Source: a virus. From it: 64,000 nt of DNA. The stretch is from the IMG/VR virus record IMGVR_UViG_3300009164_000061, positions 1 to 64,000 of that record. One strand, given 5' to 3'. Shown one piece after another: positions 1-64,000 of this stretch (its first letter is position 1; every line of letters starts with the position of its first letter). The position numbers and the translations under genes are program-made. The notes beneath the pieces are model-generated. The model was not told where the DNA came from and searched no databases. It saw only the letters and a list, made by a program, of their open reading frames with translations.

Positions 1-111
1 AGGAACAAGCGGTGCAACTGGAGCTAATGGATCAAGTGGAACCTCAGGAACAAGCGGTGCAACTGGAGCTAATGGATCAAGTGGAACCTCAGGAACAAGC
101 GGTGCAACTGG
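1..111 (+). repeat. Tandem 45-bp direct repeat encoding collagen-like fibre shaft
   Basis: Two perfect 45-bp units lie at 1-45 and 46-90, with a partial third to 111; each encodes 15 residues of G-x-x triplets. The array probably continues upstream of the window and could change length by recombination, altering fibre length. Confidence 0.9.
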
Positions 112-640
112 TTCAAGTGGAACAAGCGGAGCTAACGGTTCTTCCGGTACATCAGGCGGTACTACTGGAACTATTACCTCAGGTACTACTGGAAGATTAG
201 CTTACTATTCTGGATCAACTACCTTAGCTGCAACAAATACGCACTATGATGCCACAAACGGCAGACTATCACTTGGTAATGGAGCCTCACCGACTTATAA
301 ATTTGAAGTAGCCGGTGATATTTATGCAACTGCTAATATTATTGCATATTCAGATCGATCAGTTAAAGATAATGTGAAGACCATCACTGGTGCTCTAGAT
401 AAGGTAACATCAATGAGAGGCGTTACATTCACCAGAAATGATCAAGAAGATACTACACGGGTTCATGCGGGTGTTATTGCACAGGAAATGGAAACAGTAT
501 TCCCAGAAGTTGTATTTGAAAATGCGAATGGTACCAAGGCAGTTGCCTATCCAGCACTAGTATCAGTCTTAATTGAGGCAATCAAGCAACAGCAACGCCA
601 AATCGATGACTTAAAGGATCAAATTAAAAAATTATTATAA
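2..640 (+). CDS. Tail fibre, C-terminal part: collagen-like repeats plus S74 intramolecular chaperone (5' truncated)
   Basis: The frame is open from the window edge to the stop at 638-640, so only the last 212 residues are present. Residues 1-60 are Gly-Thr-Ser/Gly-Ala-Thr collagen-like triplets (GTSGATGANGSSGTS units). A short beta-rich segment follows (RLAYYSGSTTLAATNTHY), then AYSDRSVKDNV, the usual entry to an S74 endosialidase-type chaperone, with VIAQEMETVFPEVV and a C-terminal coiled coil (AIKQQQRQIDDLKDQIKKL). S74 domains trimerise fibres and normally cleave themselves off. The protein is therefore a host-recognition fibre or appendage. The neighbouring glycosylation genes make its Ser/Thr-rich shaft a possible substrate (inference). 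Confidence 0.85.
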   Translation, partial: GTSGATGANGSSGTSGTSGATGANGSSGTSGTSGATGSSGTSGANGSSGTSGGTTGTITSGTTGRLAYYSGSTTLAATNTHYDATNGRLSLGNGASPTYKFEVAGDIYATANIIAYSDRSVKDNVKTITGALDKVTSMRGVTFTRNDQEDTTRVHAGVIAQEMETVFPEVVFENANGTKAVAYPALVSVLIEAIKQQQRQIDDLKDQIKKLL

Positions 641-643
641 TCA

Positions 644-1330
644 ATGCCAAGCACAATAGTAGGAGCATCGAGTGGACAAATAAGTATCAGTGATCCGGCC
701 TCCGACCTAAGATCAATTATGGCAATGTTCACTCAAGTAAGTGGAGTTAATCCCAGTTCTGGGATTGAGGTTTACCCAAATCAAGTGGCTCTTCCTGATT
801 TTAATTGGAGGATAAGTGGCGGTACATATACTGGATATTATTACATCAACCGAAATGATCCACAAGGCTTAAGTTATTGGACTCAAGCAAATTACACAGG
901 CCCAATTGGATTTAATCAATTTTATAATTATTCACACTGGACTGATGAGCACTATTATGACGGAGAAGTCACAATTAATTCGCCTTTTAACTTATCGGTG
1001 TCATTATTTTTAGACGATGGAATCCAAGGTCCGTCGCTATATCAGAGTACTGTATTCGGTAATGGCCCTGGCCAAACCCTAACCGGCGGAGTCGCTATGT
1101 ATAATTATCAGCATACCAGTCCAAACGCAAACTTCATACATACAATTACACTAATGAATCTTGGACCTGGTCCAGTCTTTGCAAATCGGGTAGATATAAC
1201 AGACCTTGATACTGGTTACACGATTGCATCATTAGGAGGAGGAGTAATGCTAATGCCAGGTACACCAACTGATTTTACGTGTGGATTGCCATTTTTTCAA
1301 AGATATTATATTACACTCGATATTGCTTAA
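644..1330 (+). CDS. Putative virion protein, unknown function (228 aa)
   Basis: It starts three bases after the fibre stop and shares its orientation, so it is probably co-transcribed. The protein is rich in Gly, Asn, Tyr and aromatic residues (GTYTGYYYINRNDPQGLSYW), has no signal peptide or coiled coil, and looks like a beta-rich extracellular or virion protein. Position between a tail fibre and a small virion-like gene suggests a fibre-associated or decoration protein; I recognise no family. Confidence 0.6.
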   Translation: MPSTIVGASSGQISISDPASDLRSIMAMFTQVSGVNPSSGIEVYPNQVALPDFNWRISGGTYTGYYYINRNDPQGLSYWTQANYTGPIGFNQFYNYSHWTDEHYYDGEVTINSPFNLSVSLFLDDGIQGPSLYQSTVFGNGPGQTLTGGVAMYNYQHTSPNANFIHTITLMNLGPGPVFANRVDITDLDTGYTIASLGGGVMLMPGTPTDFTCGLPFFQRYYITLDIA

Positions 1331-1349
1331 AACAAAAATAAATAAAATC

Positions 1350-1589
1350 ATGACTACAAATATTCAAAACTATTCAGTACTTGGTAAAACTGCAACCAGT
1401 ATTAAATTTATACCCTTAACCTATGAATTGGGTTCAACCTCAGTTTCTGTGATTTATCAATTAATGGATAGCGGTAATGCCGTCATTTGCAATGGCTCAG
1501 TTAGATTAACTGATATATCTGATTGGGGTACAAATGACTCAGTCATTGTGACTAAAGTCTTAACTGCACTTGGCTTAACTGCTGCATAA
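1350..1589 (+). CDS. Small virion-like protein, unknown (79 aa)
   Basis: The ATG at 1350 (MTTNIQNYSVLG) is preferred over the upstream in-frame ATG at 1281, which lies inside the previous gene and would add 23 residues encoded there. An ATAAATAA-like box sits just upstream at 1337-1345. The protein is beta-rich with hydrophobic alternation (SVSVIYQLMDSGNAVICNGSVRL) and may be a small tail or fibre-attachment protein; no family is recognised. Confidence 0.6.
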   Translation: MTTNIQNYSVLGKTATSIKFIPLTYELGSTSVSVIYQLMDSGNAVICNGSVRLTDISDWGTNDSVIVTKVLTALGLTAA

Positions 1590-1615
1590 TTTTTTTAAGA
1601 TTACATAACCTTATT

Positions 1616-1647
1616 GCTAAACTTTAGTATAAAATAAAAAGTTTAGC
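1616..1647 (+). promoter_or_regulatory. Inverted repeat enclosing a promoter-like AGTATAAAAT box
   Basis: GCTAAACTTT at 1616-1625 is the exact reverse complement of AAAGTTTAGC at 1638-1647; the spacer holds AGTATAAAAT, similar to the TAGTATAAT boxes of non-late genes. It lies immediately before the glycosylation island (ATG at 1655). It could be an operator over a promoter or a 5'-UTR hairpin. Confidence 0.5.
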
Positions 1648-1654
1648 AAACGGC

Positions 1655-4465
1655 ATGTCGATTAAAATTAAAGCGCACACCTCAATTATTGGGGAAACTG
1701 GATACAACTGTCATTCTAGAAATTTCTTTAAAGCCCTAAATTCTCTAGAAGACTTAAGAGTTGATGCCAGAAATTGGACAGTAGGTTCAACCTGGCAAGG
1801 TTATAATAATGATGAACCTCATAATGATGAGTACTATATTGATACTGAATTAAAAACAATCCTAACTCAGCAAACTCTACAGACCCCAAACGGTTCACAG
1901 GAGTTTCCGCTATACCGAAATTATCAAAATCCTGGAGAAACTGATATCCATATCGTCCTAAACGATGTTAATCATAAATATTTTGGTGATAAGTATGATG
2001 GCCCAAAAATTGCCTATAATGTTTGGGAAACTACTAAATATCCGGAAGATTTTTTTAATAAACTAAAAACATTTGATCAGGTTTGGGTTCCAAGCAGCTG
2101 GCAAAAAGAGTGCACCGTTGCTCAAGGTATCAGAGCCGATAAAGTAAAGGTTGTGCCTGAGGGAGTTGATACCCAAATGTTTAAACCCATTTCGCAAGAG
2201 ACCTCATTTCCGGAAGGTCGCCCATTCAAATTTGTGGTAGTTGGGCGTTGGGAATACCGCAAATCTACTAAAGAGATTATAAAAGCATTCATTGATACCT
2301 TTTCCGAAGATGAAAATGTTGAACTTATCTTAAATGTTGAAAATCCATTTGCAAATGATGGCTGTCTAAATACTCAAGAGCGTCTTGTCAAATTTAGCTT
2401 AGTACATAAAGGTATTAAGATACTTAATCATTTAAGCAAAGCAGAATACGTCAACCTATTACAAACTGCTGATGTATTTGTTTCTTGTGCTCGTAGTGAA
2501 GGTTGGAATCTTCCATTAATTGAGGCAATGGCATGCGGCACCCCATCAATCTATTCTGATTGGGGAGCTCAACTTGAATTTGCCGCAGGTAAAGGTTTAC
2601 CGGTAGCAACTCATGGAGAAGTTCCAGCAGGTGTTGCAAATGACGAATCCTGGAATCCAAATGCTCCAGGTAATTTTGTTGAGCCAAACTTCGAAGACCT
2701 TAAACTTAGGCTTAGAGAAGTTTATGATAATTATGAAATTTATAAAAAATCCGCGCTAATGGAATCAAAACAAATCAGAACCCAATTCACTTGGGAAAAT
2801 GCAGCAAAAATCGCACAAGATCACATCCAGGACCTCATTCAACCTGAGATAAATGAATACTCAACTGACTTTGCATGGGTGACCTGCGGTAACCTGGCCT
2901 ATATGCCGATCATTCAGAAATTAGCTGAATCTCTATTGGAATTCTCAAATCGTAAACTTATTGTTTATGGAATTGATTGTGATGTTCCATTTGACTATTT
3001 GCCAAATGTAATTGCCCGAAAATTAACAATTCCTTACTATTCAAACTATGATAAATGGTATTGGAAGCAATATGCGTGTCTTGCAGCATTTAACGAAAGT
3101 TTTGAAAATTTTGTCTGGCTAGACGGTGATATTATTGCAAACCATACAATTGATAAATTAGCAGATCATTTTGCAAATATTGAGAATTATCCATTAGCGG
3201 ATATTCATGTACAAGAAGATTTTATTGGATATTATACAAAACCGGACGGATCAAGAGGCCAGCAGCTATTTAATGAAAATTTATGCAAAGCCAAAGGTGT
3301 TAATCGTCTTGCGACTAAAGCCCATATTTGCATGTACTTATACAATCGAAATTGCGAATGGTGGTTTAATGAAATCTTAAATGTATATAAAGAAACTGAT
3401 CTTGCTGACTATCCAAGTTTACTGCAATGGAATGATGAAGGTATTGATAATTATCTAAGGTGCAAATACAGCTATAATAAGTTCTTACCAATTTCAAATT
3501 TTGATGTTTCTGAATGGGACGGTGATTTACTTGGAACAACTGGCAAAGCAATGGAACACTTTATTTCTTTTTGGAGAGATCAAGGCCCTAAGAATTTTGG
3601 AAAAGTATACGGTTGGCAGTTTATCCCAAAGAATAAAGATCAAATTCTGTACTTTCATGGCAATAAAAATCTAGGCTTTGCTCAAATTATGATTGACCAT
3701 ATTAAAGCTCAAAGAGACCAAAATTTCCATGATACTGAATATTTCTTTGTTGCTAAGGACGAAATTAAAAATTTAGGTTCAATCAAAAAAGTAGAAGGTG
3801 GTACAATGGATATTGCCTATAAATACGGATGGGATTATGCAATTTATCATGAAATTTATAACCTAACTGATTACGAACATCCACACCGCTCAGAAAATCC
3901 AGTTGTTAAAATTCAACCTGGCGATGTTGTTGTTGATCTTGGTGGAAATATTGGAATTTTTACTCGTTATGCATATCATATGGGAGCAAGTAAAATTGTA
4001 ACCTTTGAACCTGACCGTAGATATTTTGAGATCCTAAAACAAAATGCTCCAGCAAATGCAGTCCTATTTAATGCAGCAATTGGAGATCAATTAGGAACCC
4101 TAACCTTAACTGAAAGTTCTCACTTAGGCGGCTCTAACCTATGGCATCAAAAAGATCCAACTCTTACTCAATACGATGTTAATCTATACACATTAGACTA
4201 CATTTTAGATAACGGGCTAATTGACCGAATTGACTTCTTAAAGGTTGATATTGAAGGTTCTGAAATTATTGCACTAAAGGGTATCAGTGATGCTAACTTA
4301 TCTAAGATCCGAAATGTTGCAGTTGAATATCATCATGAGCACCTTAATTTTAATGATGAGCTACGCAATGAATTCATTGGCAGATTTAACCGATTAGGTT
4401 TTAATTCCTACCTATTATTTTGCGGCCCAAACAATGCACTACAATTAATTTATTTTTGGAAATAA
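1655..4465 (+). CDS. Three-domain GT4 glycosyltransferase / glycosyltransferase-like / FkbM methyltransferase fusion (936 aa)
   Basis: Residues 1-400 form a GT-B, GT4-type glycosyltransferase with the E-x7-E signature in SEGWNLPLIEAMACG (about residues 280-290). Residues 405-690 look like a second, GT-A-like unit with a DGD motif near 490 (FVWLDGDIIAN). Residues 750-936 are an FkbM-type SAM methyltransferase: VVDLGGNIGIFTRYA (SAM loop) and LKVDIEGSE. Such a fusion would add and then O-methylate sugars. It leads a run of four same-strand genes with gaps of 3-10 bases, all sugar- or methyl-transferring. The substrate is not shown by sequence; virion fibres just upstream are the obvious candidate, host glycan is the alternative. 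Confidence 0.85.
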   Translation: MSIKIKAHTSIIGETGYNCHSRNFFKALNSLEDLRVDARNWTVGSTWQGYNNDEPHNDEYYIDTELKTILTQQTLQTPNGSQEFPLYRNYQNPGETDIHIVLNDVNHKYFGDKYDGPKIAYNVWETTKYPEDFFNKLKTFDQVWVPSSWQKECTVAQGIRADKVKVVPEGVDTQMFKPISQETSFPEGRPFKFVVVGRWEYRKSTKEIIKAFIDTFSEDENVELILNVENPFANDGCLNTQERLVKFSLVHKGIKILNHLSKAEYVNLLQTADVFVSCARSEGWNLPLIEAMACGTPSIYSDWGAQLEFAAGKGLPVATHGEVPAGVANDESWNPNAPGNFVEPNFEDLKLRLREVYDNYEIYKKSALMESKQIRTQFTWENAAKIAQDHIQDLIQPEINEYSTDFAWVTCGNLAYMPIIQKLAESLLEFSNRKLIVYGIDCDVPFDYLPNVIARKLTIPYYSNYDKWYWKQYACLAAFNESFENFVWLDGDIIANHTIDKLADHFANIENYPLADIHVQEDFIGYYTKPDGSRGQQLFNENLCKAKGVNRLATKAHICMYLYNRNCEWWFNEILNVYKETDLADYPSLLQWNDEGIDNYLRCKYSYNKFLPISNFDVSEWDGDLLGTTGKAMEHFISFWRDQGPKNFGKVYGWQFIPKNKDQILYFHGNKNLGFAQIMIDHIKAQRDQNFHDTEYFFVAKDEIKNLGSIKKVEGGTMDIAYKYGWDYAIYHEIYNLTDYEHPHRSENPVVKIQPGDVVVDLGGNIGIFTRYAYHMGASKIVTFEPDRRYFEILKQNAPANAVLFNAAIGDQLGTLTLTESSHLGGSNLWHQKDPTLTQYDVNLYTLDYILDNGLIDRIDFLKVDIEGSEIIALKGISDANLSKIRNVAVEYHHEHLNFNDELRNEFIGRFNRLGFNSYLLFCGPNNALQLIYFWK

Positions 4466-4474
4466 CTAAACGGT

Positions 4475-5170
4475 ATGATAACGAACTTTAAGCGAGACCC
4501 TGAAATACTTAACTCAATTAGTCCAAAAAACTATTTAGAGAGTTACTTTATAAACAATGAAAAACGAAAAATTCATAAATGGTTTCACTATTTAGAAATC
4601 TATGAGGCTCACTTTAGTAAATTTAGAGATACTTCAGTAAATATCCTTGAGATTGGAATTGATAATGGCGGCTCTTTACAAATGTGGAAAGACTATTTTG
4701 GTAAAAACTGCAAGATTTATGGAATTGATATTCTTGAAAAATGTAAAGAGTATGAAGATGATCAAATTAACATAATTATTGGATCTCAAGAAGACCGTAA
4801 TTTTTGGAAAACCATAAAGGATACTTGTCCAAAATTTGATATTATAATAGATGATGGAGGTCATACTATGAATCAACAAGTAATTACTTACGAAGAAATG
4901 TTTCCATTTTTAAATGACAATGGTGTCTATTTATGCGAAGATGTGCATACCTCATATTGGCCTGGAGAATATGGTGGAAGTTATAAAGGAAATACCTTCA
5001 TTGAATATTCTAAAAATTTCATAGACTATTTACATGCATCATATTCATCAGCTATACCTAAAACCTATTCGGGAGATAATATCCACGGGATTCATTACTA
5101 CGATAGTATGATAGTAATTGAAAAACGAAAAAAGCCACAAATATTTCATACGGTTACTGGAAAAATATAA
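4475..5170 (+). CDS. Class I SAM-dependent methyltransferase, TylF/CmcI-like (231 aa)
   Basis: The SAM-binding loop is visible as VNILEIGIDNGGSLQMWKDY (about residues 50-70), followed by KIYGIDI (acidic residue binding the ribose) and FDIIIDDGGHTMNQQ, a metal-binding acidic motif typical of TylF/macrocin O-methyltransferase relatives. CEDVHTSYW is also seen in phage and bacterial sugar O-methyltransferases. It lies nine bases after the GT4-FkbM gene, so it likely methylates the same glycan. Confidence 0.8.
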   Translation: MITNFKRDPEILNSISPKNYLESYFINNEKRKIHKWFHYLEIYEAHFSKFRDTSVNILEIGIDNGGSLQMWKDYFGKNCKIYGIDILEKCKEYEDDQINIIIGSQEDRNFWKTIKDTCPKFDIIIDDGGHTMNQQVITYEEMFPFLNDNGVYLCEDVHTSYWPGEYGGSYKGNTFIEYSKNFIDYLHASYSSAIPKTYSGDNIHGIHYYDSMIVIEKRKKPQIFHTVTGKI

Positions 5171-5177
5171 ATTAACT

Positions 5178-5810
5178 ATGCAAAGATACGATATAATAAA
5201 TGAATTAATTCTAAAAAATGGGTTTACCAAATATTTAGAAATTGGAGTTAGAGAACCTAATGACTGCTTTAACTTAATTAATATTAATACAAAACATTCA
5301 GTTGATCCATGTTTTGAAGTTGATGCTCAAATCGACTATAAACAGACATCTGACCAATTCTTTAGGTCATTAAGAGATTCTGAATTAAATTTAGACCCTA
5401 ATTATAAATGGGATATTATTTTTATTGATGGCCTGCATGAATCTGACCAAGTTGAACGAGATATTGAAAATTCGCTAGCTCATCTTAGTCCAAATGGCTA
5501 TATTGTTTTACACGACTGTAATCCACCAACAATTCATCATGCTCGGGAAGATTTTTACGATCACTCTACTCCAGCTGAAGGTAATTGGAATGGAACCGTT
5601 TGGAAAGCAATATATAAGTATCGAGCAACCAGACCAGATCTTGAAATTTTTACAATTGATACAGATTGGGGCGTTGGTATTATTAAACACGGTTTTCAAG
5701 AATGTTGCGATTTTGACAATCCATACTATGAGTACAATAAATTTAACAATGAACGTGGCCTCTACTTAAACTTAATTAGTGTATACGAGTTTTTAAAAAA
5801 TAAATTATAA
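5178..5810 (+). CDS. Class I SAM-dependent methyltransferase (210 aa)
   Basis: I start at the ATG at 5178 (MQRYDIINELIL), just after the stop of the previous gene; a longer in-frame ORF from 5118 would overlap it by 53 bases. Motifs: YLEIGVREPNDCFNLI (SAM loop), WDIIFIDGLHESDQVERDIENSL and GYIVLHDCNPP, the pattern of Methyltransf_24-type enzymes often found beside glycosyltransferases. It is distinct in sequence from the preceding methyltransferase, so the two probably act on different positions or sugars. Confidence 0.8.
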   Translation: MQRYDIINELILKNGFTKYLEIGVREPNDCFNLININTKHSVDPCFEVDAQIDYKQTSDQFFRSLRDSELNLDPNYKWDIIFIDGLHESDQVERDIENSLAHLSPNGYIVLHDCNPPTIHHAREDFYDHSTPAEGNWNGTVWKAIYKYRATRPDLEIFTIDTDWGVGIIKHGFQECCDFDNPYYEYNKFNNERGLYLNLISVYEFLKNKL

Positions 5811-5813
5811 TAA

Positions 5814-8588
5814 ATGGCACATAAAGAACAGCAAGATTTTTGTAAAAAGATCAAATTAAATTTTCCAAAATACTTCCAAAATAAAAAAGTATTAGATATT
5901 GGATCGCTTGACATTAATGGAAATAACCGTTTTCTATTTGATAATTGTAACTATATTGGATTAGATGTTGGCGATGGTGCTAATGTTGATGTAATAGCCC
6001 CAGGCAATCTATATGATGCGCCATCTGACTATTTTGATGTAATTATTTCAACTGAAGTATTTGAACATGATCTATATTATGAAACTACTATTCAAAATAT
6101 AATTCGTATGTTAAAGCCAGGTGGAATGTTTATTTTTACTTGTGCATCAGGTCAACGTCCTGAACATGGAACTAGAAGACGTGGAGAAATGGATGCTCCT
6201 CTATTAATCCAACAATCAAGCGAATGGGCTGATTATTATAAAAATCTTGAAGCTGACGATTTTTTAAAAATTAATGGATTTGAAACCGCTTTTCCAGATG
6301 GAATATTTGAATACGGTTCATATGGTAGCTATAATCATGAATGGCAAAATCCAGACATGCAAAATATACATTCAGATATTTACTTCTTTGGGGTTAAAGG
6401 TGGAATTGCAAATGATATAAAATATTCAGCGGATAACAGACCTTCAATAATCAGACCGAATGAATATCCGGATGATATTTTTGTTGTTGACACTTGGCCA
6501 AATACTCCAGAAAAAGAATCAGACTTAATTGAATGTATTAAAAAGCTTAGAGAATTTTCAGGAATTCCGATTTTATTAGTTTCACATTATGCAATCAAAC
6601 CTGAAATTCAGAAATTAGTTGACTATTACATATACGATAAAGAAAATCCATTGCTATTAAATTCTGAATTTGGAGAATATGCAGTTGGTAGCGGAAGATG
6701 GTGCACATTTGGAAAAACTAGAGTAGATAATCAAATGGAATATCATCATGATTATGCAATTTGGAGATCAATGACTCATGCATTTAATTTCTGTAAGTAT
6801 CTAGGAAAGAAGATGATTCACTTTATGGAATACGATAATCTGCTTGATACTTTTCAATATCGCCAAGCTTTTTTGGAAAGAGCTCACCAGCATGATGCAG
6901 TAATTTATGAATACCACTCAGGTTCAGCAAAGGATACTCACCTAGCTAAATTTATGGCAACCTTTATTTTCTCAATTAAAACTGAGGTTGCTCTAAATAT
7001 TATAAATGAAGTAAAGACAAAAAAGGAATATTTCATGGGTCGCCCAAACGGTTGGCAGTTAGAAAGAGTATTCCTGCACTATTTAGAAAAACACGCAAAG
7101 GACATTTGGTTAACTAATTATATTGCAAATTCAAATGAATTAAATACTCAAGCCGTTTGGAATAGAGACGGTATCCTAAGAGATGACGCTAAATTTCAAA
7201 TTTATACAGCAGCAGACGATTTTAATAATTTATATGTGCAACTTGTTTCAGGATTTCATGATGAACCTGCAACCAAAGATTACCTACTTGAAATTAAATA
7301 CAATGGAACTGTACAATTTACGACTCTTAAAAAGGGAGACTTTCTACTTATTAAATTAGGCGAATATCGTAAAGGCTATACAGTAACTGTTAATTATTTA
7401 GGTAAATGTGCGTTCACTCAATTCTTAAGCGAGGATTTCCAAACTTTTGCAAAAATGAATCATGTAACAATTGATGGAGTTCAGCCACTGCCTACGGTAA
7501 ATCATAATTTAGTAGACGGTCCATTTGTTGAATTGAAAACTACAAGCCCAATGAAATATCAGGTAGAGTTTATTGATAATGAAACTGACAAATTAGTTTA
7601 TTCAACAAAATTAAGCGGCGGAACTTGGGCAAAAAGCTCAATCAAATATTTTAAAGATTGGAAAATTAAAGTTAAGGACCAAAGTGGAAATCCTGTAATA
7701 ATATTTAATACTGACCTAAAAGGTAAACGTGTCTATATTCCATTAGAGTCAAAAGCACTAGGTGATACCTTAGCATGGTTTCCATATGTTGAAGAATTTA
7801 GAAAGAAGCACGATTGTATTATGATCTGTTCAACTTTTTGGAATCAACTATTTAAAGATACTTATCCGAATATTGAATTCATTGAACCTGGCCAAATGGT
7901 AACTAATTTACATGCAATGTACCGACTTGGTTGGTTCCATAATGGAGATAATATTGACCGTGAAAAAAATCCTAGAGATTTTAAATTAGGTCCATTGCAA
8001 AGAACTGCAACCGATATTTTAGGATTAGACTATAAAGAGATTAAACCTCTAATAAATCACCCAACTGGTCCAGTAGTTAAGAAAAAAGTAGGCCTCGGAA
8101 TTCATAGTACTGCTCAAGCCAAATACTGGAATAATCCAACCGGCTGGCAAGAAGTTACAGATTGGTTAATTGCAAATTGTTATGAACCTGTAATTTTATC
8201 TAGAGAAGAAGATGGTTATATGGGAAATCGTAATCCGGTTGGAGCCTCTAAATTTGAAGCAGGTACAATTGACCGAGTAATTACTGAATTAACTGAATGC
8301 GCTGCTTTTATTGGAATCAGCAGTGGATTGACTTGGTTAGCTTGGGCAACAAATACTCCAAGTATTCAAATTTCCGGTTTTACTGAACCCTATAATGAAC
8401 CAGATGGCGGTATTATTAAATTAGCTGCACCTACTGGAGCTTGTTCAGGTTGCGCAAACCGATTAAGGCTTAATGCTGGTGATTGGAATTGGTGCCCAGA
8501 TCAAAAAGGTACACCTCGTCAATTTGAATGTTCAAAATTAATCACTGCTGATCAGGTAATTGAAAAGTTAAAGACAATTCTAATATAG
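5814..8588 (+). CDS. Methyltransferase fused to a TibC-like GT9 O-heptosyltransferase (924 aa)
   Basis: Residues 1-200 are a Methyltransf_11-like domain (VLDIGSLDINGNN; FDVIISTEVFEHD; MLKPGGMFIFTCASG). The middle (200-620) holds a glycosyltransferase-like region and beta-rich linkers. From about 640 the C-terminus is GT9-like: VYIPLESKALGDTLAWFPY and GISSGLTWLAWATNTPSI, as in the autotransporter O-heptosyltransferases TibC/Aah. Four cysteines at 877, 880, 894 and 906 match the iron-binding finger of that family. Known members hyperglycosylate serines of repetitive beta-solenoid adhesins with heptose. In this phage, next to fibre genes, the target may be a virion adhesin (inference). Confidence 0.85.
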   Translation: MAHKEQQDFCKKIKLNFPKYFQNKKVLDIGSLDINGNNRFLFDNCNYIGLDVGDGANVDVIAPGNLYDAPSDYFDVIISTEVFEHDLYYETTIQNIIRMLKPGGMFIFTCASGQRPEHGTRRRGEMDAPLLIQQSSEWADYYKNLEADDFLKINGFETAFPDGIFEYGSYGSYNHEWQNPDMQNIHSDIYFFGVKGGIANDIKYSADNRPSIIRPNEYPDDIFVVDTWPNTPEKESDLIECIKKLREFSGIPILLVSHYAIKPEIQKLVDYYIYDKENPLLLNSEFGEYAVGSGRWCTFGKTRVDNQMEYHHDYAIWRSMTHAFNFCKYLGKKMIHFMEYDNLLDTFQYRQAFLERAHQHDAVIYEYHSGSAKDTHLAKFMATFIFSIKTEVALNIINEVKTKKEYFMGRPNGWQLERVFLHYLEKHAKDIWLTNYIANSNELNTQAVWNRDGILRDDAKFQIYTAADDFNNLYVQLVSGFHDEPATKDYLLEIKYNGTVQFTTLKKGDFLLIKLGEYRKGYTVTVNYLGKCAFTQFLSEDFQTFAKMNHVTIDGVQPLPTVNHNLVDGPFVELKTTSPMKYQVEFIDNETDKLVYSTKLSGGTWAKSSIKYFKDWKIKVKDQSGNPVIIFNTDLKGKRVYIPLESKALGDTLAWFPYVEEFRKKHDCIMICSTFWNQLFKDTYPNIEFIEPGQMVTNLHAMYRLGWFHNGDNIDREKNPRDFKLGPLQRTATDILGLDYKEIKPLINHPTGPVVKKKVGLGIHSTAQAKYWNNPTGWQEVTDWLIANCYEPVILSREEDGYMGNRNPVGASKFEAGTIDRVITELTECAAFIGISSGLTWLAWATNTPSIQISGFTEPYNEPDGGIIKLAAPTGACSGCANRLRLNAGDWNWCPDQKGTPRQFECSKLITADQVIEKLKTILI

Positions 8589-8598
8589 ATAATTCTAT

Positions 8599-9216
8599 AT
8601 GATATTAAACGCTAGACAAAATTCATTTTTAATAAACCTACCAATGGACTTCTTTAATGGTGTTGTGCAACAAAAGTACAACAAATATTATAGAAGTCTA
8701 TTATTGCCATATAAGTCATTATCTGATTTTATGGCATCAACTATACAAACTGTGAATTTTCCAGGATTTTCTTCAACTTTGCCAACTCAGACCCGAACAC
8801 TTGGCAAGATTCAAGAATTGCAGAGTGCAAAACCAATAGCTGATCAATTTACGAGAGAACTTAAATTAACCTTTAAGTTAACTGATGCATATCTAAACTA
8901 TTTTATATTTTTAGATAATGCCTTAAATTATTTAGAACCGGCAAATGTTAATCCAGACAATCTTGGCAATAATTCATTAGGCCAAGCATTATCCGTAAAT
9001 CCAATTGCAAATGCAAATCATCCGTTTTTTCATCCAATCAGATTAACTCTCTTAAATAATGAAGGCTATGCAGTTTCATCTATTGTTTTTAATAGACCAA
9101 TGCTAAAGTCATTAAGTGAAATGAATCTATCATATTCATCAATAACTCCGCAGTTTACAACATTCACTGCCACTTTCCAATATTATAATTTTGACTTGGA
9201 ATTAGACTTTGATTAA
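8599..9216 (+). CDS. Putative tail tube / tube-associated protein, gp19/gp54-like (205 aa)
   Basis: The protein has a compact beta-rich composition and ends FTATFQYYNFDLELDFD, a pattern seen at the C-termini of T4-like tail tube and tube-initiator proteins. It lacks membrane segments. It is the last gene of a plus-strand run and meets the minus-strand gene at 9227 head-on. The call rests on general resemblance and on nearby tail genes, so gp19, gp54 or another tube-fold protein cannot be separated. Confidence 0.45.
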   Translation: MILNARQNSFLINLPMDFFNGVVQQKYNKYYRSLLLPYKSLSDFMASTIQTVNFPGFSSTLPTQTRTLGKIQELQSAKPIADQFTRELKLTFKLTDAYLNYFIFLDNALNYLEPANVNPDNLGNNSLGQALSVNPIANANHPFFHPIRLTLLNNEGYAVSSIVFNRPMLKSLSEMNLSYSSITPQFTTFTATFQYYNFDLELDFD

Positions 9217-9226
9217 TTATGCAAGG

Positions 9227-10669
9227 TTATGCATTTTGATCAACAAATCCAAAACAAACATTACAATAGTATTCTGACGCAGTATAGACAAAACTTACAA
9301 TGCTTACAGTACCGTCTATTCGAATAATTGTATATCCCTCTTCTCCAATAAATTGAGTGTATTGAGTTCCATTAACTGCATTTTGAAAGGTTATACCCTG
9401 TGAAAAAATTGGAGTAAATGGCGCTGATACTTGAACCGGTACCTGTACACCAGGTTGACCTACACTTGCAAATGCAACCAATGGGTTTAGAACAGGTTGA
9501 CTAAACACTGCAGTAAAAGTTCCAGCAAATTGATTTAAAATTTGATTACCACTAAGCGGTACACCATATTGTTCAGGAAAAGTTGTTGCTGCAAACATAC
9601 CATTCGTTATTCCCATACCACCACCGCTTTGACTAACTGCAATTGTAATATTATTTTGGCCTATGCCTGTCGCAGAGGTTGATGTAACCGAATTAATTGT
9701 CATCCATTGAAATCCTGAACTACCGAAACTTGACCAATTATTCCAATAACCATTATCAGTTAACCACGTACTTGCAGCATTACCGCTTATAAAAACTTGG
9801 CCGCTTACGCTATTTGCAACTTCAATAAAACTGGCTTCAGTTAGTGAGGTTGATCTCTTAAATCCAACTGCAGCAGTTTCATCACCTAATAGTTTACAAT
9901 TTCTAGGCGTTCCATATGCTGCACTATTTTGTACTGTCATTGTGCCTTCGTAGCCTGGACATAATACTGGATAAAACGGACTGTTAATAATTTCAATACC
10001 ATTAGCATTAGTTTCTGGATCAGAGCTAATGTCATTATTCCAATAACCACCATTAACTCTCACCCACATCCCATTTACGTTATTATTAATAACAATATCA
10101 ATTATATCTCCAGTTGTCCAAGCGGATAATGATACTCCATTAACGATGTTTCCATTGTACCAAATGGTTCCATCACTACGATAACCTATACTTTGATCAT
10201 CATTACCTGGGAATGCACCGTAAGGGGTTGGGGTAACACCATTATAATTCATATTTGCAGTACCAATACCAATATAGTGACTATCTGGGAGAGTTGCAGG
10301 CGCTAATAAACTAACTAGAACGCTAAACATTACTTGGTCATTAGCCCCAATTAATTTAGTTCCTAATGTTGATTGTACGTATCCAAATAGTTGTTGGACG
10401 GTTTGATTACTGTTACTTAAACCTGCGCTATTACCTAAACGAGTTGGGTCTAAATAGAGATAGTCAGCTACTGGTGTTGGATGTAAATCATTAGGCTGCG
10501 AATAGGCAATAACGTAACCCAAGTCCTGATCTGGACCTTGCCACCATTGAACTCCACCTGGTGAAGTTGTATAATCTTGGTCGTCTACGCTAATTGCTAG
10601 ATCTCCAACTTGATCTGTTCCAGCAATTGGAGAACCTGTATTGTATGCAAATGATTTTGAGGTTGACAT
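9227..10669 (-). CDS. Virion adhesin with SPRY-like domain (480 aa)
   Basis: Residues about 145-265 read as a SPRY/B30.2-like beta sandwich: IGIGTANMNYNG, SIGYRSDGTIWYNGN, GDIIDIVINNNVNGMWVRVN and FYPVLCPGYEGTMTV. Flanking segments are Gly/Asn/Ser/Thr rich. SPRY-like domains occur in phage tail fibres and capsid decorations. It lies downstream of the gp15-like gene on the same strand, 20 bases away, consistent with a late virion transcript. Confidence 0.6.
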   Translation of the reverse strand: MSTSKSFAYNTGSPIAGTDQVGDLAISVDDQDYTTSPGGVQWWQGPDQDLGYVIAYSQPNDLHPTPVADYLYLDPTRLGNSAGLSNSNQTVQQLFGYVQSTLGTKLIGANDQVMFSVLVSLLAPATLPDSHYIGIGTANMNYNGVTPTPYGAFPGNDDQSIGYRSDGTIWYNGNIVNGVSLSAWTTGDIIDIVINNNVNGMWVRVNGGYWNNDISSDPETNANGIEIINSPFYPVLCPGYEGTMTVQNSAAYGTPRNCKLLGDETAAVGFKRSTSLTEASFIEVANSVSGQVFISGNAASTWLTDNGYWNNWSSFGSSGFQWMTINSVTSTSATGIGQNNITIAVSQSGGGMGITNGMFAATTFPEQYGVPLSGNQILNQFAGTFTAVFSQPVLNPLVAFASVGQPGVQVPVQVSAPFTPIFSQGITFQNAVNGTQYTQFIGEEGYTIIRIDGTVSIVSFVYTASEYYCNVCFGFVDQNA

Positions 10670-10689
10670 TTGTTTATTTTATTATTTTA

Positions 10690-11445
10690 TTAAGTATTTG
10701 GACTGTTTTGATCAACCCATTCAGTTTTAGTTAATTTATCACCACTTGGACCTTTACGATTAACTTCAAATCTTTCAATAACATTTGAACTTTTACGTTT
10801 AGAGGTATGCTCAAAACTCGGTAAGTATGTTTCAACGTCAACTGATAGAGTAACGTTTAGTTTATTATTATCAAGCATTGTAAACTTATAAGTCTTATCG
10901 GTTGTTGGATTATCTGGAAAATGAAATTGCGCAGGAATTCTTACTCCGTGATATTGAAAATACATTACACGGTTTGCATAAAAAATATGTAACATATTTT
11001 CAGCAATCTTAAATGCTTTATTTAAGTTATCGCAAATAATTTTAACATCAAATTTAATTGACATTGGAAAAGAAAATAGCTGAGCTGAATATCCAGTTAG
11101 GATATTTTGATCGTTTTCTCCTCGTTCAGGTTCAGTAAAACTACCCCTAACAAACCTATTTGTAATATCAGACGGTTTAACTTGGAAGCTTGAAAGAGTT
11201 ACAATTCCTCTTGGAATAATATCATAGGTTCCTTCTGCTGCTGGAATGCGACAATTATCAGGCAGTCCAATATAAAAATCCTTTAAGAAGCCTTCATCTG
11301 TTCCATAATTATAAAGAAACGGAACCTTAAAAGTTTCATTATGATCATTTCGTGCAATAGTAATCTCCATTTCTCCGTTTAACAAATCGAGCAAGGCAAT
11401 TGTTAAATTTCTTAGAAAAATATCGTCGGTGTTTAATGTTTTCAT
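10690..11445 (-). CDS. Tail sheath stabiliser / tail terminator, T4 gp15-like (251 aa)
   Basis: Order and spacing of motifs follow T4 gp15: an N-terminal helix (FLRNLTIALLDLLNGEMEITIAR), then VPFLYNYGTDEGFLKDF, a central IPRGIVTLSSFQVKPSDITN, FPMSIKFDVKIICDNLNKAFKIAENMLHIF and VTLSVDVETYLP. gp15 forms the hexameric ring capping tail tube and sheath. Length is close to T4 gp15 (272 aa). A late promoter box on the minus strand lies six bases upstream of the start. Confidence 0.65.
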   Translation of the reverse strand: MKTLNTDDIFLRNLTIALLDLLNGEMEITIARNDHNETFKVPFLYNYGTDEGFLKDFYIGLPDNCRIPAAEGTYDIIPRGIVTLSSFQVKPSDITNRFVRGSFTEPERGENDQNILTGYSAQLFSFPMSIKFDVKIICDNLNKAFKIAENMLHIFYANRVMYFQYHGVRIPAQFHFPDNPTTDKTYKFTMLDNNKLNVTLSVDVETYLPSFEHTSKRKSSNVIERFEVNRKGPSGDKLTKTEWVDQNSPNT

Positions 11446-11450
11446 CTGGT

Positions 11451-11459
11451 TTATTTATT
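11451..11459 (-). promoter_or_regulatory. Late promoter box AATAAATAA
   Basis: Minus-strand AATAAATAA six bases before the gp15-like start codon; one of about 20 such boxes before virion genes. The short leader would leave little untranslated RNA. Confidence 0.55.
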
Positions 11460-11486
11460 TATGCCCAGACTCAACTCTTAGAAAAT

Positions 11487-11516
11487 AAAAAAGGTACCCA
11501 ATGCTGGATACCTTTT
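11487..11516 (-). terminator. Intrinsic terminator of the tmRNA gene
   Basis: Read on the minus strand, AAAAGGTA and TACCTTTT form a stem (11489-11496 with 11509-11516) followed by a U tract, directly after the tmRNA 3' end. Confidence 0.7.
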
Positions 11517-11517
11517 G

Positions 11518-11886
11518 TGGTGTGGAGATAGGCGGAATCGAACCGCCGTCCAAAAAACCTCTAATTAAACTTTCATTTACACGCTTAGTCCATTTTTCTA
11601 ATTGGACGAAATATCTTATTCTTTAACGACTTAAAGCTAAAGTCGGTAACGGTTCGACTTGGCCGCTACGCCATGCTGGTTTTGCAACTTTGGTTAGTCA
11701 AGCAGTTGCCGCTTGGTTACTTATGCAGCTAAAAGCTCTTCAGTAACAGGAGTGTTAACGCCTTGGTTAACTAGGCTCCAGAAAGTAGTGTTGCCACTTA
11801 TTGTTTGTAATACATTTTAACGAGTCTTAGCATCATCCTCGGCGTGCAAGCGTAACCGATAATTTCTGTCAAAACCGGTTATCCCC
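11518..11886 (-). ncRNA. ssrA: Transfer-messenger RNA (tmRNA)
   Basis: The 5' end GGGGAUAACCGGUUUUGAC and 3' end carrying GGCGGUUCGAUUCCGCC (T arm) form the alanine tRNA-like domain. The 7-bp acceptor stem pairs GGGGAUA with UAUCUCC and contains the G3-U pair that specifies alanine. After the discriminator A the encoded bases are CACCA rather than plain CCA. The best tag frame is 11721-11795: resume codon GGC after UAAGU, then GNTTFW...VTEELLAA and UAA, 24 residues. tmRNA with SmpB rescues stalled ribosomes and tags proteins for ClpXP. No smpB is in the window, so the host protein is presumably used. Confidence 0.92.
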
Positions 11887-11897
11887 ATATAATAGTT

Positions 11898-11917
11898 ATT
11901 ATACCTAATTATTTATA
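11898..11917 (-). promoter_or_regulatory. Promoter region of the tmRNA gene: TATAAT box and TATAAATAAT box
   Basis: On the minus strand, TATAAATAAT (11917-11908) is followed by TATAAT (11903-11898), 11 bases before the GGGG 5' end of tmRNA. Both the late-type and the non-late-type box are present, so the RNA may be made throughout infection. Confidence 0.55.
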
Positions 11918-11951
11918 CAGGTGGTCTCTTTCATAAACGTTTTACTCTGCT

Positions 11952-11960
11952 GATAAATAA
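11952..11960 (+). promoter_or_regulatory. Late promoter box GATAAATAA
   Basis: GATAAATAA 22 bases before the ATG of the gp6-like wedge gene; matches the T4 late consensus TATAAATA in core and position. Confidence 0.6.
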
Positions 11961-11982
11961 CCTAAAAGAAGCTACTCCTTAA

Positions 11983-13677
11983 ATGGCAAACCTTACTAAA
12001 CAAAATACCAGTCTAAGGCTCTTTACTAGTTTAAATATACGAGTTAGAGATATTCTTAGCGAAACTATACAGTTCTTACAAACAAAGTTTAAACAGAGTC
12101 GTTCTGTATTTACTGCAGCTTCTCCATTTGGCCAGCTATTAATTGTTGTAGAAAACTTAAGTCAACTTATTTTTTATTATATTGAAGACTCAATTACTGA
12201 ACTAAATATAAATGAAGCAAGTCGAGTTTCGTCAATCTATTCGCTAGCTACTCTTGCTGGCCATAACCCAAGTAGAGCAATTGGTGCAACCGGTCAAATC
12301 CGAATTGTTAGAAAACCCAATATTACCCCACCTGCCACTAAAGTTGTGCTTAATAACCTATTTAGAGTTCGTTGTGAAAATAATGGACTTACCTATGCAA
12401 TTGAACTTACTCAAGAAGAAGTAAGACTTGCGCTAAGTGGTACTGAAACTACTGCAATTTTTAGTGTTCGACAAGGTCAAATTGAATCCCAAACCTTTAC
12501 CGCAAAGGGCATTGCATTTGAAAGTTATCAAATGGGAGCGCCGAATAATTTTTATATTGATAATTTTATCGTTAACGTGTATGTTAACGGAGAGAAATGG
12601 ACCAAATACGAATCACTATTAGATATTCCAAGAGGAGCAAAAGGATTTATTGCAAAAACTGGTATAACAAATGGATTGGACATCTATTTTGGTAATGGAT
12701 CATTTGGTAAAATTCCAACAACCGGTTCAACTATTGTTGTTGAATACTTAAATACTGACGGCTCTTCAGGTAATGTTAAAGTTGAGAATAACTCGCAAGT
12801 ATCATTTTCATTTGTTGATACTGGATTTTCTCCAATTGGAGAAGAGATTATAATGAGCGATTATTTTACAATTGTAACAATAAGTGCTCCAAATTTTGGA
12901 GTAGATCCAGAAGATCCTGCCTTAACTCGATTAATTGCACCACGTGCATCAAAAAGTTTTGCGCTAGTTAACTTAGATAATTATGAAGTCTTATTACAAA
13001 AAATGCAAATGTTTTCAACCATTAAAGTATTTTTAGACCAAGATGCAAATGGTAATATTTTGGATTCACGAATGATTAATCTTTTTTTGGTTCCGGATGT
13101 TACTCAAATGTTTAAAAATGGAACCGACTATTTTAATCTACCGGTTAGTAATTTTAAGTTAACTGATTTTCAAAAGAATGAGTTAATGAAATACGTTGAA
13201 AAATCTGGAACAAAAATGATTTCAACTGACCTAAAAATACTTGATCCAAAAATTACAAAATACGTAATTAATTTAAGTATTATTGCGTTTGATGATGTTT
13301 CTCAAGATATTGTTAAGTCAGATATTGCCGACGCTCTAGGTAAATACTTTATTAAATTGAAAAGACAAGATCGTGTTCCAAAGAGTGATTTAATTGCAGT
13401 AGTTGAAGCAATTAACGGAGTTGACTCAGTTAGTATTAATATGATTAGTGAGCTTGACGAACTTAATAAAACTGCAAATCCAGCAACTGATAAACTGATT
13501 GGACTAGATGATTTTAATGATATTATTATTGGACTAGACGAGTTTCCAGTAGTACGTGGAGGTTGGACTGATTCTCAAGGTAATAAGTATGCAGAAGGTT
13601 TATCTGAATCTGCACTAGGCGCACTAAATATTTCAATTAAAGCACAGGTAGCCCGTAAAAATATTGGAATTATATGA
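11983..13677 (+). CDS. Baseplate wedge protein, T4 gp6-like (564 aa)
   Basis: The N-terminal region (ILSETIQFLQTKFKQSRSVFTAASPFGQLLIVVENLSQLIFYYIEDS) and the central baseplate-J part (IYFGNGSFGKIPTTGSTIVVEYLNTDGSSGNV; ILDPKITKYVINLSII) are characteristic of gp6 wedge proteins. gp6 dimers build the inner ring of the T4 baseplate. T4 gp6 is 660 aa; this one is somewhat shorter. It overlaps the next small gene by four bases (ATGA), indicating translational coupling. Confidence 0.85.
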   Translation: MANLTKQNTSLRLFTSLNIRVRDILSETIQFLQTKFKQSRSVFTAASPFGQLLIVVENLSQLIFYYIEDSITELNINEASRVSSIYSLATLAGHNPSRAIGATGQIRIVRKPNITPPATKVVLNNLFRVRCENNGLTYAIELTQEEVRLALSGTETTAIFSVRQGQIESQTFTAKGIAFESYQMGAPNNFYIDNFIVNVYVNGEKWTKYESLLDIPRGAKGFIAKTGITNGLDIYFGNGSFGKIPTTGSTIVVEYLNTDGSSGNVKVENNSQVSFSFVDTGFSPIGEEIIMSDYFTIVTISAPNFGVDPEDPALTRLIAPRASKSFALVNLDNYEVLLQKMQMFSTIKVFLDQDANGNILDSRMINLFLVPDVTQMFKNGTDYFNLPVSNFKLTDFQKNELMKYVEKSGTKMISTDLKILDPKITKYVINLSIIAFDDVSQDIVKSDIADALGKYFIKLKRQDRVPKSDLIAVVEAINGVDSVSINMISELDELNKTANPATDKLIGLDDFNDIIIGLDEFPVVRGGWTDSQGNKYAEGLSESALGALNISIKAQVARKNIGII

Positions 13678-13919
13678 TAAGAAACTCTCTGTACCAAAAG
13701 GTGTATAATAGAAAAGACCGACGTCTTCATCTGGGTTATATGTATAAAGATAACTTAATGAAACGAGTCCTTTCAAATCAAATGTTTGGAGCAAACCCGA
13801 TATTAGATTCGTTTATTGCATATATTGAAGCTTACATTTACGAGCATATCGAAGCAGTTAAACAAATTAAAATATTCGCAAATCCTGCGCTAGATAAGAA
13901 TGAAAATCGACTAAACTAA
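13674..13919 (+). CDS. Small conserved-looking phage protein, unknown (81 aa)
   Basis: The start overlaps the gp6 stop as ATGA. The protein is basic at its N-terminus (YQKVYNRKDRRLHLGYMYKDNLMKRVL) and helical afterwards (ILDSFIAYIEAYIYEHIEAVKQIKIF). Placement between the gp6 wedge and terminase genes suggests a small morphogenesis role; no family is recognised. Confidence 0.6.
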   Translation: MIRNSLYQKVYNRKDRRLHLGYMYKDNLMKRVLSNQMFGANPILDSFIAYIEAYIYEHIEAVKQIKIFANPALDKNENRLN

Positions 13920-13922
13920 TGT

Positions 13923-14669
13923 ATGGCTGGACCAGTATTCTCAAAGGAAAAAAAGGCTCAAATTAAGGGAGAGCTTGAATCACTATTAAGCACCTATTCC
14001 GGTGGACCTAATCAGGAAGACAATAATATTGATGAGCAGCTTGCTGAAATTGCAGCCGCTCCACCATTAGATTTTATTGAAATGAACTCAGTCTTTGAAA
14101 GGCAGGCTAAAAATATTACTGACTCTCTTCTATCGTTCTATGTAGATCTTGGTGTATTAGACCAGCACGAATACATTAAACAAAAACAGATGCTTGATAA
14201 TTCAAGTATTCAAAATATATTCTTTCAGTTAAAAACCATCCGCATGGCAATTGAAAAAATAACTGAAGAAATTAATCAAGGAAATACTCATCCTAGATTA
14301 TTTGAAGTATTTGGACAACTTCAGGATAAATTAACAGCTGTTGTAAAAACTCAAGCAAATTACATGCTATTCCTAGAGGATACTTATAAAAAGGTAAATC
14401 AAGATATAGCTCAAAAAGATTCAGGCGGAGCCGGACCTCAAGCAAGAGCAATACCTCAAAGCTCAAGCGATTACTACATCACGGCTGGAACTAAAAATTT
14501 AATAAAAGAAATTGACGCCCTTGAAATAGAAGAAGATACTTCTGACTCTAGGCACTTAACTCACCCAGGTCGAAAGGCTGAAGTTATGATAGAACGTGGA
14601 GTATCCAATGTTATTATTACGGAAGATAGCGATATCGACTATATGGATGACGTCAATTCATTAATATGA
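13923..14669 (+). CDS. Candidate small terminase subunit / packaging protein (248 aa)
   Basis: The gene directly precedes and overlaps (four bases, ATGA) the large terminase, the usual place of the small subunit. The protein is mainly helical with likely coiled coil (VLDQHEYIKQKQMLDNSSIQNIFFQLKTIRMAIEKITEEI), as in T4 gp16, with acidic ends. It is longer than T4 gp16 (164 aa) and has no obvious DNA-binding helix-turn-helix. The call is mostly positional. Confidence 0.5.
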   Translation: MAGPVFSKEKKAQIKGELESLLSTYSGGPNQEDNNIDEQLAEIAAAPPLDFIEMNSVFERQAKNITDSLLSFYVDLGVLDQHEYIKQKQMLDNSSIQNIFFQLKTIRMAIEKITEEINQGNTHPRLFEVFGQLQDKLTAVVKTQANYMLFLEDTYKKVNQDIAQKDSGGAGPQARAIPQSSSDYYITAGTKNLIKEIDALEIEEDTSDSRHLTHPGRKAEVMIERGVSNVIITEDSDIDYMDDVNSLI

Positions 14670-16636
14670 AAGATTTTATAGCAAATAGCGGAAGTAGAAC
14701 TCAGATGAAGCTTTCCGACCTTGACCAGGAAAATAGTGCGATTTGGACAACCGTTAAGGTACAACAGTTACTTGATGATTTTGAAAATGGCGTGATTGAT
14801 ATTAAAACAATCAAAAATTCCCCATTTAAAGATAATGATCCAGTTTGGAAAAAGGCAAATATTGTATTTGAATATACTCCAGAAGAGCTTGAAGAAATCC
14901 GAAAATGTAAAGCCGACCCAGTTTACTTTGCCGGTAAATATGCTCAAGTAATGCAGGAGCAAGGTATTGAGCAAATCATCTTACGTGACTATCAAGAAGA
15001 AATTATCCGATCATTTAAGAATAATCGATTTAATTGCTTAATGGCAAGTCGTCAAATTGGAAAGACCGTAATGTCTGGCGTATTTATTGCCTGGTACTTA
15101 ATATTCCATACTGATAAAAACGTATTGGCTGTAGCAAATATTGCATCAACCACTAAAGAGGTTCTAGATAAAATTAAATCAGTACTTGAAAATCTACCGT
15201 TCTTCCTAAAACCTGGCTGTATTTCAAATAATGTAATGTCAATGAAATTTGACAATGGTTGCCGATTAATTGGTCGTACTACCACTAAAAATACAGGTAT
15301 TGGTTTTACAATTCACGTACTCTACATTGATGAGTTTGCTCATATTAACCCATCCTATCTTGATTTCTTTTATCGAGCAATTTATCCTACAATTTCAGCC
15401 TCATCCAATTCAAAGATTATAATAACTTCAACACCAAATGGTATGAACCGATTCTATGATATTTACATGGATGCAATGAACGGTAATAATACATACGTTC
15501 CGTTACGAGTAGATTGGTGGCAAGTTCCAGGTAGAGATGATGAATGGAAGCAGGCAACCATTGCAAACTTAGGATCAGAAGAAGACTTTAATCAGGAATA
15601 TGGGCTACAATTCTTTTCATCAGATAAGTTGCTATTACCATCAAAGGATCTTAAGAAAATATTTAATTTACGCACATCATATATCACCCCAGAATGGGCT
15701 CAAAGCCCAGAGCATTTAGTACTATTAGACGGCTTTACCGTTCACCCAAACCTTGCCAAATTAACACCAGACGATATTAAAAACGATGGTAATAACTATA
15801 TTTTTGCAATTGACACGGCTGACGGATTGGGTAGAGATTATTCAGTAATTAATATCTTTAAGTTAGCAGCACTTCCGTTAAAAATGCTAGATCAAGTAAA
15901 AGACTTTATTAAAAATGAAGGTGATATTTTTACGCTGGTGCAAGTTGCAACTTTTAGGTCAAACAAAAAAGATATTAACGAATATTGTAATACTTTAGAA
16001 CATTTGTTGTATAATATCTTTAATCCTGAAAAAGTTAAACTTTTAATTGAGCTTAACCATAAAGGCGAATGGGTAATGGATAAGCTAACACAAAACGAGG
16101 ATTTTTGGCCAGGTCAAGTAATTCACTCAAAGCACACAACCACTTCAATAAATTGGAAACCTGGGTTAAAGATGACAGAGACAAATAAGACTAAATATTG
16201 TGAGCGCTTTAAATATCTAGCTGCAGTAAATAAAATTTTACCAAATGAACATAAAACAGTTCATGAGCTTGGTGCATTTGGCCGATCCAGCAATGGTAAT
16301 TACCGAAGTCAAAGTGGCAATGACGATTTAGCAATTACGTGTGTTGAAACGGCAGCATTCTTTGAATCACCAAACTTTTGGGAATTAGTAAATGACGAAC
16401 TTGATAGACTACCTAAAGATTATTTGTCAAAAGTATATTCATTATATTTAGGCGAAGCTTATCTTGGAAATTCTTCAGGTTACGATCACTCAGCCTTAAG
16501 AGAATTAAATACAACGGCTGAGGTTAAAAAACCTGGCAAAATGGTTAATGTATTTGATGAAATGACAATAGACCAAATAAAAAGAACGCGTGATGCATTC
16601 TACGGAAATAATTCAAAGTCAGGCTATGAAACATGA
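14666..16636 (+). CDS. Large terminase subunit, T4 gp17-like packaging ATPase/nuclease (656 aa)
   Basis: Walker A is MASRQIGKTVMSG (about residues 127-139), Walker B with catalytic acid is VLYIDEFAHI (about 218-227), and the coupling motif IITSTPNGMNRFYDIY follows. The C-terminal RNase H-like nuclease begins with FAIDTADGLGRDYSVINIF (about 380). Upstream, LRDYQEEIIRSF resembles the adenine-binding segment of gp17. It pumps DNA into proheads and cuts the concatemer. Length is near T4 gp17 (610 aa). No intron or inserted domain is visible. Confidence 0.95.
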   Translation: MKDFIANSGSRTQMKLSDLDQENSAIWTTVKVQQLLDDFENGVIDIKTIKNSPFKDNDPVWKKANIVFEYTPEELEEIRKCKADPVYFAGKYAQVMQEQGIEQIILRDYQEEIIRSFKNNRFNCLMASRQIGKTVMSGVFIAWYLIFHTDKNVLAVANIASTTKEVLDKIKSVLENLPFFLKPGCISNNVMSMKFDNGCRLIGRTTTKNTGIGFTIHVLYIDEFAHINPSYLDFFYRAIYPTISASSNSKIIITSTPNGMNRFYDIYMDAMNGNNTYVPLRVDWWQVPGRDDEWKQATIANLGSEEDFNQEYGLQFFSSDKLLLPSKDLKKIFNLRTSYITPEWAQSPEHLVLLDGFTVHPNLAKLTPDDIKNDGNNYIFAIDTADGLGRDYSVINIFKLAALPLKMLDQVKDFIKNEGDIFTLVQVATFRSNKKDINEYCNTLEHLLYNIFNPEKVKLLIELNHKGEWVMDKLTQNEDFWPGQVIHSKHTTTSINWKPGLKMTETNKTKYCERFKYLAAVNKILPNEHKTVHELGAFGRSSNGNYRSQSGNDDLAITCVETAAFFESPNFWELVNDELDRLPKDYLSKVYSLYLGEAYLGNSSGYDHSALRELNTTAEVKKPGKMVNVFDEMTIDQIKRTRDAFYGNNSKSGYET

Positions 16637-16931
16637 TGATTTTTTAAAATTCGACTATGGCACTAACAAAAAACAAATTTTTGATATAGTAGTTGCCCAA
16701 ATAGAGTTAGCCTTTTCTGAAAAGAGGGCCCATATCTATATTAAAAAACTGAAAATCGTCGATGAAGAATTAGACGTTATTGCTGACCGTAAAGATTGGC
16801 CGGACTGCTTGACTAAAGCACTTGCATTTTACAAGCAAATTGAAGATTACGAATCTTGTTCAAAATGTCAAAAATTATTGGATAAGATTAATATTAAAAC
16901 AAAAAAAAGAATCACTAAATCTAATGGCTGA
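16626..16931 (+). CDS. Small hypothetical protein (101 aa)
   Basis: The start at 16626 (MKHDDFLKFDYGTNK) is preferred over 16590 because it overlaps the terminase stop by only 11 bases. It is a charged helical protein with a CSKC pair near the C-terminus (YESCSKCQKLLDKI), too few cysteines for a full zinc site unless it dimerises. It overlaps the start of phoH by eight bases, so the three genes are coupled. Confidence 0.6.
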   Translation: MKHDDFLKFDYGTNKKQIFDIVVAQIELAFSEKRAHIYIKKLKIVDEELDVIADRKDWPDCLTKALAFYKQIEDYESCSKCQKLLDKINIKTKKRITKSNG

Positions 16932-17646
16932 AAAACTACAATCAAAAAGAAAGGCTCAATCGTTTAAACCTGAATTAACTGAAAAAGAGTTAAGGCAAAT
17001 TAATTTAAAACCTTCGCAGTCCGATTATTTACAAAAGATCATGTCTAGTGACATCACTTTGTGTTATGGACCAGCAGGTACAAGTAAAACTTTTACTGCA
17101 TGCTTAGCTGCACTCAAACTTTACCTAGGTGGAAAAATTAAAAAAATTATCTTATCTAAACCAATTCAGGAGTCTGGAGAGAAGCTTGGATTCTTGCCGG
17201 GAGAAATAAAGGATAAAATTGATCCATTTATGGAAAGTTATCGATCTAATTTGGTAAAATTATTAAATGATCCTAATAATGTTGGTTGGTTAGAAGCAAC
17301 TGGAATTATTGAATTTAGGCCTCTTGCCTATATGAGAGGTGCAACATTTGATAATTGTTTAATGATTTTAGATGAAGCTCAAAATGCTGATTTTAAACAG
17401 TTAATGCTATTCATTACTAGGATGGGTAAAGATTCTAAGGTATTAATATGTGGAGACGTAAGCCAATATGATATAGCAAAGAGTAAAGTAGCTTTACCTG
17501 ATTTTATTGAATTGCTTAGCGGAATCAATGGGTTAAGTGTGCATACATTTAAAGACGAAGATATTGTGAGAAATAAAATACTAATTCAGATAACCGAAAG
17601 ATATGATAAATGGAAATCTGCAAACCCCAATAAATACACCAACTAA
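16924..17646 (+). CDS. phoH: PhoH-like ATPase (240 aa)
   Basis: It starts at ATG 16924 (MAEKLQSKRK). Walker A YGPAGTSKTF (about 48-57), a PIQESGEKLGFLPGEIKDK segment and Walker B CLMILDEAQNA (about 144-154) are diagnostic of the PhoH family, as is LMLFITRMGKDSKVLICGDVSQYD. PhoH proteins are RNA-linked NTPases widespread in large phages; the function in infection is not settled. It sits between the terminase and sigma-factor genes. Confidence 0.9.
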   Translation: MAEKLQSKRKAQSFKPELTEKELRQINLKPSQSDYLQKIMSSDITLCYGPAGTSKTFTACLAALKLYLGGKIKKIILSKPIQESGEKLGFLPGEIKDKIDPFMESYRSNLVKLLNDPNNVGWLEATGIIEFRPLAYMRGATFDNCLMILDEAQNADFKQLMLFITRMGKDSKVLICGDVSQYDIAKSKVALPDFIELLSGINGLSVHTFKDEDIVRNKILIQITERYDKWKSANPNKYTN

Positions 17647-17655
17647 ACTAATTAA

Positions 17656-18282
17656 ATGAGCGCATACGATCTACTGAATAAGCAATTAAACGACGAAATG
17701 CAAAGCCTGGCTGAAATTATTAAGTCAGGTAAATACACAGAAAAAGATCGGAACCGACTAGCCTCAATTATGTATCCAAAGTTAAAATATTTTATTTGGA
17801 AATTTTTTAATGATTCGGATGAAACTGATGAGGTGTTACACAACACCCTTTTTAAAATATTTAAAGGAATTGCGTCTTATAGCGATAACTATCGATTTAC
17901 GACCTGGATTTACACAATTGCAAAAAATGAAGCACTACTTCATCAGCATAAATTAAAACAACAATATGCAACAAGCCTAGATAATTTAACAAAACCTTTA
18001 AATATATTAGATGATTCAGCCTATACTTTTGAAAAAGAAGTGTACTTCGATGATTTATATAATATGACTAGATTTGAAATTAATGCTTTGCCTGAATGTA
18101 TTGAAAAATCAATATTAATTGATAAGGAATTGCATCATATGCGAGGTAATGAGATTGCTGAGAAATACGAAATGAATTTGAATACGGTTAAAACCAAAAT
18201 CAGAAAAGCTCGTAAAATGTTAAAAGAGGCTGTGTTAACTAAAAACCCACACATGGTCGATAAACTCGAAGAATATTTTTAA
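17656..18282 (+). CDS. ECF-like sigma-70 family RNA polymerase sigma factor, candidate late sigma (208 aa)
   Basis: Region 2 is recognisable in ETDEVLHNTLFKIFKGIASY and FTTWIYTIAKNEALLHQHK (about residues 55-100), region 4 in LPECIEKSILIDKELHHMRGNEIAEKY and LNTVKTKIRKARKMLKEAV, a helix-turn-helix (about 145-195). There is no region 1 or 3. T4 uses the small sigma gp55 for TATAAATA late promoters. Given about 20 ATAAATAA boxes here, this protein is the best candidate for their recognition (inference). It lies nine bases after phoH. Confidence 0.85.
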   Translation: MSAYDLLNKQLNDEMQSLAEIIKSGKYTEKDRNRLASIMYPKLKYFIWKFFNDSDETDEVLHNTLFKIFKGIASYSDNYRFTTWIYTIAKNEALLHQHKLKQQYATSLDNLTKPLNILDDSAYTFEKEVYFDDLYNMTRFEINALPECIEKSILIDKELHHMRGNEIAEKYEMNLNTVKTKIRKARKMLKEAVLTKNPHMVDKLEEYF

Positions 18283-18284
18283 TT

Positions 18285-18791
18285 ATGAAACTACTTAACT
18301 ATTTAAACCCAGTTGATGCATTTAGGTCAGCTAAATTAATTGCAAAAGACATCAGCAATTATCTTTTTTATAGAAAGAAAATAACTGAGCTGGAAGAGTC
18401 AGGTTTTATTAAAGGCTTTAAAATGAGAGCTGATTTACTCAAGCGTGTATATTATGTTATTAACTTGGAGCCAGAAACCCTATTGGCAACTGGCGATTTA
18501 ATTGATCTTGAAAAAAGTAGAGTATTTGACTCAGTTGCTAAATTTCAAAATAAATTTGCAGACCTAAATCTTACTGAAATAGTTGATATTTCAACCAAAC
18601 GGATTAAATCTGCTGATTATTATGCCTATTTAGTTTGGGTAAAGTGTAAAGTTTTCTCAGAAAGATCAGATTTCTTTAGAGTTATCGTGTTTGGTGCTGC
18701 TTTATATTATGCAATTAGCACCGGGCTATGGGTTTATCACAATAATGCTGATGTGCAACTGTGGATAACAAATAAACTAACTACCAAGTAA
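18285..18791 (+). CDS. Hypothetical protein with one C-terminal membrane segment (168 aa)
   Basis: It follows the sigma factor by two bases. The body is helical and charged (KITELEESGFIKGFKMRADLLKRVYYVI), and FFRVIVFGAALYYAISTGLWVYH near residues 130-152 is a probable transmembrane helix, leaving a short tail. No family is recognised. A tail-anchored inner-membrane protein is likely. Confidence 0.6.
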   Translation: MKLLNYLNPVDAFRSAKLIAKDISNYLFYRKKITELEESGFIKGFKMRADLLKRVYYVINLEPETLLATGDLIDLEKSRVFDSVAKFQNKFADLNLTEIVDISTKRIKSADYYAYLVWVKCKVFSERSDFFRVIVFGAALYYAISTGLWVYHNNADVQLWITNKLTTK

Positions 18792-18799
18792 ATAAATAA
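18791..18799 (+). promoter_or_regulatory. Late promoter box AATAAATAA
   Basis: AATAAATAACC lies 20 bases before the ATG at 18820 and starts a run of small membrane and virion genes. Confidence 0.55.
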
Positions 18800-18819
18800 C
18801 CAAAAAAGATATTTTAACC

Positions 18820-19110
18820 ATGAATTTTATTAAACTTCATTTTGAAAAATTTATATTGGCATTTATGCTAATAGTGTTTGTTCAACAATGTAATAATTCC
18901 AGTAGACTTTCTAAAATTGAAAAACAGGAAAAAATTACAAATTCTCAACTAGATTCAATTTGTACTACTAAAGAGCTTAATAAGTACCTCGAAATTGAAG
19001 GATTAAAAGCTGAAAAACGCATGATCCAATCGACTGATCGTAAAATCCTTGATGTTAATCGTCAATCTGAAATTGATTCAGAAATTAAAAAATTAGAATC
19101 TGCTAAATAA
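18820..19110 (+). CDS. Small membrane-anchored coiled-coil protein (96 aa)
   Basis: An N-terminal hydrophobic stretch (FILAFMLIVFVQQC) is followed by a charged helix with heptad character (LKAEKRMIQSTDRKILDVNRQSEIDSEIKKLE). The cysteine after the hydrophobic run is not in a convincing lipobox. This architecture is seen in phage inner-membrane spanins, but no outer-membrane partner is evident. It overlaps the next gene by one base. Confidence 0.5.
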   Translation: MNFIKLHFEKFILAFMLIVFVQQCNNSSRLSKIEKQEKITNSQLDSICTTKELNKYLEIEGLKAEKRMIQSTDRKILDVNRQSEIDSEIKKLESAK

Positions 19111-19883
19111 TGAGCAAGAAGGCAGTTAGTTATTTTATAATAGGTACGTTTGTTACGTTATACTTGCTAGTTTCAATAATTTCAACAATTCACGTTATTG
19201 ATTTCTTTAGCATGTCTAATCCTAAGTGGCTAGCAATAAGTCTAGCAATTGCATTTGAGGTTGGAGCAGCAGCGTCACTTGCCTCAATTATTACCCTTGA
19301 TAAAATGAATAAGGGTATTGTTTGGGGACTTTTCATACTATTGACTGCAATGCAGGCAATGGGAAATATGTATTACGCATACGTTCATTTAACCAATTTC
19401 CAAGGTTGGATAGAATTATTTGGACTAGTTGAGGAAGAGCTAATTTATCAAAAACGAGTTCTGTCTATTGTAAGCGGCGCAATTTTACCAATTGTTGCAC
19501 TTGGATTTATTAAATCATTAGTTGACTATATTAAACCTGATAATAAAGTAGGTGAGATTGTTAATCCTCAAATTACTGATGCCGTTACTCAAGTAGCTAA
19601 AGAAACTCCAGCTATTATAGCTGAACAGCCGGTTGAAACTACTACTCAACCAGCTGAACCGTCATATCTTTCTAAAATCAGTATTGAAATGCCGGATGTT
19701 AAACCAGCTGAAATTAATGAACCTGACCTAAATGAGGTTTCTAAAACTGCAGTTGATGTTCAAGAAATTGCGGAAGAACCTAAGGTAGATAATAATATAC
19801 AAAGAGAACGAAAAATAGACAAAGAATTAGCTAGAGGGAGTAATCCAGGTTCTGGTAAAATAATGTTTAACGATCGTCCTTAA
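19110..19883 (+). CDS. Integral membrane protein with four predicted helices (257 aa)
   Basis: Four hydrophobic segments are visible at about 7-30, 40-60, 66-88 and 115-135 (SYFIIGTFVTLYLLVSIIST; LAISLAIAFEVGAAASLASI; GLFILLTAMQAMGNMYYAYV; LSIVSGAILPIVALGFI). The C-terminal 120 residues are Pro/Glu/Thr-rich and likely cytoplasmic. It shares the TAATG junction with the previous gene. It could act at the envelope during infection or lysis, but I recognise no family. Confidence 0.6.
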   Translation: MSKKAVSYFIIGTFVTLYLLVSIISTIHVIDFFSMSNPKWLAISLAIAFEVGAAASLASIITLDKMNKGIVWGLFILLTAMQAMGNMYYAYVHLTNFQGWIELFGLVEEELIYQKRVLSIVSGAILPIVALGFIKSLVDYIKPDNKVGEIVNPQITDAVTQVAKETPAIIAEQPVETTTQPAEPSYLSKISIEMPDVKPAEINEPDLNEVSKTAVDVQEIAEEPKVDNNIQRERKIDKELARGSNPGSGKIMFNDRP

Positions 19884-19898
19884 AAAAGTCTACTATGA

Positions 19899-20618
19899 AT
19901 GGCCTATATTAATTTTCAAGATGATCCAATTGCAAAAAGATTTAATAATTCTTTTGCGAATCTATGTGCAGGTGACCCAACTAAAAAGGTCTTAAAGTTA
20001 TTAGACAAATGTTTTAATATCTACAATAAAGGGCAGTCTGAAGCAAGCTTATGTAATCTAAAGGACTTTCTTTATCCAGTTGATAGTTATCAAGTAATTA
20101 ACTTTGAAGTTTGCGCAGGCGATACTTTATCAGTGTTTGATAATGATTTAGGGAATCAAATTAGCTCAGTTATTCCAGGGGATCCAGACCCAGCTCATCC
20201 AGGCGATTTTATTTCAGTTGACCTAGACTATCCATTTGGGTTAAACACCGAGCGTATTCCTCATGCTGGTACCAATTTATCTCCAGAATATTATATTTTA
20301 ACAAACGATAAAACCTATAGCCGAGGCTGTCTATTGTATATCGAGTATCCAAAGACTGATAAAATGGGAGAAACTGTTCTTCCAGCAAACATGTCAAGTA
20401 ACATATTATTAGGAGCTTTTAATAATGGCGCAATCAGCGATATTACTTTACCGGTTTCTCAATTCTTTTCTCATTTCAGTAACCCTGAGACACTTAACGC
20501 AAATAACCTAATAAATAAGATAGAGATAACTAATCCTAATCCTAATTTCAGTATTAAGGTATCAGGTTTAATAGTCTATGTAAAAAGCAATAACGATCCA
20601 AACAATTGTGCTTGCTAA
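19899..20618 (+). CDS. Putative virion protein (239 aa)
   Basis: The ATG at 19899 (MAYINFQDDPIAKRF) is chosen over one at 19895 in another frame. The protein is soluble and beta-rich, has six cysteines including a CNLKDF and a terminal NNCAC, and resembles no family I know. It precedes two more small virion-like genes, with a 15-base gap to the next one. Confidence 0.55.
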   Translation: MAYINFQDDPIAKRFNNSFANLCAGDPTKKVLKLLDKCFNIYNKGQSEASLCNLKDFLYPVDSYQVINFEVCAGDTLSVFDNDLGNQISSVIPGDPDPAHPGDFISVDLDYPFGLNTERIPHAGTNLSPEYYILTNDKTYSRGCLLYIEYPKTDKMGETVLPANMSSNILLGAFNNGAISDITLPVSQFFSHFSNPETLNANNLINKIEITNPNPNFSIKVSGLIVYVKSNNDPNNCAC

Positions 20619-20633
20619 AAATATTAAAACCAA

Positions 20634-20966
20634 ATGAATAATACTATTGCTAAAATTTTAAAAACCCACACAGATGCAGATAATGGAACTGATTATACGC
20701 CAGTCTTTGTTAATCAAAGTTCTAGAAATATTACTGATTTAGATACTGGAGTAGGCTATTATACTGATACATTTTTTGGAATTCATAATCCAGGCAGTTC
20801 AGCAATTTCGGTAAATGTAAAAACTGCGGCCCAGGGAATAACTGGAGATGGAGTAGATATTAGACTTAATGCCGGTGATACATTCTATTCAGTAATTTCA
20901 AAAATAACAGTCGATAGTGGAGTTACAGTAGTACTACTTGCAATTCCTTCTACTTTTAGCAGATAA
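20634..20966 (+). CDS. Small virion-like protein (110 aa)
   Basis: A beta-rich protein (ISVNVKTAAQGITGDGVDIRLNAGDTFYSVISKITVDSG) whose G-D/N-A-G-D-T-F-Y pattern is common in phage head decoration or neck proteins. It overlaps the next gene by one base (TAATG). Function is not assigned. Confidence 0.55.
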   Translation: MNNTIAKILKTHTDADNGTDYTPVFVNQSSRNITDLDTGVGYYTDTFFGIHNPGSSAISVNVKTAAQGITGDGVDIRLNAGDTFYSVISKITVDSGVTVVLLAIPSTFSR

Positions 20967-21418
20967 TGGTACCAGTATTAACCTTCGGTCAAAGACAACA
21001 AGCAATGAAAGGCCTGCCTTTTTACGGAAGAGGTGACTTTAGCTTTGTGTCAAATCGTAGCGGTTTTACAAACGGTATATCAGTTCATCTATTACCTCTA
21101 TCCGATCTATCATTACCTCAACAAATTGAAGTTGATGATTTTGACCAAGAAATAAAGAAGCTTAATAACTTATTTAAAAAAGGTTCACGCATTGGAGGAG
21201 TAGTTGTTAACTCAACCTTTAAAAATGCCAAAGGTAATCCAGATAGTATTATTGGAAAATTCGATAGTTTTAAAATCGATACTAAGCACAAAACAATTAG
21301 GGCTTTCATTAGAGATACTAATTCAATGAAATTAGTTGAGGTTTATCCAGAGACTCTATCTAAACTGAATGAGTCCAATTCACATCTAGCAAAAACCTTT
21401 CTAGAGTTTTTGATATAA
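20966..21418 (+). CDS. Hypothetical phage protein, possibly baseplate-associated (150 aa)
   Basis: It is soluble with mixed alpha/beta composition: VDDFDQEIKKLNNLFKKGSRIGGVVVNS, then a beta segment SIIGKFDSFKIDTKHKTIRAFIRD. It lies directly upstream of the gp26/gp51-like gene, so a role in tail or baseplate assembly is plausible. No family is recognised. Confidence 0.55.
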   Translation: MVPVLTFGQRQQAMKGLPFYGRGDFSFVSNRSGFTNGISVHLLPLSDLSLPQQIEVDDFDQEIKKLNNLFKKGSRIGGVVVNSTFKNAKGNPDSIIGKFDSFKIDTKHKTIRAFIRDTNSMKLVEVYPETLSKLNESNSHLAKTFLEFLI

Positions 21419-21438
21419 TTTAATAAACAAAGTATTTA

Positions 21439-22467
21439 ATGGCAGAAGACACTAACACTCCGATTGTGGAGGATGAAGCATTGGCCTTTTTAGAAAAGGA
21501 AGATGCAAAGTACGGCAAAAATACAAATGGACAAATCAATTCTAAACCAGTTGAACCAGGTTCTTCAATAAACAGTTTAGGTCAAGCAATTTCACTTCAA
21601 CCTATTTCAACTGTTTCTGGCGCAAACGATAATTATTGGAAAAATATTCCATTAGAGAATTTGCCATCGAAGGGTATGTTCTATGCAGACGGTTCAGAAT
21701 TAACAATTAGAGCAGCAACTGTTTCTGAAATCAGACAATGGTCTACTATTGATGAGTCTGACGTATTGGACATTGATGATAAATTAAATTTTATTATTGA
21801 AAAGTGTACCAGATTTAAAATTAAAGGTGGTCAATCTTGGTTAACTTGGAGAGATATTGTTGAAGTCGATCGTCTCTATATTATTTTTATAATCCATGAA
21901 ATTACTTTTCCTGAAGGACAAAATGAACTTTCCACAAAAATGGAGTGTACTCAAACCTGTTCTGAAGACGGCGGTTGGTCAGATGATGTTAAAGTTAAGA
22001 GTACTATGTTACAGTTATTTGAAATGCCTGAAGAAATTAACCAATGGTATTCTGCGCAATATCGCTGTTTTGAAGTAGTTTCTCCAAAATTAAATGAGAC
22101 TTTTTATTTGTATATGCCAACCCTTGGTGTAATTGAAAGACTTCGTAAACGAATTTCTGAAGCTAAAGCCCAGGGTAAAACAATCGATAAGTCATTTATT
22201 AAAATTGCGCCTTATCTTGTACAGGATTGGTCTAAATTTGGTCAACCTGAATATGCATCAATTCAATCTGAAACCTTTGGCTGGCACCTTAACAAATTTA
22301 CATTTGTTACTAAGTTTGCTGAACTAATGCAAGGTTCAAGAGAAAGTGCCCTAACTACTGTCTGCCCTAAATGTGGATCAATATTATCCAGTTCAATTTT
22401 TTCGTCAGACAGCTTCACGATCAAAGATCTTTTCCTTATTTCAGGTAGACTTAATGAACTTATTTGA
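21439..22467 (+). CDS. Baseplate hub/assembly protein, T4 gp26/gp51-like (342 aa)
   Basis: LPSKGMFYADGSELTIRAATVSEIRQWSTID (about 75-105) matches the opening of T4-type baseplate hub assembly proteins (T4_baseplate family), where a proline-led LPSxGxFY is followed by a region reading like a tail-assembly chaperone. The C-terminus has CPKCGS, and an internal CTQTC may complete a zinc site. The first 65 residues are disordered. It likely helps assemble the baseplate hub. Confidence 0.55.
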   Translation: MAEDTNTPIVEDEALAFLEKEDAKYGKNTNGQINSKPVEPGSSINSLGQAISLQPISTVSGANDNYWKNIPLENLPSKGMFYADGSELTIRAATVSEIRQWSTIDESDVLDIDDKLNFIIEKCTRFKIKGGQSWLTWRDIVEVDRLYIIFIIHEITFPEGQNELSTKMECTQTCSEDGGWSDDVKVKSTMLQLFEMPEEINQWYSAQYRCFEVVSPKLNETFYLYMPTLGVIERLRKRISEAKAQGKTIDKSFIKIAPYLVQDWSKFGQPEYASIQSETFGWHLNKFTFVTKFAELMQGSRESALTTVCPKCGSILSSSIFSSDSFTIKDLFLISGRLNELI

Positions 22468-22624
22468 GACTAACCGTCTCTTGGCCGTGAAGCTGAACCA
22501 ATCGATCAACGAACTTTATTCATTACCATTATATGAATATTTAAGTTACGTTAAATTTTTAGTAAATGAATCTGGTGAAAATAACCAGCAAACTTTTGAA
22601 ATTCAGACTGGACTTGATGATTAA
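22454..22624 (+). CDS. Small hypothetical protein overlapping the baseplate gene (56 aa)
   Basis: It begins at ATG 22454 (MNLFETNRLLAVKLNQSINEL), overlapping the previous stop by 14 bases; a longer frame back to 22373 lies inside the upstream gene. The protein is helical with an acidic tail. Overlap and order suggest a co-translated partner of the gp26/gp51-like protein, comparable to paired small assembly factors of T4-like phages (inference). Confidence 0.55.
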   Translation: MNLFETNRLLAVKLNQSINELYSLPLYEYLSYVKFLVNESGENNQQTFEIQTGLDD

Positions 22625-22647
22625 CTCTCTCAAGTCCTTCTTTTTTT
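22610..22647 (+). terminator. Intrinsic terminator overlapping a stop codon
   Basis: GGACTTGA (22610-22617) pairs with TCAAGTCC (22630-22637), followed by TTCTTTTTTT. The stem begins inside the 3' end of the 56-aa gene and separates it from the next late promoter. Confidence 0.7.
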
Positions 22648-22656
22648 AATAAATAA
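22648..22656 (+). promoter_or_regulatory. Late promoter box AATAAATAA
   Basis: AATAAATAACC directly follows a terminator and lies 18 bases before the TTG start at 22675. Confidence 0.6.
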
Positions 22657-22674
22657 CCAAAAGGATTAATTATT

Positions 22675-23832
22675 TTGGAAAACTACAAAGATATTGACTA
22701 TTCTGGTACTGATTCTGCATCCAATGCAGTTAGTAATGGTTTTGTTTTGGAAATAGCTGCTCTTTCTAAGAACGATAAGCTAAGAATACCAATTAGTGAA
22801 ATTACGTTAAATGCTGAAGTATTAAGAAAGGCTACTGACTATCAAGTTGAACCAGTAATTAAATCAACTCAAATTGAACAGCCTTCTCTAAAACCAGTAG
22901 ATGAGCCTAAATTAACCTCGCCTCAACCCCTTAGCTCAATTGCTGCAACTACTGGAAAAGTTACAGACTCAGCAATTGCTCCAGCTATCCAAATACCTGG
23001 GCAACCTGCGTCAATTACAAATACTGCAATTACTAACAATATTACTAATGCTAAATCAGAGTCGGCTGATAATTCAAATAATATAGTAAATTTAACAAAG
23101 GTGTTAAAGGACTCTATTTTAGAAAAGACCGCTAGCTCAACTTCTGTATCTGATTCTACCAGTAAAATGCTTGAGACTCTGATGGGTGTACCCAACTCAG
23201 TAAGCAAAGATGAAATACCTGCAATTAATCAGAACTCAAAGATTTTAACTTCGGTAAATAAAATAAAGGAATCAATTAATTCTAAGATTTCAAATATCCT
23301 TAAATCGACAGTAGATAATCAATCAACCTCAACTAAAGAAGATGAGCAGACCAAGATAAATGAGTCAATGCTAAATACTTTACTGGGAATACCTTCCACT
23401 TCTGAAAAAAATACAATCACTGATAAAACTACAACTACTGAAACTAATACCAAGAATTCAGTTAATGTAAAATCAAATAAGTTAGTTGAATCAGCGAGTG
23501 TAAAGAAATTATTGGAACCTGATAAAACATTAGAAAATAGTGTAGGTAAACTATCAAAAGATTTACCAGCTGCGGTAAATAACCTAAGTTCATCAGTTAC
23601 CTCGATGAATCCCCAAACAAGTTCATCAAGCTCAGTTACTAATGAAGGTACTAAAATTGATCAAAGTTCAAAGACTGTAATTAATCAAATGGCTGGACAA
23701 ACCAACCAACCGGAACAAATTTCTCAACCCAAGAACTTAGCTCAATCTCCACAAAGTAGCGATTTTTATATACAGGGAATTTATGCGGCTCTTATGTCTG
23801 GCAAAATCAAAGTAAAACTTGAATATCAATAA
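22675..23832 (+). CDS. Ser/Thr/Asn-rich, largely disordered virion protein with TTG start (385 aa)
   Basis: The only sensible start is TTG at 22675 (ENYKDIDYSGTDS after Met); no ATG lies nearby in frame. Residues 1-70 look folded (NGFVLEIAALSKNDKLRIPISEITL), the middle is low-complexity Ser/Thr/Asn with repeats such as SMLNTLLGIPSTSE and SKMLETLMGVPNSVS, and the last 25 residues (QSSDFYIQGIYAALMSGKIKVKLEYQ) look folded again. The two LxGxPxS repeats hint at binding motifs. Possibly a tail tape-measure-like or scaffolding protein; unassigned. Confidence 0.55.
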   Translation: MENYKDIDYSGTDSASNAVSNGFVLEIAALSKNDKLRIPISEITLNAEVLRKATDYQVEPVIKSTQIEQPSLKPVDEPKLTSPQPLSSIAATTGKVTDSAIAPAIQIPGQPASITNTAITNNITNAKSESADNSNNIVNLTKVLKDSILEKTASSTSVSDSTSKMLETLMGVPNSVSKDEIPAINQNSKILTSVNKIKESINSKISNILKSTVDNQSTSTKEDEQTKINESMLNTLLGIPSTSEKNTITDKTTTTETNTKNSVNVKSNKLVESASVKKLLEPDKTLENSVGKLSKDLPAAVNNLSSSVTSMNPQTSSSSSVTNEGTKIDQSSKTVINQMAGQTNQPEQISQPKNLAQSPQSSDFYIQGIYAALMSGKIKVKLEYQ

Positions 23833-24062
23833 TGGAATATTTAACTGAAATAAAAGAAATCGTAACTGAATACGATAAAATAAATGCCGGCTTATCTGAA
23901 TTAGAGAAAATGGCAAATCTATTAGAGGTTAGAAAGAACGAGTTAATACATGCACTAGACTCTAACCGACTAAAGGAGAAAGCCCTAATAGATAAAATAG
24001 TAGAGGAAACTGGCAAAGCCCCTGATTATTATAAAATTATGCTGAACTTGAATGAACATTAG
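23832..24062 (+). CDS. Small coiled-coil protein (76 aa)
   Basis: It shares a TAATG junction with the previous gene. Nearly all of it is a charged helix with heptads (IKEIVTEYDKINAGLSELEKMANLLEVRKNELIHAL). It overlaps the next gene by 11 bases. A structural or chaperone role is likely; no family is recognised. Confidence 0.6.
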   Translation: MEYLTEIKEIVTEYDKINAGLSELEKMANLLEVRKNELIHALDSNRLKEKALIDKIVEETGKAPDYYKIMLNLNEH

Positions 24063-24684
24063 GAACTTACTTAAGCTTGACTTTAAAACATTAGCGATAA
24101 TTGTATTAATTATCATTATTATATTAATGAGAGCATGTGATGGTACTGGGGTTAAATCAGTAGATATAATTAAAGTGGATGGTAAAAAATACGAATTACT
24201 TAAGCATACAATTGATACTGTATACATACCAAAGGATACAATAGTTTATAAAAAGGGTAAAGATATTTACCATGAAAAACCCGTATACATTAAACTTCCT
24301 CTATCAATTGATACGATTGCCGTGCTTAATGACTACTATTCAAAAAAGGTTTATATTGATACATTACGGTTAGCAGATTCATTAGGCTACATTATAGTTA
24401 ATGATACCGTTTCTCAAAATTCAGTATTGGGAAGAATGTGGAAGGCCCAAGTAAATAAAATCAAAATTAAGGAAACTGTAATAGTTAAAGAACTTCCTAA
24501 AAATCAAGTATATATTGGTTTGAGTGGAGGTTTTGATAAAATAAATGTAGTTAATTTTATTGGCCCATCAATATTATTAAAAACAAAAAGTGATAAAATA
24601 TACAGCATAGGAGTTGGCTACTCTGCTAGTAAAACACTCTCAATTCAAGGAAGTATTTACTGGAAAATTAAGCTAAAGAAATAA
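24052..24684 (+). CDS. Membrane-anchored protein, DUF6808-like (210 aa)
   Basis: One N-terminal membrane helix (LAIIVLIIIIILMRAC, residues 14-29) is followed by IYIPKDTIVYKKGKD-type repeats, PLSIDTIAVLNDYYSKKVYIDTLRLADS and NDTVSQNSVLGR, a pattern I associate with DUF6808 proteins of Bacteroidota phages. The C-terminal 60 residues are alternating beta strands (QVYIGLSGGFDKINVV; KIYSIGVGYSASKTLSIQGSIYW), like a small outer-membrane barrel segment. It might bridge the envelope; a spanin-like role is speculative. Confidence 0.5.
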   Translation: MNIRNLLKLDFKTLAIIVLIIIIILMRACDGTGVKSVDIIKVDGKKYELLKHTIDTVYIPKDTIVYKKGKDIYHEKPVYIKLPLSIDTIAVLNDYYSKKVYIDTLRLADSLGYIIVNDTVSQNSVLGRMWKAQVNKIKIKETVIVKELPKNQVYIGLSGGFDKINVVNFIGPSILLKTKSDKIYSIGVGYSASKTLSIQGSIYWKIKLKK

Positions 24685-24696
24685 CAATTAAAAACA

Positions 24697-26640
24697 ATGA
24701 CTTCTAGATTTGTAACCCTATCTGACTATTGCATATTAGAGTTTATGATGACTCCGCTTGGGGATCCTTCTCCTAATATCGTTAATTCTGATTACTATTT
24801 TGTTAAGAATAATAATGTAGATCTCTATCAGATTTATAATACAGATGCAGATGCAGCAGCTACTAAAAATGCTAGAGGTTCAAGTGTTGTACCAATTGGA
24901 GAATCTAGATTTGTTAAAGTTGACCTAACATCAAATCCAATATATACTGCATACGATCCAAATATTATAGAATCTAGCGTATCTCCAAGTTTATCAAGTG
25001 CGCTAGTTATGGACACTATGCGATTCCATTTTGCTTCTGGATTTAATTTTACAGAGGTTGAAAATATTGTAGTTGGCGCAAGAGTAAAACTAAATAATTT
25101 AAAACAACTCCAAACAGCAAATGTTTTAATTAATGCCGAATCATATCAAGAGCTTTTAACCTTCAACACTAGACCTCTATTTTTAGCAAATACTATTTAT
25201 GATAAGTATGTTGATATTAAAGTTCCAAACTCTGCCTATCTAGATGCTGACTTCGCTCAATTCGGAATAGATTCATTTGAATCGGTTGTAACTGAAGGAA
25301 CTGGTTTAATTGCAGGTTCTCCAATTACCGTATCTCTAGCTGAAGTAAGTTATGAACCGTATTATGCAGATAACGGCGAAATTTATAATTTATATCGAGT
25401 TGTTTCTTATTTTGAAGGTTCAGTTCCTCAAACTAACGAATTTGATAGTTTAGGCGCAGTTATTCAAGAAGCAACAGACGGCGACTATATTGAATTTTTT
25501 GCAACATGGAATGGAGCATTTCCGGATCAATTAATTTCAACTCTCGATTCTCAAGGTTCAGGAAATGATTGGATCTTTGTACACCAACTTCAAGTATACG
25601 AGCAAATTGGCGGTAATGTAGTACCTTCTGGTAATTTTCTAGTATATCAAGAAGAGAATTTTGATGTACCTTTAAGTTATAGGCCTATTTTAAAAGAAGC
25701 CGGCTTTGCCGTATCCATGTCAATTGACTATACTCTTAGGCTCTTAAATAAAAATACTGGAGATCAAGTTATTCGAACTGGCTCTATGAGCTTGTTTAAT
25801 CCTAATAAGTACGGTAAACACTTGGCAAAACTTCAATTAGCTGAAGCTCCCCAATCATTAAAGGTATACAACAAAATTGTTCAAAAAAGTATTGATATTA
25901 CTAACTTATTTACTGGTAAAAAATTAGCACCAGTAGCGGCAGCCGGCGCTGCACCAGGTACTATTACCTATATTGATAGACCTGTGCAAGTAGCCGTTCC
26001 AACTTTTTATAAACAGGCAAATATCCGAATAAGTCAAAAGAATGCACTATTAAGAGCAACCGACGGTTCAGCTGAATTAATTTATGGACAAGGCGAATTA
26101 ATTATACCAATAGACCCAACTGATAATTTTATAAAGATTGGGGTATATGAAGAGAACGTTTTGAACCCAGGCACTCAAACTCCAGCTAATCTAAATAATA
26201 ATTCAAAGTTTGTCCTTAATTTCGGGTCAGATGCAAAATATTCATATTCGTCATTAGTTGACCCAGCATTTGAAAACCCTAGCCAAGGTCAAATTGCATT
26301 TAGAATACCTAAGGATCAAGCTAGAAAGATTTTGGACCTAACTGACCAAATGATGTATATATCATTAATTGCAGAAGATGGTACCGAAACTCTTTTATAT
26401 ACTGGTAAATGGTTACCATCTAGCGACTATGCAAATATTTTAAAAGCTACAGAGGCTGCAAAAAATGCACTACTTAATGATCCAGCAATAACAATTGCTG
26501 GTTTAAATACAACCATTCAAACCTTAATATCTGAAAATGATAATTTAAGAGCACGATTGGCGTCCGGTATAAAAATAGCAGCTGATAGCCCAATGCGAGA
26601 GGACCGCGTTCAAAATATAAATCTGATAGCTGGTATATAA
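24697..26640 (+). CDS. Large virion protein, probably baseplate or tail (647 aa)
   Basis: Mostly beta-rich soluble protein without membrane segments; it has an internal alanine/glycine linker (APVAAAGAAPG) near residue 410 and a C-terminal coiled coil (LNTTIQTLISENDNLRARLASGI). Such a layout fits a tail-associated structural protein attached to a trimer. It closes the 22.6-26.6 kb run and precedes the triple late promoter. No family is recognised. Confidence 0.55.
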   Translation: MTSRFVTLSDYCILEFMMTPLGDPSPNIVNSDYYFVKNNNVDLYQIYNTDADAAATKNARGSSVVPIGESRFVKVDLTSNPIYTAYDPNIIESSVSPSLSSALVMDTMRFHFASGFNFTEVENIVVGARVKLNNLKQLQTANVLINAESYQELLTFNTRPLFLANTIYDKYVDIKVPNSAYLDADFAQFGIDSFESVVTEGTGLIAGSPITVSLAEVSYEPYYADNGEIYNLYRVVSYFEGSVPQTNEFDSLGAVIQEATDGDYIEFFATWNGAFPDQLISTLDSQGSGNDWIFVHQLQVYEQIGGNVVPSGNFLVYQEENFDVPLSYRPILKEAGFAVSMSIDYTLRLLNKNTGDQVIRTGSMSLFNPNKYGKHLAKLQLAEAPQSLKVYNKIVQKSIDITNLFTGKKLAPVAAAGAAPGTITYIDRPVQVAVPTFYKQANIRISQKNALLRATDGSAELIYGQGELIIPIDPTDNFIKIGVYEENVLNPGTQTPANLNNNSKFVLNFGSDAKYSYSSLVDPAFENPSQGQIAFRIPKDQARKILDLTDQMMYISLIAEDGTETLLYTGKWLPSSDYANILKATEAAKNALLNDPAITIAGLNTTIQTLISENDNLRARLASGIKIAADSPMREDRVQNINLIAGI

Positions 26641-26686
26641 AGTATCAACCGATATTCGTAAATTTCATTAAATTAAACCGAGTTAA

Positions 26687-26744
26687 GATAAATAACTGTA
26701 CAAGTACCAGATAAATAAATTTAGCAACAAAAGCTGATAAATAA
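26687..26744 (+). promoter_or_regulatory. Three tandem late promoter boxes GATAAATAA
   Basis: GATAAATAA occurs at 26687-26695, 26710-26718 and 26736-26744, spaced 23 and 26 bases, in the 124-base gap before the ATG at 26765. No other gene here has more than one. The arrangement suggests very strong late expression of the next gene. Confidence 0.65.
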
Positions 26745-26764
26745 TAAAAAAGACAAACGTTTCA

Positions 26765-28303
26765 ATGAACGGTCTCATACAAGAACTAACTAACGAGCTC
26801 AAAAATAATTCGAGCATAAGCTCTAATATCGCCGCAAAGGTCGTATTAGAATCAATTAATAACTCATTACTTTTGGGAGTTTCTCCTGATCAAATTTTAG
26901 AAAATTCTCTAAACACATTAGAGCAATTTGCTAATGAACTAGTAAACGAAAATCTTAAAGAAGTAGTTGCTAAATTCAAAAAGATGGCGGACAAACCAAC
27001 TAAGCGTCTTCAAAATATGGCTAGCGAAGCAGGTCTTTCTTTAAAACTTAAAGCTTTAAAGGAAAGCGAAATTTATGCAGATCCTGTAGTTAAACACACA
27101 GTTGCTCGACTAGAAGAAGCAGTTGCATCAATGCCAGAATATAGAGCACTAACCTTCTTTTTTAATGGGTTATCTAAATTCTCTTATGATAAGACAGTTT
27201 CAACTATTTTAGAATCTCTTATTGAATACGTAAATACTAATTCGGTAAAACTTGAAATCTTAAACTCAATTTATGAAATGCGAGTTACTGGTGCAATTCT
27301 TTATAAGGACGCATGTGCTTTACTAGAAGAGGCTCTACTTGAAAATATTGAAACTGCTGATTCATTAAAAATGAAATTGCGTTCACACTCTCAATTGCCG
27401 GTAGTTAATCAATTGATTAACAAAATTAGCATGTTAGAGTCAAAAACTACTGGCGGCTTTAATTTAGGAATTGGCAATAGTGATTCACAAGTAAAACCAA
27501 TTATTGCACCATTCTATAAAATTAGCGAAAGCGATGCAATCGTTTTTGTTGATAACAAATTTATCAAAGTATCTGAAGATTCAGATCCATCTCAAATGGC
27601 AGCTGAAGAAGTTAAAGAATTTCCAGAGTTTTTTGAAACTTGTGAAGCTTTTGCAACTTTAAATTTTAAAGAACACAGCACTGAACTAGTGGCTAAATGT
27701 AGAAATTTAACCGTATCATTTGGTATTAATGAAAACGGTACTCTAAATTTAAAAATCAATAACTCAATTATTGAAAATATTAACAATATTAAATTGTCTG
27801 AGATTTTCTTAATGGAAACAATTGAAACCCGTAATGCTCTTTCTAAATTGTTTAATAATTTAGATCTAGTTGTTAATCTTGAGTTTGGAAAAACCATTAT
27901 TAATGAAAGACTTGGAAGAGATTCAATTGTTCTTAACTTAGGTGAAGATATTTTTGTATTTGAAAAACTTGGAGAAACCAGAATTGTTAAGAAAATGAAA
28001 GGTTTAACTTTCCATAGCTATGTTATGGAGAACTTTAAATACGATATTAGCGAAATGTACTCAATTGAATTAGAAGAGAGAGACGCTAATATTAAAGCAT
28101 TTGATATTGAAAAGAAAACAATTGAAGAAAATCTTGCTAAATTAGAAGCATCTATTTCTCAAATTGAAGAAGCTCTATCTGACTCTAGCCTTACTGCTGA
28201 ATATCAAGAAAAATTAACTGAACTTAAAGTATCTATCGAGAAAAACGTAAATGCTCTTAAAAGTCAGTATATTGTAGTTGATCAATCCAAAAAAAAAGCT
28301 TAA
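26765..28303 (+). CDS. Abundant late protein, unknown; possible head or scaffold protein (512 aa)
   Basis: The N-terminal 200 residues are helical (MNGLIQELTNELKNNSSI; LENSLNTLEQFANELV), the middle is beta-rich (IIAPFYKISESDAIVFVDNKFIKVS; NLTVSFGINENGTLNLKIN), and residues 430-500 are a long coiled coil (IEKKTIEENLAKLEASISQIEEAL). Three tandem late promoters precede it, which implies high copy number. The frame ends KKKA then TAA at a run of nine A; a -1 shift there would add 98 residues. No family is recognised. Confidence 0.65.
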   Translation: MNGLIQELTNELKNNSSISSNIAAKVVLESINNSLLLGVSPDQILENSLNTLEQFANELVNENLKEVVAKFKKMADKPTKRLQNMASEAGLSLKLKALKESEIYADPVVKHTVARLEEAVASMPEYRALTFFFNGLSKFSYDKTVSTILESLIEYVNTNSVKLEILNSIYEMRVTGAILYKDACALLEEALLENIETADSLKMKLRSHSQLPVVNQLINKISMLESKTTGGFNLGIGNSDSQVKPIIAPFYKISESDAIVFVDNKFIKVSEDSDPSQMAAEEVKEFPEFFETCEAFATLNFKEHSTELVAKCRNLTVSFGINENGTLNLKINNSIIENINNIKLSEIFLMETIETRNALSKLFNNLDLVVNLEFGKTIINERLGRDSIVLNLGEDIFVFEKLGETRIVKKMKGLTFHSYVMENFKYDISEMYSIELEERDANIKAFDIEKKTIEENLAKLEASISQIEEALSDSSLTAEYQEKLTELKVSIEKNVNALKSQYIVVDQSKKKA

Positions 28304-28593
28304 GTGAGTCGGAAGATATTACTTTAGTTTCAGCTACTTCTTCTAAATACATAACTGGCCAAGAGGTCATGTTAAAATCAGGTCATACTGCCAAAATTAT
28401 TGGAGTTGATCCTATTACTAAAACTTATAAGATTATGGGCTCTGATAATAAAGTCCAATCAGTCAAATCTGATGAGATTGAAAAGGCTGAGCCTAGTCGA
28501 TATGACAATTATCAAACTGCTGGCCCTAATCCTGAAAATCCAGACGAACTTTTAATTAAACAAAAAGACGTTAACGTAGACCAAAGCTTATAA
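28297..28593 (+). CDS. -1 frame extension with KOW-like domain (98 aa if fused; 74 aa from the ATG at 28369)
   Basis: Open in the -1 frame from the A9 run of the previous gene. It encodes a KOW/SH3-like segment, ITGQEVMLKSGHTAKIIGVD followed by TYKIMGSDNKVQSV. This domain begins before the only ATG (28369), so independent initiation there would cut off its first strand. That favours translation by frameshifting from upstream, giving a 609-aa product, or a homopolymer error in the sequence. If neither holds, a 74-aa protein from 28369 remains. Confidence 0.6.
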   Translation, partial: SLSESEDITLVSATSSKYITGQEVMLKSGHTAKIIGVDPITKTYKIMGSDNKVQSVKSDEIEKAEPSRYDNYQTAGPNPENPDELLIKQKDVNVDQSL

Positions 28594-28598
28594 ACTGT

Positions 28599-28607
28599 AG
28601 TATAATT
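28599..28607 (+). promoter_or_regulatory. Non-late promoter box AGTATAATT
   Basis: TGTAGTATAATTAG lies 22 bases before the FkbM gene ATG at 28629, matching the recurring TAGTATAAT box of enzyme genes; no clear -35 element. Confidence 0.5.
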
Positions 28608-28628
28608 AGTCTAAATAAACATTTATAA

Positions 28629-29441
28629 ATGGCAGACGTATTATGCTCGATTGAAGAGGCTCGACAAAATGGAACCCTTCAGGTTTTTGAAAAGAAAACC
28701 AAATATCACGATTATCAATTTTTGGTTAGGTCTGAGGAAGAGATCAAATTTAATGTATCACAAAATATTTCAACTAAACCTACGGGTGGTGAATATTTTA
28801 AACCTCTATTCATACCGCACTATGCGCAAAATGGAGGTCCATTAAATCTTGAAGATCTAAATCATGAAGATACTTGGTTAGACGCAGGAGGCCATATTGG
28901 TATTTTTGCAACTCGTTTACTAACTCAATTTCCAAAAGTAAAGAAAGTCTATTCATATGAACCTTTCCATAATAACGTGGAGTTCCTAGAACAAAATGTT
29001 CAAATGAATGGCGTTCAAGATCGTTGTGAAATTATTGAAAAGGCAATTGTTGCAGACGATTCGTCTGAAGTAGAATTTTACCTATCTCAAGACTCTGGAA
29101 AGCACAGTGTGCATCACATTAGAGGTCGTCAGGTTACGACTGTACCTGCTGAGAATATAAACACTATTATTAAAGAAAAGGGTATCACAGCCATCAAGAT
29201 GGACATTGAAGGATTAGAATACGATATGATTAAGGCACTAAACCAAGAAAGCCTAGATCAAATCAGACTTTTTATTGTTGAATACCATTTTCATTATAGT
29301 TGGTTATTGGAAAATCGCTCAGCTAAATTTACTGAAATCCTTGATATTTTTAGAGCAAACTTTGGGCAATTATTTGTTAATCCACGTACAATAAATGGAA
29401 AGCATTTTATTACTCATTTTGCCGGCTTTAAAAATGTGTAA
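28629..29441 (+). CDS. FkbM-family SAM methyltransferase (270 aa)
   Basis: LDAGGHIGIFATRLL (SAM loop, about residue 80), VYSYEPFHNNVEFLEQNV, and AIKMDIEGLEYDMIK define the FkbM family. It is a stand-alone relative of the C-terminal domain of the GT4-FkbM fusion at 1655-4465, so it probably O-methylates a sugar. It is adjacent to a DNA glycosylase-like gene (0-base gap) and a glycosyltransferase-like gene. Confidence 0.85.
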   Translation: MADVLCSIEEARQNGTLQVFEKKTKYHDYQFLVRSEEEIKFNVSQNISTKPTGGEYFKPLFIPHYAQNGGPLNLEDLNHEDTWLDAGGHIGIFATRLLTQFPKVKKVYSYEPFHNNVEFLEQNVQMNGVQDRCEIIEKAIVADDSSEVEFYLSQDSGKHSVHHIRGRQVTTVPAENINTIIKEKGITAIKMDIEGLEYDMIKALNQESLDQIRLFIVEYHFHYSWLLENRSAKFTEILDIFRANFGQLFVNPRTINGKHFITHFAGFKNV

Positions 29442-29861
29442 ATGAGCCCATTTGAATTACTTCAAGAGATTTATCATGGTGACCCATGGAAATCTCAAGT
29501 TTGTTGCATTCTCTTAAATTGTACTAGACGAGTACAAGTGGACGGAATTAGATCTGAACTCTTCGATAAGTATCCAACGGCGGCAATGATGTCGCAGGCA
29601 GATCCTCAAGAATTAGCAGAACTACTTCGTCCACTTGGTTTTTATAATCGTCGAGCCAAATCATTAATCCGATTTAGCACTGAATGGATTGATCGCGATT
29701 GGAAACATCCTAGGGAACTATATGGAATTGGTCAATATGCTGCAGATTCTTGGGATATTTTTTACAATAATAGACTTGACATAGAACCAAATGACGGAGT
29801 TCTAGTAAAATACGTATTATGGAAAAGAAAAAAGCACTCTATGCATATTTTGGCGAACTAG
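29442..29861 (+). CDS. HhH-GPD DNA glycosylase, MBD4-like (139 aa)
   Basis: The sequence follows the MBD4 glycosylase domain closely: KSQVCCILLNCTRRVQVDG, a PLGFYNRRAKSLIRFSTEW segment, ELYGIGQYAADSWDIFYNN (hairpin-helix-hairpin) and IEPNDGVLVKYVLW, with the D of PND at the position of the MBD4 catalytic Asp. MBD4 removes T or U from G mismatches. There is no FeS cluster cysteine set. The start is directly after the FkbM stop. Its biological substrate in the phage, host DNA or its own, is unknown. Confidence 0.8.
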   Translation: MSPFELLQEIYHGDPWKSQVCCILLNCTRRVQVDGIRSELFDKYPTAAMMSQADPQELAELLRPLGFYNRRAKSLIRFSTEWIDRDWKHPRELYGIGQYAADSWDIFYNNRLDIEPNDGVLVKYVLWKRKKHSMHILAN

Positions 29862-30883
29862 GAATATTTAATGAAAATATTCCAGGACACACATTTTATC
29901 AATTAGGTTTATTAGATGAATTGGCTAATCAATATGAAATTGATAAATTTGATTTTGTAAATTATTTAGATACTGGAATGGTTAATCTCGCAAGTCGACC
30001 TAGCTTCCCAGACGATCAATTGGGCAAAGTATTTAATCAATTTGCAGATAAATTAATTGATAACTATAGATTACATCAATCCACAGTATTTGAGGCTATT
30101 AAAAATAAAGAATATTCAAAATTATTTTTAAAAGCTCGATTCCGTAATCTTTCCACACTTGAAAAGAAATTAAAGGATGCAGCTTATTTTGAAACCATTA
30201 TCTATATTGCGCTAGAGTCAGGTTATGAAGCAGCAGATATTGTTATATTAGATACAGATCTTTCATTATCACATGCGTTTCTTGTTAAATTAAATGAATT
30301 AGGCATTTCTATAGAGATTCCATCAATTACAATTCCAGGTTGTAGTAAAGGCTTTATGAATGCATGTTTAGACGTACACCAAGCCCATGCAAATAAAGTT
30401 TTAAATCATTTAATATATTATGGAAACCTATCATTTGATAATTACAAAGAAGGTCATTCCAAGAATCCAATAATTAATGACATTATTTCTGCAATTGATA
30501 GTACCTGTAAATTTGATGGAAGTTCATTTAATATGACAGTTGCGGCAAAGAGTACCTCAACGCTAGAAAGCTGGATTGATACAATGAACCGGGTTGCTCT
30601 TTGCCCAAGAGGAAATCGTGAAGCAATCTGGGTAGACATGCAAATGTCTCAAGTTTCAATAAATGTAAGCAAAGATCTCTATCTAAAAGAAAAGTTCATT
30701 CCAGCTAGAGTTTATGAATCTGTTATATTTGGAACAATTCCAGTTTCGTATAAAGATCCAAGATTTCATCCAGCCATGTCGTTTGATACAGTTGATGATT
30801 TCTTTGAGATTTGTAAATTTCTATCAGATTGTTCAACTGGTGACTATTTTAAAATATTACGCCAGATTGCGGATTCACTTTAA
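29819..30883 (+). CDS. Glycosyltransferase-like protein (354 aa)
   Basis: It overlaps the glycosylase gene by 43 bases; the early start is supported because LYAYFGELGIFNENIPGHTFYQLGLLDELA already looks like a conserved Rossmann opening. The C-terminus (KFIPARVYESVIFGTIPVSYKD) has the E-x-x-x-x-G-x-x-P pattern of GT-B glycosyltransferases that bind a nucleotide sugar. Acceptor is unknown; DNA bases, protein or glycan are all possible. Confidence 0.5.
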   Translation: MEKKKALYAYFGELGIFNENIPGHTFYQLGLLDELANQYEIDKFDFVNYLDTGMVNLASRPSFPDDQLGKVFNQFADKLIDNYRLHQSTVFEAIKNKEYSKLFLKARFRNLSTLEKKLKDAAYFETIIYIALESGYEAADIVILDTDLSLSHAFLVKLNELGISIEIPSITIPGCSKGFMNACLDVHQAHANKVLNHLIYYGNLSFDNYKEGHSKNPIINDIISAIDSTCKFDGSSFNMTVAAKSTSTLESWIDTMNRVALCPRGNREAIWVDMQMSQVSINVSKDLYLKEKFIPARVYESVIFGTIPVSYKDPRFHPAMSFDTVDDFFEICKFLSDCSTGDYFKILRQIADSL

Positions 30884-30897
30884 TACCCGATCACTCG

Positions 30898-30906
30898 AAT
30901 AAATAA
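30898..30906 (+). promoter_or_regulatory. Late promoter box AATAAATAA
   Basis: Lies 23 bases before the ATG at 30930 and begins the late block of probable internal head proteins. Confidence 0.55.
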
Positions 30907-30929
30907 TAAGAAATTACCATTACTACCTA

Positions 30930-33305
30930 ATGAGATATGTAATTTCAGCAGACCAGTACTTTAATCACGGAGCTGAACCAGTTAATGAAAAACTGATTCA
31001 ATATTTTGAGAGTATTCCTGAGTCTTTTTGGACTGCCCTAGATGCAGTTGACTTTAGCAAATTAAGTAAACCTAGAACGCCTAACCATTCAGAAGAAGAA
31101 ATCTTTGAGCATCAAGTTTTTTTACTTGAAAATTTTGAAGATATTAACGATATTATCAAAAAGGAGGACTTTTTGGTTAGACAGGGATACGATACAATTA
31201 AGCTTCGACTTAATGAATCATACCTACATACTGTCCAATTAATTAACGAAGGCGTAATGAGTTCAGTTATGAACTTTGTAAAAGCCCTAGTTGCGGATCC
31301 GGATCCAACCGAAATGGGTCTAAATATTCTAAGATTAGTACTAGATGTAATTGGAATTGTTCCATTTACTTGGGCTGGATTTCCAATTGATGTAGTTGCA
31401 AATATCTTATCAGCTATCATTTCTTTATATAAGGGCGAATATGTATCAATGATACTTAGCGTAATCGCAGCAATCGATGTTACTAAAACTTCAAATTTCT
31501 TAAAAACTATTAAATTTTTACCTAAGCCGGTTCTTGGTCTACTTGAAAAATTAACCAAAATTCTATGCAGGACTGGAAGTTCGGCAACTGAAGTTGGGCC
31601 AGCAGTTCTTGCACTAAAGAACGGAATTAGAACGCTAGGCGATAAGAGTATTTCTGGAATAATTGCTTCGTTACTTAAAGGAGTTGCTAACTTTTTTGGA
31701 ACAGTTGCAGTTGGCGTACTTAAATTTGTTACTAATTTTATAAAAACAGTATTTAATTTAGTTCCAATTGTTGGAAAATACGGAGTAAAAGCTGTACAGG
31801 CATTTGAAAGACTTGGACTTGAAGCTCAACTTAAGATATTTGGTCGTAATTTTGAAACGGCTGCGAAGTTGTTAGGTGAAGAAACTACTAAAAAGGAAAT
31901 TGCAAAAGGCGCTGATAAATTAGCAGATACCGTAGTTTCTAAAAAGGGAGTTGAATATGCTGCAACTAGTCCACAAGGAAAGGCTATTCTTAATTCAACT
32001 GCCTATAAAGATTTTGATCCAGCTGTAATTACGGCTTATGCAAAAGAAGGAGGGTATTCAGCTGATTTACTAAAGGCTGTTGAACAAGATAAAAAATTCA
32101 TGGCCTCAATTGCAGGTCAACCTGAATCTCTACAACAAGTAGCAAAAGCGGCAAAGGTTGAAAATGAATTAATTGGCGCATCAGTTGATGCAATTGATCA
32201 AATTGTTAAAAAGGATCCAAAATTAGCAGAATATTTTGCAAATAAGTATGGATGGAAACCTAGTGGCGAATATATTACTCAACTTGCAAAAGACGCAAAG
32301 GCTGATGATATTCGCAAAGTATTTAAAACAATGCTGACTGATCCAGCGGTTGCTAAAAATTTATCAAAAGCTGAGGTTAGAGCATTTACTCCATGGGCAA
32401 CAAAACCTGAAATTTTTATTCAAGGTGTTAAAAACTTTGATGATACTGTTTATGTATTAGCTAAACTAACTAAAGCAGGCGGCGCGCTTGCAACTAGAGG
32501 AATATTTCTAAAAAGGCTACTTAATTTTATTTCAAGACTTGCATACCAGCGCTATGGAAGCCTGGAGTGTATTAAGCAAATGGCAACTAGTTCAGCGACT
32601 AAGTTGGCAGGTTCGGCATTATCGCCAGCTCTAAATGAAGAGGATTCAGTATCTACTGGAGATTCTACAGTAGATGCAAATAATGCAGCTGCAAATCAAG
32701 CGGCTTCCGCTCAAGCTGAATTTATTAATCCAGAAAAAACCGCCGCTTCTTCTGAAGTAGAAGCAGTAATTAAGAAAAACGATGAGATCGTAAAGACTGC
32801 AACCGCCAAGGCTGGTAAAACCGATTGTAATTTAATAACTGACGTAGTTAAAGCAACGGTCGGCGCCCATTGTGCTAATTTCCCAGGTTCAACTGCTCTA
32901 CTTGGAGGTACTGCGAATATGGCAAATGATCCAAAAGCCGCAGCCGAGTTTGAAAAGAAAAGTACTGAATATACTAAACAAATTTTAAGATCAATGGGAT
33001 TAGACGATTCAATTGATGCTCAACATGCACTAAATTCTCAAGATCTTCCAACTAGAGCAGCCTTTGCTGATGTATTTGATTTTGAAACAGGTATGGTTAG
33101 TTTAAATATGGAAGATACTTCAAGAGTACATGATAGTTTGCAACAATTAGTTAAGGACGGTACTGTTACTCAAGAAGAAGCAGACGCTGCTGAAAAAATC
33201 GCAATTGAATCAATAAAAAATGCAAATCCTCCTGAATTAAAATTGACTCAAAGTAAATCAACTAATGAAGGTTTATTTAGGACTAAAACTTTTAATTTTG
33301 CATAA
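30930..33305 (+). CDS. Large virion protein with pretoxin-like hydrophobic region (791 aa)
   Basis: Residues 1-110 include IKLRLNES and VQLINEGVM, both fitting the prohead-protease rule (L/I-x-E then cut), so a propeptide may be removed. Residues 120-190 (LDVIGIVPFTWAGFPIDVVANILSAIISLYKGEYVSMILS) resemble the hydrophobic spacers that precede toxin domains in polymorphic toxins. The rest is helical, Ala/Lys-rich, with repeats. It could be an ejected internal protein forming a channel in the host membrane (inference). Confidence 0.5.
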   Translation: MRYVISADQYFNHGAEPVNEKLIQYFESIPESFWTALDAVDFSKLSKPRTPNHSEEEIFEHQVFLLENFEDINDIIKKEDFLVRQGYDTIKLRLNESYLHTVQLINEGVMSSVMNFVKALVADPDPTEMGLNILRLVLDVIGIVPFTWAGFPIDVVANILSAIISLYKGEYVSMILSVIAAIDVTKTSNFLKTIKFLPKPVLGLLEKLTKILCRTGSSATEVGPAVLALKNGIRTLGDKSISGIIASLLKGVANFFGTVAVGVLKFVTNFIKTVFNLVPIVGKYGVKAVQAFERLGLEAQLKIFGRNFETAAKLLGEETTKKEIAKGADKLADTVVSKKGVEYAATSPQGKAILNSTAYKDFDPAVITAYAKEGGYSADLLKAVEQDKKFMASIAGQPESLQQVAKAAKVENELIGASVDAIDQIVKKDPKLAEYFANKYGWKPSGEYITQLAKDAKADDIRKVFKTMLTDPAVAKNLSKAEVRAFTPWATKPEIFIQGVKNFDDTVYVLAKLTKAGGALATRGIFLKRLLNFISRLAYQRYGSLECIKQMATSSATKLAGSALSPALNEEDSVSTGDSTVDANNAAANQAASAQAEFINPEKTAASSEVEAVIKKNDEIVKTATAKAGKTDCNLITDVVKATVGAHCANFPGSTALLGGTANMANDPKAAAEFEKKSTEYTKQILRSMGLDDSIDAQHALNSQDLPTRAAFADVFDFETGMVSLNMEDTSRVHDSLQQLVKDGTVTQEEADAAEKIAIESIKNANPPELKLTQSKSTNEGLFRTKTFNFA

Positions 33306-33312
33306 TAAATAA
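33304..33312 (+). promoter_or_regulatory. Late promoter box AATAAATAA
   Basis: AATAAATAACT lies 20 bases before the ATG at 33333. Confidence 0.55.
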
Positions 33313-33332
33313 CTAAAAATAAGTAAACACAA

Positions 33333-34445
33333 ATGACCCTTGTTAAAACATTTGAAGAATTTAAAAAACCGTCAGTAATTGATGAAGCTCGTGAAGTTAC
33401 AAAGATTTCTACTGCTAAACCAGAGGCTGGCGAGTTAAAAAGATGGGATATAGTATTACGTAGTGGAAAAGAAGGATCAGTTGACGAAGCCAATCCATCT
33501 AATACAATATTACGTGAACTGGCCCAAGACCCAGATTTTAAAAATTGGTGGAATGCCCCAGCTGATGAAACTAAAGATGGAATTAAAATCCCAAATCATA
33601 ATTTATTGGCTATTATTGATTTAGGCGTTCAAAATAAAACTAATTTAATTGGACAAACTGTTTTTAAAGCACAGGTTGCCTTTTTACCTTACGCGACAGA
33701 TCAAATCGAAGGATCTGGCGGAATGTGGGTTGCATACGATGTTACAAAAGTTCCACATAGAGCAAGTGTTGCAGTTGAAGGCTCAGCGGTTGAACTTGCT
33801 GCTTGGAATAAAACAGATTTGCCTAATTTAAGAGTTATTAATGATAATAAAAGAATAATGGCGCTAGGTAAAAATGGAAAACCTATAGAATCAAATTTAG
33901 TTAGCCCATCATATGTTGAAAAAAATGCTGCACAGACTAGCTCAGCGAATGTGGCAACCGTACCGGGTTCAACAACTGCTACAACTCCAAGTTCAACTAG
34001 CTCTACAACTCCAGGTTCAACAACCACGCCAAGTTCAACTAGCGCTACGGCTAACACCTCAGCTGGATTAAAAGCAACCCAAACTTTTGACCAAAAAATT
34101 CAAGATCTACAGAAAAAAATTATTGCTAGTGGAAATGCCGAAGCAGCCAAAGCAATTAATGATAAGGGCGGAGCTATTGGTAAATACGGAAGTGGAACAG
34201 CTAAAGCAATTGCAATTTTAGTTGGTACTCCAAATACTCCAATTACTGAAATTACTCCAGAAATAGCTGCTAAATTAGATGCAGCCCTAAAGAATGTAAC
34301 TCCTGAACAAATTGCTGCAGTTAAAGCGCCTGCTGCAGTTAAAGCGCCAGCTGCTAATCAAGCAAAAACTGCAAATTCAGTAGCTACAAATAAAGTTGCA
34401 CCTGCAACCACGGTAACCACTAAAAAGGGCAACTTAACATTTTAA
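33333..34445 (+). CDS. Probable internal head protein with capsid-targeting N-terminus (370 aa)
   Basis: The start MTLVKTFEEFKKPSVIDEA contains KTFEEF and a predicted cut after IDE (residue 18). A soluble domain follows to about residue 200 (RWDIVLRSGKEGS; NLLAIIDLGVQ; GMWVAYDVTKVPHRASVAV). A Thr/Ser/Pro linker of repeated PGSTT and PSSTS units (210-245) leads to a C-terminal helical region (QKIQDLQKKIIASGNAEAAKAINDKGGAIG) resembling a peptidoglycan-binding helix bundle, weakly. Function is unknown. Confidence 0.6.
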   Translation: MTLVKTFEEFKKPSVIDEAREVTKISTAKPEAGELKRWDIVLRSGKEGSVDEANPSNTILRELAQDPDFKNWWNAPADETKDGIKIPNHNLLAIIDLGVQNKTNLIGQTVFKAQVAFLPYATDQIEGSGGMWVAYDVTKVPHRASVAVEGSAVELAAWNKTDLPNLRVINDNKRIMALGKNGKPIESNLVSPSYVEKNAAQTSSANVATVPGSTTATTPSSTSSTTPGSTTTPSSTSATANTSAGLKATQTFDQKIQDLQKKIIASGNAEAAKAINDKGGAIGKYGSGTAKAIAILVGTPNTPITEITPEIAAKLDAALKNVTPEQIAAVKAPAAVKAPAANQAKTANSVATNKVAPATTVTTKKGNLTF

Positions 34446-34460
34446 AAATAAAATCTATTT

Positions 34461-35459
34461 ATGAATATTTTAAATTACGCGAGAGGCTTAGAGCTATCAA
34501 CCTATAATAAAATCAACGAGTCTGCAATTTTAGAAGCAGATGCTAATCCAACCAAAGCCCTTGAGCAAATAAAAAGCGGAAAGGCCGGAGGCACATATGC
34601 AGCTCAATGGAATCAAGTTCAAACTGCGGTTGTTGCTGGCCATGAAGCTGACCAACCTACCGGAAAGGTAATGGTTAAACACGATAATGGTGCTGATATG
34701 GTTACAGTTAATTGGAAAATTACAAACGGTAAAGTTGATCTTTCAGTAGACGGTGCAGCAGTTGCCGCAACCGGTCAAATGGTTAATATTGAAAAGCTTT
34801 CAACATACGACCCAAAGGGTAAGATGAATGAATTTATTGCTGCACTAATTACCGTATCTATTGAAAAATTTGGAAAGACTTGGGATAAAGCTCACATGGA
34901 TTGGGTTAATGCTCAAATCAATAAGTGTAAAGCATTGGGTGGATTTTATGGTAGAATTGGCGATTATGCAACTAGCCCATGTTTAGTCGGAGATGGAGAC
35001 ATTTTTACACCATGGATAAATCCGTTAAGTGGAGGTGATCGCCCAACCCAAATCGATGCAATTGGAAAGGTTAATAAAATTGCAGGATCTGCCGCAACTG
35101 ATGCTCAAGTTAATATGATACTTCAAGTAATTAATTTAAAGACTCAAGAATCAATAATCAGCCAGACTGATGAAAAGGCAATTCATGGACTTTACATGTT
35201 AATTTCCCCAAAATATACAATAGGCCAGTTGCAACGAATGTATGATGCAATTGCCGGAGCTTCATCTGGCGGGATATTTTATACCCTGAAAAGCAGCGGC
35301 GCAACCAACAATATTTCGGTAACTGATAAAGCAAAATTTGCTCAATGGTGCATTGGAGTTAGAGGAAATCAGCACAGTGCAGATATGCTTGCGGAATACC
35401 GCTTTGACATAGCCTCATACACTGCTAGTTTAGCTGCAATTAAAACATCTTTAGTATAA
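34461..35459 (+). CDS. Probable internal head protein (332 aa)
   Basis: N-terminus MNILNYARGLELSTYNKINE is a long, atypical capsid-targeting sequence; the cut would be after INE (residue 20) or ILE (24). The rest is soluble alpha/beta; residues 150-185 have two cysteines (NKCKALGGFYGRIGDYATSPC). The C-terminal half is helical (YTIGQLQRMYDAIAGASSGG). It lies 15 bases after the previous CTS protein and shares the same late transcript. No family is recognised. Confidence 0.55.
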   Translation: MNILNYARGLELSTYNKINESAILEADANPTKALEQIKSGKAGGTYAAQWNQVQTAVVAGHEADQPTGKVMVKHDNGADMVTVNWKITNGKVDLSVDGAAVAATGQMVNIEKLSTYDPKGKMNEFIAALITVSIEKFGKTWDKAHMDWVNAQINKCKALGGFYGRIGDYATSPCLVGDGDIFTPWINPLSGGDRPTQIDAIGKVNKIAGSAATDAQVNMILQVINLKTQESIISQTDEKAIHGLYMLISPKYTIGQLQRMYDAIAGASSGGIFYTLKSSGATNNISVTDKAKFAQWCIGVRGNQHSADMLAEYRFDIASYTASLAAIKTSLV

Positions 35460-35460
35460 T
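35453..35460 (+). promoter_or_regulatory. Non-late promoter box AGTATAAT
   Basis: TTTAGTATAATAG overlaps the end of the previous gene and lies six bases before the bS21 ATG. Confidence 0.45.
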
Positions 35461-35466
35461 AGTCCC

Positions 35467-35652
35467 ATGCTAATTATAAATGTAAAAGAAAATGGAACTT
35501 TAGACAGGGCTCTTAAAGTTTTAAAACGCAAATTTGAAAAAACTGGTACGGTGAAGCAATTACGTTCACGAAAGGAATTTATAAAACCAAGTATAAAACG
35601 TAGAGAAGAGATTCGTAATGCGGAATACCGTCAATCTCTAAACAATGATTAA
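35467..35652 (+). CDS. rpsU: Ribosomal protein bS21 (61 aa)
   Basis: MLIINVKENGTLDRALKVLK followed by RKFEKTGTVKQLRSRKEFIKPS and a basic tail (IKRREEIRNAEYRQS) is a full-length bS21 of the Bacteroidota type. bS21 sits near the 3' end of 16S rRNA on the 30S subunit; in Bacteroidota it is linked to hiding the anti-Shine-Dalgarno sequence. A phage copy could replace the host protein and bias initiation to phage messages. It overlaps the Nudix gene start by eight bases. Confidence 0.92.
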   Translation: MLIINVKENGTLDRALKVLKRKFEKTGTVKQLRSRKEFIKPSIKRREEIRNAEYRQSLNND

Positions 35653-36112
35653 AACATTTTCTAATTTCTTGGCAGAAAAAAAGAAATATTCAGATGCGGC
35701 TGGTGTAGCTATTCTTTATCAAAAAAAGATTCTACTAGTTCATCCAACCAATGGCAGTTGGACCAAACCAATTATGGGAATTCCAAAAGGCAAAATTGAA
35801 GTTGGAGAAGAAATTCTTGATGCTGCGCTTAGAGAACTTCTTGAAGAAACTGGAATTAGGCTCTCACCTGATAAATTAGAGCCGGCTGTTGAAACTGTTC
35901 AGGTTTTTGATAAGGCCGGCGACTATAAAAACTCACTTCATTATTTTATTTGTAGAATCTCAGAGCTTTCTGAAATTGGACTAGATGGATTGACTATTCC
36001 AAAGAGTCAATTACAGCCAGAAGAAATAGACTGGGCCGGCTTTATTGATGTTAAAGACGCCTATTCAAAGGTATCTAGAGCACAATTAATAATTTTAGAT
36101 AGAATTTCCTAA
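35645..36112 (+). CDS. Nudix hydrolase with capsid-targeting N-terminus (155 aa)
   Basis: The start MIKTFSNFLAE closely matches the T4 internal-protein leader (MKTYQEFIAE); the cut would fall after E11. Residues 49-71 hold a complete Nudix box: G49, E55, R63-E64, E67-E68 and G70 in the G-x5-E-x7-REUxEExGU pattern. Nudix enzymes cleave nucleoside diphosphate derivatives such as ADP-ribose, NADH or capped RNA; the substrate cannot be read here. Translation is coupled to bS21 by overlap. Packaging would deliver the enzyme at the start of infection (inference). Confidence 0.85.
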   Translation: MIKTFSNFLAEKKKYSDAAGVAILYQKKILLVHPTNGSWTKPIMGIPKGKIEVGEEILDAALRELLEETGIRLSPDKLEPAVETVQVFDKAGDYKNSLHYFICRISELSEIGLDGLTIPKSQLQPEEIDWAGFIDVKDAYSKVSRAQLIILDRIS

Positions 36113-36163
36113 AACTCCTTCACCATTTTTAGTAAAATAGCTAAACAACAAATTTTATATAAA

Positions 36164-36724
36164 ATGGAAAATCAACACGAATTAATTACTGATGAACTAG
36201 TAATGGACGAAGCTACCGTAGCTATCGAAGAACCTCAAATGGAAATGGCACCAGACATGGTAATGGAAGAGCCAACTCAAGAACCCCAAGCTGAAATGTC
36301 AGAATTAGACATGTTAATCAACAAAAGAACTGGATTTTTCCAAGTTAATTTGGACATTAAAGATTTAAAATGGATTAAAAATTCATGTAATGACGGTAAA
36401 TTTGGATTCACTGGCCCAAATGAAGCGTTTATGATTATGAATTGTTTCATGGGATTCTCTTCTGCTATTGCACGTCTTGAACAAGAAGACAAAGACTCGG
36501 AATCAGCTGGAGTTCAAATCCAAGCTTCTGCAGTTGAAGCGGCAGCCATCCTTATTAATAAATTCGAAGGTTCAAGTTTAGAATCAGCTCAACGAATTTT
36601 TAGAATTGCGATTGCACTTAACACTCCAGTAATGGAAATGAAGCAGCTTGATCAAATCATTAACCAAATTAAATTGGAAAATGCAAAGCAGGACGAACTT
36701 ACTAAGCAAGAACCTCAAGCCTAA
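36164..36724 (+). CDS. Acidic phage protein, unknown (186 aa)
   Basis: The first 48 residues are acidic and Met/Glu-rich with repeated MEMAPDMVMEEPTQEPQ-like units. A folded helical domain follows (FQVNLDIKDLKWIKNSCNDGKFGFTGPNEAFMIMNCFMGFSSAI) and ends with an acidic helix. It has its own upstream TTAGTAAAAT box and its own terminator, so it is a single-gene unit. No family is recognised. Confidence 0.6.
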   Translation: MENQHELITDELVMDEATVAIEEPQMEMAPDMVMEEPTQEPQAEMSELDMLINKRTGFFQVNLDIKDLKWIKNSCNDGKFGFTGPNEAFMIMNCFMGFSSAIARLEQEDKDSESAGVQIQASAVEAAAILINKFEGSSLESAQRIFRIAIALNTPVMEMKQLDQIINQIKLENAKQDELTKQEPQA

Positions 36725-36742
36725 TTTTTTTAAATTTTTATT

Positions 36743-36767
36743 AAAAGCCGCGTCAGCGGCTTTTTTT
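36743..36767 (+). terminator. Intrinsic terminator
   Basis: GCCGC-GTCA-GCGGC hairpin (36747-36760) flanked by AAAA and followed by seven T, after the 186-aa gene. Confidence 0.85.
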
Positions 36768-36771
36768 GTTT

Positions 36772-36780
36772 AGTATAATA
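36772..36780 (+). promoter_or_regulatory. Non-late promoter box AGTATAATA
   Basis: TTTAGTATAATAACC directly follows a terminator and lies five bases before the ligase ATG, implying a nearly leaderless transcript. Confidence 0.55.
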
Positions 36781-36785
36781 ACCGT

Positions 36786-38075
36786 ATGACAAACCAAGAT
36801 TTTAAATTAGTTGCACAATTCATTGACGAAATGAAAGCGACTTCTTCAACAAACGATAAGAAAGAGATACTTAAACGTTACGATACTCCAGTATTACGTA
36901 AGCTGTTTGAATACGTCTATTCTCCATTTAAACAGTATTATGTTACTTCAGATAATTTAAAGAAACGTCAGGATCTTAGTTTTGATAACTATGATGATCT
37001 ATTTGATTTACTTAATGATCTGGATGCAAGGCTAATCACAGGTCACAATGCTATTCAAGTAGTTAATGGTTTTATTGCTAAAAATCAGGAGTTCGCGGAG
37101 GTCATCTATGATGTGATAGACCGAAACTTAAAGACTAGAGCAACTACTACCTTAATTAATTCAGTAATGCCAGGTACAGTACCTACATTTGATGTTGCCC
37201 TAGCTGAGAAGTTTGATGGTAATGAAAAAAAGGTAAACTTTGAGTCTGGAGAATGGTGGGCAAGTCGTAAGCTTGATGGAGTTCGTTGTATTACCGTAAT
37301 TGACGAACATGGCGAACCTAAGTTTTATTCACGAGCTGGCAACGAATTTTTAACGCTTTCAATCTTGGCTCAAGATATTAAGAGGCTTGGATTAAAGAAT
37401 AAAGTATTGGATGGAGAAGTTTGCGTTATGAAACCTGGCGGACTTGAAGATTTCCAGGGGGTTATCAAAGAAATTGGTAGAAAAAACCATACTATACAGA
37501 ATCCAAAATATTATGTGTTTGATTTTTTAGAATCATCTGAATTTTGGAATCAAGCCGGAGACGTTTCTCTTTCAGCCCGACTAATCATCTTAAATGCAAT
37601 TGTAACTGGCCTAACCTATGCTGAACCATTACCCCAATTTCAAATAAAATCAATTGAGGAATTTGAAAAGATTGTGGCTGATGCAACTGAAATGGGTTAT
37701 GAAGGTGTAATGATGCGTAAGGATATTGGATACGAAGGCAAGCGCTCAAAGAATCTACTTAAGGTTAAAAAGATGCATGATGCAGAATATGTAGTAATCG
37801 ATCTTGAATCTGACGTAAATCGTATTATTGATATGGGTAAAGAAGTTGAAGAGCTTATGCTAAAAGCCGTAATTGTAGAACACAAAGGTAATACAGTTAG
37901 AGTAGGTTCAGGCTTTAATCTTGAACAAAGACGACACTATCACGAAAACCCAAATGAAATTTTAGGTAAAACAATTACTGTACAATTCTTTGAAGAAACT
38001 ACTGATCAACATGGTGCTCACTCACTAAGATTTCCAGTATTTAAAGCAGTTCACGGTCAAAAGAGAGAATTTTAA
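36786..38075 (+). CDS. ATP-dependent DNA ligase (429 aa)
   Basis: The nucleotidyl-transfer motif I is SRKLDGVRCI with the adenylated lysine near residue 161. Further motifs are FYSRAGNEFLTLS, VLDGEVCV (motif III/IIIa region), YEGVMMRKDI and LLKVKKMHDAEY (motif V), then an OB domain (GNTVRVGSGFNLEQRR). The N-terminal 150 residues are helical as in T4 ligase (487 aa). It seals nicks in phage replication and repair. It heads a plus-strand nucleotide-metabolism operon. Confidence 0.92.
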   Translation: MTNQDFKLVAQFIDEMKATSSTNDKKEILKRYDTPVLRKLFEYVYSPFKQYYVTSDNLKKRQDLSFDNYDDLFDLLNDLDARLITGHNAIQVVNGFIAKNQEFAEVIYDVIDRNLKTRATTTLINSVMPGTVPTFDVALAEKFDGNEKKVNFESGEWWASRKLDGVRCITVIDEHGEPKFYSRAGNEFLTLSILAQDIKRLGLKNKVLDGEVCVMKPGGLEDFQGVIKEIGRKNHTIQNPKYYVFDFLESSEFWNQAGDVSLSARLIILNAIVTGLTYAEPLPQFQIKSIEEFEKIVADATEMGYEGVMMRKDIGYEGKRSKNLLKVKKMHDAEYVVIDLESDVNRIIDMGKEVEELMLKAVIVEHKGNTVRVGSGFNLEQRRHYHENPNEILGKTITVQFFEETTDQHGAHSLRFPVFKAVHGQKREF

Positions 38076-38083
38076 TTTAATAT

Positions 38084-38563
38084 ATGAGCAAACGAATAAT
38101 TTTAGTCGGCAAAGCCGCAAGCGGAAAGGATTTCCTTCGCAAAAAATTTGAAGATCGCGGGTTTAAATACGCAATCAGTTACACAACAAGACCTCCAAGA
38201 GAAGGTGAGGTACATGGAAAAGATTATTTTTTCATGACCCGGCCGCAGGCTCAAGACATGATTGACACCGATCAATTTTACGAATGGGTTGCGTTTAATA
38301 ACTGGATATACGGAACAACCGTTGACCAATTTGAACAAGACGATCTTTTTATTATGACCCCGTCTGGTTTAGCCCATTTATCTGATGATGCACGTAAAGA
38401 GTCACTTGTAATCTTTTTTGATATAGATGAAGAGATTAGACGGCAGCGTATGATTAGCCGTAATATGCCAGGAGATTCAGTTGAACGTCGACTTGAAGCA
38501 GACCGCAAAGATTTTGAAAATTTTACTAACTACGATATAAAAATAACTAATCACGATTTCTAA
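38084..38563 (+). CDS. gmk: Guanylate kinase (159 aa)
   Basis: P-loop LVGKAASGKD (residues 5-14), then ISYTTRPPREGEVHGKDYFF (GMP-binding segment) and QFYEWVAFNNWIYGT are typical of guanylate kinases. At 159 residues it is shorter than the bacterial enzyme (about 205), lacking part of the C-terminal helices. T4 gene 1 is a dNMP kinase in the same role: raising dGTP supply. Confidence 0.85.
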   Translation: MSKRIILVGKAASGKDFLRKKFEDRGFKYAISYTTRPPREGEVHGKDYFFMTRPQAQDMIDTDQFYEWVAFNNWIYGTTVDQFEQDDLFIMTPSGLAHLSDDARKESLVIFFDIDEEIRRQRMISRNMPGDSVERRLEADRKDFENFTNYDIKITNHDF

Positions 38564-38564
38564 T

Positions 38565-38984
38565 ATGGCATTTGAATTAACAGGGGTAATTATCGAAATA
38601 TTCCCAGCACAGACATTTAACAAAGGCTTTCGCAAAAGAGAGTTTGTAATTGAATCAGGGGACAAGTACCCACAAAAAATAATATTTGGATTAGTCCAAG
38701 ATAAATGCGATATGATCGATTCATACGGCATCGGAGACACTGTCTCTATTTCGTTTGACGTAAAAGGTAGAGACTGGACTGATAAGTCTGGTCAAACCAA
38801 ATACTTCAACAGTCTTGAAGCTTACCGAATTAGTGGTCAGCAACGCGCATCCACTAAAAGTAAAAAAGTTGAAGAAGAGGACGAAGATGATGAAATCTTC
38901 CGCAGTCTTGGAATTGACACAGGTCCTAAAAAATCAGCCGCTCCAGCTAATCCATTTAGTGATGATAGCGATTTACCATTTTAA
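38565..38984 (+). CDS. DUF3127-like OB-fold, SSB-like protein (139 aa)
   Basis: MAFELTGVIIEIFPAQTF, KREFVIESGDKYPQKIIFGL and VSISFDVKGRDWTDKSGQ match the DUF3127 pattern of Bacteroidota OB-fold proteins. The C-terminus has an acidic, flexible tail ending SDDSDLPF, like the protein-recruiting tip of single-stranded DNA-binding proteins. It may be the phage SSB or a DNA-repair adaptor, supported by ligase, kinase and exonuclease neighbours. Confidence 0.75.
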   Translation: MAFELTGVIIEIFPAQTFNKGFRKREFVIESGDKYPQKIIFGLVQDKCDMIDSYGIGDTVSISFDVKGRDWTDKSGQTKYFNSLEAYRISGQQRASTKSKKVEEEDEDDEIFRSLGIDTGPKKSAAPANPFSDDSDLPF

Positions 38985-38995
38985 TCCATATACAT

Positions 38996-39622
38996 ATGAA
39001 ATATATTTCAATTGATATTGAGACGACTGGCCTTAACCCAGAGTCTTGTCAAATTCTTCAAATCGGTGCAGTGATTGAAGACACTCAAAAGCCTGTACCT
39101 TACGATCAGCTACCTAAGTTTCAGTGTATCATTGAACATGAAGCTTATGCTGGAAGTTCATTTGCGCTTTCATTAAATTCATGGATCTTAAAAATTCTTG
39201 GCGGTCTTGAGAATAAAACCAAGGAAGAGCGTTTGGCCTATCGAAAAGAGCATAATATTTTACCTGCCGGGCTTGTTGCCAAATCTTTTCAAATGTGGTT
39301 AATCTCAAACGGATTTCCATGTGAAGCGACTGGTGGTGTAAAGATTAATGTTGCCGGTAAAAACTTTGCAAGTTTTGATAAAGTATTTCTACAGAAACTT
39401 CCAAACTGGATGAGTTCAATTCAAATGAGGCAACGTATCCTGGATCCAGCTATTCTATTAATGGACTGGCACACTGACGAGAGTTTACCAAATTTACAGA
39501 CATGTATGGATCGATGCGAGCTATCTGGAGAAGTAACCCATGATGCTTTGCAGGATGCATTAGATGTAGTTAGAGTCATCAGGTCAGTTACGAATGGTTA
39601 CCAATCACCCAACAAATTTTAA
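38996..39622 (+). CDS. DnaQ-like 3'-5' exonuclease (208 aa)
   Basis: ExoI motif SIDIETTGLNPESCQILQIG (residues 4-23), ExoII region VAGKNFASFDKVFL and ExoIII HDALQDALDVVRVI with the H-x4-D pattern give a DEDDh nuclease. It likely trims or proofreads DNA or degrades RNA/DNA ends. The start is preceded by an 11-base gap from the DUF3127 gene. Confidence 0.88.
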   Translation: MKYISIDIETTGLNPESCQILQIGAVIEDTQKPVPYDQLPKFQCIIEHEAYAGSSFALSLNSWILKILGGLENKTKEERLAYRKEHNILPAGLVAKSFQMWLISNGFPCEATGGVKINVAGKNFASFDKVFLQKLPNWMSSIQMRQRILDPAILLMDWHTDESLPNLQTCMDRCELSGEVTHDALQDALDVVRVIRSVTNGYQSPNKF

Positions 39623-39631
39623 TTAACTAGG

Positions 39632-39910
39632 ATGAATATTTTAAAACTAAAGGAGTGTCTATTACTATTTGCTATTCAGCTTGTGCTATATGGAATTCTA
39701 TGTATAAATTTTAGAGCAGTTGCTGAAACTCAATATCACTTAGCAGCAGTTAGTGATTTTACAATAGCTTCACTAAACTTTTTTGTAATCCGAAAAATTG
39801 CAAAGAGCGAAGATTCACTACACCAATGGTTTGGTTATGTTGCCGGCTCAGTAGCAGGTTCGTATTTAGGTATTTGGCTATCGGTTCAGCTTGCCAATAC
39901 AATTTTGTAG
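39632..39910 (+). CDS. Small membrane protein (92 aa)
   Basis: Three hydrophobic stretches (CLLLFAIQLVLYGILCI; SDFTIASLNFFVI; GYVAGSVAGSYLGIWLSVQLA) suggest two or three transmembrane helices; the last has GxxxG-like spacing. It sits between a nuclease and UV endonuclease gene on the same strand. No family is recognised. Confidence 0.6.
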   Translation: MNILKLKECLLLFAIQLVLYGILCINFRAVAETQYHLAAVSDFTIASLNFFVIRKIAKSEDSLHQWFGYVAGSVAGSYLGIWLSVQLANTIL

Positions 39911-39917
39911 TATAATA
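39909..39917 (+). promoter_or_regulatory. Non-late promoter box AGTATAATA
   Basis: TGTAGTATAATAACT overlaps the stop of the membrane gene and precedes the UV endonuclease ATG by five bases. Confidence 0.5.
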
Positions 39918-39922
39918 ACTAC

Positions 39923-40897
39923 ATGAAAGATACTAACGTCCGTTTGGGTTATTGTTGCATTAACTTGTCATTAGCCGACCAAAAAATTACAGCCAATCGA
40001 GGTATGATCCGTAAAACCTTTCAGGAAAAGGGCCTTGAATATTGTGCCGAGCTTGCACATCAAAATATAAAAGATGTTCTAAAAATTCTGGAATGGAATT
40101 TAGCCAATGGCATTTATGTGTACAGAATGTCAAGCGATATTTTTCCATGGATGTCAGAATATGAAATTCAAATGCTGCCACATTTTCCTGAAATTTTATC
40201 AGACATGCAAGAGATTGGCAAGTTTGCAGTTGCAAATAATATCAGGGTATCAATGCACCCAGGCCAGTTCGATGTCTTGCCTTCTCCTAGAGCCGATGTT
40301 GTTGCAAAAACCGTAAAGGATCTGGATCAGCACTGCGAAATTATGGATCTTATGAAGTTGCCAACCAATGTAGGTTTCCCAATCAATATTCATATTGGCG
40401 GTACTTATGGCGATAAAACGGCAGCAGCTAAACGTTTTTGCGAGAATTTTCAACTACTTAAACCAAATACCAAAGCCAGGCTGGTTGTAGAAAATGACGA
40501 TAAGGCTACTCAATATTCAGTAGTCGATCTATATCAATTGGTGTATCTTGAAATAGGTACTCCTATTACTTTTGATTTTCATCATCACCGGTTTAATACT
40601 AGTGATCTTACTGAAGAGGCTGCGCTTAAGCTGGCTGCTACCACTTGGCACGGCCATACTCCGCTTACTCATTATTCAAGTAGTAAAAAAACATTCGAGG
40701 ATCCAAGCGTAATTGCGAGGTCTCATGCTGATTACATTTATGAGCAAATAAATAATTATGGTCAGGCAATAGATATTGAAATTGAGGCAAAGGCCAAAGA
40801 CTTAGCTGTACTTAAGTATCGCGAAGGTTTTAGCTCTTTACTTGAAAGCTATTTAGAGTTTGACGATAAGAGACTATTTGAAAAAATCGAAGCATAA
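39923..40897 (+). CDS. uvsE: UV-damage endonuclease UvsE/UVDE-like (324 aa)
   Basis: The opening VRLGYCCINLSLADQKITANR and the stretch YRMSSDIFPWMS followed by RVSMHPGQFDVLPSP are diagnostic for UVDE TIM-barrel endonucleases, as are INIHIGGTYGDK and LVVENDDKATQYS with metal-binding His/Glu residues. The enzyme nicks 5' to pyrimidine dimers and other lesions, giving light-damage repair independent of the host. It shares a TAATG junction with the next gene. Confidence 0.9.
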   Translation: MKDTNVRLGYCCINLSLADQKITANRGMIRKTFQEKGLEYCAELAHQNIKDVLKILEWNLANGIYVYRMSSDIFPWMSEYEIQMLPHFPEILSDMQEIGKFAVANNIRVSMHPGQFDVLPSPRADVVAKTVKDLDQHCEIMDLMKLPTNVGFPINIHIGGTYGDKTAAAKRFCENFQLLKPNTKARLVVENDDKATQYSVVDLYQLVYLEIGTPITFDFHHHRFNTSDLTEEAALKLAATTWHGHTPLTHYSSSKKTFEDPSVIARSHADYIYEQINNYGQAIDIEIEAKAKDLAVLKYREGFSSLLESYLEFDDKRLFEKIEA

Positions 40898-41157
40898 TGG
40901 CTGACGAAACAACTCAAGGCTGTGGTTGCAGCAATAACCAACCAGTTCCACAAACTACTGTGCTTAGTAGAATCATGAATAAAGTATTTGTGAATGATAC
41001 AGAAAAAGACCGTCGAATGGCAATTTGTAAAGAGTGTCCGCATTTTGGCGAGATCCTAACCCAGTGCGGTATATGTGGCTGTTTCTTAGAGGCCAAGACC
41101 AGACTGGTAGGCTTTCATTGCGCACTAGATCAAATTGGCGAGGAACCTAAGTGGTAA
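40897..41157 (+). CDS. Cysteine-rich zinc-binding protein, DUF6171-like (86 aa)
   Basis: An N-terminal GCGC and a later ICKECPHFGEILTQCGICGC give two CxxC pairs forming a probable zinc ribbon; a further cysteine is near the end (FHCALDQ). Small proteins of this form are common in T4-like phages; the role is unknown. It is translationally coupled to the UV endonuclease. Confidence 0.7.
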   Translation: MADETTQGCGCSNNQPVPQTTVLSRIMNKVFVNDTEKDRRMAICKECPHFGEILTQCGICGCFLEAKTRLVGFHCALDQIGEEPKW

Positions 41158-41164
41158 TAAATAA
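41156..41164 (+). promoter_or_regulatory. Late promoter box AATAAATAA
   Basis: AATAAATAAAT lies at the stop of the zinc protein gene, about 70 bases before the next membrane gene. Confidence 0.45.
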
Positions 41165-41233
41165 ATTTGAAATTTTAGAAATTTCCTGGCGAACTTAAGT
41201 TAGTGAGCTTGAAAAAATAGACACATATGGACG

Positions 41234-41458
41234 GTGATAGTCGAAACACGAAGAAGAACCCTATTTGGGAATCTATCAACCTGGAGCATGATGCTTGCCC
41301 TATTTTTCAATCCATTTGGCTTCGATATTGTCCAATTTTGGCTAATCGAAGCAACTGGCAGCTTGTGGCGAGCCAATTTCGTTATGTACTGTATTGCGGC
41401 AGTATTCTTTGGATCCTCTATCTACTTTCGTTGGCGTTATAAAAAACTATCTGTATGA
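41234..41458 (+). CDS. Small two-helix membrane protein, GTG start (74 aa)
   Basis: The frame opens with GTG at 41234 (IVETRRRTLFGNLSTWSMMLALFF after Met). Two membrane helices, NLSTWSMMLALFFNPFGFDIVQFW and RANFVMYCIAAVFFGSSIYF, are followed by a basic end (RWRYKKL). A competing ORF at 41227 in another frame lacks this pattern. A phage membrane protein of unknown function; a holin is possible but unsupported. Confidence 0.6.
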   Translation: MIVETRRRTLFGNLSTWSMMLALFFNPFGFDIVQFWLIEATGSLWRANFVMYCIAAVFFGSSIYFRWRYKKLSV

Positions 41459-41682
41459 GAGACTGTTTATCCCTAATCAATACTACCCTAACCAAAGATG
41501 GAATTGACCATCAAGTTAAAGACATCAGCGTTAGTTGCCTAAATCATACCTATATTACAGTCCACTGTAGTCAAACTGACTGCCGTGTTAATTATAAATT
41601 CACAGATTTTCAGTCCTTCTTAAACGACAATGGATTCTCATTAAGAGAATCCATTGCTAAAGAATATCAGTTTAAAGATTAG
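41455..41682 (+). CDS. Small hypothetical protein (75 aa)
   Basis: It overlaps the membrane gene by four bases (ATGA). Alternating beta strands (VKDISVSCLNHTYITVHCSQTDCRVNYKF) with three cysteines suggest a small beta-barrel-like fold. It ends head-on against the LamG-like gene, overlapping it by four bases. No family is recognised. Confidence 0.55.
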   Translation: MRDCLSLINTTLTKDGIDHQVKDISVSCLNHTYITVHCSQTDCRVNYKFTDFQSFLNDNGFSLRESIAKEYQFKD

Positions 41683-42764
41683 ATTCCGTAAATCGTAGAA
41701 ATTGCTGCATAGTTTGCAGTTGCAAGGTTAGGAACGTCACTTATTGCTTGTCCCGCATTCCCGTATTCATAAGCTTTAAATCCATAAACTCGAGTAGTTG
41801 TTGCATGGGTTAGAGCAATAGCAGATTCACATAAACACAAACTTGGAACCGATCTTGAAGCTAAGCCTGAGCCGCTTACCGCTGGCATTCCCATATCTAC
41901 ACCATTTATCCAAAGTTTGGCGTCGTTTGGATCTTCTGCGCCAGCTGGAACATATGCAACCATATGAAATATTCCAGCGTTTTGTAGTGGTGCTAAATTA
42001 CGAAATTCCATATTAGTATTACCGGATTTTACAGTAATTTTTAGGTTGTCCACTATAATTGAAATACTATCGTTTAGCGTGCCTACTAAATAGTGGCCAT
42101 TTAAGTCTCGATCTTGATAGAATACTCCCTCTACTACTAGAGATCCATTGAAGTTATTACCAGTGGCATTTCTAAGATTTGGTGTTTCTAATCTACCGTT
42201 ATTACCGCCTGTCTCAAAATAACCTACGAAACTTCCAGCACTTGGAGCAACAAATGCACCGTCAACTGCTCCAAAATTATTGTTACTAATTAAATCATAA
42301 ACCGCAATATCAGTTCCTGGATAACTTGCTAGGAATCCTAATTCAATATTTGCCGCACATTCAGGAGGTAGTAAATATTCAGGATATTTTGTGTTAACTA
42401 ACATGTATTGATAAGTACCAATTAGCCAGGCAATAGCTGTTGCATAATCTGCAAATAATTCGTAATTATTTGCTGATCTTTCAGGTAAACGACTAATTAG
42501 TTCAGTAATATTTGCTTGAGATTGACCACTAATCCAATGAATTGAAGGTACCGCAGCTGCTTGAGTATCAACTCCGCGGCTATACGTGTCAGTATAGATT
42601 ACCGTGTTTATTCCTGGGTTAATACCTGCCCGCCAGTTGTTGTTTATTAGAGTAGTGTAGTCTTTACGAACTGTACCTAATGAAACTGGGCCGAAACTAA
42701 CGGCATCTCTATTTGGTCGATTTAATCCATTGTAACATACTGGATTGGTGTAGCTTACTGCCAT
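41679..42764 (-). CDS. Virion adhesin with LamG/concanavalin-like domain (361 aa)
   Basis: Residues about 180-330 form a lectin-like beta sandwich: FVGYFETGGNNGRLETP, GSLVVEGVFYQDRD, ISIIVDNLKITVKSGN, FHMVAYVPAGAEDPNDAKLWINGVDMG and RVYGFKAYEYG, the LamG_3 pattern. The N-terminal half is unique. Such domains bind host carbohydrate from fibres or capsid surfaces. A minus-strand late promoter box lies 22 bases upstream. Confidence 0.7.
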   Translation of the reverse strand: MAVSYTNPVCYNGLNRPNRDAVSFGPVSLGTVRKDYTTLINNNWRAGINPGINTVIYTDTYSRGVDTQAAAVPSIHWISGQSQANITELISRLPERSANNYELFADYATAIAWLIGTYQYMLVNTKYPEYLLPPECAANIELGFLASYPGTDIAVYDLISNNNFGAVDGAFVAPSAGSFVGYFETGGNNGRLETPNLRNATGNNFNGSLVVEGVFYQDRDLNGHYLVGTLNDSISIIVDNLKITVKSGNTNMEFRNLAPLQNAGIFHMVAYVPAGAEDPNDAKLWINGVDMGMPAVSGSGLASRSVPSLCLCESAIALTHATTTRVYGFKAYEYGNAGQAISDVPNLATANYAAISTIYGI

Positions 42765-42786
42765 AATGTATAAAAATTATTTTAGG

Positions 42787-42795
42787 TTATTTATT
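42787..42795 (-). promoter_or_regulatory. Late promoter box AATAAATAA
   Basis: Minus-strand AATAAATAACC 22 bases before the LamG-like gene start. Confidence 0.6.
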
Positions 42796-42838
42796 TGGCT
42801 ACTTTTAAAATTTTTTCAAAAACTTTTTGGCCAGACTA

Positions 42839-42852
42839 GATATAATAAATAG
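42839..42852 (+). promoter_or_regulatory. Promoter of the structured RNA: TATAATAAATAG box
   Basis: AGATATAATAAATAG combines the TATAAT and ATAAATA cores in one site, about 30 bases before the closing stem of the RNA. Confidence 0.5.
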
Positions 42853-43333
42853 ACTTTACAATAATCGTTCTTTAATTTACGTTGGAAAAACCTAGTAGGA
42901 AGTCATGATCCTGTTAGGAGTATGTGCCAGAACAACCTGATTGTAAAACAGGTAATGGTTTAGATTAGGAGGATGCTCCGCAAGGGCTGGATGAAACCAG
43001 CAGATCAAACGATCAACTTGAACCAGTTAACCACTGGAATCTAAGGTTTTGATATACATATTCGGTATTTTGCAATCGGCATACGGGTATAAAATAGTCC
43101 CGTTAAATGGCTGAATAATCCTTTGCTAGGTGGGATAAAGCACTCGTACTGTTGTGGTTAACACGATAGTGATTCAAGCGGATCCAACTTGCTTTGAGTC
43201 GACTCTGACAGGAGTGTACGAAGGTTGTCGTTATAACGCAAGCTCAGCATCAAATTGGAGGTAAACCCTACCCCTCTCATACGTTTTTTCCGACGATACC
43301 AAGGCTAGCCGTAAAAAAGCTAGCCTTTTTTTT
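42853..43333 (+). ncRNA. Large structured non-coding RNA of unknown class, with intrinsic terminator
   Basis: No credible ORF covers this 480-base stretch. Its ends pair: GTTGGAAAAA (42881-42890) with the complementary TTTTTTCCGAC (43284-43294), and GTAGG (42895-42899) with CCTAC (43267-43271). Inside, TTAGATT (42960-42966) pairs with AATCTAA (43038-43044) around three hairpins: GCTGG/CCAGC, GATC/GATC and CCAGT/ACTGG. Further stems include ACGGG/CCCGT and CGTT/AACG. It has its own promoter-like box and a terminator. I see no RNase P, group I or II intron, SRP or tmRNA signatures. Phage-borne ornate RNAs (GOLLD, ROOL) are the nearest analogy. Confidence 0.75.
43301..43333 (+). terminator. Intrinsic terminator of the structured RNA
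   Basis: AAGGCTAGC (43301-43309) and GCTAGCCTT (43319-43327) form a 9-bp stem followed by eight T. Confidence 0.9.
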
Positions 43334-43341
43334 GTTTACAG

Positions 43342-43350
43342 AGTATAATA
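43342..43350 (+). promoter_or_regulatory. Non-late promoter box AGTATAATA
   Basis: CAGAGTATAATAATA directly follows the RNA terminator and precedes the ATG at 43359 by eight bases. Confidence 0.55.
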
Positions 43351-43358
43351 ATATTACT

Positions 43359-43583
43359 ATGGGATTTAACAAATATTTTGTACCTGAACCAGCCGAAGTT
43401 GCTAGACAGGTAAAATTAAACGGGCCGACTCAATTTATTAATCGTAAAATTGATGCAGTAATTGGCAATTCAACCAGTATAGATATGATGGATCATATTT
43501 ACGAAAAGTCAAAAACTGGCCAGACTGACAATCAAATCTTGAAAAGTCTAGTCGAAAAATTTCCGGTATATTTTAATGCCTAG
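43359..43583 (+). CDS. Small hypothetical protein (74 aa)
   Basis: I use ATG 43359 (MGFNKYFVPEPAEVARQV); the in-frame TTG at 43332 lies within the preceding terminator. The protein is mixed-charge with a helical C-terminus (IDMMDHIYEKSKTGQTDNQILKSLVEKF). It overlaps the next gene by eight bases. No family is recognised. Confidence 0.6.
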   Translation: MGFNKYFVPEPAEVARQVKLNGPTQFINRKIDAVIGNSTSIDMMDHIYEKSKTGQTDNQILKSLVEKFPVYFNA

Positions 43584-43866
43584 TCCAGCCAGAGCAAAAG
43601 AAGTCTGCTTAATAACAGCTGTCACTGGAGAAGCCCAAACTCATCTATGCGTTATTGGTACGTTTAGGGGAGCCTATAAAATTGCACTGTTTGAAGCTGC
43701 AATTTCTTTTCCAAATTTAACAGAACGCGCTGCCCAGACCCTAATGAATCAAACTGGCTCAGTTAAACTTTGGGATACCAAAAAGTTTGCATATGAAGAA
43801 GAGGCCAGGTGGTCGCCAATTGGAAAGATAATTTCAGTCTGTAAAGTTCCAGTAAAACATACATAA
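43576..43866 (+). CDS. Small hypothetical protein (96 aa)
   Basis: Overlaps the previous gene by eight bases. It is alpha/beta with a likely edge strand (EVCLITAVTGEAQTHLCVIGTF) and a basic C-terminus. The stop is directly followed by a perfect bidirectional terminator. No family is recognised. Confidence 0.6.
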   Translation: MPSPARAKEVCLITAVTGEAQTHLCVIGTFRGAYKIALFEAAISFPNLTERAAQTLMNQTGSVKLWDTKKFAYEEEARWSPIGKIISVCKVPVKHT

Positions 43867-43893
43867 AAAAAGAGAGCAATTGCTCTCTTTTTT
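43866..43893. terminator. Bidirectional intrinsic terminator
   Basis: A perfect 28-base palindrome centred on GCAATTGC with flanking A6 and T6 runs, between convergent genes; it can stop transcription on both strands. Confidence 0.9.
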
Positions 43894-43909
43894 ATTTAAG
43901 TAAGTTAGG

Positions 43910-44107
43910 TTATTCGATTAGGCCTAGAATCTTTGATTCTTGAACCGCTTCTAATTGACATGGGGAAATTCCTTCACCAAATCTTTTTAATAATTTTTCT
44001 TCGGCTTCTCCAATTGAAGTTGCTTCAACCAAGTACTGTTCACGAATTTTTTTCGTTTTGCCGTTGTCGTCTTCCGACTCAAATCTTAATTTTGCTAGAT
44101 AATACAT
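43910..44107 (-). CDS. DUF4494-like small protein (65 aa)
   Basis: YYLAKLRFESEDDNGKTKKIREQYLVEA followed by SIGEAEEKLLKRFG matches the DUF4494 pattern found in Bacteroidota and their phages (beta strands then a helix). Function is unknown. A TAGTATAAC box precedes it on the minus strand at about 44126-44136, so it is transcribed separately from the CTS gene upstream. Confidence 0.7.
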   Translation of the reverse strand: MYYLAKLRFESEDDNGKTKKIREQYLVEATSIGEAEEKLLKRFGEGISPCQLEAVQESKILGLIE

Positions 44108-44143
44108 ATTGCTTTTAAATTTATGTTATGTTATACTAGTAAA

Positions 44144-44710
44144 TTATCGAGTAGTTTTACGAGGGTTTAAAGATTGAGGCATTTTACCAGTTTCCATATT
44201 AGTATCTTTTTTAGAACCATTTAACACTCCATTGTCTGGAATATTATTTGTCTTTGCAAATACCTTTTTCTTATTCATAGACTCTTCAGTTTTCTGTGCA
44301 GATTTTAAAGCACCTGGAGCTGGATAACCTTTTTCTCCTGGCTTTGCAGGTTTTTCTCCACGCTTTCTTTTTGCATTAATATTATCCCATAAACCTTTTT
44401 TCTTTTCGGAAATTTCTAGGCTTGCTAATAGTGCATCAGACTCGTCTGCAAAACTTTGAGCAATATCTTCTCCAAATTCGTCATAAATTTTTGTAATAAG
44501 ATCATTTTGTAAATCTTTAATTCGGCTTGCCGTTTCATACTTATTGGAGTGTTGATCAATTTCAACTGGCTCATTTGTATAGTTACTAGCTAATTCAATT
44601 AGATCTTTTGAAATATTATGGTAAAAAGAATCCGATTTTGTATTTGGTGCTTGGTGGAATTCATCGTAACTCTCTTCAAAGCTTTCAAATAGTGCAATGT
44701 AATTTTTCAT
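44144..44710 (-). CDS. Probable internal head protein with capsid-targeting N-terminus (188 aa)
   Basis: MKNYIALFESFEES has the K-x-Y-x-x-x-F pattern and possible cuts after LFE (9) or FEE (13). A helical domain follows. KKGLWDNINAKRKRGEKPAKPGEKGYP (about 105-130) is a basic motif that recurs in phage structural proteins. The C-terminal 60 residues are basic and disordered, suited to DNA binding in the head. A GATAAATAA late box lies 25 bases upstream on the minus strand. Confidence 0.65.
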   Translation of the reverse strand: MKNYIALFESFEESYDEFHQAPNTKSDSFYHNISKDLIELASNYTNEPVEIDQHSNKYETASRIKDLQNDLITKIYDEFGEDIAQSFADESDALLASLEISEKKKGLWDNINAKRKRGEKPAKPGEKGYPAPGALKSAQKTEESMNKKKVFAKTNNIPDNGVLNGSKKDTNMETGKMPQSLNPRKTTR

Positions 44711-44718
44711 TTGTTTTT

Positions 44719-44727
44719 GGTATAATT
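44719..44727 (+). promoter_or_regulatory. Non-late promoter box GGTATAATT
   Basis: TTTGGTATAATTTTA lies 19 bases before the Fpg ATG on the plus strand. Confidence 0.45.
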
Positions 44728-44735
44728 TTATAAAC

Positions 44736-44744
44736 TTATTTATC
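44736..44744 (-). promoter_or_regulatory. Late promoter box GATAAATAA
   Basis: Minus-strand GATAAATAAG serves the 188-aa CTS gene; the box also abuts the ATG of the divergent Fpg gene two bases away. Confidence 0.6.
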
Positions 44745-44746
44745 TA

Positions 44747-45553
44747 ATGCCAGAAGGTCCGGAATGCAGACGAGTTTACGAGGGAATCTCGGAAATCGCT
44801 AAAACAAAAACAATTAGTCAATTTGAGGTGCTAGGTGGCCGTTTCCTAAAAAGGGCTCCCGATCTTAACGTTAAAACATCGGTGCCAGTCCGTGTGACCG
44901 GCGGTGGAGTTAAGGGCAAATTCATCTGGCTGGAATTTAGTGACGAGACATGCCTCTGGATAACACTGGGAATGAGCGGGTACTGGTCAACTGGCCTTAA
45001 GCCTCATAGCCATTTCCGAATAGGTTTTGAGGATGGTACGTCTCTGTATTTTGTTGATCAGCGCCGATTCGGTACCTTAAAGTTCACACTGAAGTCAGAG
45101 CTTTCAAAAAAATTGGAGAGCCTTGGGCTTGACATGTTAAACGATCAAACTTCCAGCATGTATGATTTTGTTAGAAAGGTTGAACTGCCTAAAGTTCAGA
45201 AAAAAACTGTTGCAGAAGCACTAATGAATCAGTCCTTGTTTGCTGGCATTGGTAATTATATTAAATGTGAAATGCTCTATCGCTCTAAAATATCTCCATA
45301 TCGATTGGTGCAAGATTTAACACAAGATGAGATCTGTCAATTATGGAATTGGGGTAAATTAATAATGAAAGCTTCATACGATCAAGGCGGAGCAAGTATC
45401 AGAAATTATCGCCAAGTAAATGGAGAAGCTGGCGACTTTACCTTTGAGTTTGAAGTCTATGCTCAAAAACAGGATCCATTAGGCAATGTAGTGGTTAGGG
45501 AAGAAACACCAGACGGTCGCACAACACATTGGGTTCCAAGTCTACAATCATAG
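44747..45553 (+). CDS. mutM: Formamidopyrimidine-DNA glycosylase, zincless (268 aa)
   Basis: The N-terminus MPEGPECRR gives the catalytic Pro2 and Glu3; ITLGMSGYW, HFRIGFEDGTSLYFVDQRRFG and NQSLFAGIGNYIKCEMLY (helix-two-turn-helix) are all present. The C-terminal finger YAQKQDPLGNVV followed by RTTHWVPSLQ keeps the Arg loop but has lost all four zinc cysteines, as in plant Fpg and NEIL1-type zincless fingers. It removes oxidised purines. It is the only plus gene diverging from the CTS gene at 44710. Confidence 0.92.
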   Translation: MPEGPECRRVYEGISEIAKTKTISQFEVLGGRFLKRAPDLNVKTSVPVRVTGGGVKGKFIWLEFSDETCLWITLGMSGYWSTGLKPHSHFRIGFEDGTSLYFVDQRRFGTLKFTLKSELSKKLESLGLDMLNDQTSSMYDFVRKVELPKVQKKTVAEALMNQSLFAGIGNYIKCEMLYRSKISPYRLVQDLTQDEICQLWNWGKLIMKASYDQGGASIRNYRQVNGEAGDFTFEFEVYAQKQDPLGNVVVREETPDGRTTHWVPSLQS

Positions 45554-45560
45554 TATAATA
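45552..45560 (+). promoter_or_regulatory. Non-late promoter box AGTATAATA
   Basis: CATAGTATAATAAAA overlaps the Fpg stop and precedes the next ATG by five bases. Confidence 0.5.
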
Positions 45561-45565
45561 AAAAC

Positions 45566-45919
45566 ATGAAAGATATTATTGACTTAGGCAATCTAGTATT
45601 TAATCAGCTAGTAAAATCACATGGGGAACTTGAAGAGTCTAGGACCCTGTTTCTTTATGGAATCACAGTTGGTTCAGATTGGCAAGTATTGGGTTCAGTA
45701 AAGGTCGTAATAATTGACCAAACTGGAGTATCAATTAATTTTGAAGATCCTGTAATTACTGAGGTAAACAGTCAATGGAAACAAATAATTACAAATCGCC
45801 AAGGAGTTAAAGCAGCAGCTGAAATTTCAAAAATAAAATCAAATAATAAACAATTTAAGGACGGGGAAACCTATGAATTTTGGCAAAACGAAGGTCCTTG
45901 GAGAGAAATAAATTTTTAA
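45566..45919 (+). CDS. Hypothetical protein (117 aa)
   Basis: Alpha/beta protein with a helix (DIIDLGNLVFNQLVKSHGELEE) and strands (TLFLYGITVGSDWQVLGSVKVVII). It is followed after two bases by a 48-aa gene and then thymidylate synthase, forming a small metabolic operon. No family is recognised. Confidence 0.6.
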   Translation: MKDIIDLGNLVFNQLVKSHGELEESRTLFLYGITVGSDWQVLGSVKVVIIDQTGVSINFEDPVITEVNSQWKQIITNRQGVKAAAEISKIKSNNKQFKDGETYEFWQNEGPWREINF

Positions 45920-45921
45920 CT

Positions 45922-46068
45922 ATGAACAAAGAAGAAGCAAAAGACCTATTAATCAAAGTATTATACAGTCAAGTAATGGACTTATCAATGATGTCTAAAA
46001 TTGAATTAGGTGATGACGTAATCGCTGAAATTAAACGACTTAACCAAATTATTAATGAACCGTTTTAA
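45922..46068 (+). CDS. Small hypothetical protein (48 aa)
   Basis: Starts at ATG 45922 (MNKEEAKDLLIKVLYSQVM) just after the previous stop; a longer frame from 45880 overlaps the upstream gene. A single amphipathic helical protein, two bases before the thymidylate synthase gene. Function is unknown. Confidence 0.55.
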   Translation: MNKEEAKDLLIKVLYSQVMDLSMMSKIELGDDVIAEIKRLNQIINEPF

Positions 46069-46070
46069 TT

Positions 46071-47369
46071 ATGAATAGTTTAGATAAACAATATCAAGCA
46101 CTACTCCAAGATATTTTAGATAATGGAGTAACCAAATCTGACAGAACAGGAACTGGTACGATTTCGGTATTTGGAAGACAAATCAGACACAAAATGTCAG
46201 AAGGATTTCCTTTACTTACAACTAAGAAGATGCCATTTAAAACTATTGTAACTGAATTGTTATGGTTCCTACGTGGCGATACTAATATCAAGTTCTTAGT
46301 TGATAACGGATGTCATATTTGGGATGGTGATGCATATAAGAATTATGAAAAGACCGTTAAGCTATCAATTGATAAAGCTACTGACGAGGGTATACTTAAA
46401 GAGGCAACTGATTACAATATTCTAAGTAAAGAAGGATTTATTGAACGTATTAAAACAGATGATGAGTTTGCTAAGAAGTGGGGGGAGTTAGGTTCAATTT
46501 ACGGTAAGCAATGGAGAAAATGGAACAAAGTAAATTTTGATAACATGATAGTAGATTACAGTGGAGACAATACTGGATATACCTTACATGAACCTATAGA
46601 CCAAATAGCAAACCTAATCAACGACCTTAAAACAAATCCAGACTCAAGACGATTGATGGTTAGTGCTTGGAATGTGGGTGAATTAAACCAAATGGTTCTC
46701 CCACCTTGTCATTATGGATTTCAAGTTTATACGAGAGAGTTGAGTTGGGAAGAAAGAGAAGACTATGGTTATAAGATAAATATAGATGGAATATTAACAA
46801 AAGAATGGGCTGACAAGTTACGTTTACCGACAAGAGCAATCTCTTTAATGTGGAATCAACGTTCAGTAGATACGTTTTTAGGTTTACCATTCAATATTGC
46901 TTCTTATGGATTGTTATTGGAAATCATTGCTACTTCAGTTAATATGGTACCTGACGAATTGATAGGAAATTTAGGTGATACTCATTTATATTCAAATCAT
47001 ATTGAACAAGCAAAAGAACAAATTGGAAGAAAATATGACCATGAAGAACGGGGGTCTATGTTGAAAGATGCAATGGGACCGGTCGCGTACCAGTCAGCGG
47101 TTGCTGAACTAATGCCATTCGGCGGAGGTCTTTCTGAATATTATGATATTTATAAGATTCCATATTATAGTAGAGTACCGTTTGAATTACCTTCTTTAAA
47201 TATTAATACTGAGTTTTGGGCTAGAGAAACTGAAGATGGCCCAATAGAGGCAATCTCAATATTTAATAATTTCACTGATGATAATTTTTGTAAGTGTTTA
47301 TTGGAGGAAGATATTCAATTAGGCAATTATCAATCACATCAATCAATTAAAGCGCCTTTATCCAATTAA
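46071..47369 (+). CDS. thyA: Thymidylate synthase, long variant (432 aa)
   Basis: SDRTGTGTISVFGRQIRHKM, the catalytic LPPCHYGFQVY, NQRSVDTFLGLPFNIASY and DTHLYSNH show the folate-dependent ThyA family. The Asn of PFNIASY is kept, which favours dUMP as substrate rather than dCMP. It is about 165 residues longer than E. coli ThyA (264 aa), because of insertions in the first half (an ISL-TDEGIL segment near 100-150) and near residue 325-410, before the C-terminal NYQSHQSIKAPLSN. It supplies dTMP for the AT-rich genome. Confidence 0.92.
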   Translation: MNSLDKQYQALLQDILDNGVTKSDRTGTGTISVFGRQIRHKMSEGFPLLTTKKMPFKTIVTELLWFLRGDTNIKFLVDNGCHIWDGDAYKNYEKTVKLSIDKATDEGILKEATDYNILSKEGFIERIKTDDEFAKKWGELGSIYGKQWRKWNKVNFDNMIVDYSGDNTGYTLHEPIDQIANLINDLKTNPDSRRLMVSAWNVGELNQMVLPPCHYGFQVYTRELSWEEREDYGYKINIDGILTKEWADKLRLPTRAISLMWNQRSVDTFLGLPFNIASYGLLLEIIATSVNMVPDELIGNLGDTHLYSNHIEQAKEQIGRKYDHEERGSMLKDAMGPVAYQSAVAELMPFGGGLSEYYDIYKIPYYSRVPFELPSLNINTEFWARETEDGPIEAISIFNNFTDDNFCKCLLEEDIQLGNYQSHQSIKAPLSN

Positions 47370-47372
47370 GAT

Positions 47373-47720
47373 ATGGAAATTAGAAAAATAACATATAAGG
47401 AAGTTGATCATGAATTCAGCGAACTTAAGCCTGATCTATTAGACGAATATGCAACTTATTATGGGTGCTTTATTAAAGATGAATTGGTTGGAGTAGTTTC
47501 ATATGTTGAACACGCTGCTGTAATTTATCTTTGTCATGCATACGTTAAAGAAGAACACAGAAGTCAGGGTATCTATAAATTATTGTGGAACTATAGAGAC
47601 TCTAAAATAAAAGAATCAGATAAATCTATTTATGCACACTGTAATGTTGATAGTTTAAAATATTTTATCAACAACGGATATGCAATTGAAAAGGCCCTAT
47701 TTAAAGTAGTTAAATTATGA
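47373..47720 (+). CDS. GNAT-family acetyltransferase (115 aa)
   Basis: VGVVSYVEHAAVIYLCHAYVKEEHRSQGIYKLLW has the acetyl-CoA-binding motif A (R-x-x-G-x-[YG]-x-x-L), followed by KSIYAHCNVDSLKYFINNGYAIE (motif B). The protein is at the small end of the family. The acceptor is unknown. It overlaps the next gene by four bases. Confidence 0.75.
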   Translation: MEIRKITYKEVDHEFSELKPDLLDEYATYYGCFIKDELVGVVSYVEHAAVIYLCHAYVKEEHRSQGIYKLLWNYRDSKIKESDKSIYAHCNVDSLKYFINNGYAIEKALFKVVKL

Positions 47721-47923
47721 AGAAAGTATTAAGAATTGAACCGTATTGTTATAAAACATGGTCACCAGTCTTTAAGCAAATTGGCTTAATTTCCCCGTAT
47801 ATTACATATAATCCAGAAGGTCACTTTATTGAATCTGGAGTTAGCTCTTGGCTATTAATAGTAAGTTTTAATATACTCATTTGGGATTTTGGATTCAGGA
47901 TCTATTATGATCTTGAATATTAG
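47717..47923 (+). CDS. Small hypothetical protein (68 aa)
   Basis: Overlaps the GNAT gene by four bases (ATGA) and runs head-on into the lysin gene with a four-base overlap. A hydrophobic stretch (SSWLLIVSFNILIWDFGF) could be a membrane helix. No family is recognised. Confidence 0.5.
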   Translation: MKKVLRIEPYCYKTWSPVFKQIGLISPYITYNPEGHFIESGVSSWLLIVSFNILIWDFGFRIYYDLEY

Positions 47924-49254
47924 GCAGTTTCAGTTGAGTCTAATGAACTTGCAAAAGCTTTTGCTTTTTGTAAACCTGCTGAAACTACTGCTCCATTTAA
48001 CGAAGTTCCCCAACCTGCATTTGCTCTAATATAGTCAGTAACTGCTGAATCTAAATCCGAATAGTTATTTGGATTTTTACCGTGTCTCTTAAATGAATCT
48101 ATGAAATACAGGATTGCAAATTCTGCTGCAACTTCAGGTTTTTCAAGAAGTTCAGGATTTTTAACAATATTAATATTACCTAAAGACTGATTTGAACTAT
48201 TATAAATCTTTTGTAAGTTTTCGTAATTTCCTTTAAATGTTATTCCGTTAAAACCTCTTCCTCTGTATTTTTCTCCATCTCCGGATTCAGTATTACCGTT
48301 CATTCCTCCATACACAGCTTCCCAAAATTTACTGTCAAAGCCAGCTTTACCCAATTGTCTCCAACCTTCAATTTCTTCATCTGCGTATTTTGAAATTCTG
48401 GCTCCAAATACCTCTTTCATTCTTGCAATTGGCGTACTAAAATAGGAAGTTTCACTACCTCCTTTTGCTGACTCTTTTGAAATTACTCCTAAAATTGCTT
48501 TACGTGCAAATTCATTAGTTATTCCATTTTTGTCCATTGATTTTTCTAATGCAACCATATTTTCTTTTGGAAAGCCTCCTTCCGCTTTAAAATTAGTACC
48601 CTTACCTGCAGTCAATGAAGTTGAATATTTGTCTAAATCAGCTTGAGAAAAATTCTTTTCTTTTAATTTTGTAATAAGTCTCTTAATTAAGTCTGAGTCA
48701 ATTACAATACCGCTGCTAGATAAATTACTAGCGGTTGCTTCTGCGCCAGTCAACCCAGTAACTTCAATTGGGTCATCCGTCTTTACATTAGACGTTCTTG
48801 AATTTTCTGGACGAGTTCCATAAGACAGGTGAAAGTGTCCAGCAGTTGCGGCCTTAGTTGGATTAGAGTATTCATCAATGTAACTGAAACCTGGAGTACC
48901 ATCAGATACTCGGTTTAACACAGAAATCATTTTACTACGAGAGTCTTCTGTATTTGGAGTAACTACAAGATCGACCGCTTGACCTTTTGTATGTCTACTA
49001 ACATAAGATAAATTGTGATGAAATGCATCATTTCCACTAGTTACTTTAACTTGGATATTAGGCGCAATCTTTTTAAATTCAGATAATACTACTTCAGCTA
49101 TTTTTTGAATATCATCTGTAATATCTCCACCGCTACTAAGCTCTTTTGATTTTTCAGCATACCCTAGATCGGAAAGTTTATCTCTTAATTCGTCAGCATT
49201 TGATGCTTCAGTTAGTGTATTTTTAAAGTCAGTATATGATTTAATTTTGATCAT
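47920..49254 (-). CDS. Cell-wall hydrolase: M15-like peptidase plus GH19-like lysozyme domain, with capsid-targeting N-terminus (444 aa)
   Basis: MIKIKSYTDFKNTLTEA matches the capsid-targeting pattern, cut after LTE (16). Residues 60-150 resemble a D-Ala-D-Ala peptidase (M15): NAFHHNLSYVSRHTKGQAVDLVV with His/Asp zinc ligands and AGHFHLSYGTRPE. Residues 240-440 resemble GH19 chitinase/lysozyme: AILGVISKESAKGG and SGDGEKYRGRGFNGITFKG. It overlaps the peptidoglycan-binding gene upstream by one base. It could be an ordinary endolysin, but the leader suggests packaging in the head. Confidence 0.8.
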   Translation of the reverse strand: MIKIKSYTDFKNTLTEASNADELRDKLSDLGYAEKSKELSSGGDITDDIQKIAEVVLSEFKKIAPNIQVKVTSGNDAFHHNLSYVSRHTKGQAVDLVVTPNTEDSRSKMISVLNRVSDGTPGFSYIDEYSNPTKAATAGHFHLSYGTRPENSRTSNVKTDDPIEVTGLTGAEATASNLSSSGIVIDSDLIKRLITKLKEKNFSQADLDKYSTSLTAGKGTNFKAEGGFPKENMVALEKSMDKNGITNEFARKAILGVISKESAKGGSETSYFSTPIARMKEVFGARISKYADEEIEGWRQLGKAGFDSKFWEAVYGGMNGNTESGDGEKYRGRGFNGITFKGNYENLQKIYNSSNQSLGNINIVKNPELLEKPEVAAEFAILYFIDSFKRHGKNPNNYSDLDSAVTDYIRANAGWGTSLNGAVVSAGLQKAKAFASSLDSTETA

Positions 49255-49619
49255 TATATTCCCTGATCTTTTTTAGTATCCTCATTAAATTTCTTTATTG
49301 CATTGGCTGTTTCTGGTCCAAAATAACCGTCTACTCCAAATTTCGGAAGTGGATAACCTAAGAAAATTAGGGCAGTTTGAATATTTTCAACCATCTTTGA
49401 ATACTGCATTTCTCCTAATTTTTGAACCGGTACAGCCTTATTTGCTCCTGCGAAGTCTTCAAGGGTTTTATAAAATTCAGAAATTTTATCGTCAATTAAA
49501 TCCTGATTATCGGTATTGCCCTGCTTCTTGACTGTGCCTTCTTCGCTTTTACCAGTTAGCCAGTCTAAGAAACCGCCTTCATTAAGATTTGAATTAAATT
49601 CTGTAAATGTCTTAATCAT
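49254..49619 (-). CDS. Peptidoglycan-binding protein with capsid-targeting N-terminus (121 aa)
   Basis: MIKTFTEFNSNLNEGG is a clear capsid-targeting leader (cut after LNE, 14). Residues 75-120 form a PG_binding_1 domain: ENIQTALIFLGYPLPKFGVD and YFGPETANAIKKF. It is upstream of and overlaps the M15-GH19 gene, so the two may act as a pair. A GATAAATAA box lies 38 bases upstream. Confidence 0.8.
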   Translation of the reverse strand: MIKTFTEFNSNLNEGGFLDWLTGKSEEGTVKKQGNTDNQDLIDDKISEFYKTLEDFAGANKAVPVQKLGEMQYSKMVENIQTALIFLGYPLPKFGVDGYFGPETANAIKKFNEDTKKDQGI

Positions 49620-49657
49620 GTTAAACTTTAAATGTTTATTGTGTAATAGATACTAAA

Positions 49658-49666
49658 TTATTTATC
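49658..49666 (-). promoter_or_regulatory. Late promoter box GATAAATAA
   Basis: Minus-strand GATAAATAATT for the PG-binding/lysin pair; on the plus strand the complement abuts the next ATG (49669). Confidence 0.6.
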
Positions 49667-49668
49667 TA

Positions 49669-50421
49669 ATGTCTGAATCAATTAAACGAGTTGTGCTGAA
49701 TGGATTTCGATACTATCAAGTATCTGACTCAACTGGAATACTTGGAACTTTCCCAAGTGTAACCTCTGTACTTGGAGATACCTCTGATAAATCTGGACTT
49801 GATGCTTGGAGAAACCGTATAGGTCACCAAAAAGCTGATCAAATCGGCCAAGATGCAGCTAACCGAGGAACTGTGATGCACCGGTTATGCGAAATTTATC
49901 TTAATCTGCCGCAGTCGATGTCTGCAAAAGACAGACTTGAGGACACTTTGTCCTTGGCCAGAATAGATGATGAAATTGATCAATTTGATAATCGGGCAAA
50001 AATTGTGGGAGGCATGCTCTTCTATAATTTTATAAAATCAAATTCATTTGACGAAATTAAACGAGTAATTGCTCAAGAGCGATTCTTATGGACGGCTAGA
50101 GATGGTGGATTTGCTGGCACAGTTGATAATGTTTCTGAATTAATAACTGGCGACCATGCAATTGTAGATTTTAAGACCGCTCGTAAACCCAAGGAAGAAA
50201 AATGGATTGAAGATTATAAGCACCAAGTCGCAGCATATTCGGTTGCAGTTTGGGACCGTATGCAGGTTAAGACAGTTACTTGTAGAATTTGGATTTCAAA
50301 CGAATTAAACTTAGCTCCACAACACTTTAGAATGGACTCTAGTGAAATGAGAGAATACTATTTTAAATTCAGAGAAAGATTGGCAGAGTTCTATCGAAAG
50401 AATCCGCCAATTGTGATTTAG
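49669..50421 (+). CDS. PD-(D/E)XK nuclease, Cas4/RecB-like exonuclease (250 aa)
   Basis: FAGTVDNVSELITGDHAIVDFKTARKPKEEKWIEDYKHQVAAYSVAVWD contains the D-x(n)-DxK core and the QxxxY motif of the RecB/Cas4-type nucleases. The opening YYQVSDSTGILGTFPSVTSVLGD and GTVMHRLCEIYL fit phage relatives. It probably processes DNA ends in recombination. It ends head-on against the 654-aa minus gene with a four-base overlap. Confidence 0.85.
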   Translation: MSESIKRVVLNGFRYYQVSDSTGILGTFPSVTSVLGDTSDKSGLDAWRNRIGHQKADQIGQDAANRGTVMHRLCEIYLNLPQSMSAKDRLEDTLSLARIDDEIDQFDNRAKIVGGMLFYNFIKSNSFDEIKRVIAQERFLWTARDGGFAGTVDNVSELITGDHAIVDFKTARKPKEEKWIEDYKHQVAAYSVAVWDRMQVKTVTCRIWISNELNLAPQHFRMDSSEMREYYFKFRERLAEFYRKNPPIVI

Positions 50422-52382
50422 ACAATCTCAGTCCTGTCAGTTATCTTTCTTAAAAGATCTAATCTAACTGGAGTAGGTCTTTCAGCTCCACCAAATGTTC
50501 GTAAGTAAATAAACGGCTGATTTGCAGTATTTCTGGTTGTATAATCGCATTTAGATAAAATACCCCAATTGTTTTGGTGATTTGCGATATAGTAGTGATC
50601 TCCAGCTCTTGCCATTAATTTATCCTGTTCTGTAACTGGTTCAAGGCCTAGTGCAATTAATCCCATTCCAACAAATGGACCTTCAACCATTTTACCAGTA
50701 ACTACATTAACTAGCATAATATTACGCGGATTACTTATTAATTCCTGCGGGCTTTCAACTGACCTTGTTGCTCTGCCTAGTCTTTCAATCGCGACAAATA
50801 CTGGAACTCCAGCGGCTCCTCTAAGAGAGGCCTGTTGAGGTTCTGCTAGAACTACAAATTTTGCAAAATTACCAGTTCTGATTTTCTTAAGCAAGTCAAG
50901 ATTCGCCAAGGTTTGGCGATTATTAACAGCCTGTTTTAATTCAGCTCCAGTAAAATCAAGTTTACCAAATAGGGCTTTGTCTGCAGTTCTGGCCAAATTT
51001 TGAGAACGATCTCTTTCAATACGTTCTCTTTCTGCTTGAGCTTCCGCATCTCGACGCTGTTGAACTACTTCAGGGCTTAATCTATTAAGAATAAAGAGTT
51101 TACCGGCTGGGGTTAGGTTAACTCTATCTAGATCAGGAATATTTTCAATATTTACTTTAACCCATTGTGATTTATCAGTAGTTGTCCGAGTGTCATTTGC
51201 ATCACCTGGGGTACGTTCGCCAGCTTCAATTCGAATAACATCTGATATACCAGCAGCAATATAAGTCCCGTTGCGTACATCAACTACTTGCCTAATTGGT
51301 AAGCTATCGTAGCCTGCATCATACAGGTAGCTTTTAACTACAATAAAGTCGCCAACTTGCCATTCTGCATCTGGGTCTGCGCCGAATTGTCTAATACGAG
51401 AAGCAAGGCGTTGTCGAGTTTCAGCCTCTTCACGAGTTCTACGCTCTCTATCTTCGATTGCTTGGCGCTCTGCTCTTTCTCTGTCAAGACGCTGCACTTC
51501 TGATCTAGCTGCATTAATTGAGCTAAATCTCTCATTTGATATACGGCCGTCTCGACCTAATGACGCTAAGTACTCATCATCTAACTTTGTTAAAAAAGTA
51601 TCAGGTAGAATTGAAAGAAGTTCATCGTCAATATCAAATCTGTCCGGTTTTGTGTTATTAAATCCGATTTGGCGTTCAATAAATCTCTCAGCTACATCAA
51701 TTTTTGATTGAGTACTTATTCCTTTATCCATTGCCATCCAACTTCCTGGACCAATTATTGCTAGCGCATCATCAACTGATGGCGTTCCATCTGGATTTGC
51801 TTTATAGTCCAACAATGATCCCCAAGCTTTGTCTTTTTCAGTAGTTCCGCTTGAATTTGATGAAATATAACCTGCATATTTTAATAGTGTTCTGTACAAT
51901 TTGTAACCTAAGCCTGTACCTCTAAGAGCTGGTCTAATTCCGTCATTTGGGAAATGGCTGCGTTGAAATGAGCTAGGCTCTTCAGTTCTAAGATAAACAG
52001 CCGTACCTGATGGATATACGTCTCTCCATTTACCAAAATCCTCTTTCATTCGGCCTTCATCAATTTGCTTGAGTTCCTTGAGTAAATCAACAATAGGTTG
52101 TGGAAATCTTGGATAATAATCTCTGGTATTACTAGGCTTTTCCATTGTAATCTCAATTCTAGGAACCTGTTTTAGTGCACGAGTTAAATCTGCTGCAACT
52201 TCTGAGTAACTTCTACGAACTGGCTGATTTGCAAGCTGTTGTCTACGAGTAACTGTTTCCTGTCTAGCTCTACCAATATGACTTCCAGCTAATCGCTCAG
52301 GGCGTTTAACCCCCATTTCATCAACTAGCCCACCCTGATTAATATTCGATTCATTAATTGCTTCTATAAAAGACTTTGCCAT
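50418..52382 (-). CDS. Large probable internal head protein with GNAT-like segment and capsid-targeting N-terminus (654 aa)
   Basis: MAKSFIEAINESN gives a leader cut after INE (11). Residues 120-180 (PSGTAVYLRTEEPSS, then RPALRGTGLGYKLYRTLLKYAGYISS) look like a GNAT acetyl-CoA-binding motif A but other GNAT motifs are not clear. Two Arg/Glu-rich coiled coils lie near 295-345 and 450-480. KOW-like or SH3-like beta segments occur between (WQVGDFIVVKSYLYDAGY). It is the largest CTS gene here. A late box lies 25 bases upstream. Confidence 0.6.
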   Translation of the reverse strand: MAKSFIEAINESNINQGGLVDEMGVKRPERLAGSHIGRARQETVTRRQQLANQPVRRSYSEVAADLTRALKQVPRIEITMEKPSNTRDYYPRFPQPIVDLLKELKQIDEGRMKEDFGKWRDVYPSGTAVYLRTEEPSSFQRSHFPNDGIRPALRGTGLGYKLYRTLLKYAGYISSNSSGTTEKDKAWGSLLDYKANPDGTPSVDDALAIIGPGSWMAMDKGISTQSKIDVAERFIERQIGFNNTKPDRFDIDDELLSILPDTFLTKLDDEYLASLGRDGRISNERFSSINAARSEVQRLDRERAERQAIEDRERRTREEAETRQRLASRIRQFGADPDAEWQVGDFIVVKSYLYDAGYDSLPIRQVVDVRNGTYIAAGISDVIRIEAGERTPGDANDTRTTTDKSQWVKVNIENIPDLDRVNLTPAGKLFILNRLSPEVVQQRRDAEAQAERERIERDRSQNLARTADKALFGKLDFTGAELKQAVNNRQTLANLDLLKKIRTGNFAKFVVLAEPQQASLRGAAGVPVFVAIERLGRATRSVESPQELISNPRNIMLVNVVTGKMVEGPFVGMGLIALGLEPVTEQDKLMARAGDHYYIANHQNNWGILSKCDYTTRNTANQPFIYLRTFGGAERPTPVRLDLLRKITDRTEIV

Positions 52383-52406
52383 AATTATATAAAAAATACT
52401 TTTTAG

Positions 52407-52415
52407 TTATTTATT
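52407..52415 (-). promoter_or_regulatory. Late promoter box AATAAATAA
   Basis: Minus-strand AATAAATAACT 25 bases before the 654-aa gene start. Confidence 0.6.
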
Positions 52416-52465
52416 CTTGAATCCGGTTAGATAACCATAGTAGAATACTTAAAAAGATCTAGATC

Positions 52466-53191
52466 ATGCAGAAACTCACATTTACTAAACAAGCTATCCT
52501 AATTTCATTTTGGGATGAAACTTCTGAAAAATGGATAGACCGAAATATGGCTGATACAAGTTTACCTATCACGTGGTACTTACCGTACGACGTTCATATA
52601 GAAAAAAATGTTAAGCTAAAGGACATAATTAATAATTTAACTCCATATGCTGAACAATTAAATTTTGTGTTTCTTGCATATCTTAATGGCGTTCAAGTTG
52701 AAGACCTATTTACTGAATTATTAAGTCGACCGGCTGAACCGCATGATCTTAAAATAGACGCGATTTGCCTATTATGGATGGGTCAAGTAAAACCAGTGCC
52801 GGATGTTGATGACTCAAAAATATACACATTTCCAGCACTACTTGCCCTGGAGATGATTGACGAAGAAGATGATGGTGCAGAAGATGAGTTGCACAGCATT
52901 TACGATATAACAATTGACCAATTGCTAAATACCCAAATTGTTATTGATGATTTTTTGGAATATTATGATGATGACTCCCGTAATGATGATGCAATATTTA
53001 GTGGAATAACTGATTGGACTTTCTTTGATTTTATGAGAACTGTATTAAGCGAACTTGTTCTTTATAGCTTTACCACTGATATAATTAAAAAGTCTGACTT
53101 AACCGCTAATCCAATCGGCCCAGCTGAACTATTTGATCATCTTGATAAACTGGATAAATTTTTCAAGGATGAACCAACTGATTTAGATTAA
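52466..53191 (+). CDS. Acidic hypothetical protein (241 aa)
   Basis: Strongly acidic (DEEDDGAEDELHSIYD; EYYDDDSRNDDAIF) with beta strands at the N-terminus (LTFTKQAILISFWDETSEKWI) and helices later. A CATAGTAGAATAC box lies upstream at about 52437. It could mimic DNA or bind a basic partner such as the bS21 or a nuclease, but this is only charge-based. No family is recognised. Confidence 0.6.
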   Translation: MQKLTFTKQAILISFWDETSEKWIDRNMADTSLPITWYLPYDVHIEKNVKLKDIINNLTPYAEQLNFVFLAYLNGVQVEDLFTELLSRPAEPHDLKIDAICLLWMGQVKPVPDVDDSKIYTFPALLALEMIDEEDDGAEDELHSIYDITIDQLLNTQIVIDDFLEYYDDDSRNDDAIFSGITDWTFFDFMRTVLSELVLYSFTTDIIKKSDLTANPIGPAELFDHLDKLDKFFKDEPTDLD

Positions 53192-53248
53192 TGGTAATAT
53201 AACATGCGGTTGAAAGCCTCTAAGCTTTTATGGTATATTATATTAAGT

Positions 53249-54256
53249 ATGAGATCAAAGAAAATAAAAACTTTTTATACGCCAAAACAGGTTTTGGAAA
53301 ATGACAAGACTTCTAATTATAGCAAGTCTCCATTAAAACCTAAACTTCTTTTGGCATATTTAAAACAGAAAAAACTTCTTGGAAATTTTTCAATAACTGA
53401 TGATTTTAGGCCATTTACTAAAACTGATTTTAGAATGGCTCATCATAAAAGTTATGTGGACGATTTTTTTAATGGGACAGGTTTGTGCAATTCAAATTCA
53501 TTAGCCTGGTCAAAACAGTTTGCTGAATCAATTAGATACACAAATTCATCCCTATACTCAGCAATCAGGAATTCAATAGTTAATCCAAACCAGGTTAGTT
53601 TCAGTCCAACTAGTGGATTCCACCATGCTAGGCCAAGCGGCGGAAGCGGTTTTTGTACATTTAGTGGTCAAGTAATTGCATCACTTAAAATCTATAATGA
53701 ATTTGCGTTTAGTGGAGCCTATCTTGATTTAGACGGTCATTTTGGAAATTCAATTGAAGACAGTCGTGCATTTTGTAAAAACTTAAATAAAGCAGTTCCA
53801 TTAGATTTTAATATTAATCCACAGGGTTATGATTCAGATTACTTAGCCGATCTTGCAAAATGGTTAGAGCGATTAAAACATGCTATCCTTACCGATAAAA
53901 TTCAATATGTAGTTTGGTGTCATGGTGCAGATTCACATGCAGATGATAATTTAGGAAGGCAATGTGATACTGACCACTGGATTGCATGTTCAACTCTTTT
54001 TTGGAAATGGGTAAAAGAAATGGATAGATTATTAGGAAGACCATTACCTATATCATGTGCTCTATTTGGTGGATATCGCGAAGATGACTATAATTCAGTC
54101 TTAAGTTTACATACCAGCGATTTTGTTGAGTGCCTTAAAGAATTACTTGAGGTCGACGTTAAATATACTATAGAGGTAAGTCCTCGTCGAAAAATTGAGT
54201 ATGAAGATGGTGCGAGATTATATAGAAAACGAAGAACTATGGATCAAGAAGTATAA
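53249..54256 (+). CDS. Histone deacetylase-family (acetoin utilisation/acetylpolyamine amidohydrolase) enzyme (335 aa)
   Basis: Residues 120-140 (SPTSGFHHARPSGGSGFCTF) carry the paired His of the HDAC active site; GAYLDLDGHFGN (157-168) has the D-x-H zinc ligands; CHGADSHADDNLGR gives the third Asp ligand; FGGYRE ends the active site. The ATG at 53249 is chosen because a TATATTAT box lies just before it; an upstream ATG at 53204 would add 15 residues. It may deacetylate protein lysines or polyamines. Phage copies are uncommon as far as I know. Confidence 0.85.
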   Translation: MRSKKIKTFYTPKQVLENDKTSNYSKSPLKPKLLLAYLKQKKLLGNFSITDDFRPFTKTDFRMAHHKSYVDDFFNGTGLCNSNSLAWSKQFAESIRYTNSSLYSAIRNSIVNPNQVSFSPTSGFHHARPSGGSGFCTFSGQVIASLKIYNEFAFSGAYLDLDGHFGNSIEDSRAFCKNLNKAVPLDFNINPQGYDSDYLADLAKWLERLKHAILTDKIQYVVWCHGADSHADDNLGRQCDTDHWIACSTLFWKWVKEMDRLLGRPLPISCALFGGYREDDYNSVLSLHTSDFVECLKELLEVDVKYTIEVSPRRKIEYEDGARLYRKRRTMDQEV

Positions 54257-54410
54257 AGATATTGACCGTAAAGGTGTTACCTCAAGCTATTGGAAGGAGG
54301 TTCTTGCCGTTATTGGATATTTAGAATATAAAGAAAATTATGAGGGTTGCCAAGAACTTTGGGAATACTATAAGGAAATAACAAATGGTCGACAAGACGA
54401 TATCGACTAA
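54201..54410 (+). CDS. Small hypothetical protein (69 aa)
   Basis: The ATG at 54201 (MKMVRDYIENEELWIKK) lies within the last 56 bases of the deacetylase gene, a longer overlap than elsewhere; an in-frame ATG at 54207 is an alternative. Helical and charged with aromatic spacing (YWKEVLAVIGYLEYKENYEGCQELWEYY). It is followed immediately by a terminator. No family is recognised. Confidence 0.55.
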   Translation: MKMVRDYIENEELWIKKYKDIDRKGVTSSYWKEVLAVIGYLEYKENYEGCQELWEYYKEITNGRQDDID

Positions 54411-54412
54411 GC

Positions 54413-54442
54413 AAAAAAATAGCCCTATTAGGGCTATTTTTT
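54413..54442. terminator. Bidirectional intrinsic terminator
   Basis: AAAAAAATAGCCCT-ATT-AGGGCTATTTTTT, an 8-bp GC-containing stem with flanking A and T runs between convergent genes. Confidence 0.9.
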
Positions 54443-54458
54443 GTTAAGTTAACTTTAA

Positions 54459-54776
54459 TTATGAATTAAGTTGTTCTGGCGAAGTTGAGTCAGCCGGTGC
54501 CTCTACTAAATCTGTTGCTGCTGGTTTTTTACCATTCATAACGTTTTTAACACCAAGTAGAGTGGCTCCAATTAAGGTAAATGTTATTGCTTGTGTAATA
54601 ACATCAATTGACTTAGTAATCCATAGTTTGTCAATGCAGCCTAATAGAAAGCATAAGCCCCCAATAAAGATAATATAAAGACCAGCAACTGACGTACCTG
54701 ACGTTTTGCCATTATCATTTGATGTCATTTCACCAAATGAAAAACGTTTAACATCTCCGATTTTCGAAATTTTCAT
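54459..54776 (-). CDS. Two-helix membrane protein, holin-like candidate (105 aa)
   Basis: Two hydrophobic segments (VAGLYIIFIGGLCFLLGCIDKLW; VITQAITFTLIGATLLGV) separated by a short loop, with charged N- and C-termini, resemble class II/III holins by layout only. It lies 16 bases downstream of the metallopeptidase gene on the same strand. An alternative is a packaged or membrane partner of that protein. Confidence 0.5.
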   Translation of the reverse strand: MKISKIGDVKRFSFGEMTSNDNGKTSGTSVAGLYIIFIGGLCFLLGCIDKLWITKSIDVITQAITFTLIGATLLGVKNVMNGKKPAATDLVEAPADSTSPEQLNS

Positions 54777-54792
54777 TTTATTTTATATTTTT

Positions 54793-55596
54793 TTAGTTGA
54801 CGTAATTATTAAGAATTGTCTCAAGATCGTCAGTCTTTTCAAGAGTAGAGGAAGGCTCGTTATAATATAGTTCATACCGATCTTCTAAAAGGTCAGCTGC
54901 ATTTATTTCATTTTTTAGTTTAAGCAGTCTAATACCAAACCAGTCAGCTTCCATTTCTTGACGTTCATCGTATTGATTTGCTCTATCGTATTTAGAGGCA
55001 GAGTGATCCAATTCAAAATGCGCTATTTCGTGAGCCTCAATTGCAAGTATGTGATCACTTGTTAAGTTTTGACTCTCAATTATTACTCCGTCAATATAGA
55101 TAGTTTTTGAGGAAAGATCTGCAAATGCAATTCCTAAATAGTTAAAAATCTTTGCACAATCTTTATATAGAGAATCCTCTGGCCAAAGGGCTATAACCGT
55201 CCAGTCTAGATCAAGTTTACTTTTCCAGGCAGTAGGCTCTGCTCCTTCTGATAAATTATAGCGTTTCATCTTTGAAGCGCGTTGACCGGTTAGGTCTCTC
55301 CATAACTCTCGTACATCAGGTTGAGCTAGAGTATCCGCCTGTACCATTGAATAAAATTGATTATCTGAGTTCTGCATCATTGCGAACCATTCTTCTAGCG
55401 TTGGTTTCTTAGGTAGTGCGGCTATTCTAGGCTTTAACCTACGGAACATTGGAAACAGTTCAGTTTCATATTTGTCACCAGTATGAGGGTTTCTACCAAA
55501 TTTACGATTAATACCAAGATCGCCTAATTGCTTAAGAGGTCTTGGATGCTCGATATTTTCAGATACCCATGTATTAAAGTTTACAATCGTTGCCAT
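54793..55596 (-). CDS. Zinc metallopeptidase (HExxH) with capsid-targeting N-terminus (267 aa)
   Basis: MATIVNFNTWVSEN fits the capsid-targeting pattern, cut after VSE (13). The catalytic motif HEIAH is at 189-193, within IEAHEIAHFELDH, and a downstream EMEADWFGIRLL supplies the likely third ligand, as in ImmA/IrrE-type and related metallopeptidases. In prophage regulation ImmA/IrrE enzymes cut repressors. Here packaging suggests cleavage of a host protein right after DNA entry (inference). Confidence 0.75.
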   Translation of the reverse strand: MATIVNFNTWVSENIEHPRPLKQLGDLGINRKFGRNPHTGDKYETELFPMFRRLKPRIAALPKKPTLEEWFAMMQNSDNQFYSMVQADTLAQPDVRELWRDLTGQRASKMKRYNLSEGAEPTAWKSKLDLDWTVIALWPEDSLYKDCAKIFNYLGIAFADLSSKTIYIDGVIIESQNLTSDHILAIEAHEIAHFELDHSASKYDRANQYDERQEMEADWFGIRLLKLKNEINAADLLEDRYELYYNEPSSTLEKTDDLETILNNYVN

Positions 55597-55602
55597 TCTG
55601 TT

Positions 55603-55611
55603 TTATTTATC
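55603..55611 (-). promoter_or_regulatory. Late promoter box GATAAATAA
   Basis: Minus-strand GATAAATAAAA seven bases before the metallopeptidase start. Confidence 0.55.
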
Positions 55612-55620
55612 CCTAGCGTA

Positions 55621-55629
55621 GATAAATAA
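55621..55629 (+). promoter_or_regulatory. Late promoter box GATAAATAA
   Basis: Plus-strand GATAAATAATAA 18 bases before the ATG at 55647; together with 55603-55611 it forms a divergent late promoter pair. Confidence 0.6.
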
Positions 55630-55646
55630 TAAGAAAATCAATAACA

Positions 55647-56090
55647 ATGATTCATAAATATCAACAATGGATTGAAGAATCTGAAAAAGTTGAAGCAAAC
55701 GAACAGGTGCCAACCGCTACTCCAGAAGTACCTGCAGCAACGGATGCAGCAGCTTTGCCGGTTACAACTGAAACGCCAGCCGCAACTACTCCAGAAATTC
55801 CATCTGAGCCAGAAATCGTATCAGCTGAGTCTGAAATTGAAGAATATCAAAATTTAGATAAAGCGCGCAGAGAAGCAATTAAAGCATTTAAAGAAAAACA
55901 GGGAGAATTCTTGGAAATTCCAGAAGACATTCGTAAAAACCCAGTTGAAGAAGCTGATAAAACAAAAGTTGAAGAGCTAAAGACCTCTTTAATTGAGCTT
56001 AATAAAACAATGAAAGCTGCAATTACTGCTTGGAATAAATTTAACTCAATGGCTCTTGGTATTGAAGATGATGAAGACGTTGAACCATAA
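55647..56090 (+). CDS. Acidic probable internal head protein with capsid-targeting N-terminus (147 aa)
   Basis: MIHKYQQWIEESEK fits the pattern with a cut after IEE (11). Residues 18-60 are Pro/Thr/Ala-rich and probably disordered; residues 65-140 form an acidic coiled coil (IEEYQNLDKARREAIKAFKEKQGEF; VEELKTSLIELNKTMKAAI). It heads a plus-strand run of three CTS-type genes. No family is recognised. Confidence 0.65.
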   Translation: MIHKYQQWIEESEKVEANEQVPTATPEVPAATDAAALPVTTETPAATTPEIPSEPEIVSAESEIEEYQNLDKARREAIKAFKEKQGEFLEIPEDIRKNPVEEADKTKVEELKTSLIELNKTMKAAITAWNKFNSMALGIEDDEDVEP

Positions 56091-56105
56091 AATAACTATC
56101 TAACT

Positions 56106-56357
56106 ATGTCAATTATAAAGAATTTTAACGATTTTCTTAACGAAAGCTGGCATCCATATGATGCATACGAAACTGGCAAATCAAATTGTTGCGGTGCACC
56201 AATCATGCAAGGCGGAATTTGCTCAGACTGTAAAGAACATCGTGAACCTGAAGAAGAGGAAGAATATTCAGAAGATCAAATGACCGATCATGAATTTGAA
56301 CCTCGGAATCATGACGCTGAACCGGGCAGCGGGCTACCTAATGTTGAAGGATTTTAA
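56106..56357 (+). CDS. Zinc-ribbon probable internal head protein (83 aa)
   Basis: MSIIKNFNDFLNES is a good capsid-targeting leader (cut after LNE, 13). NCCGAPIMQGGICSDCKEH (about 27-46) forms a CxxG/CxxC zinc ribbon. The C-terminal half is acidic. Start and neighbours suggest co-packaging; it overlaps the next gene by one base. Confidence 0.65.
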   Translation: MSIIKNFNDFLNESWHPYDAYETGKSNCCGAPIMQGGICSDCKEHREPEEEEEYSEDQMTDHEFEPRNHDAEPGSGLPNVEGF

Positions 56358-57145
56358 TGCAGTACTTATTAGAATATAGCGATTGGACAAACAATCGAGA
56401 ACGTGAACTTAATGAAGATTGGGAATGGGACGATTTAGCTCATCTTGGAGTTGATGTGATTAGTGCAATATCAGATACTGTAGTTCCAGGATCAGGCAGT
56501 GTTATTGATATAATTCATGCTATTTCCTATTCAATTCAGGCAAGTTTTGCAAATACTGAAGCTGAAAAGGTTTCTTTAAATATGCAAGGTTTAATAACTC
56601 TAGCCTCAGTTGTGGCAATTAGTGGAGCTCAAGCACTGGCAGTTGCACTAAAGGCTGAAATTAAAATTGTAATGGCTGCATTTACTGAGGGTCTATCTAA
56701 TCCAACTGCTTTTAAATTAGCAAAAGCTGCTGCTCCCGAAGTTTCAGCTAAACTTAAAACTCTGCTTGGAATGGTTAGCGATATTGCCAAATGGGTTGGT
56801 CAAAAAATTCGAGAATTTAAAAATTCAGAATTAGGCGCATGGGTTATAAGTAAATTCGGCTCAATTGAAATAGCTCTTACTAAGATAAGTACCTTAATAA
56901 CTCAGGGTATTCCAGCCTCAATTAATAAATTTCTACAATTTTTAGCAAAACTTAATCCGTTAAAATTAGGTGCGCATGGATCAACTGGTGAAACTGGAGA
57001 ACTTGTATTAAAAGCCGCTGCTAAAAATTATGCAACCGCTAAAGCAACCAATACTACAATTGCTGCAATTACGAATACAACAAATCAAACTAAAAAAGAG
57101 GTTGCCAGTCTTACTAAGAAACCTCAAGTCAAACCTAGCACATAA
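56357..57145 (+). CDS. Pretoxin-like hydrophobic internal protein (262 aa)
   Basis: MQYLLEYSDWTNNRERELNED holds a longer leader with a possible cut after LNE (20). Residues 30-110 (HLGVDVISAISDTVVPGSGSVIDIIHAISYSIQ; GLITLASVVAISGAQALAVAL) resemble the hydrophobic pretoxin spacer of polymorphic toxins and the region at 120-190 of the 791-aa protein at 30930. The rest is amphipathic helices and a Thr/Lys-rich tail. It may insert in membranes after ejection (inference). Confidence 0.55.
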   Translation: MQYLLEYSDWTNNRERELNEDWEWDDLAHLGVDVISAISDTVVPGSGSVIDIIHAISYSIQASFANTEAEKVSLNMQGLITLASVVAISGAQALAVALKAEIKIVMAAFTEGLSNPTAFKLAKAAAPEVSAKLKTLLGMVSDIAKWVGQKIREFKNSELGAWVISKFGSIEIALTKISTLITQGIPASINKFLQFLAKLNPLKLGAHGSTGETGELVLKAAAKNYATAKATNTTIAAITNTTNQTKKEVASLTKKPQVKPST

Positions 57146-57870
57146 TGAATCAATTAAAATCATTATATACTTATTTAAAAAACAAAAAAATTGTTTTTTT
57201 AACTACCTCAAATAGATGGGAAGGCGAGAAAGAATTACCAAAATCTTCTATTATTGCAGATGAATTGGCTACTAGACTTGATAATTGTCAAGTTATTAAT
57301 GTTTCCAAACTAAAAATATTTTCATGTGAGGGAAACGTTTCAAATAAAAAAGGAAACGGCTGCGGAGTTAAAGCGGCTAACCTAGTTGACGGTAAAAAGA
57401 ATCCAACTGGAAATATCAGATGTTGGGCATCAGTTAATAATAAGTCAGATGAAATGTATAAAGTTGCCAATGCAATCTTTGAATCAGATATAATTATATT
57501 TTTTGGGTCAATTCGTTGGGGCAAAATGAATGCAGTATACACTCAATTAATTGAAAGATTGACTTGGTTAGAAAATCGACATACGAGTTTAGGAGAATCT
57601 AATTTATTAAAAGATAAAGAGGCTGGAATAATTGCAATTGGCCATAACTGGAATGGAAAGGAAGCTGTTAATCTAGAAAAACAAGTTCTTAAATTTTTTG
57701 GATTTAAGACTCCTGATATTTTAACATTTAATTGGCAATGGACCAATGATAAGTACAACGAACTTTTGTCGGGTTATAAAAGAGACTTTCCAGACTTCTT
57801 AAAAGAATTTAAGTTTAGCGAAGCTTTGTATGAGGCAGTTATGAGGTTTAAAGGTTGGATCAGACTATAA
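57145..57870 (+). CDS. Flavodoxin-like NADPH-dependent FMN reductase family protein (241 aa)
   Basis: KIVFLTTSNRWEGEKELPKSS (FMN phosphate loop), IFESDIIIFFGSIRWGKMNAVYTQLIERL and AGIIAIGHNWNG follow the flavodoxin-like fold of NAD(P)H-dependent FMN reductases. Four cysteines (FSCEG, GCG, IRCW) are scattered, so an iron-sulfur flavoprotein is possible. Start overlaps the previous stop by one base (TAATG). There is no CTS motif. Its role, perhaps redox or flavin delivery, is unknown. Confidence 0.75.
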   Translation: MNQLKSLYTYLKNKKIVFLTTSNRWEGEKELPKSSIIADELATRLDNCQVINVSKLKIFSCEGNVSNKKGNGCGVKAANLVDGKKNPTGNIRCWASVNNKSDEMYKVANAIFESDIIIFFGSIRWGKMNAVYTQLIERLTWLENRHTSLGESNLLKDKEAGIIAIGHNWNGKEAVNLEKQVLKFFGFKTPDILTFNWQWTNDKYNELLSGYKRDFPDFLKEFKFSEALYEAVMRFKGWIRL

Positions 57871-57886
57871 AATCTTAATAAACACT

Positions 57887-57911
57887 AAAAGCTGGAAATT
57901 CCGGCTTTTTT
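57887..57911 (+). terminator. Intrinsic terminator
   Basis: AAAAGCTGG-AAATT-CCGGCTTTTTT hairpin 17 bases after the flavoprotein stop. Confidence 0.8.
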
Positions 57912-58002
57912 AATGTGATCTGAGACGGCCTAGAATTTAAGTTAGGTTACTATTAGCTAGGATATTAAAAGATGGCCAATGTGATCTGGTGAGTGATCTA
58001 TA

Positions 58003-58701
58003 TTACTTAACGGTAAAGGTATATCCGGTTAATTTCTCAATCTTAGCTTTTGTAACTTTCCAATGATCTAGTCCAACTGGTTTGTCTGGGGTATTATTAA
58101 AAATATAATATTCCCAAACCTTGGTCTTTTTAACAAATAAAACCTTCCAACATTTAAGAGGTACTGAGGTTGAGCCTATTTTTTTAGCTTCACCAGTCGA
58201 GCCACACCAAACCATTACTGAATCGTATTGTATGGCAAGGTCTCTAGTTTTCATCTCAAGTTTCTTCCAGTCTCCAGCATTTAACGAATGGTACTGTGGA
58301 GCCATATTCGAGAAATAAAAACACTCAGTTTGCAATTCAGTACTACATTGATTGTCTGCGGCTGGGCACATATGACCTCGATCAGTACCTGAACCCACAT
58401 AATCATCCATTAAGTCCGTTTCATCTGGCAATAATGGGTCCGGTGCAAATTGATCCTTACGTGGAACTTTAGTAGTTGGACACTCTAATCTGGCTTTAGT
58501 ATCCCACCATTCAACCTTTAATGGATAGTGTAGGGTTTTACTATAATAGGCAGTGTAACCTTTGTGCTCTAACTTGATTGAACTAGGCACTAACTTAATT
58601 AAACTAGGTTCTAATTTAATTGTTGCAGGGTCTTTAATAAAGCCAGTACATAGCAGTAGAGCAAGTACTACAGCTACTGATAAAAATTTAAAAGTTTTCA
58701 T
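58003..58701 (-). CDS. Secreted DNA/RNA non-specific endonuclease (NUC1/EndA family) (232 aa)
   Basis: The N-terminus MKTFKFLSVAVVLALLLCTGF is a Sec signal or lipoprotein-like leader (C at 18). The catalytic motif is TDRGHMCPAAD (His110), followed by FYFSNMAPQYHSLNAGDWKKLE with the metal-binding Asn. Near 28-45 an IKLxPS repeat appears. Two cysteines (C118, C127) suggest an extracytoplasmic enzyme. The nuclease might degrade host or competing DNA outside the cytoplasm. Confidence 0.85.
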   Translation of the reverse strand: MKTFKFLSVAVVLALLLCTGFIKDPATIKLEPSLIKLVPSSIKLEHKGYTAYYSKTLHYPLKVEWWDTKARLECPTTKVPRKDQFAPDPLLPDETDLMDDYVGSGTDRGHMCPAADNQCSTELQTECFYFSNMAPQYHSLNAGDWKKLEMKTRDLAIQYDSVMVWCGSTGEAKKIGSTSVPLKCWKVLFVKKTKVWEYYIFNNTPDKPVGLDHWKVTKAKIEKLTGYTFTVK

Positions 58702-58706
58702 ATTTT

Positions 58707-58715
58707 TTATTTATT
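58707..58715 (-). promoter_or_regulatory. Late promoter box AATAAATAA
   Basis: Minus-strand AATAAATAAA six bases before the endonuclease start. Confidence 0.5.
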
Positions 58716-58738
58716 ATGGAAAGTTTATTAGGTTTAAT

Positions 58739-58747
58739 AGTATAATA
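58739..58747 (+). promoter_or_regulatory. Non-late promoter box AGTATAATA
   Basis: AATAGTATAATATATT lies 32 bases before the ATG at 58779. Confidence 0.5.
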
Positions 58748-58778
58748 TATTTAACAAACACTATAAACCTATCAAGTT

Positions 58779-59150
58779 ATGAAAAAATTAATCTTCGCAA
58801 TCATTTTCGCTGTAAGCTTTCAGGTTGCAAACGCCCAAACTAATTCAACTGAACAAGATCGTCAAGCCGTTGCCTTTCTTAAAGACCGTTGCTTAACTTT
58901 CAATCAAGGTCAAGTTCCAATCAAGATCAATAACCCAAAGGAGTTAATGGACTCTTTAGACAATAAGAAAATAAACTACAGTTATACAACTTACACTTTT
59001 GCAGGCAATCAAATTAATGATGAAACTTGCATGGGAGGTAGCAGTGATGCAAAGGTTGGAAAAACTGCAATTCCTTTTGTGAAGTACTACATTTACACTA
59101 AAGGCGGCTTAACCTATATTGAATTAGTAGACGGTAACTCTTACTTTTAA
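58779..59150 (+). CDS. Secreted periplasmic protein with Sec signal peptide (123 aa)
   Basis: MKKLIFAIIFAVSFQVANA followed by QT is a textbook signal peptide with an A-N-A cut after residue 19. The mature protein (104 aa) has two cysteines (RCLTF; ETCMGG) that could form a disulfide and beta strands (YYIYTKGGLTYIELVDGNSYF). It has its own promoter box and terminator. It could protect against other phages or alter the envelope; no family is recognised. Confidence 0.75.
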   Translation: MKKLIFAIIFAVSFQVANAQTNSTEQDRQAVAFLKDRCLTFNQGQVPIKINNPKELMDSLDNKKINYSYTTYTFAGNQINDETCMGGSSDAKVGKTAIPFVKYYIYTKGGLTYIELVDGNSYF

Positions 59151-59167
59151 ACTTCTCAACCCTAACC

Positions 59168-59198
59168 AAAAAGGGACTCATTAGAGTCCCTTTTTTTT
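59168..59198 (+). terminator. Intrinsic terminator
   Basis: GGGACTC (59173-59179), loop ATTA, GAGTCCC (59184-59190) and eight T. The same hairpin can serve the opposing gene. Confidence 0.9.
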
Positions 59199-59221
59199 AT
59201 GTGTGAGTGTTTGTTAGTTTA

Positions 59222-60394
59222 TTAACCTCGGCCTACTTGACCTTCTCCCTGCTTTTTACCACCAGTTCCGCCGCCAGCTGGAACATTTGGGGCTCCTGTC
59301 CAAGTTTGAACACTTTGAACTCTATCAAACCATTCATTAAGATTATAGGCGCTAGCTTTAGACAGAAGTCCATTTTTAATAATATCAGTATATCCTGCAA
59401 AAACTGCAGCTCCGTCATTTCCAAATTCAACTGGAGATTTGGTTGGAGAAACTGCCTCTGCTATTTTGGTGAATACTGCGGTTAATCGTTTTACACCTTC
59501 AGGTAAAAGCTTGAATTTTTGAGACTTCTCGTTGTACGAAATCAATATTTTAAAATCGGCAGAGCTTAATCCTGTCCAGGCAGCACCAACATCCGGAATT
59601 GGATTATTGACTAACATACGTTTACCTTTAACGAAGTTAGCCGCACCATTCGCAATTGCGGTAGTTGCAGCAGCTGAGTCCTTTCCATTAACGTATCTTG
59701 TAAAATAGTCACCTGCTACTGGGTCATTTTTTGCAATATGATCCGGCACTCCAAGCGCATTTAATAGATTAATTGAAATAGCTGCAGCAATCATATTTGA
59801 AATTGAGCCTAATTGGCCAGGTTTTGCCCAATAATAACTAAAACCTCTTGCGTCAGCTTCAGCTACTGGATTGCCTAATGTAAATTTAAGCACAAAGTTT
59901 TGACAATTACCAAGATAAAATTTAAAACGAGTAACCATATCGGCTTGGGAATTTGCAAATCTAACGAGTGCAAGCATTCCATTATTTGAAGCAGTTATTG
60001 TGATTGGTCCAGTTAGGTCAGCCTTTTTAAGAAAGATTGTACCTGTTTCAAGTAGTTTTCGACCGTTGATCTCTAACATATCGTCTCCAGGTTTTGCAGT
60101 CTTTTGAGTTGAATCTAAATTAATTGTGATTCGAGTTTTGGCCTCAGCTCCACCAAATTTACTACCGTCCGTATCAATAAATCTTAATGATGCAATGTTT
60201 TGCATTGTTAATGTATAGACAATATCCTTTTTTATTCCAATATTTGCAGCTAATTGATCAGTAATATTTGATGCACTAGTTGAGGACGAAATGAATGCTA
60301 TACCATCAACTGCTGGAGCAGTAGTAGATAAAGGAGAAGCTTCAGTTGCCTCGTTTATCCAACTGGCATAGCTTTTAATTAATTGATTTTTCAT
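59222..60394 (-). CDS. Probable internal head protein with capsid-targeting N-terminus (390 aa)
   Basis: MKNQLIKSYASWINEAT gives a leader cut after INE (15). The following 375 residues are soluble alpha/beta (IVYTLTMQNIASLRFIDTDGSKFGGAEAKTRI; FKFYLGNCQNFVLKFTLGNPVAEADARGFSYYW; PDVGAAWTGLSSADFKILISYNEK) with a Gly-rich tail (GGGTGGKKQGEGQVGRG). I recognise no enzyme family. A GATAAATAA box lies 29 bases upstream. Confidence 0.6.
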   Translation of the reverse strand: MKNQLIKSYASWINEATEASPLSTTAPAVDGIAFISSSTSASNITDQLAANIGIKKDIVYTLTMQNIASLRFIDTDGSKFGGAEAKTRITINLDSTQKTAKPGDDMLEINGRKLLETGTIFLKKADLTGPITITASNNGMLALVRFANSQADMVTRFKFYLGNCQNFVLKFTLGNPVAEADARGFSYYWAKPGQLGSISNMIAAAISINLLNALGVPDHIAKNDPVAGDYFTRYVNGKDSAAATTAIANGAANFVKGKRMLVNNPIPDVGAAWTGLSSADFKILISYNEKSQKFKLLPEGVKRLTAVFTKIAEAVSPTKSPVEFGNDGAAVFAGYTDIIKNGLLSKASAYNLNEWFDRVQSVQTWTGAPNVPAGGGTGGKKQGEGQVGRG

Positions 60395-60423
60395 TATATT
60401 ATAGAGTAATTATTTTCTAGGTA

Positions 60424-60432
60424 TTATTTATC
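60424..60432 (-). promoter_or_regulatory. Late promoter box GATAAATAA
   Basis: Minus-strand GATAAATAATACC 29 bases before the 390-aa gene start. Confidence 0.6.
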
Positions 60433-60459
60433 TTTTGTACTATTTGATATTTCAGGGTT

Positions 60460-60801
60460 TTAAAGTACATCAGCCACTATGATAAATTCAATCCAACCTA
60501 AGTCATTTCCGCTTATGTCAGATAGACTTTCAGTATACCTATCCCATTCAGCTAAATCTTCCAAATTATCAAGGTCTATCCATTTATCCATATACTGATT
60601 GGTTTTGTTCTTTAGTACCCGAATTGCAGCATTAACTTCAGGATCACCGCCCCATTCATCAATCATTTTATCTAAACGGTTGTCAAAAGGTTCTTTGTCA
60701 GCTAAACCTAGATCCCTTAACTGGTTAAGATCATCATCTGGATCCAGATTAGCCTCAGATTCCTGGAGTATAAATTGATTAAATGGTTTAATTTGTCCCA
60801 T
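60460..60801 (-). CDS. Small acidic probable internal head protein with capsid-targeting N-terminus (113 aa)
   Basis: MGQIKPFNQFILQESE has a clear leader (cut after LQE, 14). The remainder is acidic (DPDDDLNQLRDLGL; IDLDNLEDLAEWDRY) and ends in a hydrophobic strand (LGWIEFIIVADVL). No family is recognised; an inhibitor or DNA mimic is possible by charge. A late box lies 19 bases upstream. Confidence 0.65.
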   Translation of the reverse strand: MGQIKPFNQFILQESEANLDPDDDLNQLRDLGLADKEPFDNRLDKMIDEWGGDPEVNAAIRVLKNKTNQYMDKWIDLDNLEDLAEWDRYTESLSDISGNDLGWIEFIIVADVL

Positions 60802-60820
60802 TTTTAAAGAGATATTTTGA

Positions 60821-60829
60821 TTATTTATC
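60821..60829 (-). promoter_or_regulatory. Late promoter box GATAAATAA
   Basis: Minus-strand GATAAATAATC 19 bases before the 113-aa gene start. Confidence 0.6.
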
Positions 60830-60903
60830 TAGAGTCGACCAAATTTAAAAAAGGTTGGTACTATAAACTCAAGTAATAATTTTTTAAATTAAACCAAAAA
60901 AAG

Positions 60904-61212
60904 ATGAAAACGTCAAAGACAACATCAAAGTCTGCTACTAAGGTTGCAGCAAAGTCAGTATCAACTCCAGTAGTTGCAACTGTTTCACGTAGTACTAATA
61001 GCCGTAAAGGTGCTAGCTACAAAAAATTATCAATTCCACAAAAATTGGAAATCATCACTAGCCGCAAGCGTCGTGGAGATAACCAGGTAATTGCTGCTGA
61101 ATTGAATGTGACCCCTACTTACGTAAGTGGAGTAGTAAACGGCCGTCACCAAAACACTAAAATTGTGAATCGTATGTACGATAAAGTACGCGGTCGCAAG
61201 GTAGTTGCATAA
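60904..61212 (+). CDS. Basic helix-turn-helix DNA-binding protein (102 aa)
   Basis: The first 40 residues are Lys/Thr/Ser-rich and basic, then a helix-turn-helix follows (QKLEIITSRKRRGDNQVIAAELNV and TPTYVSGVVNGRHQN), like an XRE-type fold, with a basic tail. It could regulate early phage or host genes. It has a GTACTATAAACT box upstream (about 60858) and a following terminator, so it is a single-gene unit. Confidence 0.7.
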   Translation: MKTSKTTSKSATKVAAKSVSTPVVATVSRSTNSRKGASYKKLSIPQKLEIITSRKRRGDNQVIAAELNVTPTYVSGVVNGRHQNTKIVNRMYDKVRGRKVVA

Positions 61213-61232
61213 GTTTAGTAACTCACAACAGC

Positions 61233-61523
61233 CTAAAGGGAATCAGTTAATGGTTCCCTTTTTTTTGTGATTTGAACAGTTAGATCACCAGTGCCTTGTA
61301 GCAATCGGTGCCATTCGCCTTTTGGAATAAGGACTGGGCTGGTTAGCACTCTAGGCAAACAGTTCTCAAATTGAATGAGCCAGTCAGTTTGGCCTAGCGA
61401 TTCAACCACTCGATCTTCATCATCACGGTGCCAAGTAAGTTCTTCCCGATCAAGCTCGGCACTGAATTTTCGGACTGAGATTTCACCAGTAATTTGGGTT
61501 TCTTGAAATGGAAGTTGCATCAT
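61233..61523 (-). CDS. Cupin-like small phage protein (96 aa)
   Basis: ELTWHRDDEDRVVESLGQTDWLIQFENCLPRVL then VLIPKGEWHRLLQGTGDLTVQI is a compact double-strand beta-helix pattern with two His pairs that could bind metal (WHRD; EWHR). Related small phage proteins are common. It begins three bases after the stop of the 95-aa CTS gene upstream, so it is part of a late operon although its own N-terminus lacks the leader. Confidence 0.65.
   Translation of the reverse strand: MMQLPFQETQITGEISVRKFSAELDREELTWHRDDEDRVVESLGQTDWLIQFENCLPRVLTSPVLIPKGEWHRLLQGTGDLTVQITKKREPLTDSL
61235..61266 (+). terminator. Intrinsic terminator
   Basis: AAGGGAA (61236-61242) pairs with TTCCCTT (61254-61260), followed by a T run; it follows the helix-turn-helix gene and lies at the end of the opposing gene. 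Confidence 0.75.
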
Positions 61524-61526
61524 TTA

Positions 61527-61814
61527 TTACTTTTTACCAAGTTGGCGTTTTACTTCAGCTCTAACGCTTTCCATCTTTTTTGCATAAGTTGGATTCTTTT
61601 TACGGTTAAACACAATTTGCTGATTAATACTGCCTGTAATTTTTTGCATGTTCCTTTTTCTGGTTCTGATTAACCAGCTGGCCAAGGCCTTGACCCCAAG
61701 CGTCTTGAATTTACCATTTGCATCAGGTGCACCAGAGTCATGCCAGTCCGGCGAGCCCTTTGGTTTTTTGGCTTCAGTAATTAAAAAATCGTTATAATAT
61801 AATACGTGTTGCAT
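61527..61814 (-). CDS. Basic probable internal head protein with capsid-targeting N-terminus (95 aa)
   Basis: MQHVLYYNDFLITEAKK fits the leader, cut after ITE (14). The rest is very basic: KKPKGSPDWHDSGAPDANG followed by KALASWLIRTRKRNMQKI and a KRQLGKK end. A DNA-condensing or DNA-binding internal protein is likely. It lies nine bases downstream of the DUF5824-like gene. Confidence 0.65.
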   Translation of the reverse strand: MQHVLYYNDFLITEAKKPKGSPDWHDSGAPDANGKFKTLGVKALASWLIRTRKRNMQKITGSINQQIVFNRKKNPTYAKKMESVRAEVKRQLGKK

Positions 61815-61823
61815 CGTTGTAGA

Positions 61824-62342
61824 CTACTTTTTCTTTGATTTTCTGACCCTTTGTGCCAGATCCTTGTCGGCCTTGCCCCAAGTTCCACTTGACTTTGTAA
61901 CAAATGAATTTACTCTGGCATGGGCCCAGGCAACCTGGCTCTGACCTGGACGATGACCCGTTTTCCAGGCAGCCATACCTCGATTAAACACCTGTTTAAG
62001 AATACCAAACGGCATGCCGTATTTTTTGGCTTTTGCTTTTAGTGAAGTATCTGCTGAACTTGATTCATTAATCTCTGCCCATTCCCCAAATCTCCAAACT
62101 TGGGTCTCATTCATTTCACGGTTTACCTCCTTGGTAAACGGGCTCTTGACCTTTGAGCCTTTGAATTTGCCAGATTTATCTAGATCACCGGGCATTGGTT
62201 TATAGGCTGATGAGTCTGAATCGCTCATCTCGGCTTGACGCTTCATTTGAGACTCTTTCTTCGCCTTTTGTTTTGAGTCTAGACCTTTAAAATATGGACC
62301 TGACTTGCTGGTCACTTTTTTCTCGTTAAGATTCATCTTCAT
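61824..62342 (-). CDS. DUF5824-like basic phage protein (172 aa)
   Basis: The C-terminal half (KAKKYGMPFGILKQVFNRGMAAWKTGHRPGQSQ, then WAHARVNSFVTKSSGTWGKADKDLAQRV) matches a domain I know as DUF5824 from large phages. The N-terminus MKMNLNEKK has a short leader-like LNE (7) but without the aromatic positions, so CTS status is doubtful; RFGEWAEINES near residue 88 looks like an internal protease site. Basic, possibly DNA-associated. Confidence 0.7.
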   Translation of the reverse strand: MKMNLNEKKVTSKSGPYFKGLDSKQKAKKESQMKRQAEMSDSDSSAYKPMPGDLDKSGKFKGSKVKSPFTKEVNREMNETQVWRFGEWAEINESSSADTSLKAKAKKYGMPFGILKQVFNRGMAAWKTGHRPGQSQVAWAHARVNSFVTKSSGTWGKADKDLAQRVRKSKKK

Positions 62343-62350
62343 TCTTTTTT

Positions 62351-62935
62351 TTACCAGAAACCTGGGTAAGTTTTACCGCCCCAAAGATGGGCATAACGGT
62401 TAATACGGCAAGCCCAGTAACCTGCACTCATGCGGTCCGTTTTAAGATGGCACTGGTGGCGGGCTGCAAAGCTTTTACGAGCAGCCGGATTGCTTACTTT
62501 TGCAGTAAGCCCGCCGTGAACATCGCCAAATGCAATTTTCTTGACTTTACCAGTGGCCGGATTCTTTACATAGACATGGTACTTCTTGGCTCCGCCGCGT
62601 TGAGGTTTACCAAGTTCAACGGTTTTACCCTGATACTCGGCCTCAAAAATTGGAAAGTCAAGTAGCACAGTCTGGCCCTCAAATTGGGCAACTCGACCAA
62701 GATCAGTATCCCTAAATAGTTCTCGATCAACTCCGGATAATTCAATCTCTCCAGCCTGCCAAACCCTGCGAGCCTCAACAATTAAGCGCTGATGGGCAAG
62801 ACTACCGGGTCTAAAAATAGATTCGCAAACCGAGAGGCCAGCGGTTAGGTGGTACTGTAGGGATTCTTGTAGTACCTCAGCTTCAGCTGTTTCAGTATAG
62901 GCTTCAGTTATCCAAGCCTGGAATGGTTTCAACAT
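62351..62935 (-). CDS. Probable internal head protein with phage-specific C-terminal domain (194 aa)
   Basis: The start at 62935 (MLKPFQAWITEAYTET) is chosen because it gives a leader cut after ITE (11); a longer frame to 63040 lacks it and overlaps the upstream gene. The C-terminal 80 residues (KKYHVYVKNPATGKVKKIAFGD; NPAARKSFAARHQCHLKTD; SAGYWACRINRYAHLWGG) form a conserved phage domain with two cysteines, unnamed to me. It probably travels with the DUF5824-like protein. Confidence 0.65.
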   Translation of the reverse strand: MLKPFQAWITEAYTETAEAEVLQESLQYHLTAGLSVCESIFRPGSLAHQRLIVEARRVWQAGEIELSGVDRELFRDTDLGRVAQFEGQTVLLDFPIFEAEYQGKTVELGKPQRGGAKKYHVYVKNPATGKVKKIAFGDVHGGLTAKVSNPAARKSFAARHQCHLKTDRMSAGYWACRINRYAHLWGGKTYPGFW

Positions 62936-63009
62936 TTTCTTTTTTTCTTTTTTCTCGGCCACGCCCAAGGGGGTAACCGTGGCGGTGCAGGCACGCCCAA
63001 TTTTATCCG

Positions 63010-63384
63010 CTAAAATCGCCATCGGGTTTCCAGTGTCCAATAAATTTGGTTTTCAGTAAATCCCATCTCTGCCATGCGTTTTGCAAAGGGTTCAAATACT
63101 ACACCTAGCAGATCGGGTCTAAACCGCTTAAGCGTTGCTGCAACTGCTTTTGCTCGGCGAACCAATTTTGCCCTGTCCGTAATTAGTTTAGACATTGATA
63201 CCGATTTACTTACTGGGTTTGCGGAGTCTATTAGGTTTCTGGCACGTAACCAGTCCTTGTCTTCTGGGTAATGCGCGTCAATTTGGCGGTCGGGTGTTGC
63301 AGCCGCTAGGCCAAGTTCGGCCATATCAGCATATTCCTGATATAGATTTTCAAAAATGTGGAATGGTTTAATATACTGTTTCAT
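63010..63384 (-). CDS. Probable internal head protein with capsid-targeting N-terminus (124 aa)
   Basis: MKQYIKPFHIFENLYQEYA has K-x-Y-x-x-x-F and possible cuts after IFE (12) or YQE (17). The rest is basic and helical (KLITDRAKLVRRAKAVAATLKRFRPDL) ending in an aromatic tail (QIYWTLETRWRF). It lies four bases after the 153-aa gene on the same strand. No family is recognised. Confidence 0.65.
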   Translation of the reverse strand: MKQYIKPFHIFENLYQEYADMAELGLAAATPDRQIDAHYPEDKDWLRARNLIDSANPVSKSVSMSKLITDRAKLVRRAKAVAATLKRFRPDLLGVVFEPFAKRMAEMGFTENQIYWTLETRWRF

Positions 63385-63388
63385 TTGA

Positions 63389-63850
63389 TTATAGTTTATT
63401 TAATTGAGGTAGAGTTTCGCCGGTTTCCACGAGGTACCAGGTATTGCGGTTAACAACGTGCAATACCTCAGCTCCGTGTCGACGCGATTCAGTAAGAAGA
63501 TAATCCAGGATTAATTTTTCATTTTTACGACTGGCCTCAAAATCAATGGTTGAGCCGTATGCTCTGGTGTCTAGCCCTTTGACCCGTGCAATCTGGTCTG
63601 ACCAAGTATCCCATTCCGGGTCCATGGGAGAAGGCCAATCCCCAAAAAATGCCCAGTTAATAAAGGATTTACCAGTATCTATCCCAATCTCTAGGATACC
63701 GTATTTAATGGTTGCCTCGATTAGTTTAAGACCGTTGGCAAGGCCTAATTGATAGAGCTCAAGTTGATCAATAATCCGTTGAGCCTCATCGGAAAGCCCA
63801 ATAGACTCATTTAGTGCAAAATTATGAAATTGACTAATATACTTCTTCAT
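63389..63850 (-). CDS. Probable internal head protein with capsid-targeting N-terminus (153 aa)
   Basis: MKKYISQFHNFALNESI is one of the best leaders (cut after LNE, 15). The body is alpha/beta: AQRIIDQLELYQLGLANGLKLIEATIKYG, then WAFFGDWPSPMDPEWDTWSDQIARV and a C-terminal GAEVLHVVNRNTWYLVETGE. No family is recognised. A TATAAATAACC late box lies four bases upstream of the start. Confidence 0.65.
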   Translation of the reverse strand: MKKYISQFHNFALNESIGLSDEAQRIIDQLELYQLGLANGLKLIEATIKYGILEIGIDTGKSFINWAFFGDWPSPMDPEWDTWSDQIARVKGLDTRAYGSTIDFEASRKNEKLILDYLLTESRRHGAEVLHVVNRNTWYLVETGETLPQLNKL

Positions 63851-63854
63851 GAGG

Positions 63855-63863
63855 TTATTTATA
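63855..63863 (-). promoter_or_regulatory. Late promoter box TATAAATAA
   Basis: Minus-strand TATAAATAACC is identical to the T4 late core TATAAATA and lies four bases before the 153-aa gene start. Confidence 0.6.
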
Positions 63864-63901
63864 GGAGCCTGTTCCGCGGATTTATTTAATTTATTAGCCT
63901 A

Positions 63902-64000
63902 TTAGGTAGACCCCAACCCGGGGGAGAATTTGCTCCAGGTAGAGTGTGACCTCCCAAATGAGCCCAGGAAACCGCCTCCGGGCCTGGGGAGAATCTTGAA
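63902..64000 (-). CDS. Possible C-terminal end of a Gly/Pro-rich protein, 5' truncated by window edge (32 aa visible)
   Basis: On the minus strand the frame is open from the edge to TAA at 63902-63904 and reads PRPGGGFLGSFGRSHSTWS and FSPGLGST. GC content is well above the rest of the window. Two related segments (ATTCTCCCC and GGG) suggest a short repeat. It may be the end of a structural gene or just a non-coding GC-rich stretch. Confidence 0.3.
   Translation of the reverse strand, partial: FKILPRPGGGFLGSFGRSHSTWSKFSPGLGST

What the first reader, a model, noticed from the sequence alone, without database searches (positions are those of the whole stretch)
33333..63850. About 17 proteins share a T4-type capsid-targeting N-terminus: a packaged, injectable arsenal
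Seen: proteins starting at 33333, 34461, 35645, 44710(-), 49254(-), 49619(-), 52382(-), 55596(-), 55647, 56106, 56357, 60394(-), 60801(-), 61814(-), 62935(-), 63384(-) and 63850(-) begin with K-x-[FY]-x-x-[FW], a few residues, then [LIV]-x-E followed by S/A/K/G/N. Examples: MIKTFSNFLAE, MSIIKNFNDFLNE, MLKPFQAWITE, MAKSFIEAINE. Apart from the leader the proteins are unrelated. Known: T4 internal proteins IPI-III start MKTYQEFIAE, which sends them into the prohead and is cut after E by gp21. Inference: this phage packages many proteins, including a Nudix hydrolase, a lysin, an HExxH peptidase, a GNAT-like protein and zinc-ribbon and pretoxin-like proteins, and ejects them with its DNA. The set is far larger and more enzymatic than in T4.
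Basis: partly seen in the sequence, partly recalled or inferred. Interest (0 to 1): 0.92.

Follow-up and report, generated by a model that had tools for sequence, protein, structure and literature searches.

The report
Phage proteins tagged for capsid packaging
A large bacterial virus appears to tag about a dozen unrelated proteins in this stretch, and some 25 in larger related genomes, with one short, removable address label like the one phage T4 uses to load proteins into its head and inject them with its DNA.

Summary
The shared N-terminus is real and not chance. A leader profile trained only on relatives (G004, G011, G008) marks 11 of 120 contig ORFs at score >=10 (0.7 expected). The same profile, never shown T4, ranks gp61.1, IPIII, IPII and IPI at 1, 2, 3 and 5 of 275 T4 ORFs.

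The contig is 78 kb of a larger T4-type phage. Relatives of 217-271 kb have 23-28 such ORFs, a gp21-type protease and a gp23 capsid protein. That protease is fused to a scaffold-like domain of 9-14 repeats whose core YSEYLAEN resembles the leader core FxxF[IL]NE. Leader genes carry a T4-like late-promoter motif. The leader is conserved as peptide, not as DNA. Nudix homologues exist with and without it.

Best reading: a T4-type capsid-targeting system, much enlarged, with several enzymes among mostly unknown cargo. Packaging, cleavage and ejection are inferred, not shown. The GNAT and pretoxin labels found no support. New variant of a known kind.

The parts
33333..34445 (+). leader protein (370 aa), MTLVKTFEEFKKPSVIDE|A
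   Evidence: score 15.5; late-promoter-like motif 29 nt before ATG; leader kept in a G018 counterpart at 41% identity
34461..35459 (+). probable leader protein (332 aa), divergent leader
   Evidence: own score 2.1; counterparts in G018 11.4 and G002 17.9
35645..36112 (+). leader + Nudix hydrolase (155 aa), MIKTFSNFLAE|K
   Evidence: score 19.6; Pfam NUDIX 1.1e-13; homologues with and without leader
44144..44710 (-). possible leader protein (188 aa), variant MKNYIALFESFEE|S
   Evidence: own score 1.4; motif 34 nt before ATG; a 46-residue part follows a strong leader in G004; uncertain
47920..49254 (-). leader + endolysin-like protein (444 aa)
   Evidence: score 19.0; PHROG endolysin 7.1e-19 over residues 235-437; relatives keep leader and C-terminal part while the part between differs, Amidase_2 in G002
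49254..49619 (-). leader + peptidoglycan-binding domain (121 aa)
   Evidence: score 22.7; PG_binding_1 3e-7; motif 47 nt before ATG
50418..52382 (-). leader protein of unknown fold (654 aa), MAKSFIEAINE|S
   Evidence: score 14.6; residues 1-53 at pLDDT under 50; motif 33 nt before ATG
54793..55596 (-). leader + HExxH metallopeptidase-like protein (267 aa)
   Evidence: score 9.4; PHROG metallo-protease 7.1e-8; Pfam M78 19.0 bits, under its cut-off of 22; motif 15 nt before ATG
55647..56090 (+). leader protein (147 aa), MIHKYQQWIEE|S
   Evidence: score 11.1; motif 26 nt before ATG
56106..56357 (+). leader + CCGA/CxxC zinc-ribbon-like protein (83 aa)
   Evidence: score 23.3; cysteines read by eye, no family hit
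56357..57145 (+). possible leader protein (262 aa)
   Evidence: score 7.8; no Pfam or PHROGs hit
59222..60394 (-). leader protein (390 aa), MKNQLIKSYASWINE|A
   Evidence: score 17.5; motif 38 nt before ATG
60460..60801 (-). leader protein (113 aa), MGQIKPFNQFILQE|S
   Evidence: score 20.5; motif 28 nt before ATG
61527..61814 (-). leader protein (95 aa), MQHVLYYNDFLITE|A
   Evidence: score 9.5; the domain is the C-terminus of a leader protein in G018
61824..62342 (-). DUF5824 protein with an internal leader-like site (WRFGEWAEINE|S from about residue 83)
   Evidence: interior score 17.6; Pfam DUF5824 1.3e-16
62351..62935 (-). leader protein (194 aa), MLKPFQAWITE|A
   Evidence: score 20.4; G004, G011 and G008 homologues start without a clear leader; in G018 the domain is fused behind a weaker one (8.8)
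63010..63384 (-). possible leader protein (124 aa)
   Evidence: score 5.4; G002 counterpart 5.9
63389..63850 (-). leader protein (153 aa), MKKYISQFHNFALNE|S
   Evidence: score 16.9; leader kept in a G018 counterpart at 22.5% identity; motif 13 nt before ATG
14666..16636 (+). T4-type large terminase, used to find relatives
   Evidence: PHROG terminase large subunit 8.1e-50

Best explanation
The leaders are capsid-targeting propeptides of the T4 internal-protein type. About 13-15 unrelated proteins of this contig, and some 25 in relatives with large genomes, are made late in infection and recruited by a 10-20 residue leader (aromatic-x-x-aromatic, then [LI]-x-E) to the scaffold core of the growing head. 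A gp21-type protease then cuts after the Glu; the mature proteins stay in the head with the DNA and most likely enter the host with it. In this lineage the protease is fused to a scaffold-like domain of 14-residue repeats (core YSEYLAEN) that resemble the leader core, so the leader may dock by imitating one scaffold unit. Shown by computation: the leader, its enrichment, its kinship to T4's, peptide-level conservation, the late-promoter-like motif, and protease and capsid genes in relatives. Inferred: late expression, packaging, cleavage, ejection, the scaffold role of the repeats, docking by mimicry.
For: Blind recovery of T4 gp61.1, IPIII, IPII and IPI at ranks 1, 2, 3 and 5 of 275 ORFs. Work on the IPIII leader places targeting mainly at residues 4 and 7 and processing at 8 and 10 (PMC9026906, passages); leaders such as MKSFKQFLNE of G002 match those positions. 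Enrichment at >=10 in three records not used for training: G000 11/120 (0.7 expected), G002 25/193 (0.3), G018 26/333 (2.4). S77 protease over the Pfam cut-off in 5 of 14 relatives' records, Gp23 capsid protein in both genomes tested, GEL[ND]HP and SSR motifs aligned with T4 gp21. 9 or 14 repeats in the fused protease of five genomes; no other protein of these genomes has more than 3 of the motif. Motif ATAAATA before 32 of 36 leader genes with an intergenic gap, against 85 of 358 others. Same codon for same residue 0.549 against 0.518 expected. Nudix homologues with and without the leader. Leader residues at low confidence, as if unstructured, in two models.
Against: No protease in this contig, so for this very phage it is inferred from relatives. 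In orthologue pairs the leader aromatics are hardly better conserved than aromatics elsewhere (248/372 against 2773/4309), the leader K is less so (54/135 against 1949/4233), only the Glu is clearly better (128/186 against 1860/4193), and in 94 of 186 pairs only one partner passes the threshold. The Nudix counterparts in G004 and G011 keep F-x-x-F but lack the [LI]xE site (scores -1.9 and 6.2). The best single interior matches to the leader core in G018, G004, G011 and G008 are not in the scaffold-like domain. The capsid gene and the terminase lack the late-promoter-like motif. No virion data exist here.
Confidence: 0.83

Rival explanations
1. The leader is a head- or core-assembly tag: the proteins join the prohead and are cut, but serve assembly or DNA condensation and are not injected as effectors.
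For: IPIII affects T4 head assembly, and T4 core proteins are cut by the same protease (PMC9026906, passages). The leader core resembles a scaffold-like repeat. Most cargoes have no recognised family.
Against: Nudix, endolysin-like, lysozyme, CHAP, amidase and 2H phosphoesterase cargo is not expected of assembly factors. T4 Ip1-3, with the same kind of leader, are injected inhibitors of restriction enzymes (PMC12373910, passages).
Confidence: 0.3
2. The leader directs proteins elsewhere (another virion part, a phage compartment or the membrane) and is not a capsid propeptide.
For: Peptidoglycan hydrolases among the cargo could belong to tail or lysis. No virion data.
Against: The profile finds T4's capsid-targeting leaders; 84 of 85 scored leaders have the Glu of the [LI]xE site; the leader core resembles repeats fused to the prohead protease. 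None of the 13 leaders has a hydrophobic stretch like a Sec signal (10-residue Kyte-Doolittle maximum -0.43 to 1.19, against 3.39 and 2.99 for two signal-like starts of the same contig).
Confidence: 0.08
3. A DNA- or RNA-level 5' module (duplicated start region, translation enhancer) happens to encode similar peptides.
For: Some leaders are near-identical in sequence, and a shared upstream motif exists.
Against: Codons for identical residues agree little more than codon usage predicts (0.549 against 0.518). The same peptide pattern recurs in T4.
Confidence: 0.02
4. Chance plus selective reading: many N-termini are K-, F- and E-rich.
For: The literal pattern fits only 8 N-termini in the contig, and 4 of 17 named proteins score low. 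PTm1 and MaF61 lie below expectation, pT24 and Cr30 near it.
Against: 11 observed against 0.7 expected in the contig, 25 against 0.3 in G002, 26 against 2.4 in G018.
Confidence: 0.01

Closest known systems
Phage T4 internal proteins IPI, IPII, IPIII and their capsid-targeting sequence
   Same: Short N-terminal leader, aromatics at positions 4 and 7, [LI]xE cut site, unrelated mature parts; gp21-type protease and gp23-type capsid protein in relatives
   Different: 23-28 ORFs >=10 per large relative instead of a handful; several enzymes among the cargo; protease fused to a repeat-bearing scaffold-like domain
T-even internal-protein families found by their leader (at least 10 reported, as stated in PMC12373910)
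   Same: Leader as the only shared part; injected anti-restriction proteins (passages)
   Different: Those are variants among related T4-like phages; here the set is large within single genomes of distant jumbo phages
SPN3US (and phiKZ) ejection proteins
   Same: Many proteins in the head of a jumbo phage, some cut by a gp21-related protease (PMC5694885, passages)
   Different: Their propeptides are mostly over 100 residues; here 10-25 residues
Sphingomonas phage PAU (related by terminase, 33% identity)
   Same: 7 of 295 ORFs, unrelated past the leader, share a leader of the form MK[STG]xxxLYExKLNE; S77 protease present
   Different: A different leader consensus and fewer proteins; I found no report of it in my searches
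KVP40, P-SSM2, HTVC008M, Cr30
   Same: S77 protease and some T4-type leaders (12, 4, 2 and 1 ORFs >=10; HTVC008M and Cr30 read to 140 kb only)
   Different: Smaller sets; for HTVC008M and Cr30 the >=10 count is near expectation

Membership tests
T4-type capsid-targeting (internal protein) system | N-terminal 10-20 residue leader, aromatic-x-x-aromatic then [LI]xE | tested here: met
   13 of 17 named proteins score >=9; the same profile recovers T4 IPI-III
T4-type capsid-targeting (internal protein) system | Leader shared by otherwise unrelated proteins | tested here: met
   no cross-hits past residue 20 among 18 candidates
T4-type capsid-targeting (internal protein) system | gp21-type (S77) prohead protease in this phage | tested here: inconclusive
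   0 matches in the 78 kb fragment; present in 5 of 14 relatives' records and, by similarity and alignment, in G018, whose terminase is 84% identical
T4-type capsid-targeting (internal protein) system | gp23-type capsid protein in the lineage | tested here: met
   Pfam Gp23 9.4e-48 and 2.5e-42 in G008 and G004, the two tested; not seen in this contig
T4-type capsid-targeting (internal protein) system | T4-like late-promoter box before the genes | tested here: met
   ATAAATA before 32 of 36 leader genes with a gap, 85 of 358 others; 46 of 76 sites start 25-32 nt before ATG. That the motif is a promoter here is inference
T4-type capsid-targeting (internal protein) system | Cleavage after Glu in the prohead | not testable with these tools
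   needs mass spectrometry
T4-type capsid-targeting (internal protein) system | Ejection into the host | not testable with these tools
   needs infection experiments
SPN3US/phiKZ-type ejection proteins | Long (mostly over 100 residue) propeptides on cut head proteins | tested here: not met
   predicted leaders end within about 10-25 residues; feature taken from PMC5694885 (passages)
Sec signal peptide | Hydrophobic core near the N-terminus | tested here: not met
   10-residue Kyte-Doolittle maximum -0.43 to 1.19 in 13 leaders, against 3.39 and 2.99 for two signal-like starts in the contig; no signal-peptide program was run
Acb1 anti-CBASS nuclease (cargo in G002 and G018, not in the window) | 2H phosphoesterase fold with two HxT motifs and Acb1-family sequence | tested here: inconclusive
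   both HxT motifs; 23 of 23 members hit Pfam Acb1, 22 hit 2_5_RNA_ligase2 with a better best E; G002 member under the cut-off, 20.1 of 27 bits; 2H fold clear, Acb1 7t26 Z 12.2 over 131 residues at 2.7 A, tied with other 2H enzymes

The most novel reading that the evidence does not exclude
These jumbo phages run a modular import route into their own heads. The leader is a detachable copy of the scaffold's 14-residue repeat unit, so any protein that gains it joins the core, is freed by the protease fused to that scaffold, and is injected. Some 25 cargoes (among them a Nudix hydrolase, a peptidase, peptidoglycan hydrolases, an Acb1-like 2H phosphoesterase, a nucleotidyltransferase and a lysozyme) act before any phage gene is expressed, and related lineages such as PAU have their own leader code.
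Probability: 0.45. Interest if true: 0.88.

Novelty: new variant of a known kind. Interest (0 to 1): 0.76.

Why it matters
Which proteins phages inject besides DNA is mostly unknown, because they must be found one by one in virions. Here a leader that can be recognised in sequence names some 25 candidates in a single genome, several of them enzymes and one related to an anti-CBASS nuclease, in phages known from metagenomes. It also suggests a simple physical rule, imitation of the scaffold repeat, for how cargo enters a T4-type head; this can be tested and could serve to load proteins into phage heads.

Tried and rejected
Megablast of 12 kb of the window against annotated phages: no match. Chance was tested with interior start codons and rejected. 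A DNA-level module was rejected by the codon test. A Sec signal was rejected by hydrophobicity. Leader conservation in orthologue pairs was expected to be clearly higher and was not, apart from the Glu (pairs G000-G002 and G004-G011 were dropped before that count). The GNAT reading of 50418 found no support: no Pfam or PHROGs hit, no Foldseek match at E<=0.001, but the model is weak (pTM 0.35), so the fold is open. 30930 (791 aa) was considered: a G008 relative has a leader (12.9), its own start does not fit (4.6), so it is left out. PTm1 and MaF61 lie below expectation and pT24 near it. PF03420 in MaF61: no match. A second motif LxxLG[LIVFY] is enriched behind the leader (11 of 85 against 16 of 705) and was not explained. 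An in-frame TGA reported in G018 terminase proved to be the ordinary stop. Nine searches for earlier reports of such a large leader-tagged set found none (open-licence PMC papers only, no preprints; some searches listed only the top of 19, 161, 53 and 31 papers). PMC12373910 reports the leader as a search handle in T-even phages.

Limits of the statistics: genes were called mechanically (longest frames, no ribosome-site model); for each ORF the best in-frame start in the first 45 codons was scored, and the null did the same from interior starts. G004, G011 and G008 gave the training set, so their counts are biased. G000, G002 and G018 are test records but share some gene families with them. 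G001 (terminase identical to the window's) was left out of the expectation table. In one search, of 1552 ORFs, 120 under 60 residues and 115 with scores 5-10 were left out, and some of the six genomes are close kin. The PAU pattern was written after looking at PAU.

Full report
What the window is. The 64 kb window lies in an IMG/VR virus record of 78,376 bases with a T4-type large terminase (window 14666-16636; PHROG 8.1e-50). A terminase search kept the best 80 of 151 relatives, 78 loci. Among annotated phages the best-ranked hits are uncultured huge phages, Sphingomonas phage PAU and Tenacibaculum and Flavobacterium phages. Relatives fetched whole: G004 (253 kb), G011 (253 kb), G008 (217 kb), G018 (271 kb), G002 (128 kb), G013 (124 kb) and G001 (89 kb). 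Four records of 270-271 kb hold a terminase 84% identical to the window's, so this contig is probably about 30% of a jumbo genome (inference; completeness of those records is not known). A host in Bacteroidota is inferred from the terminase relatives; few genes have a Shine-Dalgarno-like site (about 5-6%).

The observation. From 39 strict hits of G004, G011 and G008 I built a score for K-x-[FY]-x-x-[FWY], a gap of 0-8 and [LIV]-x-E-x. Applied to the contig it gives >=10 to 11 of 120 ORFs (expected 0.7) and >=12 to 10 (expected 0.4). Other records at >=10, observed and expected: G002 25 of 193 and 0.3; G018 26 of 333 and 2.4; G004 28 of 336 and 1.5; G011 23 of 302 and 1.7; G008 23 of 268 and 3.9; G013 4 of 99 and 0.3 (the expectation draws interior start codons 500 times). 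13 of the 17 named proteins pass 9. Four do not (56357, 63384(-), 34461, 44710(-)); 34461 is backed by counterparts with a leader, 44710(-) in part. In six records (G000, G002, G004, G008, G011, G013) 127 candidates of score >=9, including five window proteins added by hand and some evident false positives such as a sigma factor, fall into 66 groups once 22 residues are removed.

Is it T4's signal? The score never saw T4. It ranks gp61.1 first (19.0), IPIII and IPII next (17.9 each) and IPI fifth (10.4) of 275 T4 ORFs; rank 4 (11.2) is thymidylate synthase, a false positive. I did not look up where Alt, with its 7-residue propeptide (PMC9026906), falls. T4 gp2, the DNA end protector, scores 6.6 with the start MAIFQIINES. 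The review PMC9026906 (passages) gives residues 4 and 7 of the IPIII leader as the main targeting positions, 8 and 10 as the processing positions, and L/I-X-E as the gp21 site. Leaders such as MKSFKQFLNE (G002) match position for position. T4's own capsid protein loses a 65-residue propeptide (PMC9026906), and that site reads FGSFLTE|A.

Protease, capsid, scaffold. Pfam S77 (PF03420) is not in the 78 kb fragment. It is over the cut-off in 5 of 14 relatives' records, in T4, PAU, PTm1 and pT24, and in P-SSM2, HTVC008M, KVP40 and Cr30; it has no match in MaF61 and only one below the cut-off in the huge phage LR756502. The neighbouring gene in G004 and G008 is a Gp23 capsid protein. The motifs GEL[ND]HP and SSR align with T4 gp21. 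Unlike T4's 212-residue protein, these are 660-677 residues. The added part holds 9 (G004, G008, G011, G018) or 14 (G013) units exactly 14 residues apart, consensus [GN]-I-x-Y-S-E-Y-[LV]-A-E-[NK]; some units depart from it, e.g. Q for E. No other protein of these five genomes has more than 3 of the motif. A leader-trained score of the 8-residue core gives the fused protease the most interior hits in each of the five genomes (7 of 46, 8 of 52, 8 of 58, 10 of 50, 17 of 37), the next protein having 2-4; still, the single best interior hits of four of them lie in other proteins. PTm1 and pT24, also with long proteases, lack these units. That this part is the scaffold, and that the leader docks by imitating it, is my inference.

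Regulation and level of conservation. ATAAATA lies within 70 nt before 75 of 136 leader genes and 160 of 1181 others; with an intergenic gap of at least 45 nt, 32 of 36 and 85 of 358; 46 of 76 sites start 25-32 nt before the ATG (six genomes, some close kin). The protease-scaffold gene has it in G004, G008 and G018; the capsid gene behind it does not (G004, G008), nor does the window's terminase. It resembles T4's late-promoter box TATAAATA (recalled). Codons for identical leader residues agree in 0.549 of comparisons against 0.518 expected from codon usage (58 leaders without gap): selection acts on the peptide. In orthologue pairs the Glu is better conserved than other Glu (128/186 against 1860/4193), the aromatics hardly (248/372 against 2773/4309), the K less (54/135 against 1949/4233), and 94 of 186 pairs show the leader in one partner only: the leader is often gained, lost or altered, or the start was miscalled.

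Modularity. Of 54 loci encoding Nudix relatives I inspected 50 (four fragments left out). Those close to the window's carry leaders of varied spelling (MIKTFSNFLAE, MKIKAFSEFLAE, MKVKNFNKFINES), while L267-L275 begin directly at the Nudix domain; a few (L256, L257, L266, L276, L277) and the G004 and G011 counterparts have starts that fit badly. The 62351 domain has a leader in G000 and G002, no clear one in G004, G011 and G008, and sits behind a weak one (8.8) in G018. The endolysin-like protein keeps leader and C-terminal part while the part between differs; in G002 it is Amidase_2.

Cargo. Window, 18 candidates: Nudix, peptidoglycan binding and DUF5824 pass a Pfam cut-off; PHROGs, given 10 of them, adds endolysin and metallo-protease. 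Relatives, 20 leader proteins scanned of 34 picked: nucleotidyltransferase, phage lysozyme, CHAP and Amidase_2 pass. Most cargo thus has no recognised family. G002, and G018 by its start, also encode a 2H phosphoesterase with leader. Of 53 loci with relatives, 23 were aligned, G002's own included: all 23 match Pfam Acb1 (best 3.7e-8) and 22 match 2_5_RNA_ligase2 (best 1.5e-10). In the PDB their profile ranks Acb1 first but weakly (E 0.004). The model (pLDDT 84) is a 2H fold with residues 1-19 at low confidence; Acb1 7t26 scores Z 12.2 (rmsd 2.7, 131 aligned), tied with other 2H enzymes. Among the 42 loci listed many have other short starts ending in [LI]xE, such as MKKLIEVLKE, which hints at further leader codes.

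Breadth. PAU: 7 of 295 ORFs share starts of the form MK[STG]xxxLYExKLNE, with 1 interior match in 66,471 residues, unrelated past it. KVP40 12, P-SSM2 4, HTVC008M 2 and Cr30 1 ORFs >=10 against 2.4, 0.0, 0.6 and 1.1 expected; T4 6 and 1.1; PAU 8 and 2.6; pT24 4 and 1.7; PTm1 1 and 3.4; MaF61 0 and 2.5. Cr30's single strong hit (24.2) is followed by YYYHGTS, which recalls ADP-ribosyltransferases (recalled, not tested).

Known and new. Leader-tagged injected proteins are known in T-even phages, with at least 10 reported and Ip1-3 acting as anti-restriction proteins (PMC12373910, passages). SPN3US has 8 cut proteins among about 50 in the head, with mostly long propeptides (PMC5694885, passages). 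My nine searches found no report of a T4-type leader on some 25 proteins of one genome, nor of the repeat-bearing protease-scaffold. Hence: new variant of a known kind. Packaging, cutting and injection remain to be shown by experiment.

Noticed in passing
window 11520-11886 (-): A phage-encoded tmRNA, found by ARAGORN and by Rfam RF00023 (113.7 bits).
   Followed up: no
window 17656-18282 (+); contig 68382-69332 and 71134-71862 (+): Three sigma-factor-like proteins by reading (no family search run); the first, behind the terminase, could be the late sigma that reads the ATAAATA motif.
   Followed up: no
L091, L090 (G004 107444 and 93309); L132, L133 (G008 165764 and 188076): Leader-like sites inside proteins, preceded by a second [LI]xE-like site (e.g. 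LAEGRV..FDQFLNE), as if one precursor were cut into pieces.
   Followed up: partly
NC_000866 18966-19130 (-): T4 gp61.1, annotated hypothetical, has the best leader score in T4 and may be an unrecognised internal protein; one paper listing it also calls it hypothetical (PMC12895675, passages).
   Followed up: partly
NC_000866 65416-67490 (-): In T4 the internal-protein genes ipII and ipIII lie next to the lysozyme gene e and the Nudix gene nudE; in the window an endolysin-like and a Nudix protein carry the leader themselves.
   Followed up: no
window 47920, 60460, 63389 and relatives: A motif LxxLG[LIVFY] within residues 11-60 is enriched in leader proteins (11 of 85 against 16 of 705) with no explanation.
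   Followed up: partly
L307-L351: Acb1-like homologues of other phage lineages start with short segments ending in [LI]xE (MKKLIEVLKE, MIKLKDLLTE), possibly other leader codes.
   Followed up: no
window 30930-33305 (+): 791-aa protein whose relatives share a start like MxYVISADQYF; perhaps a divergent leader.
   Followed up: partly
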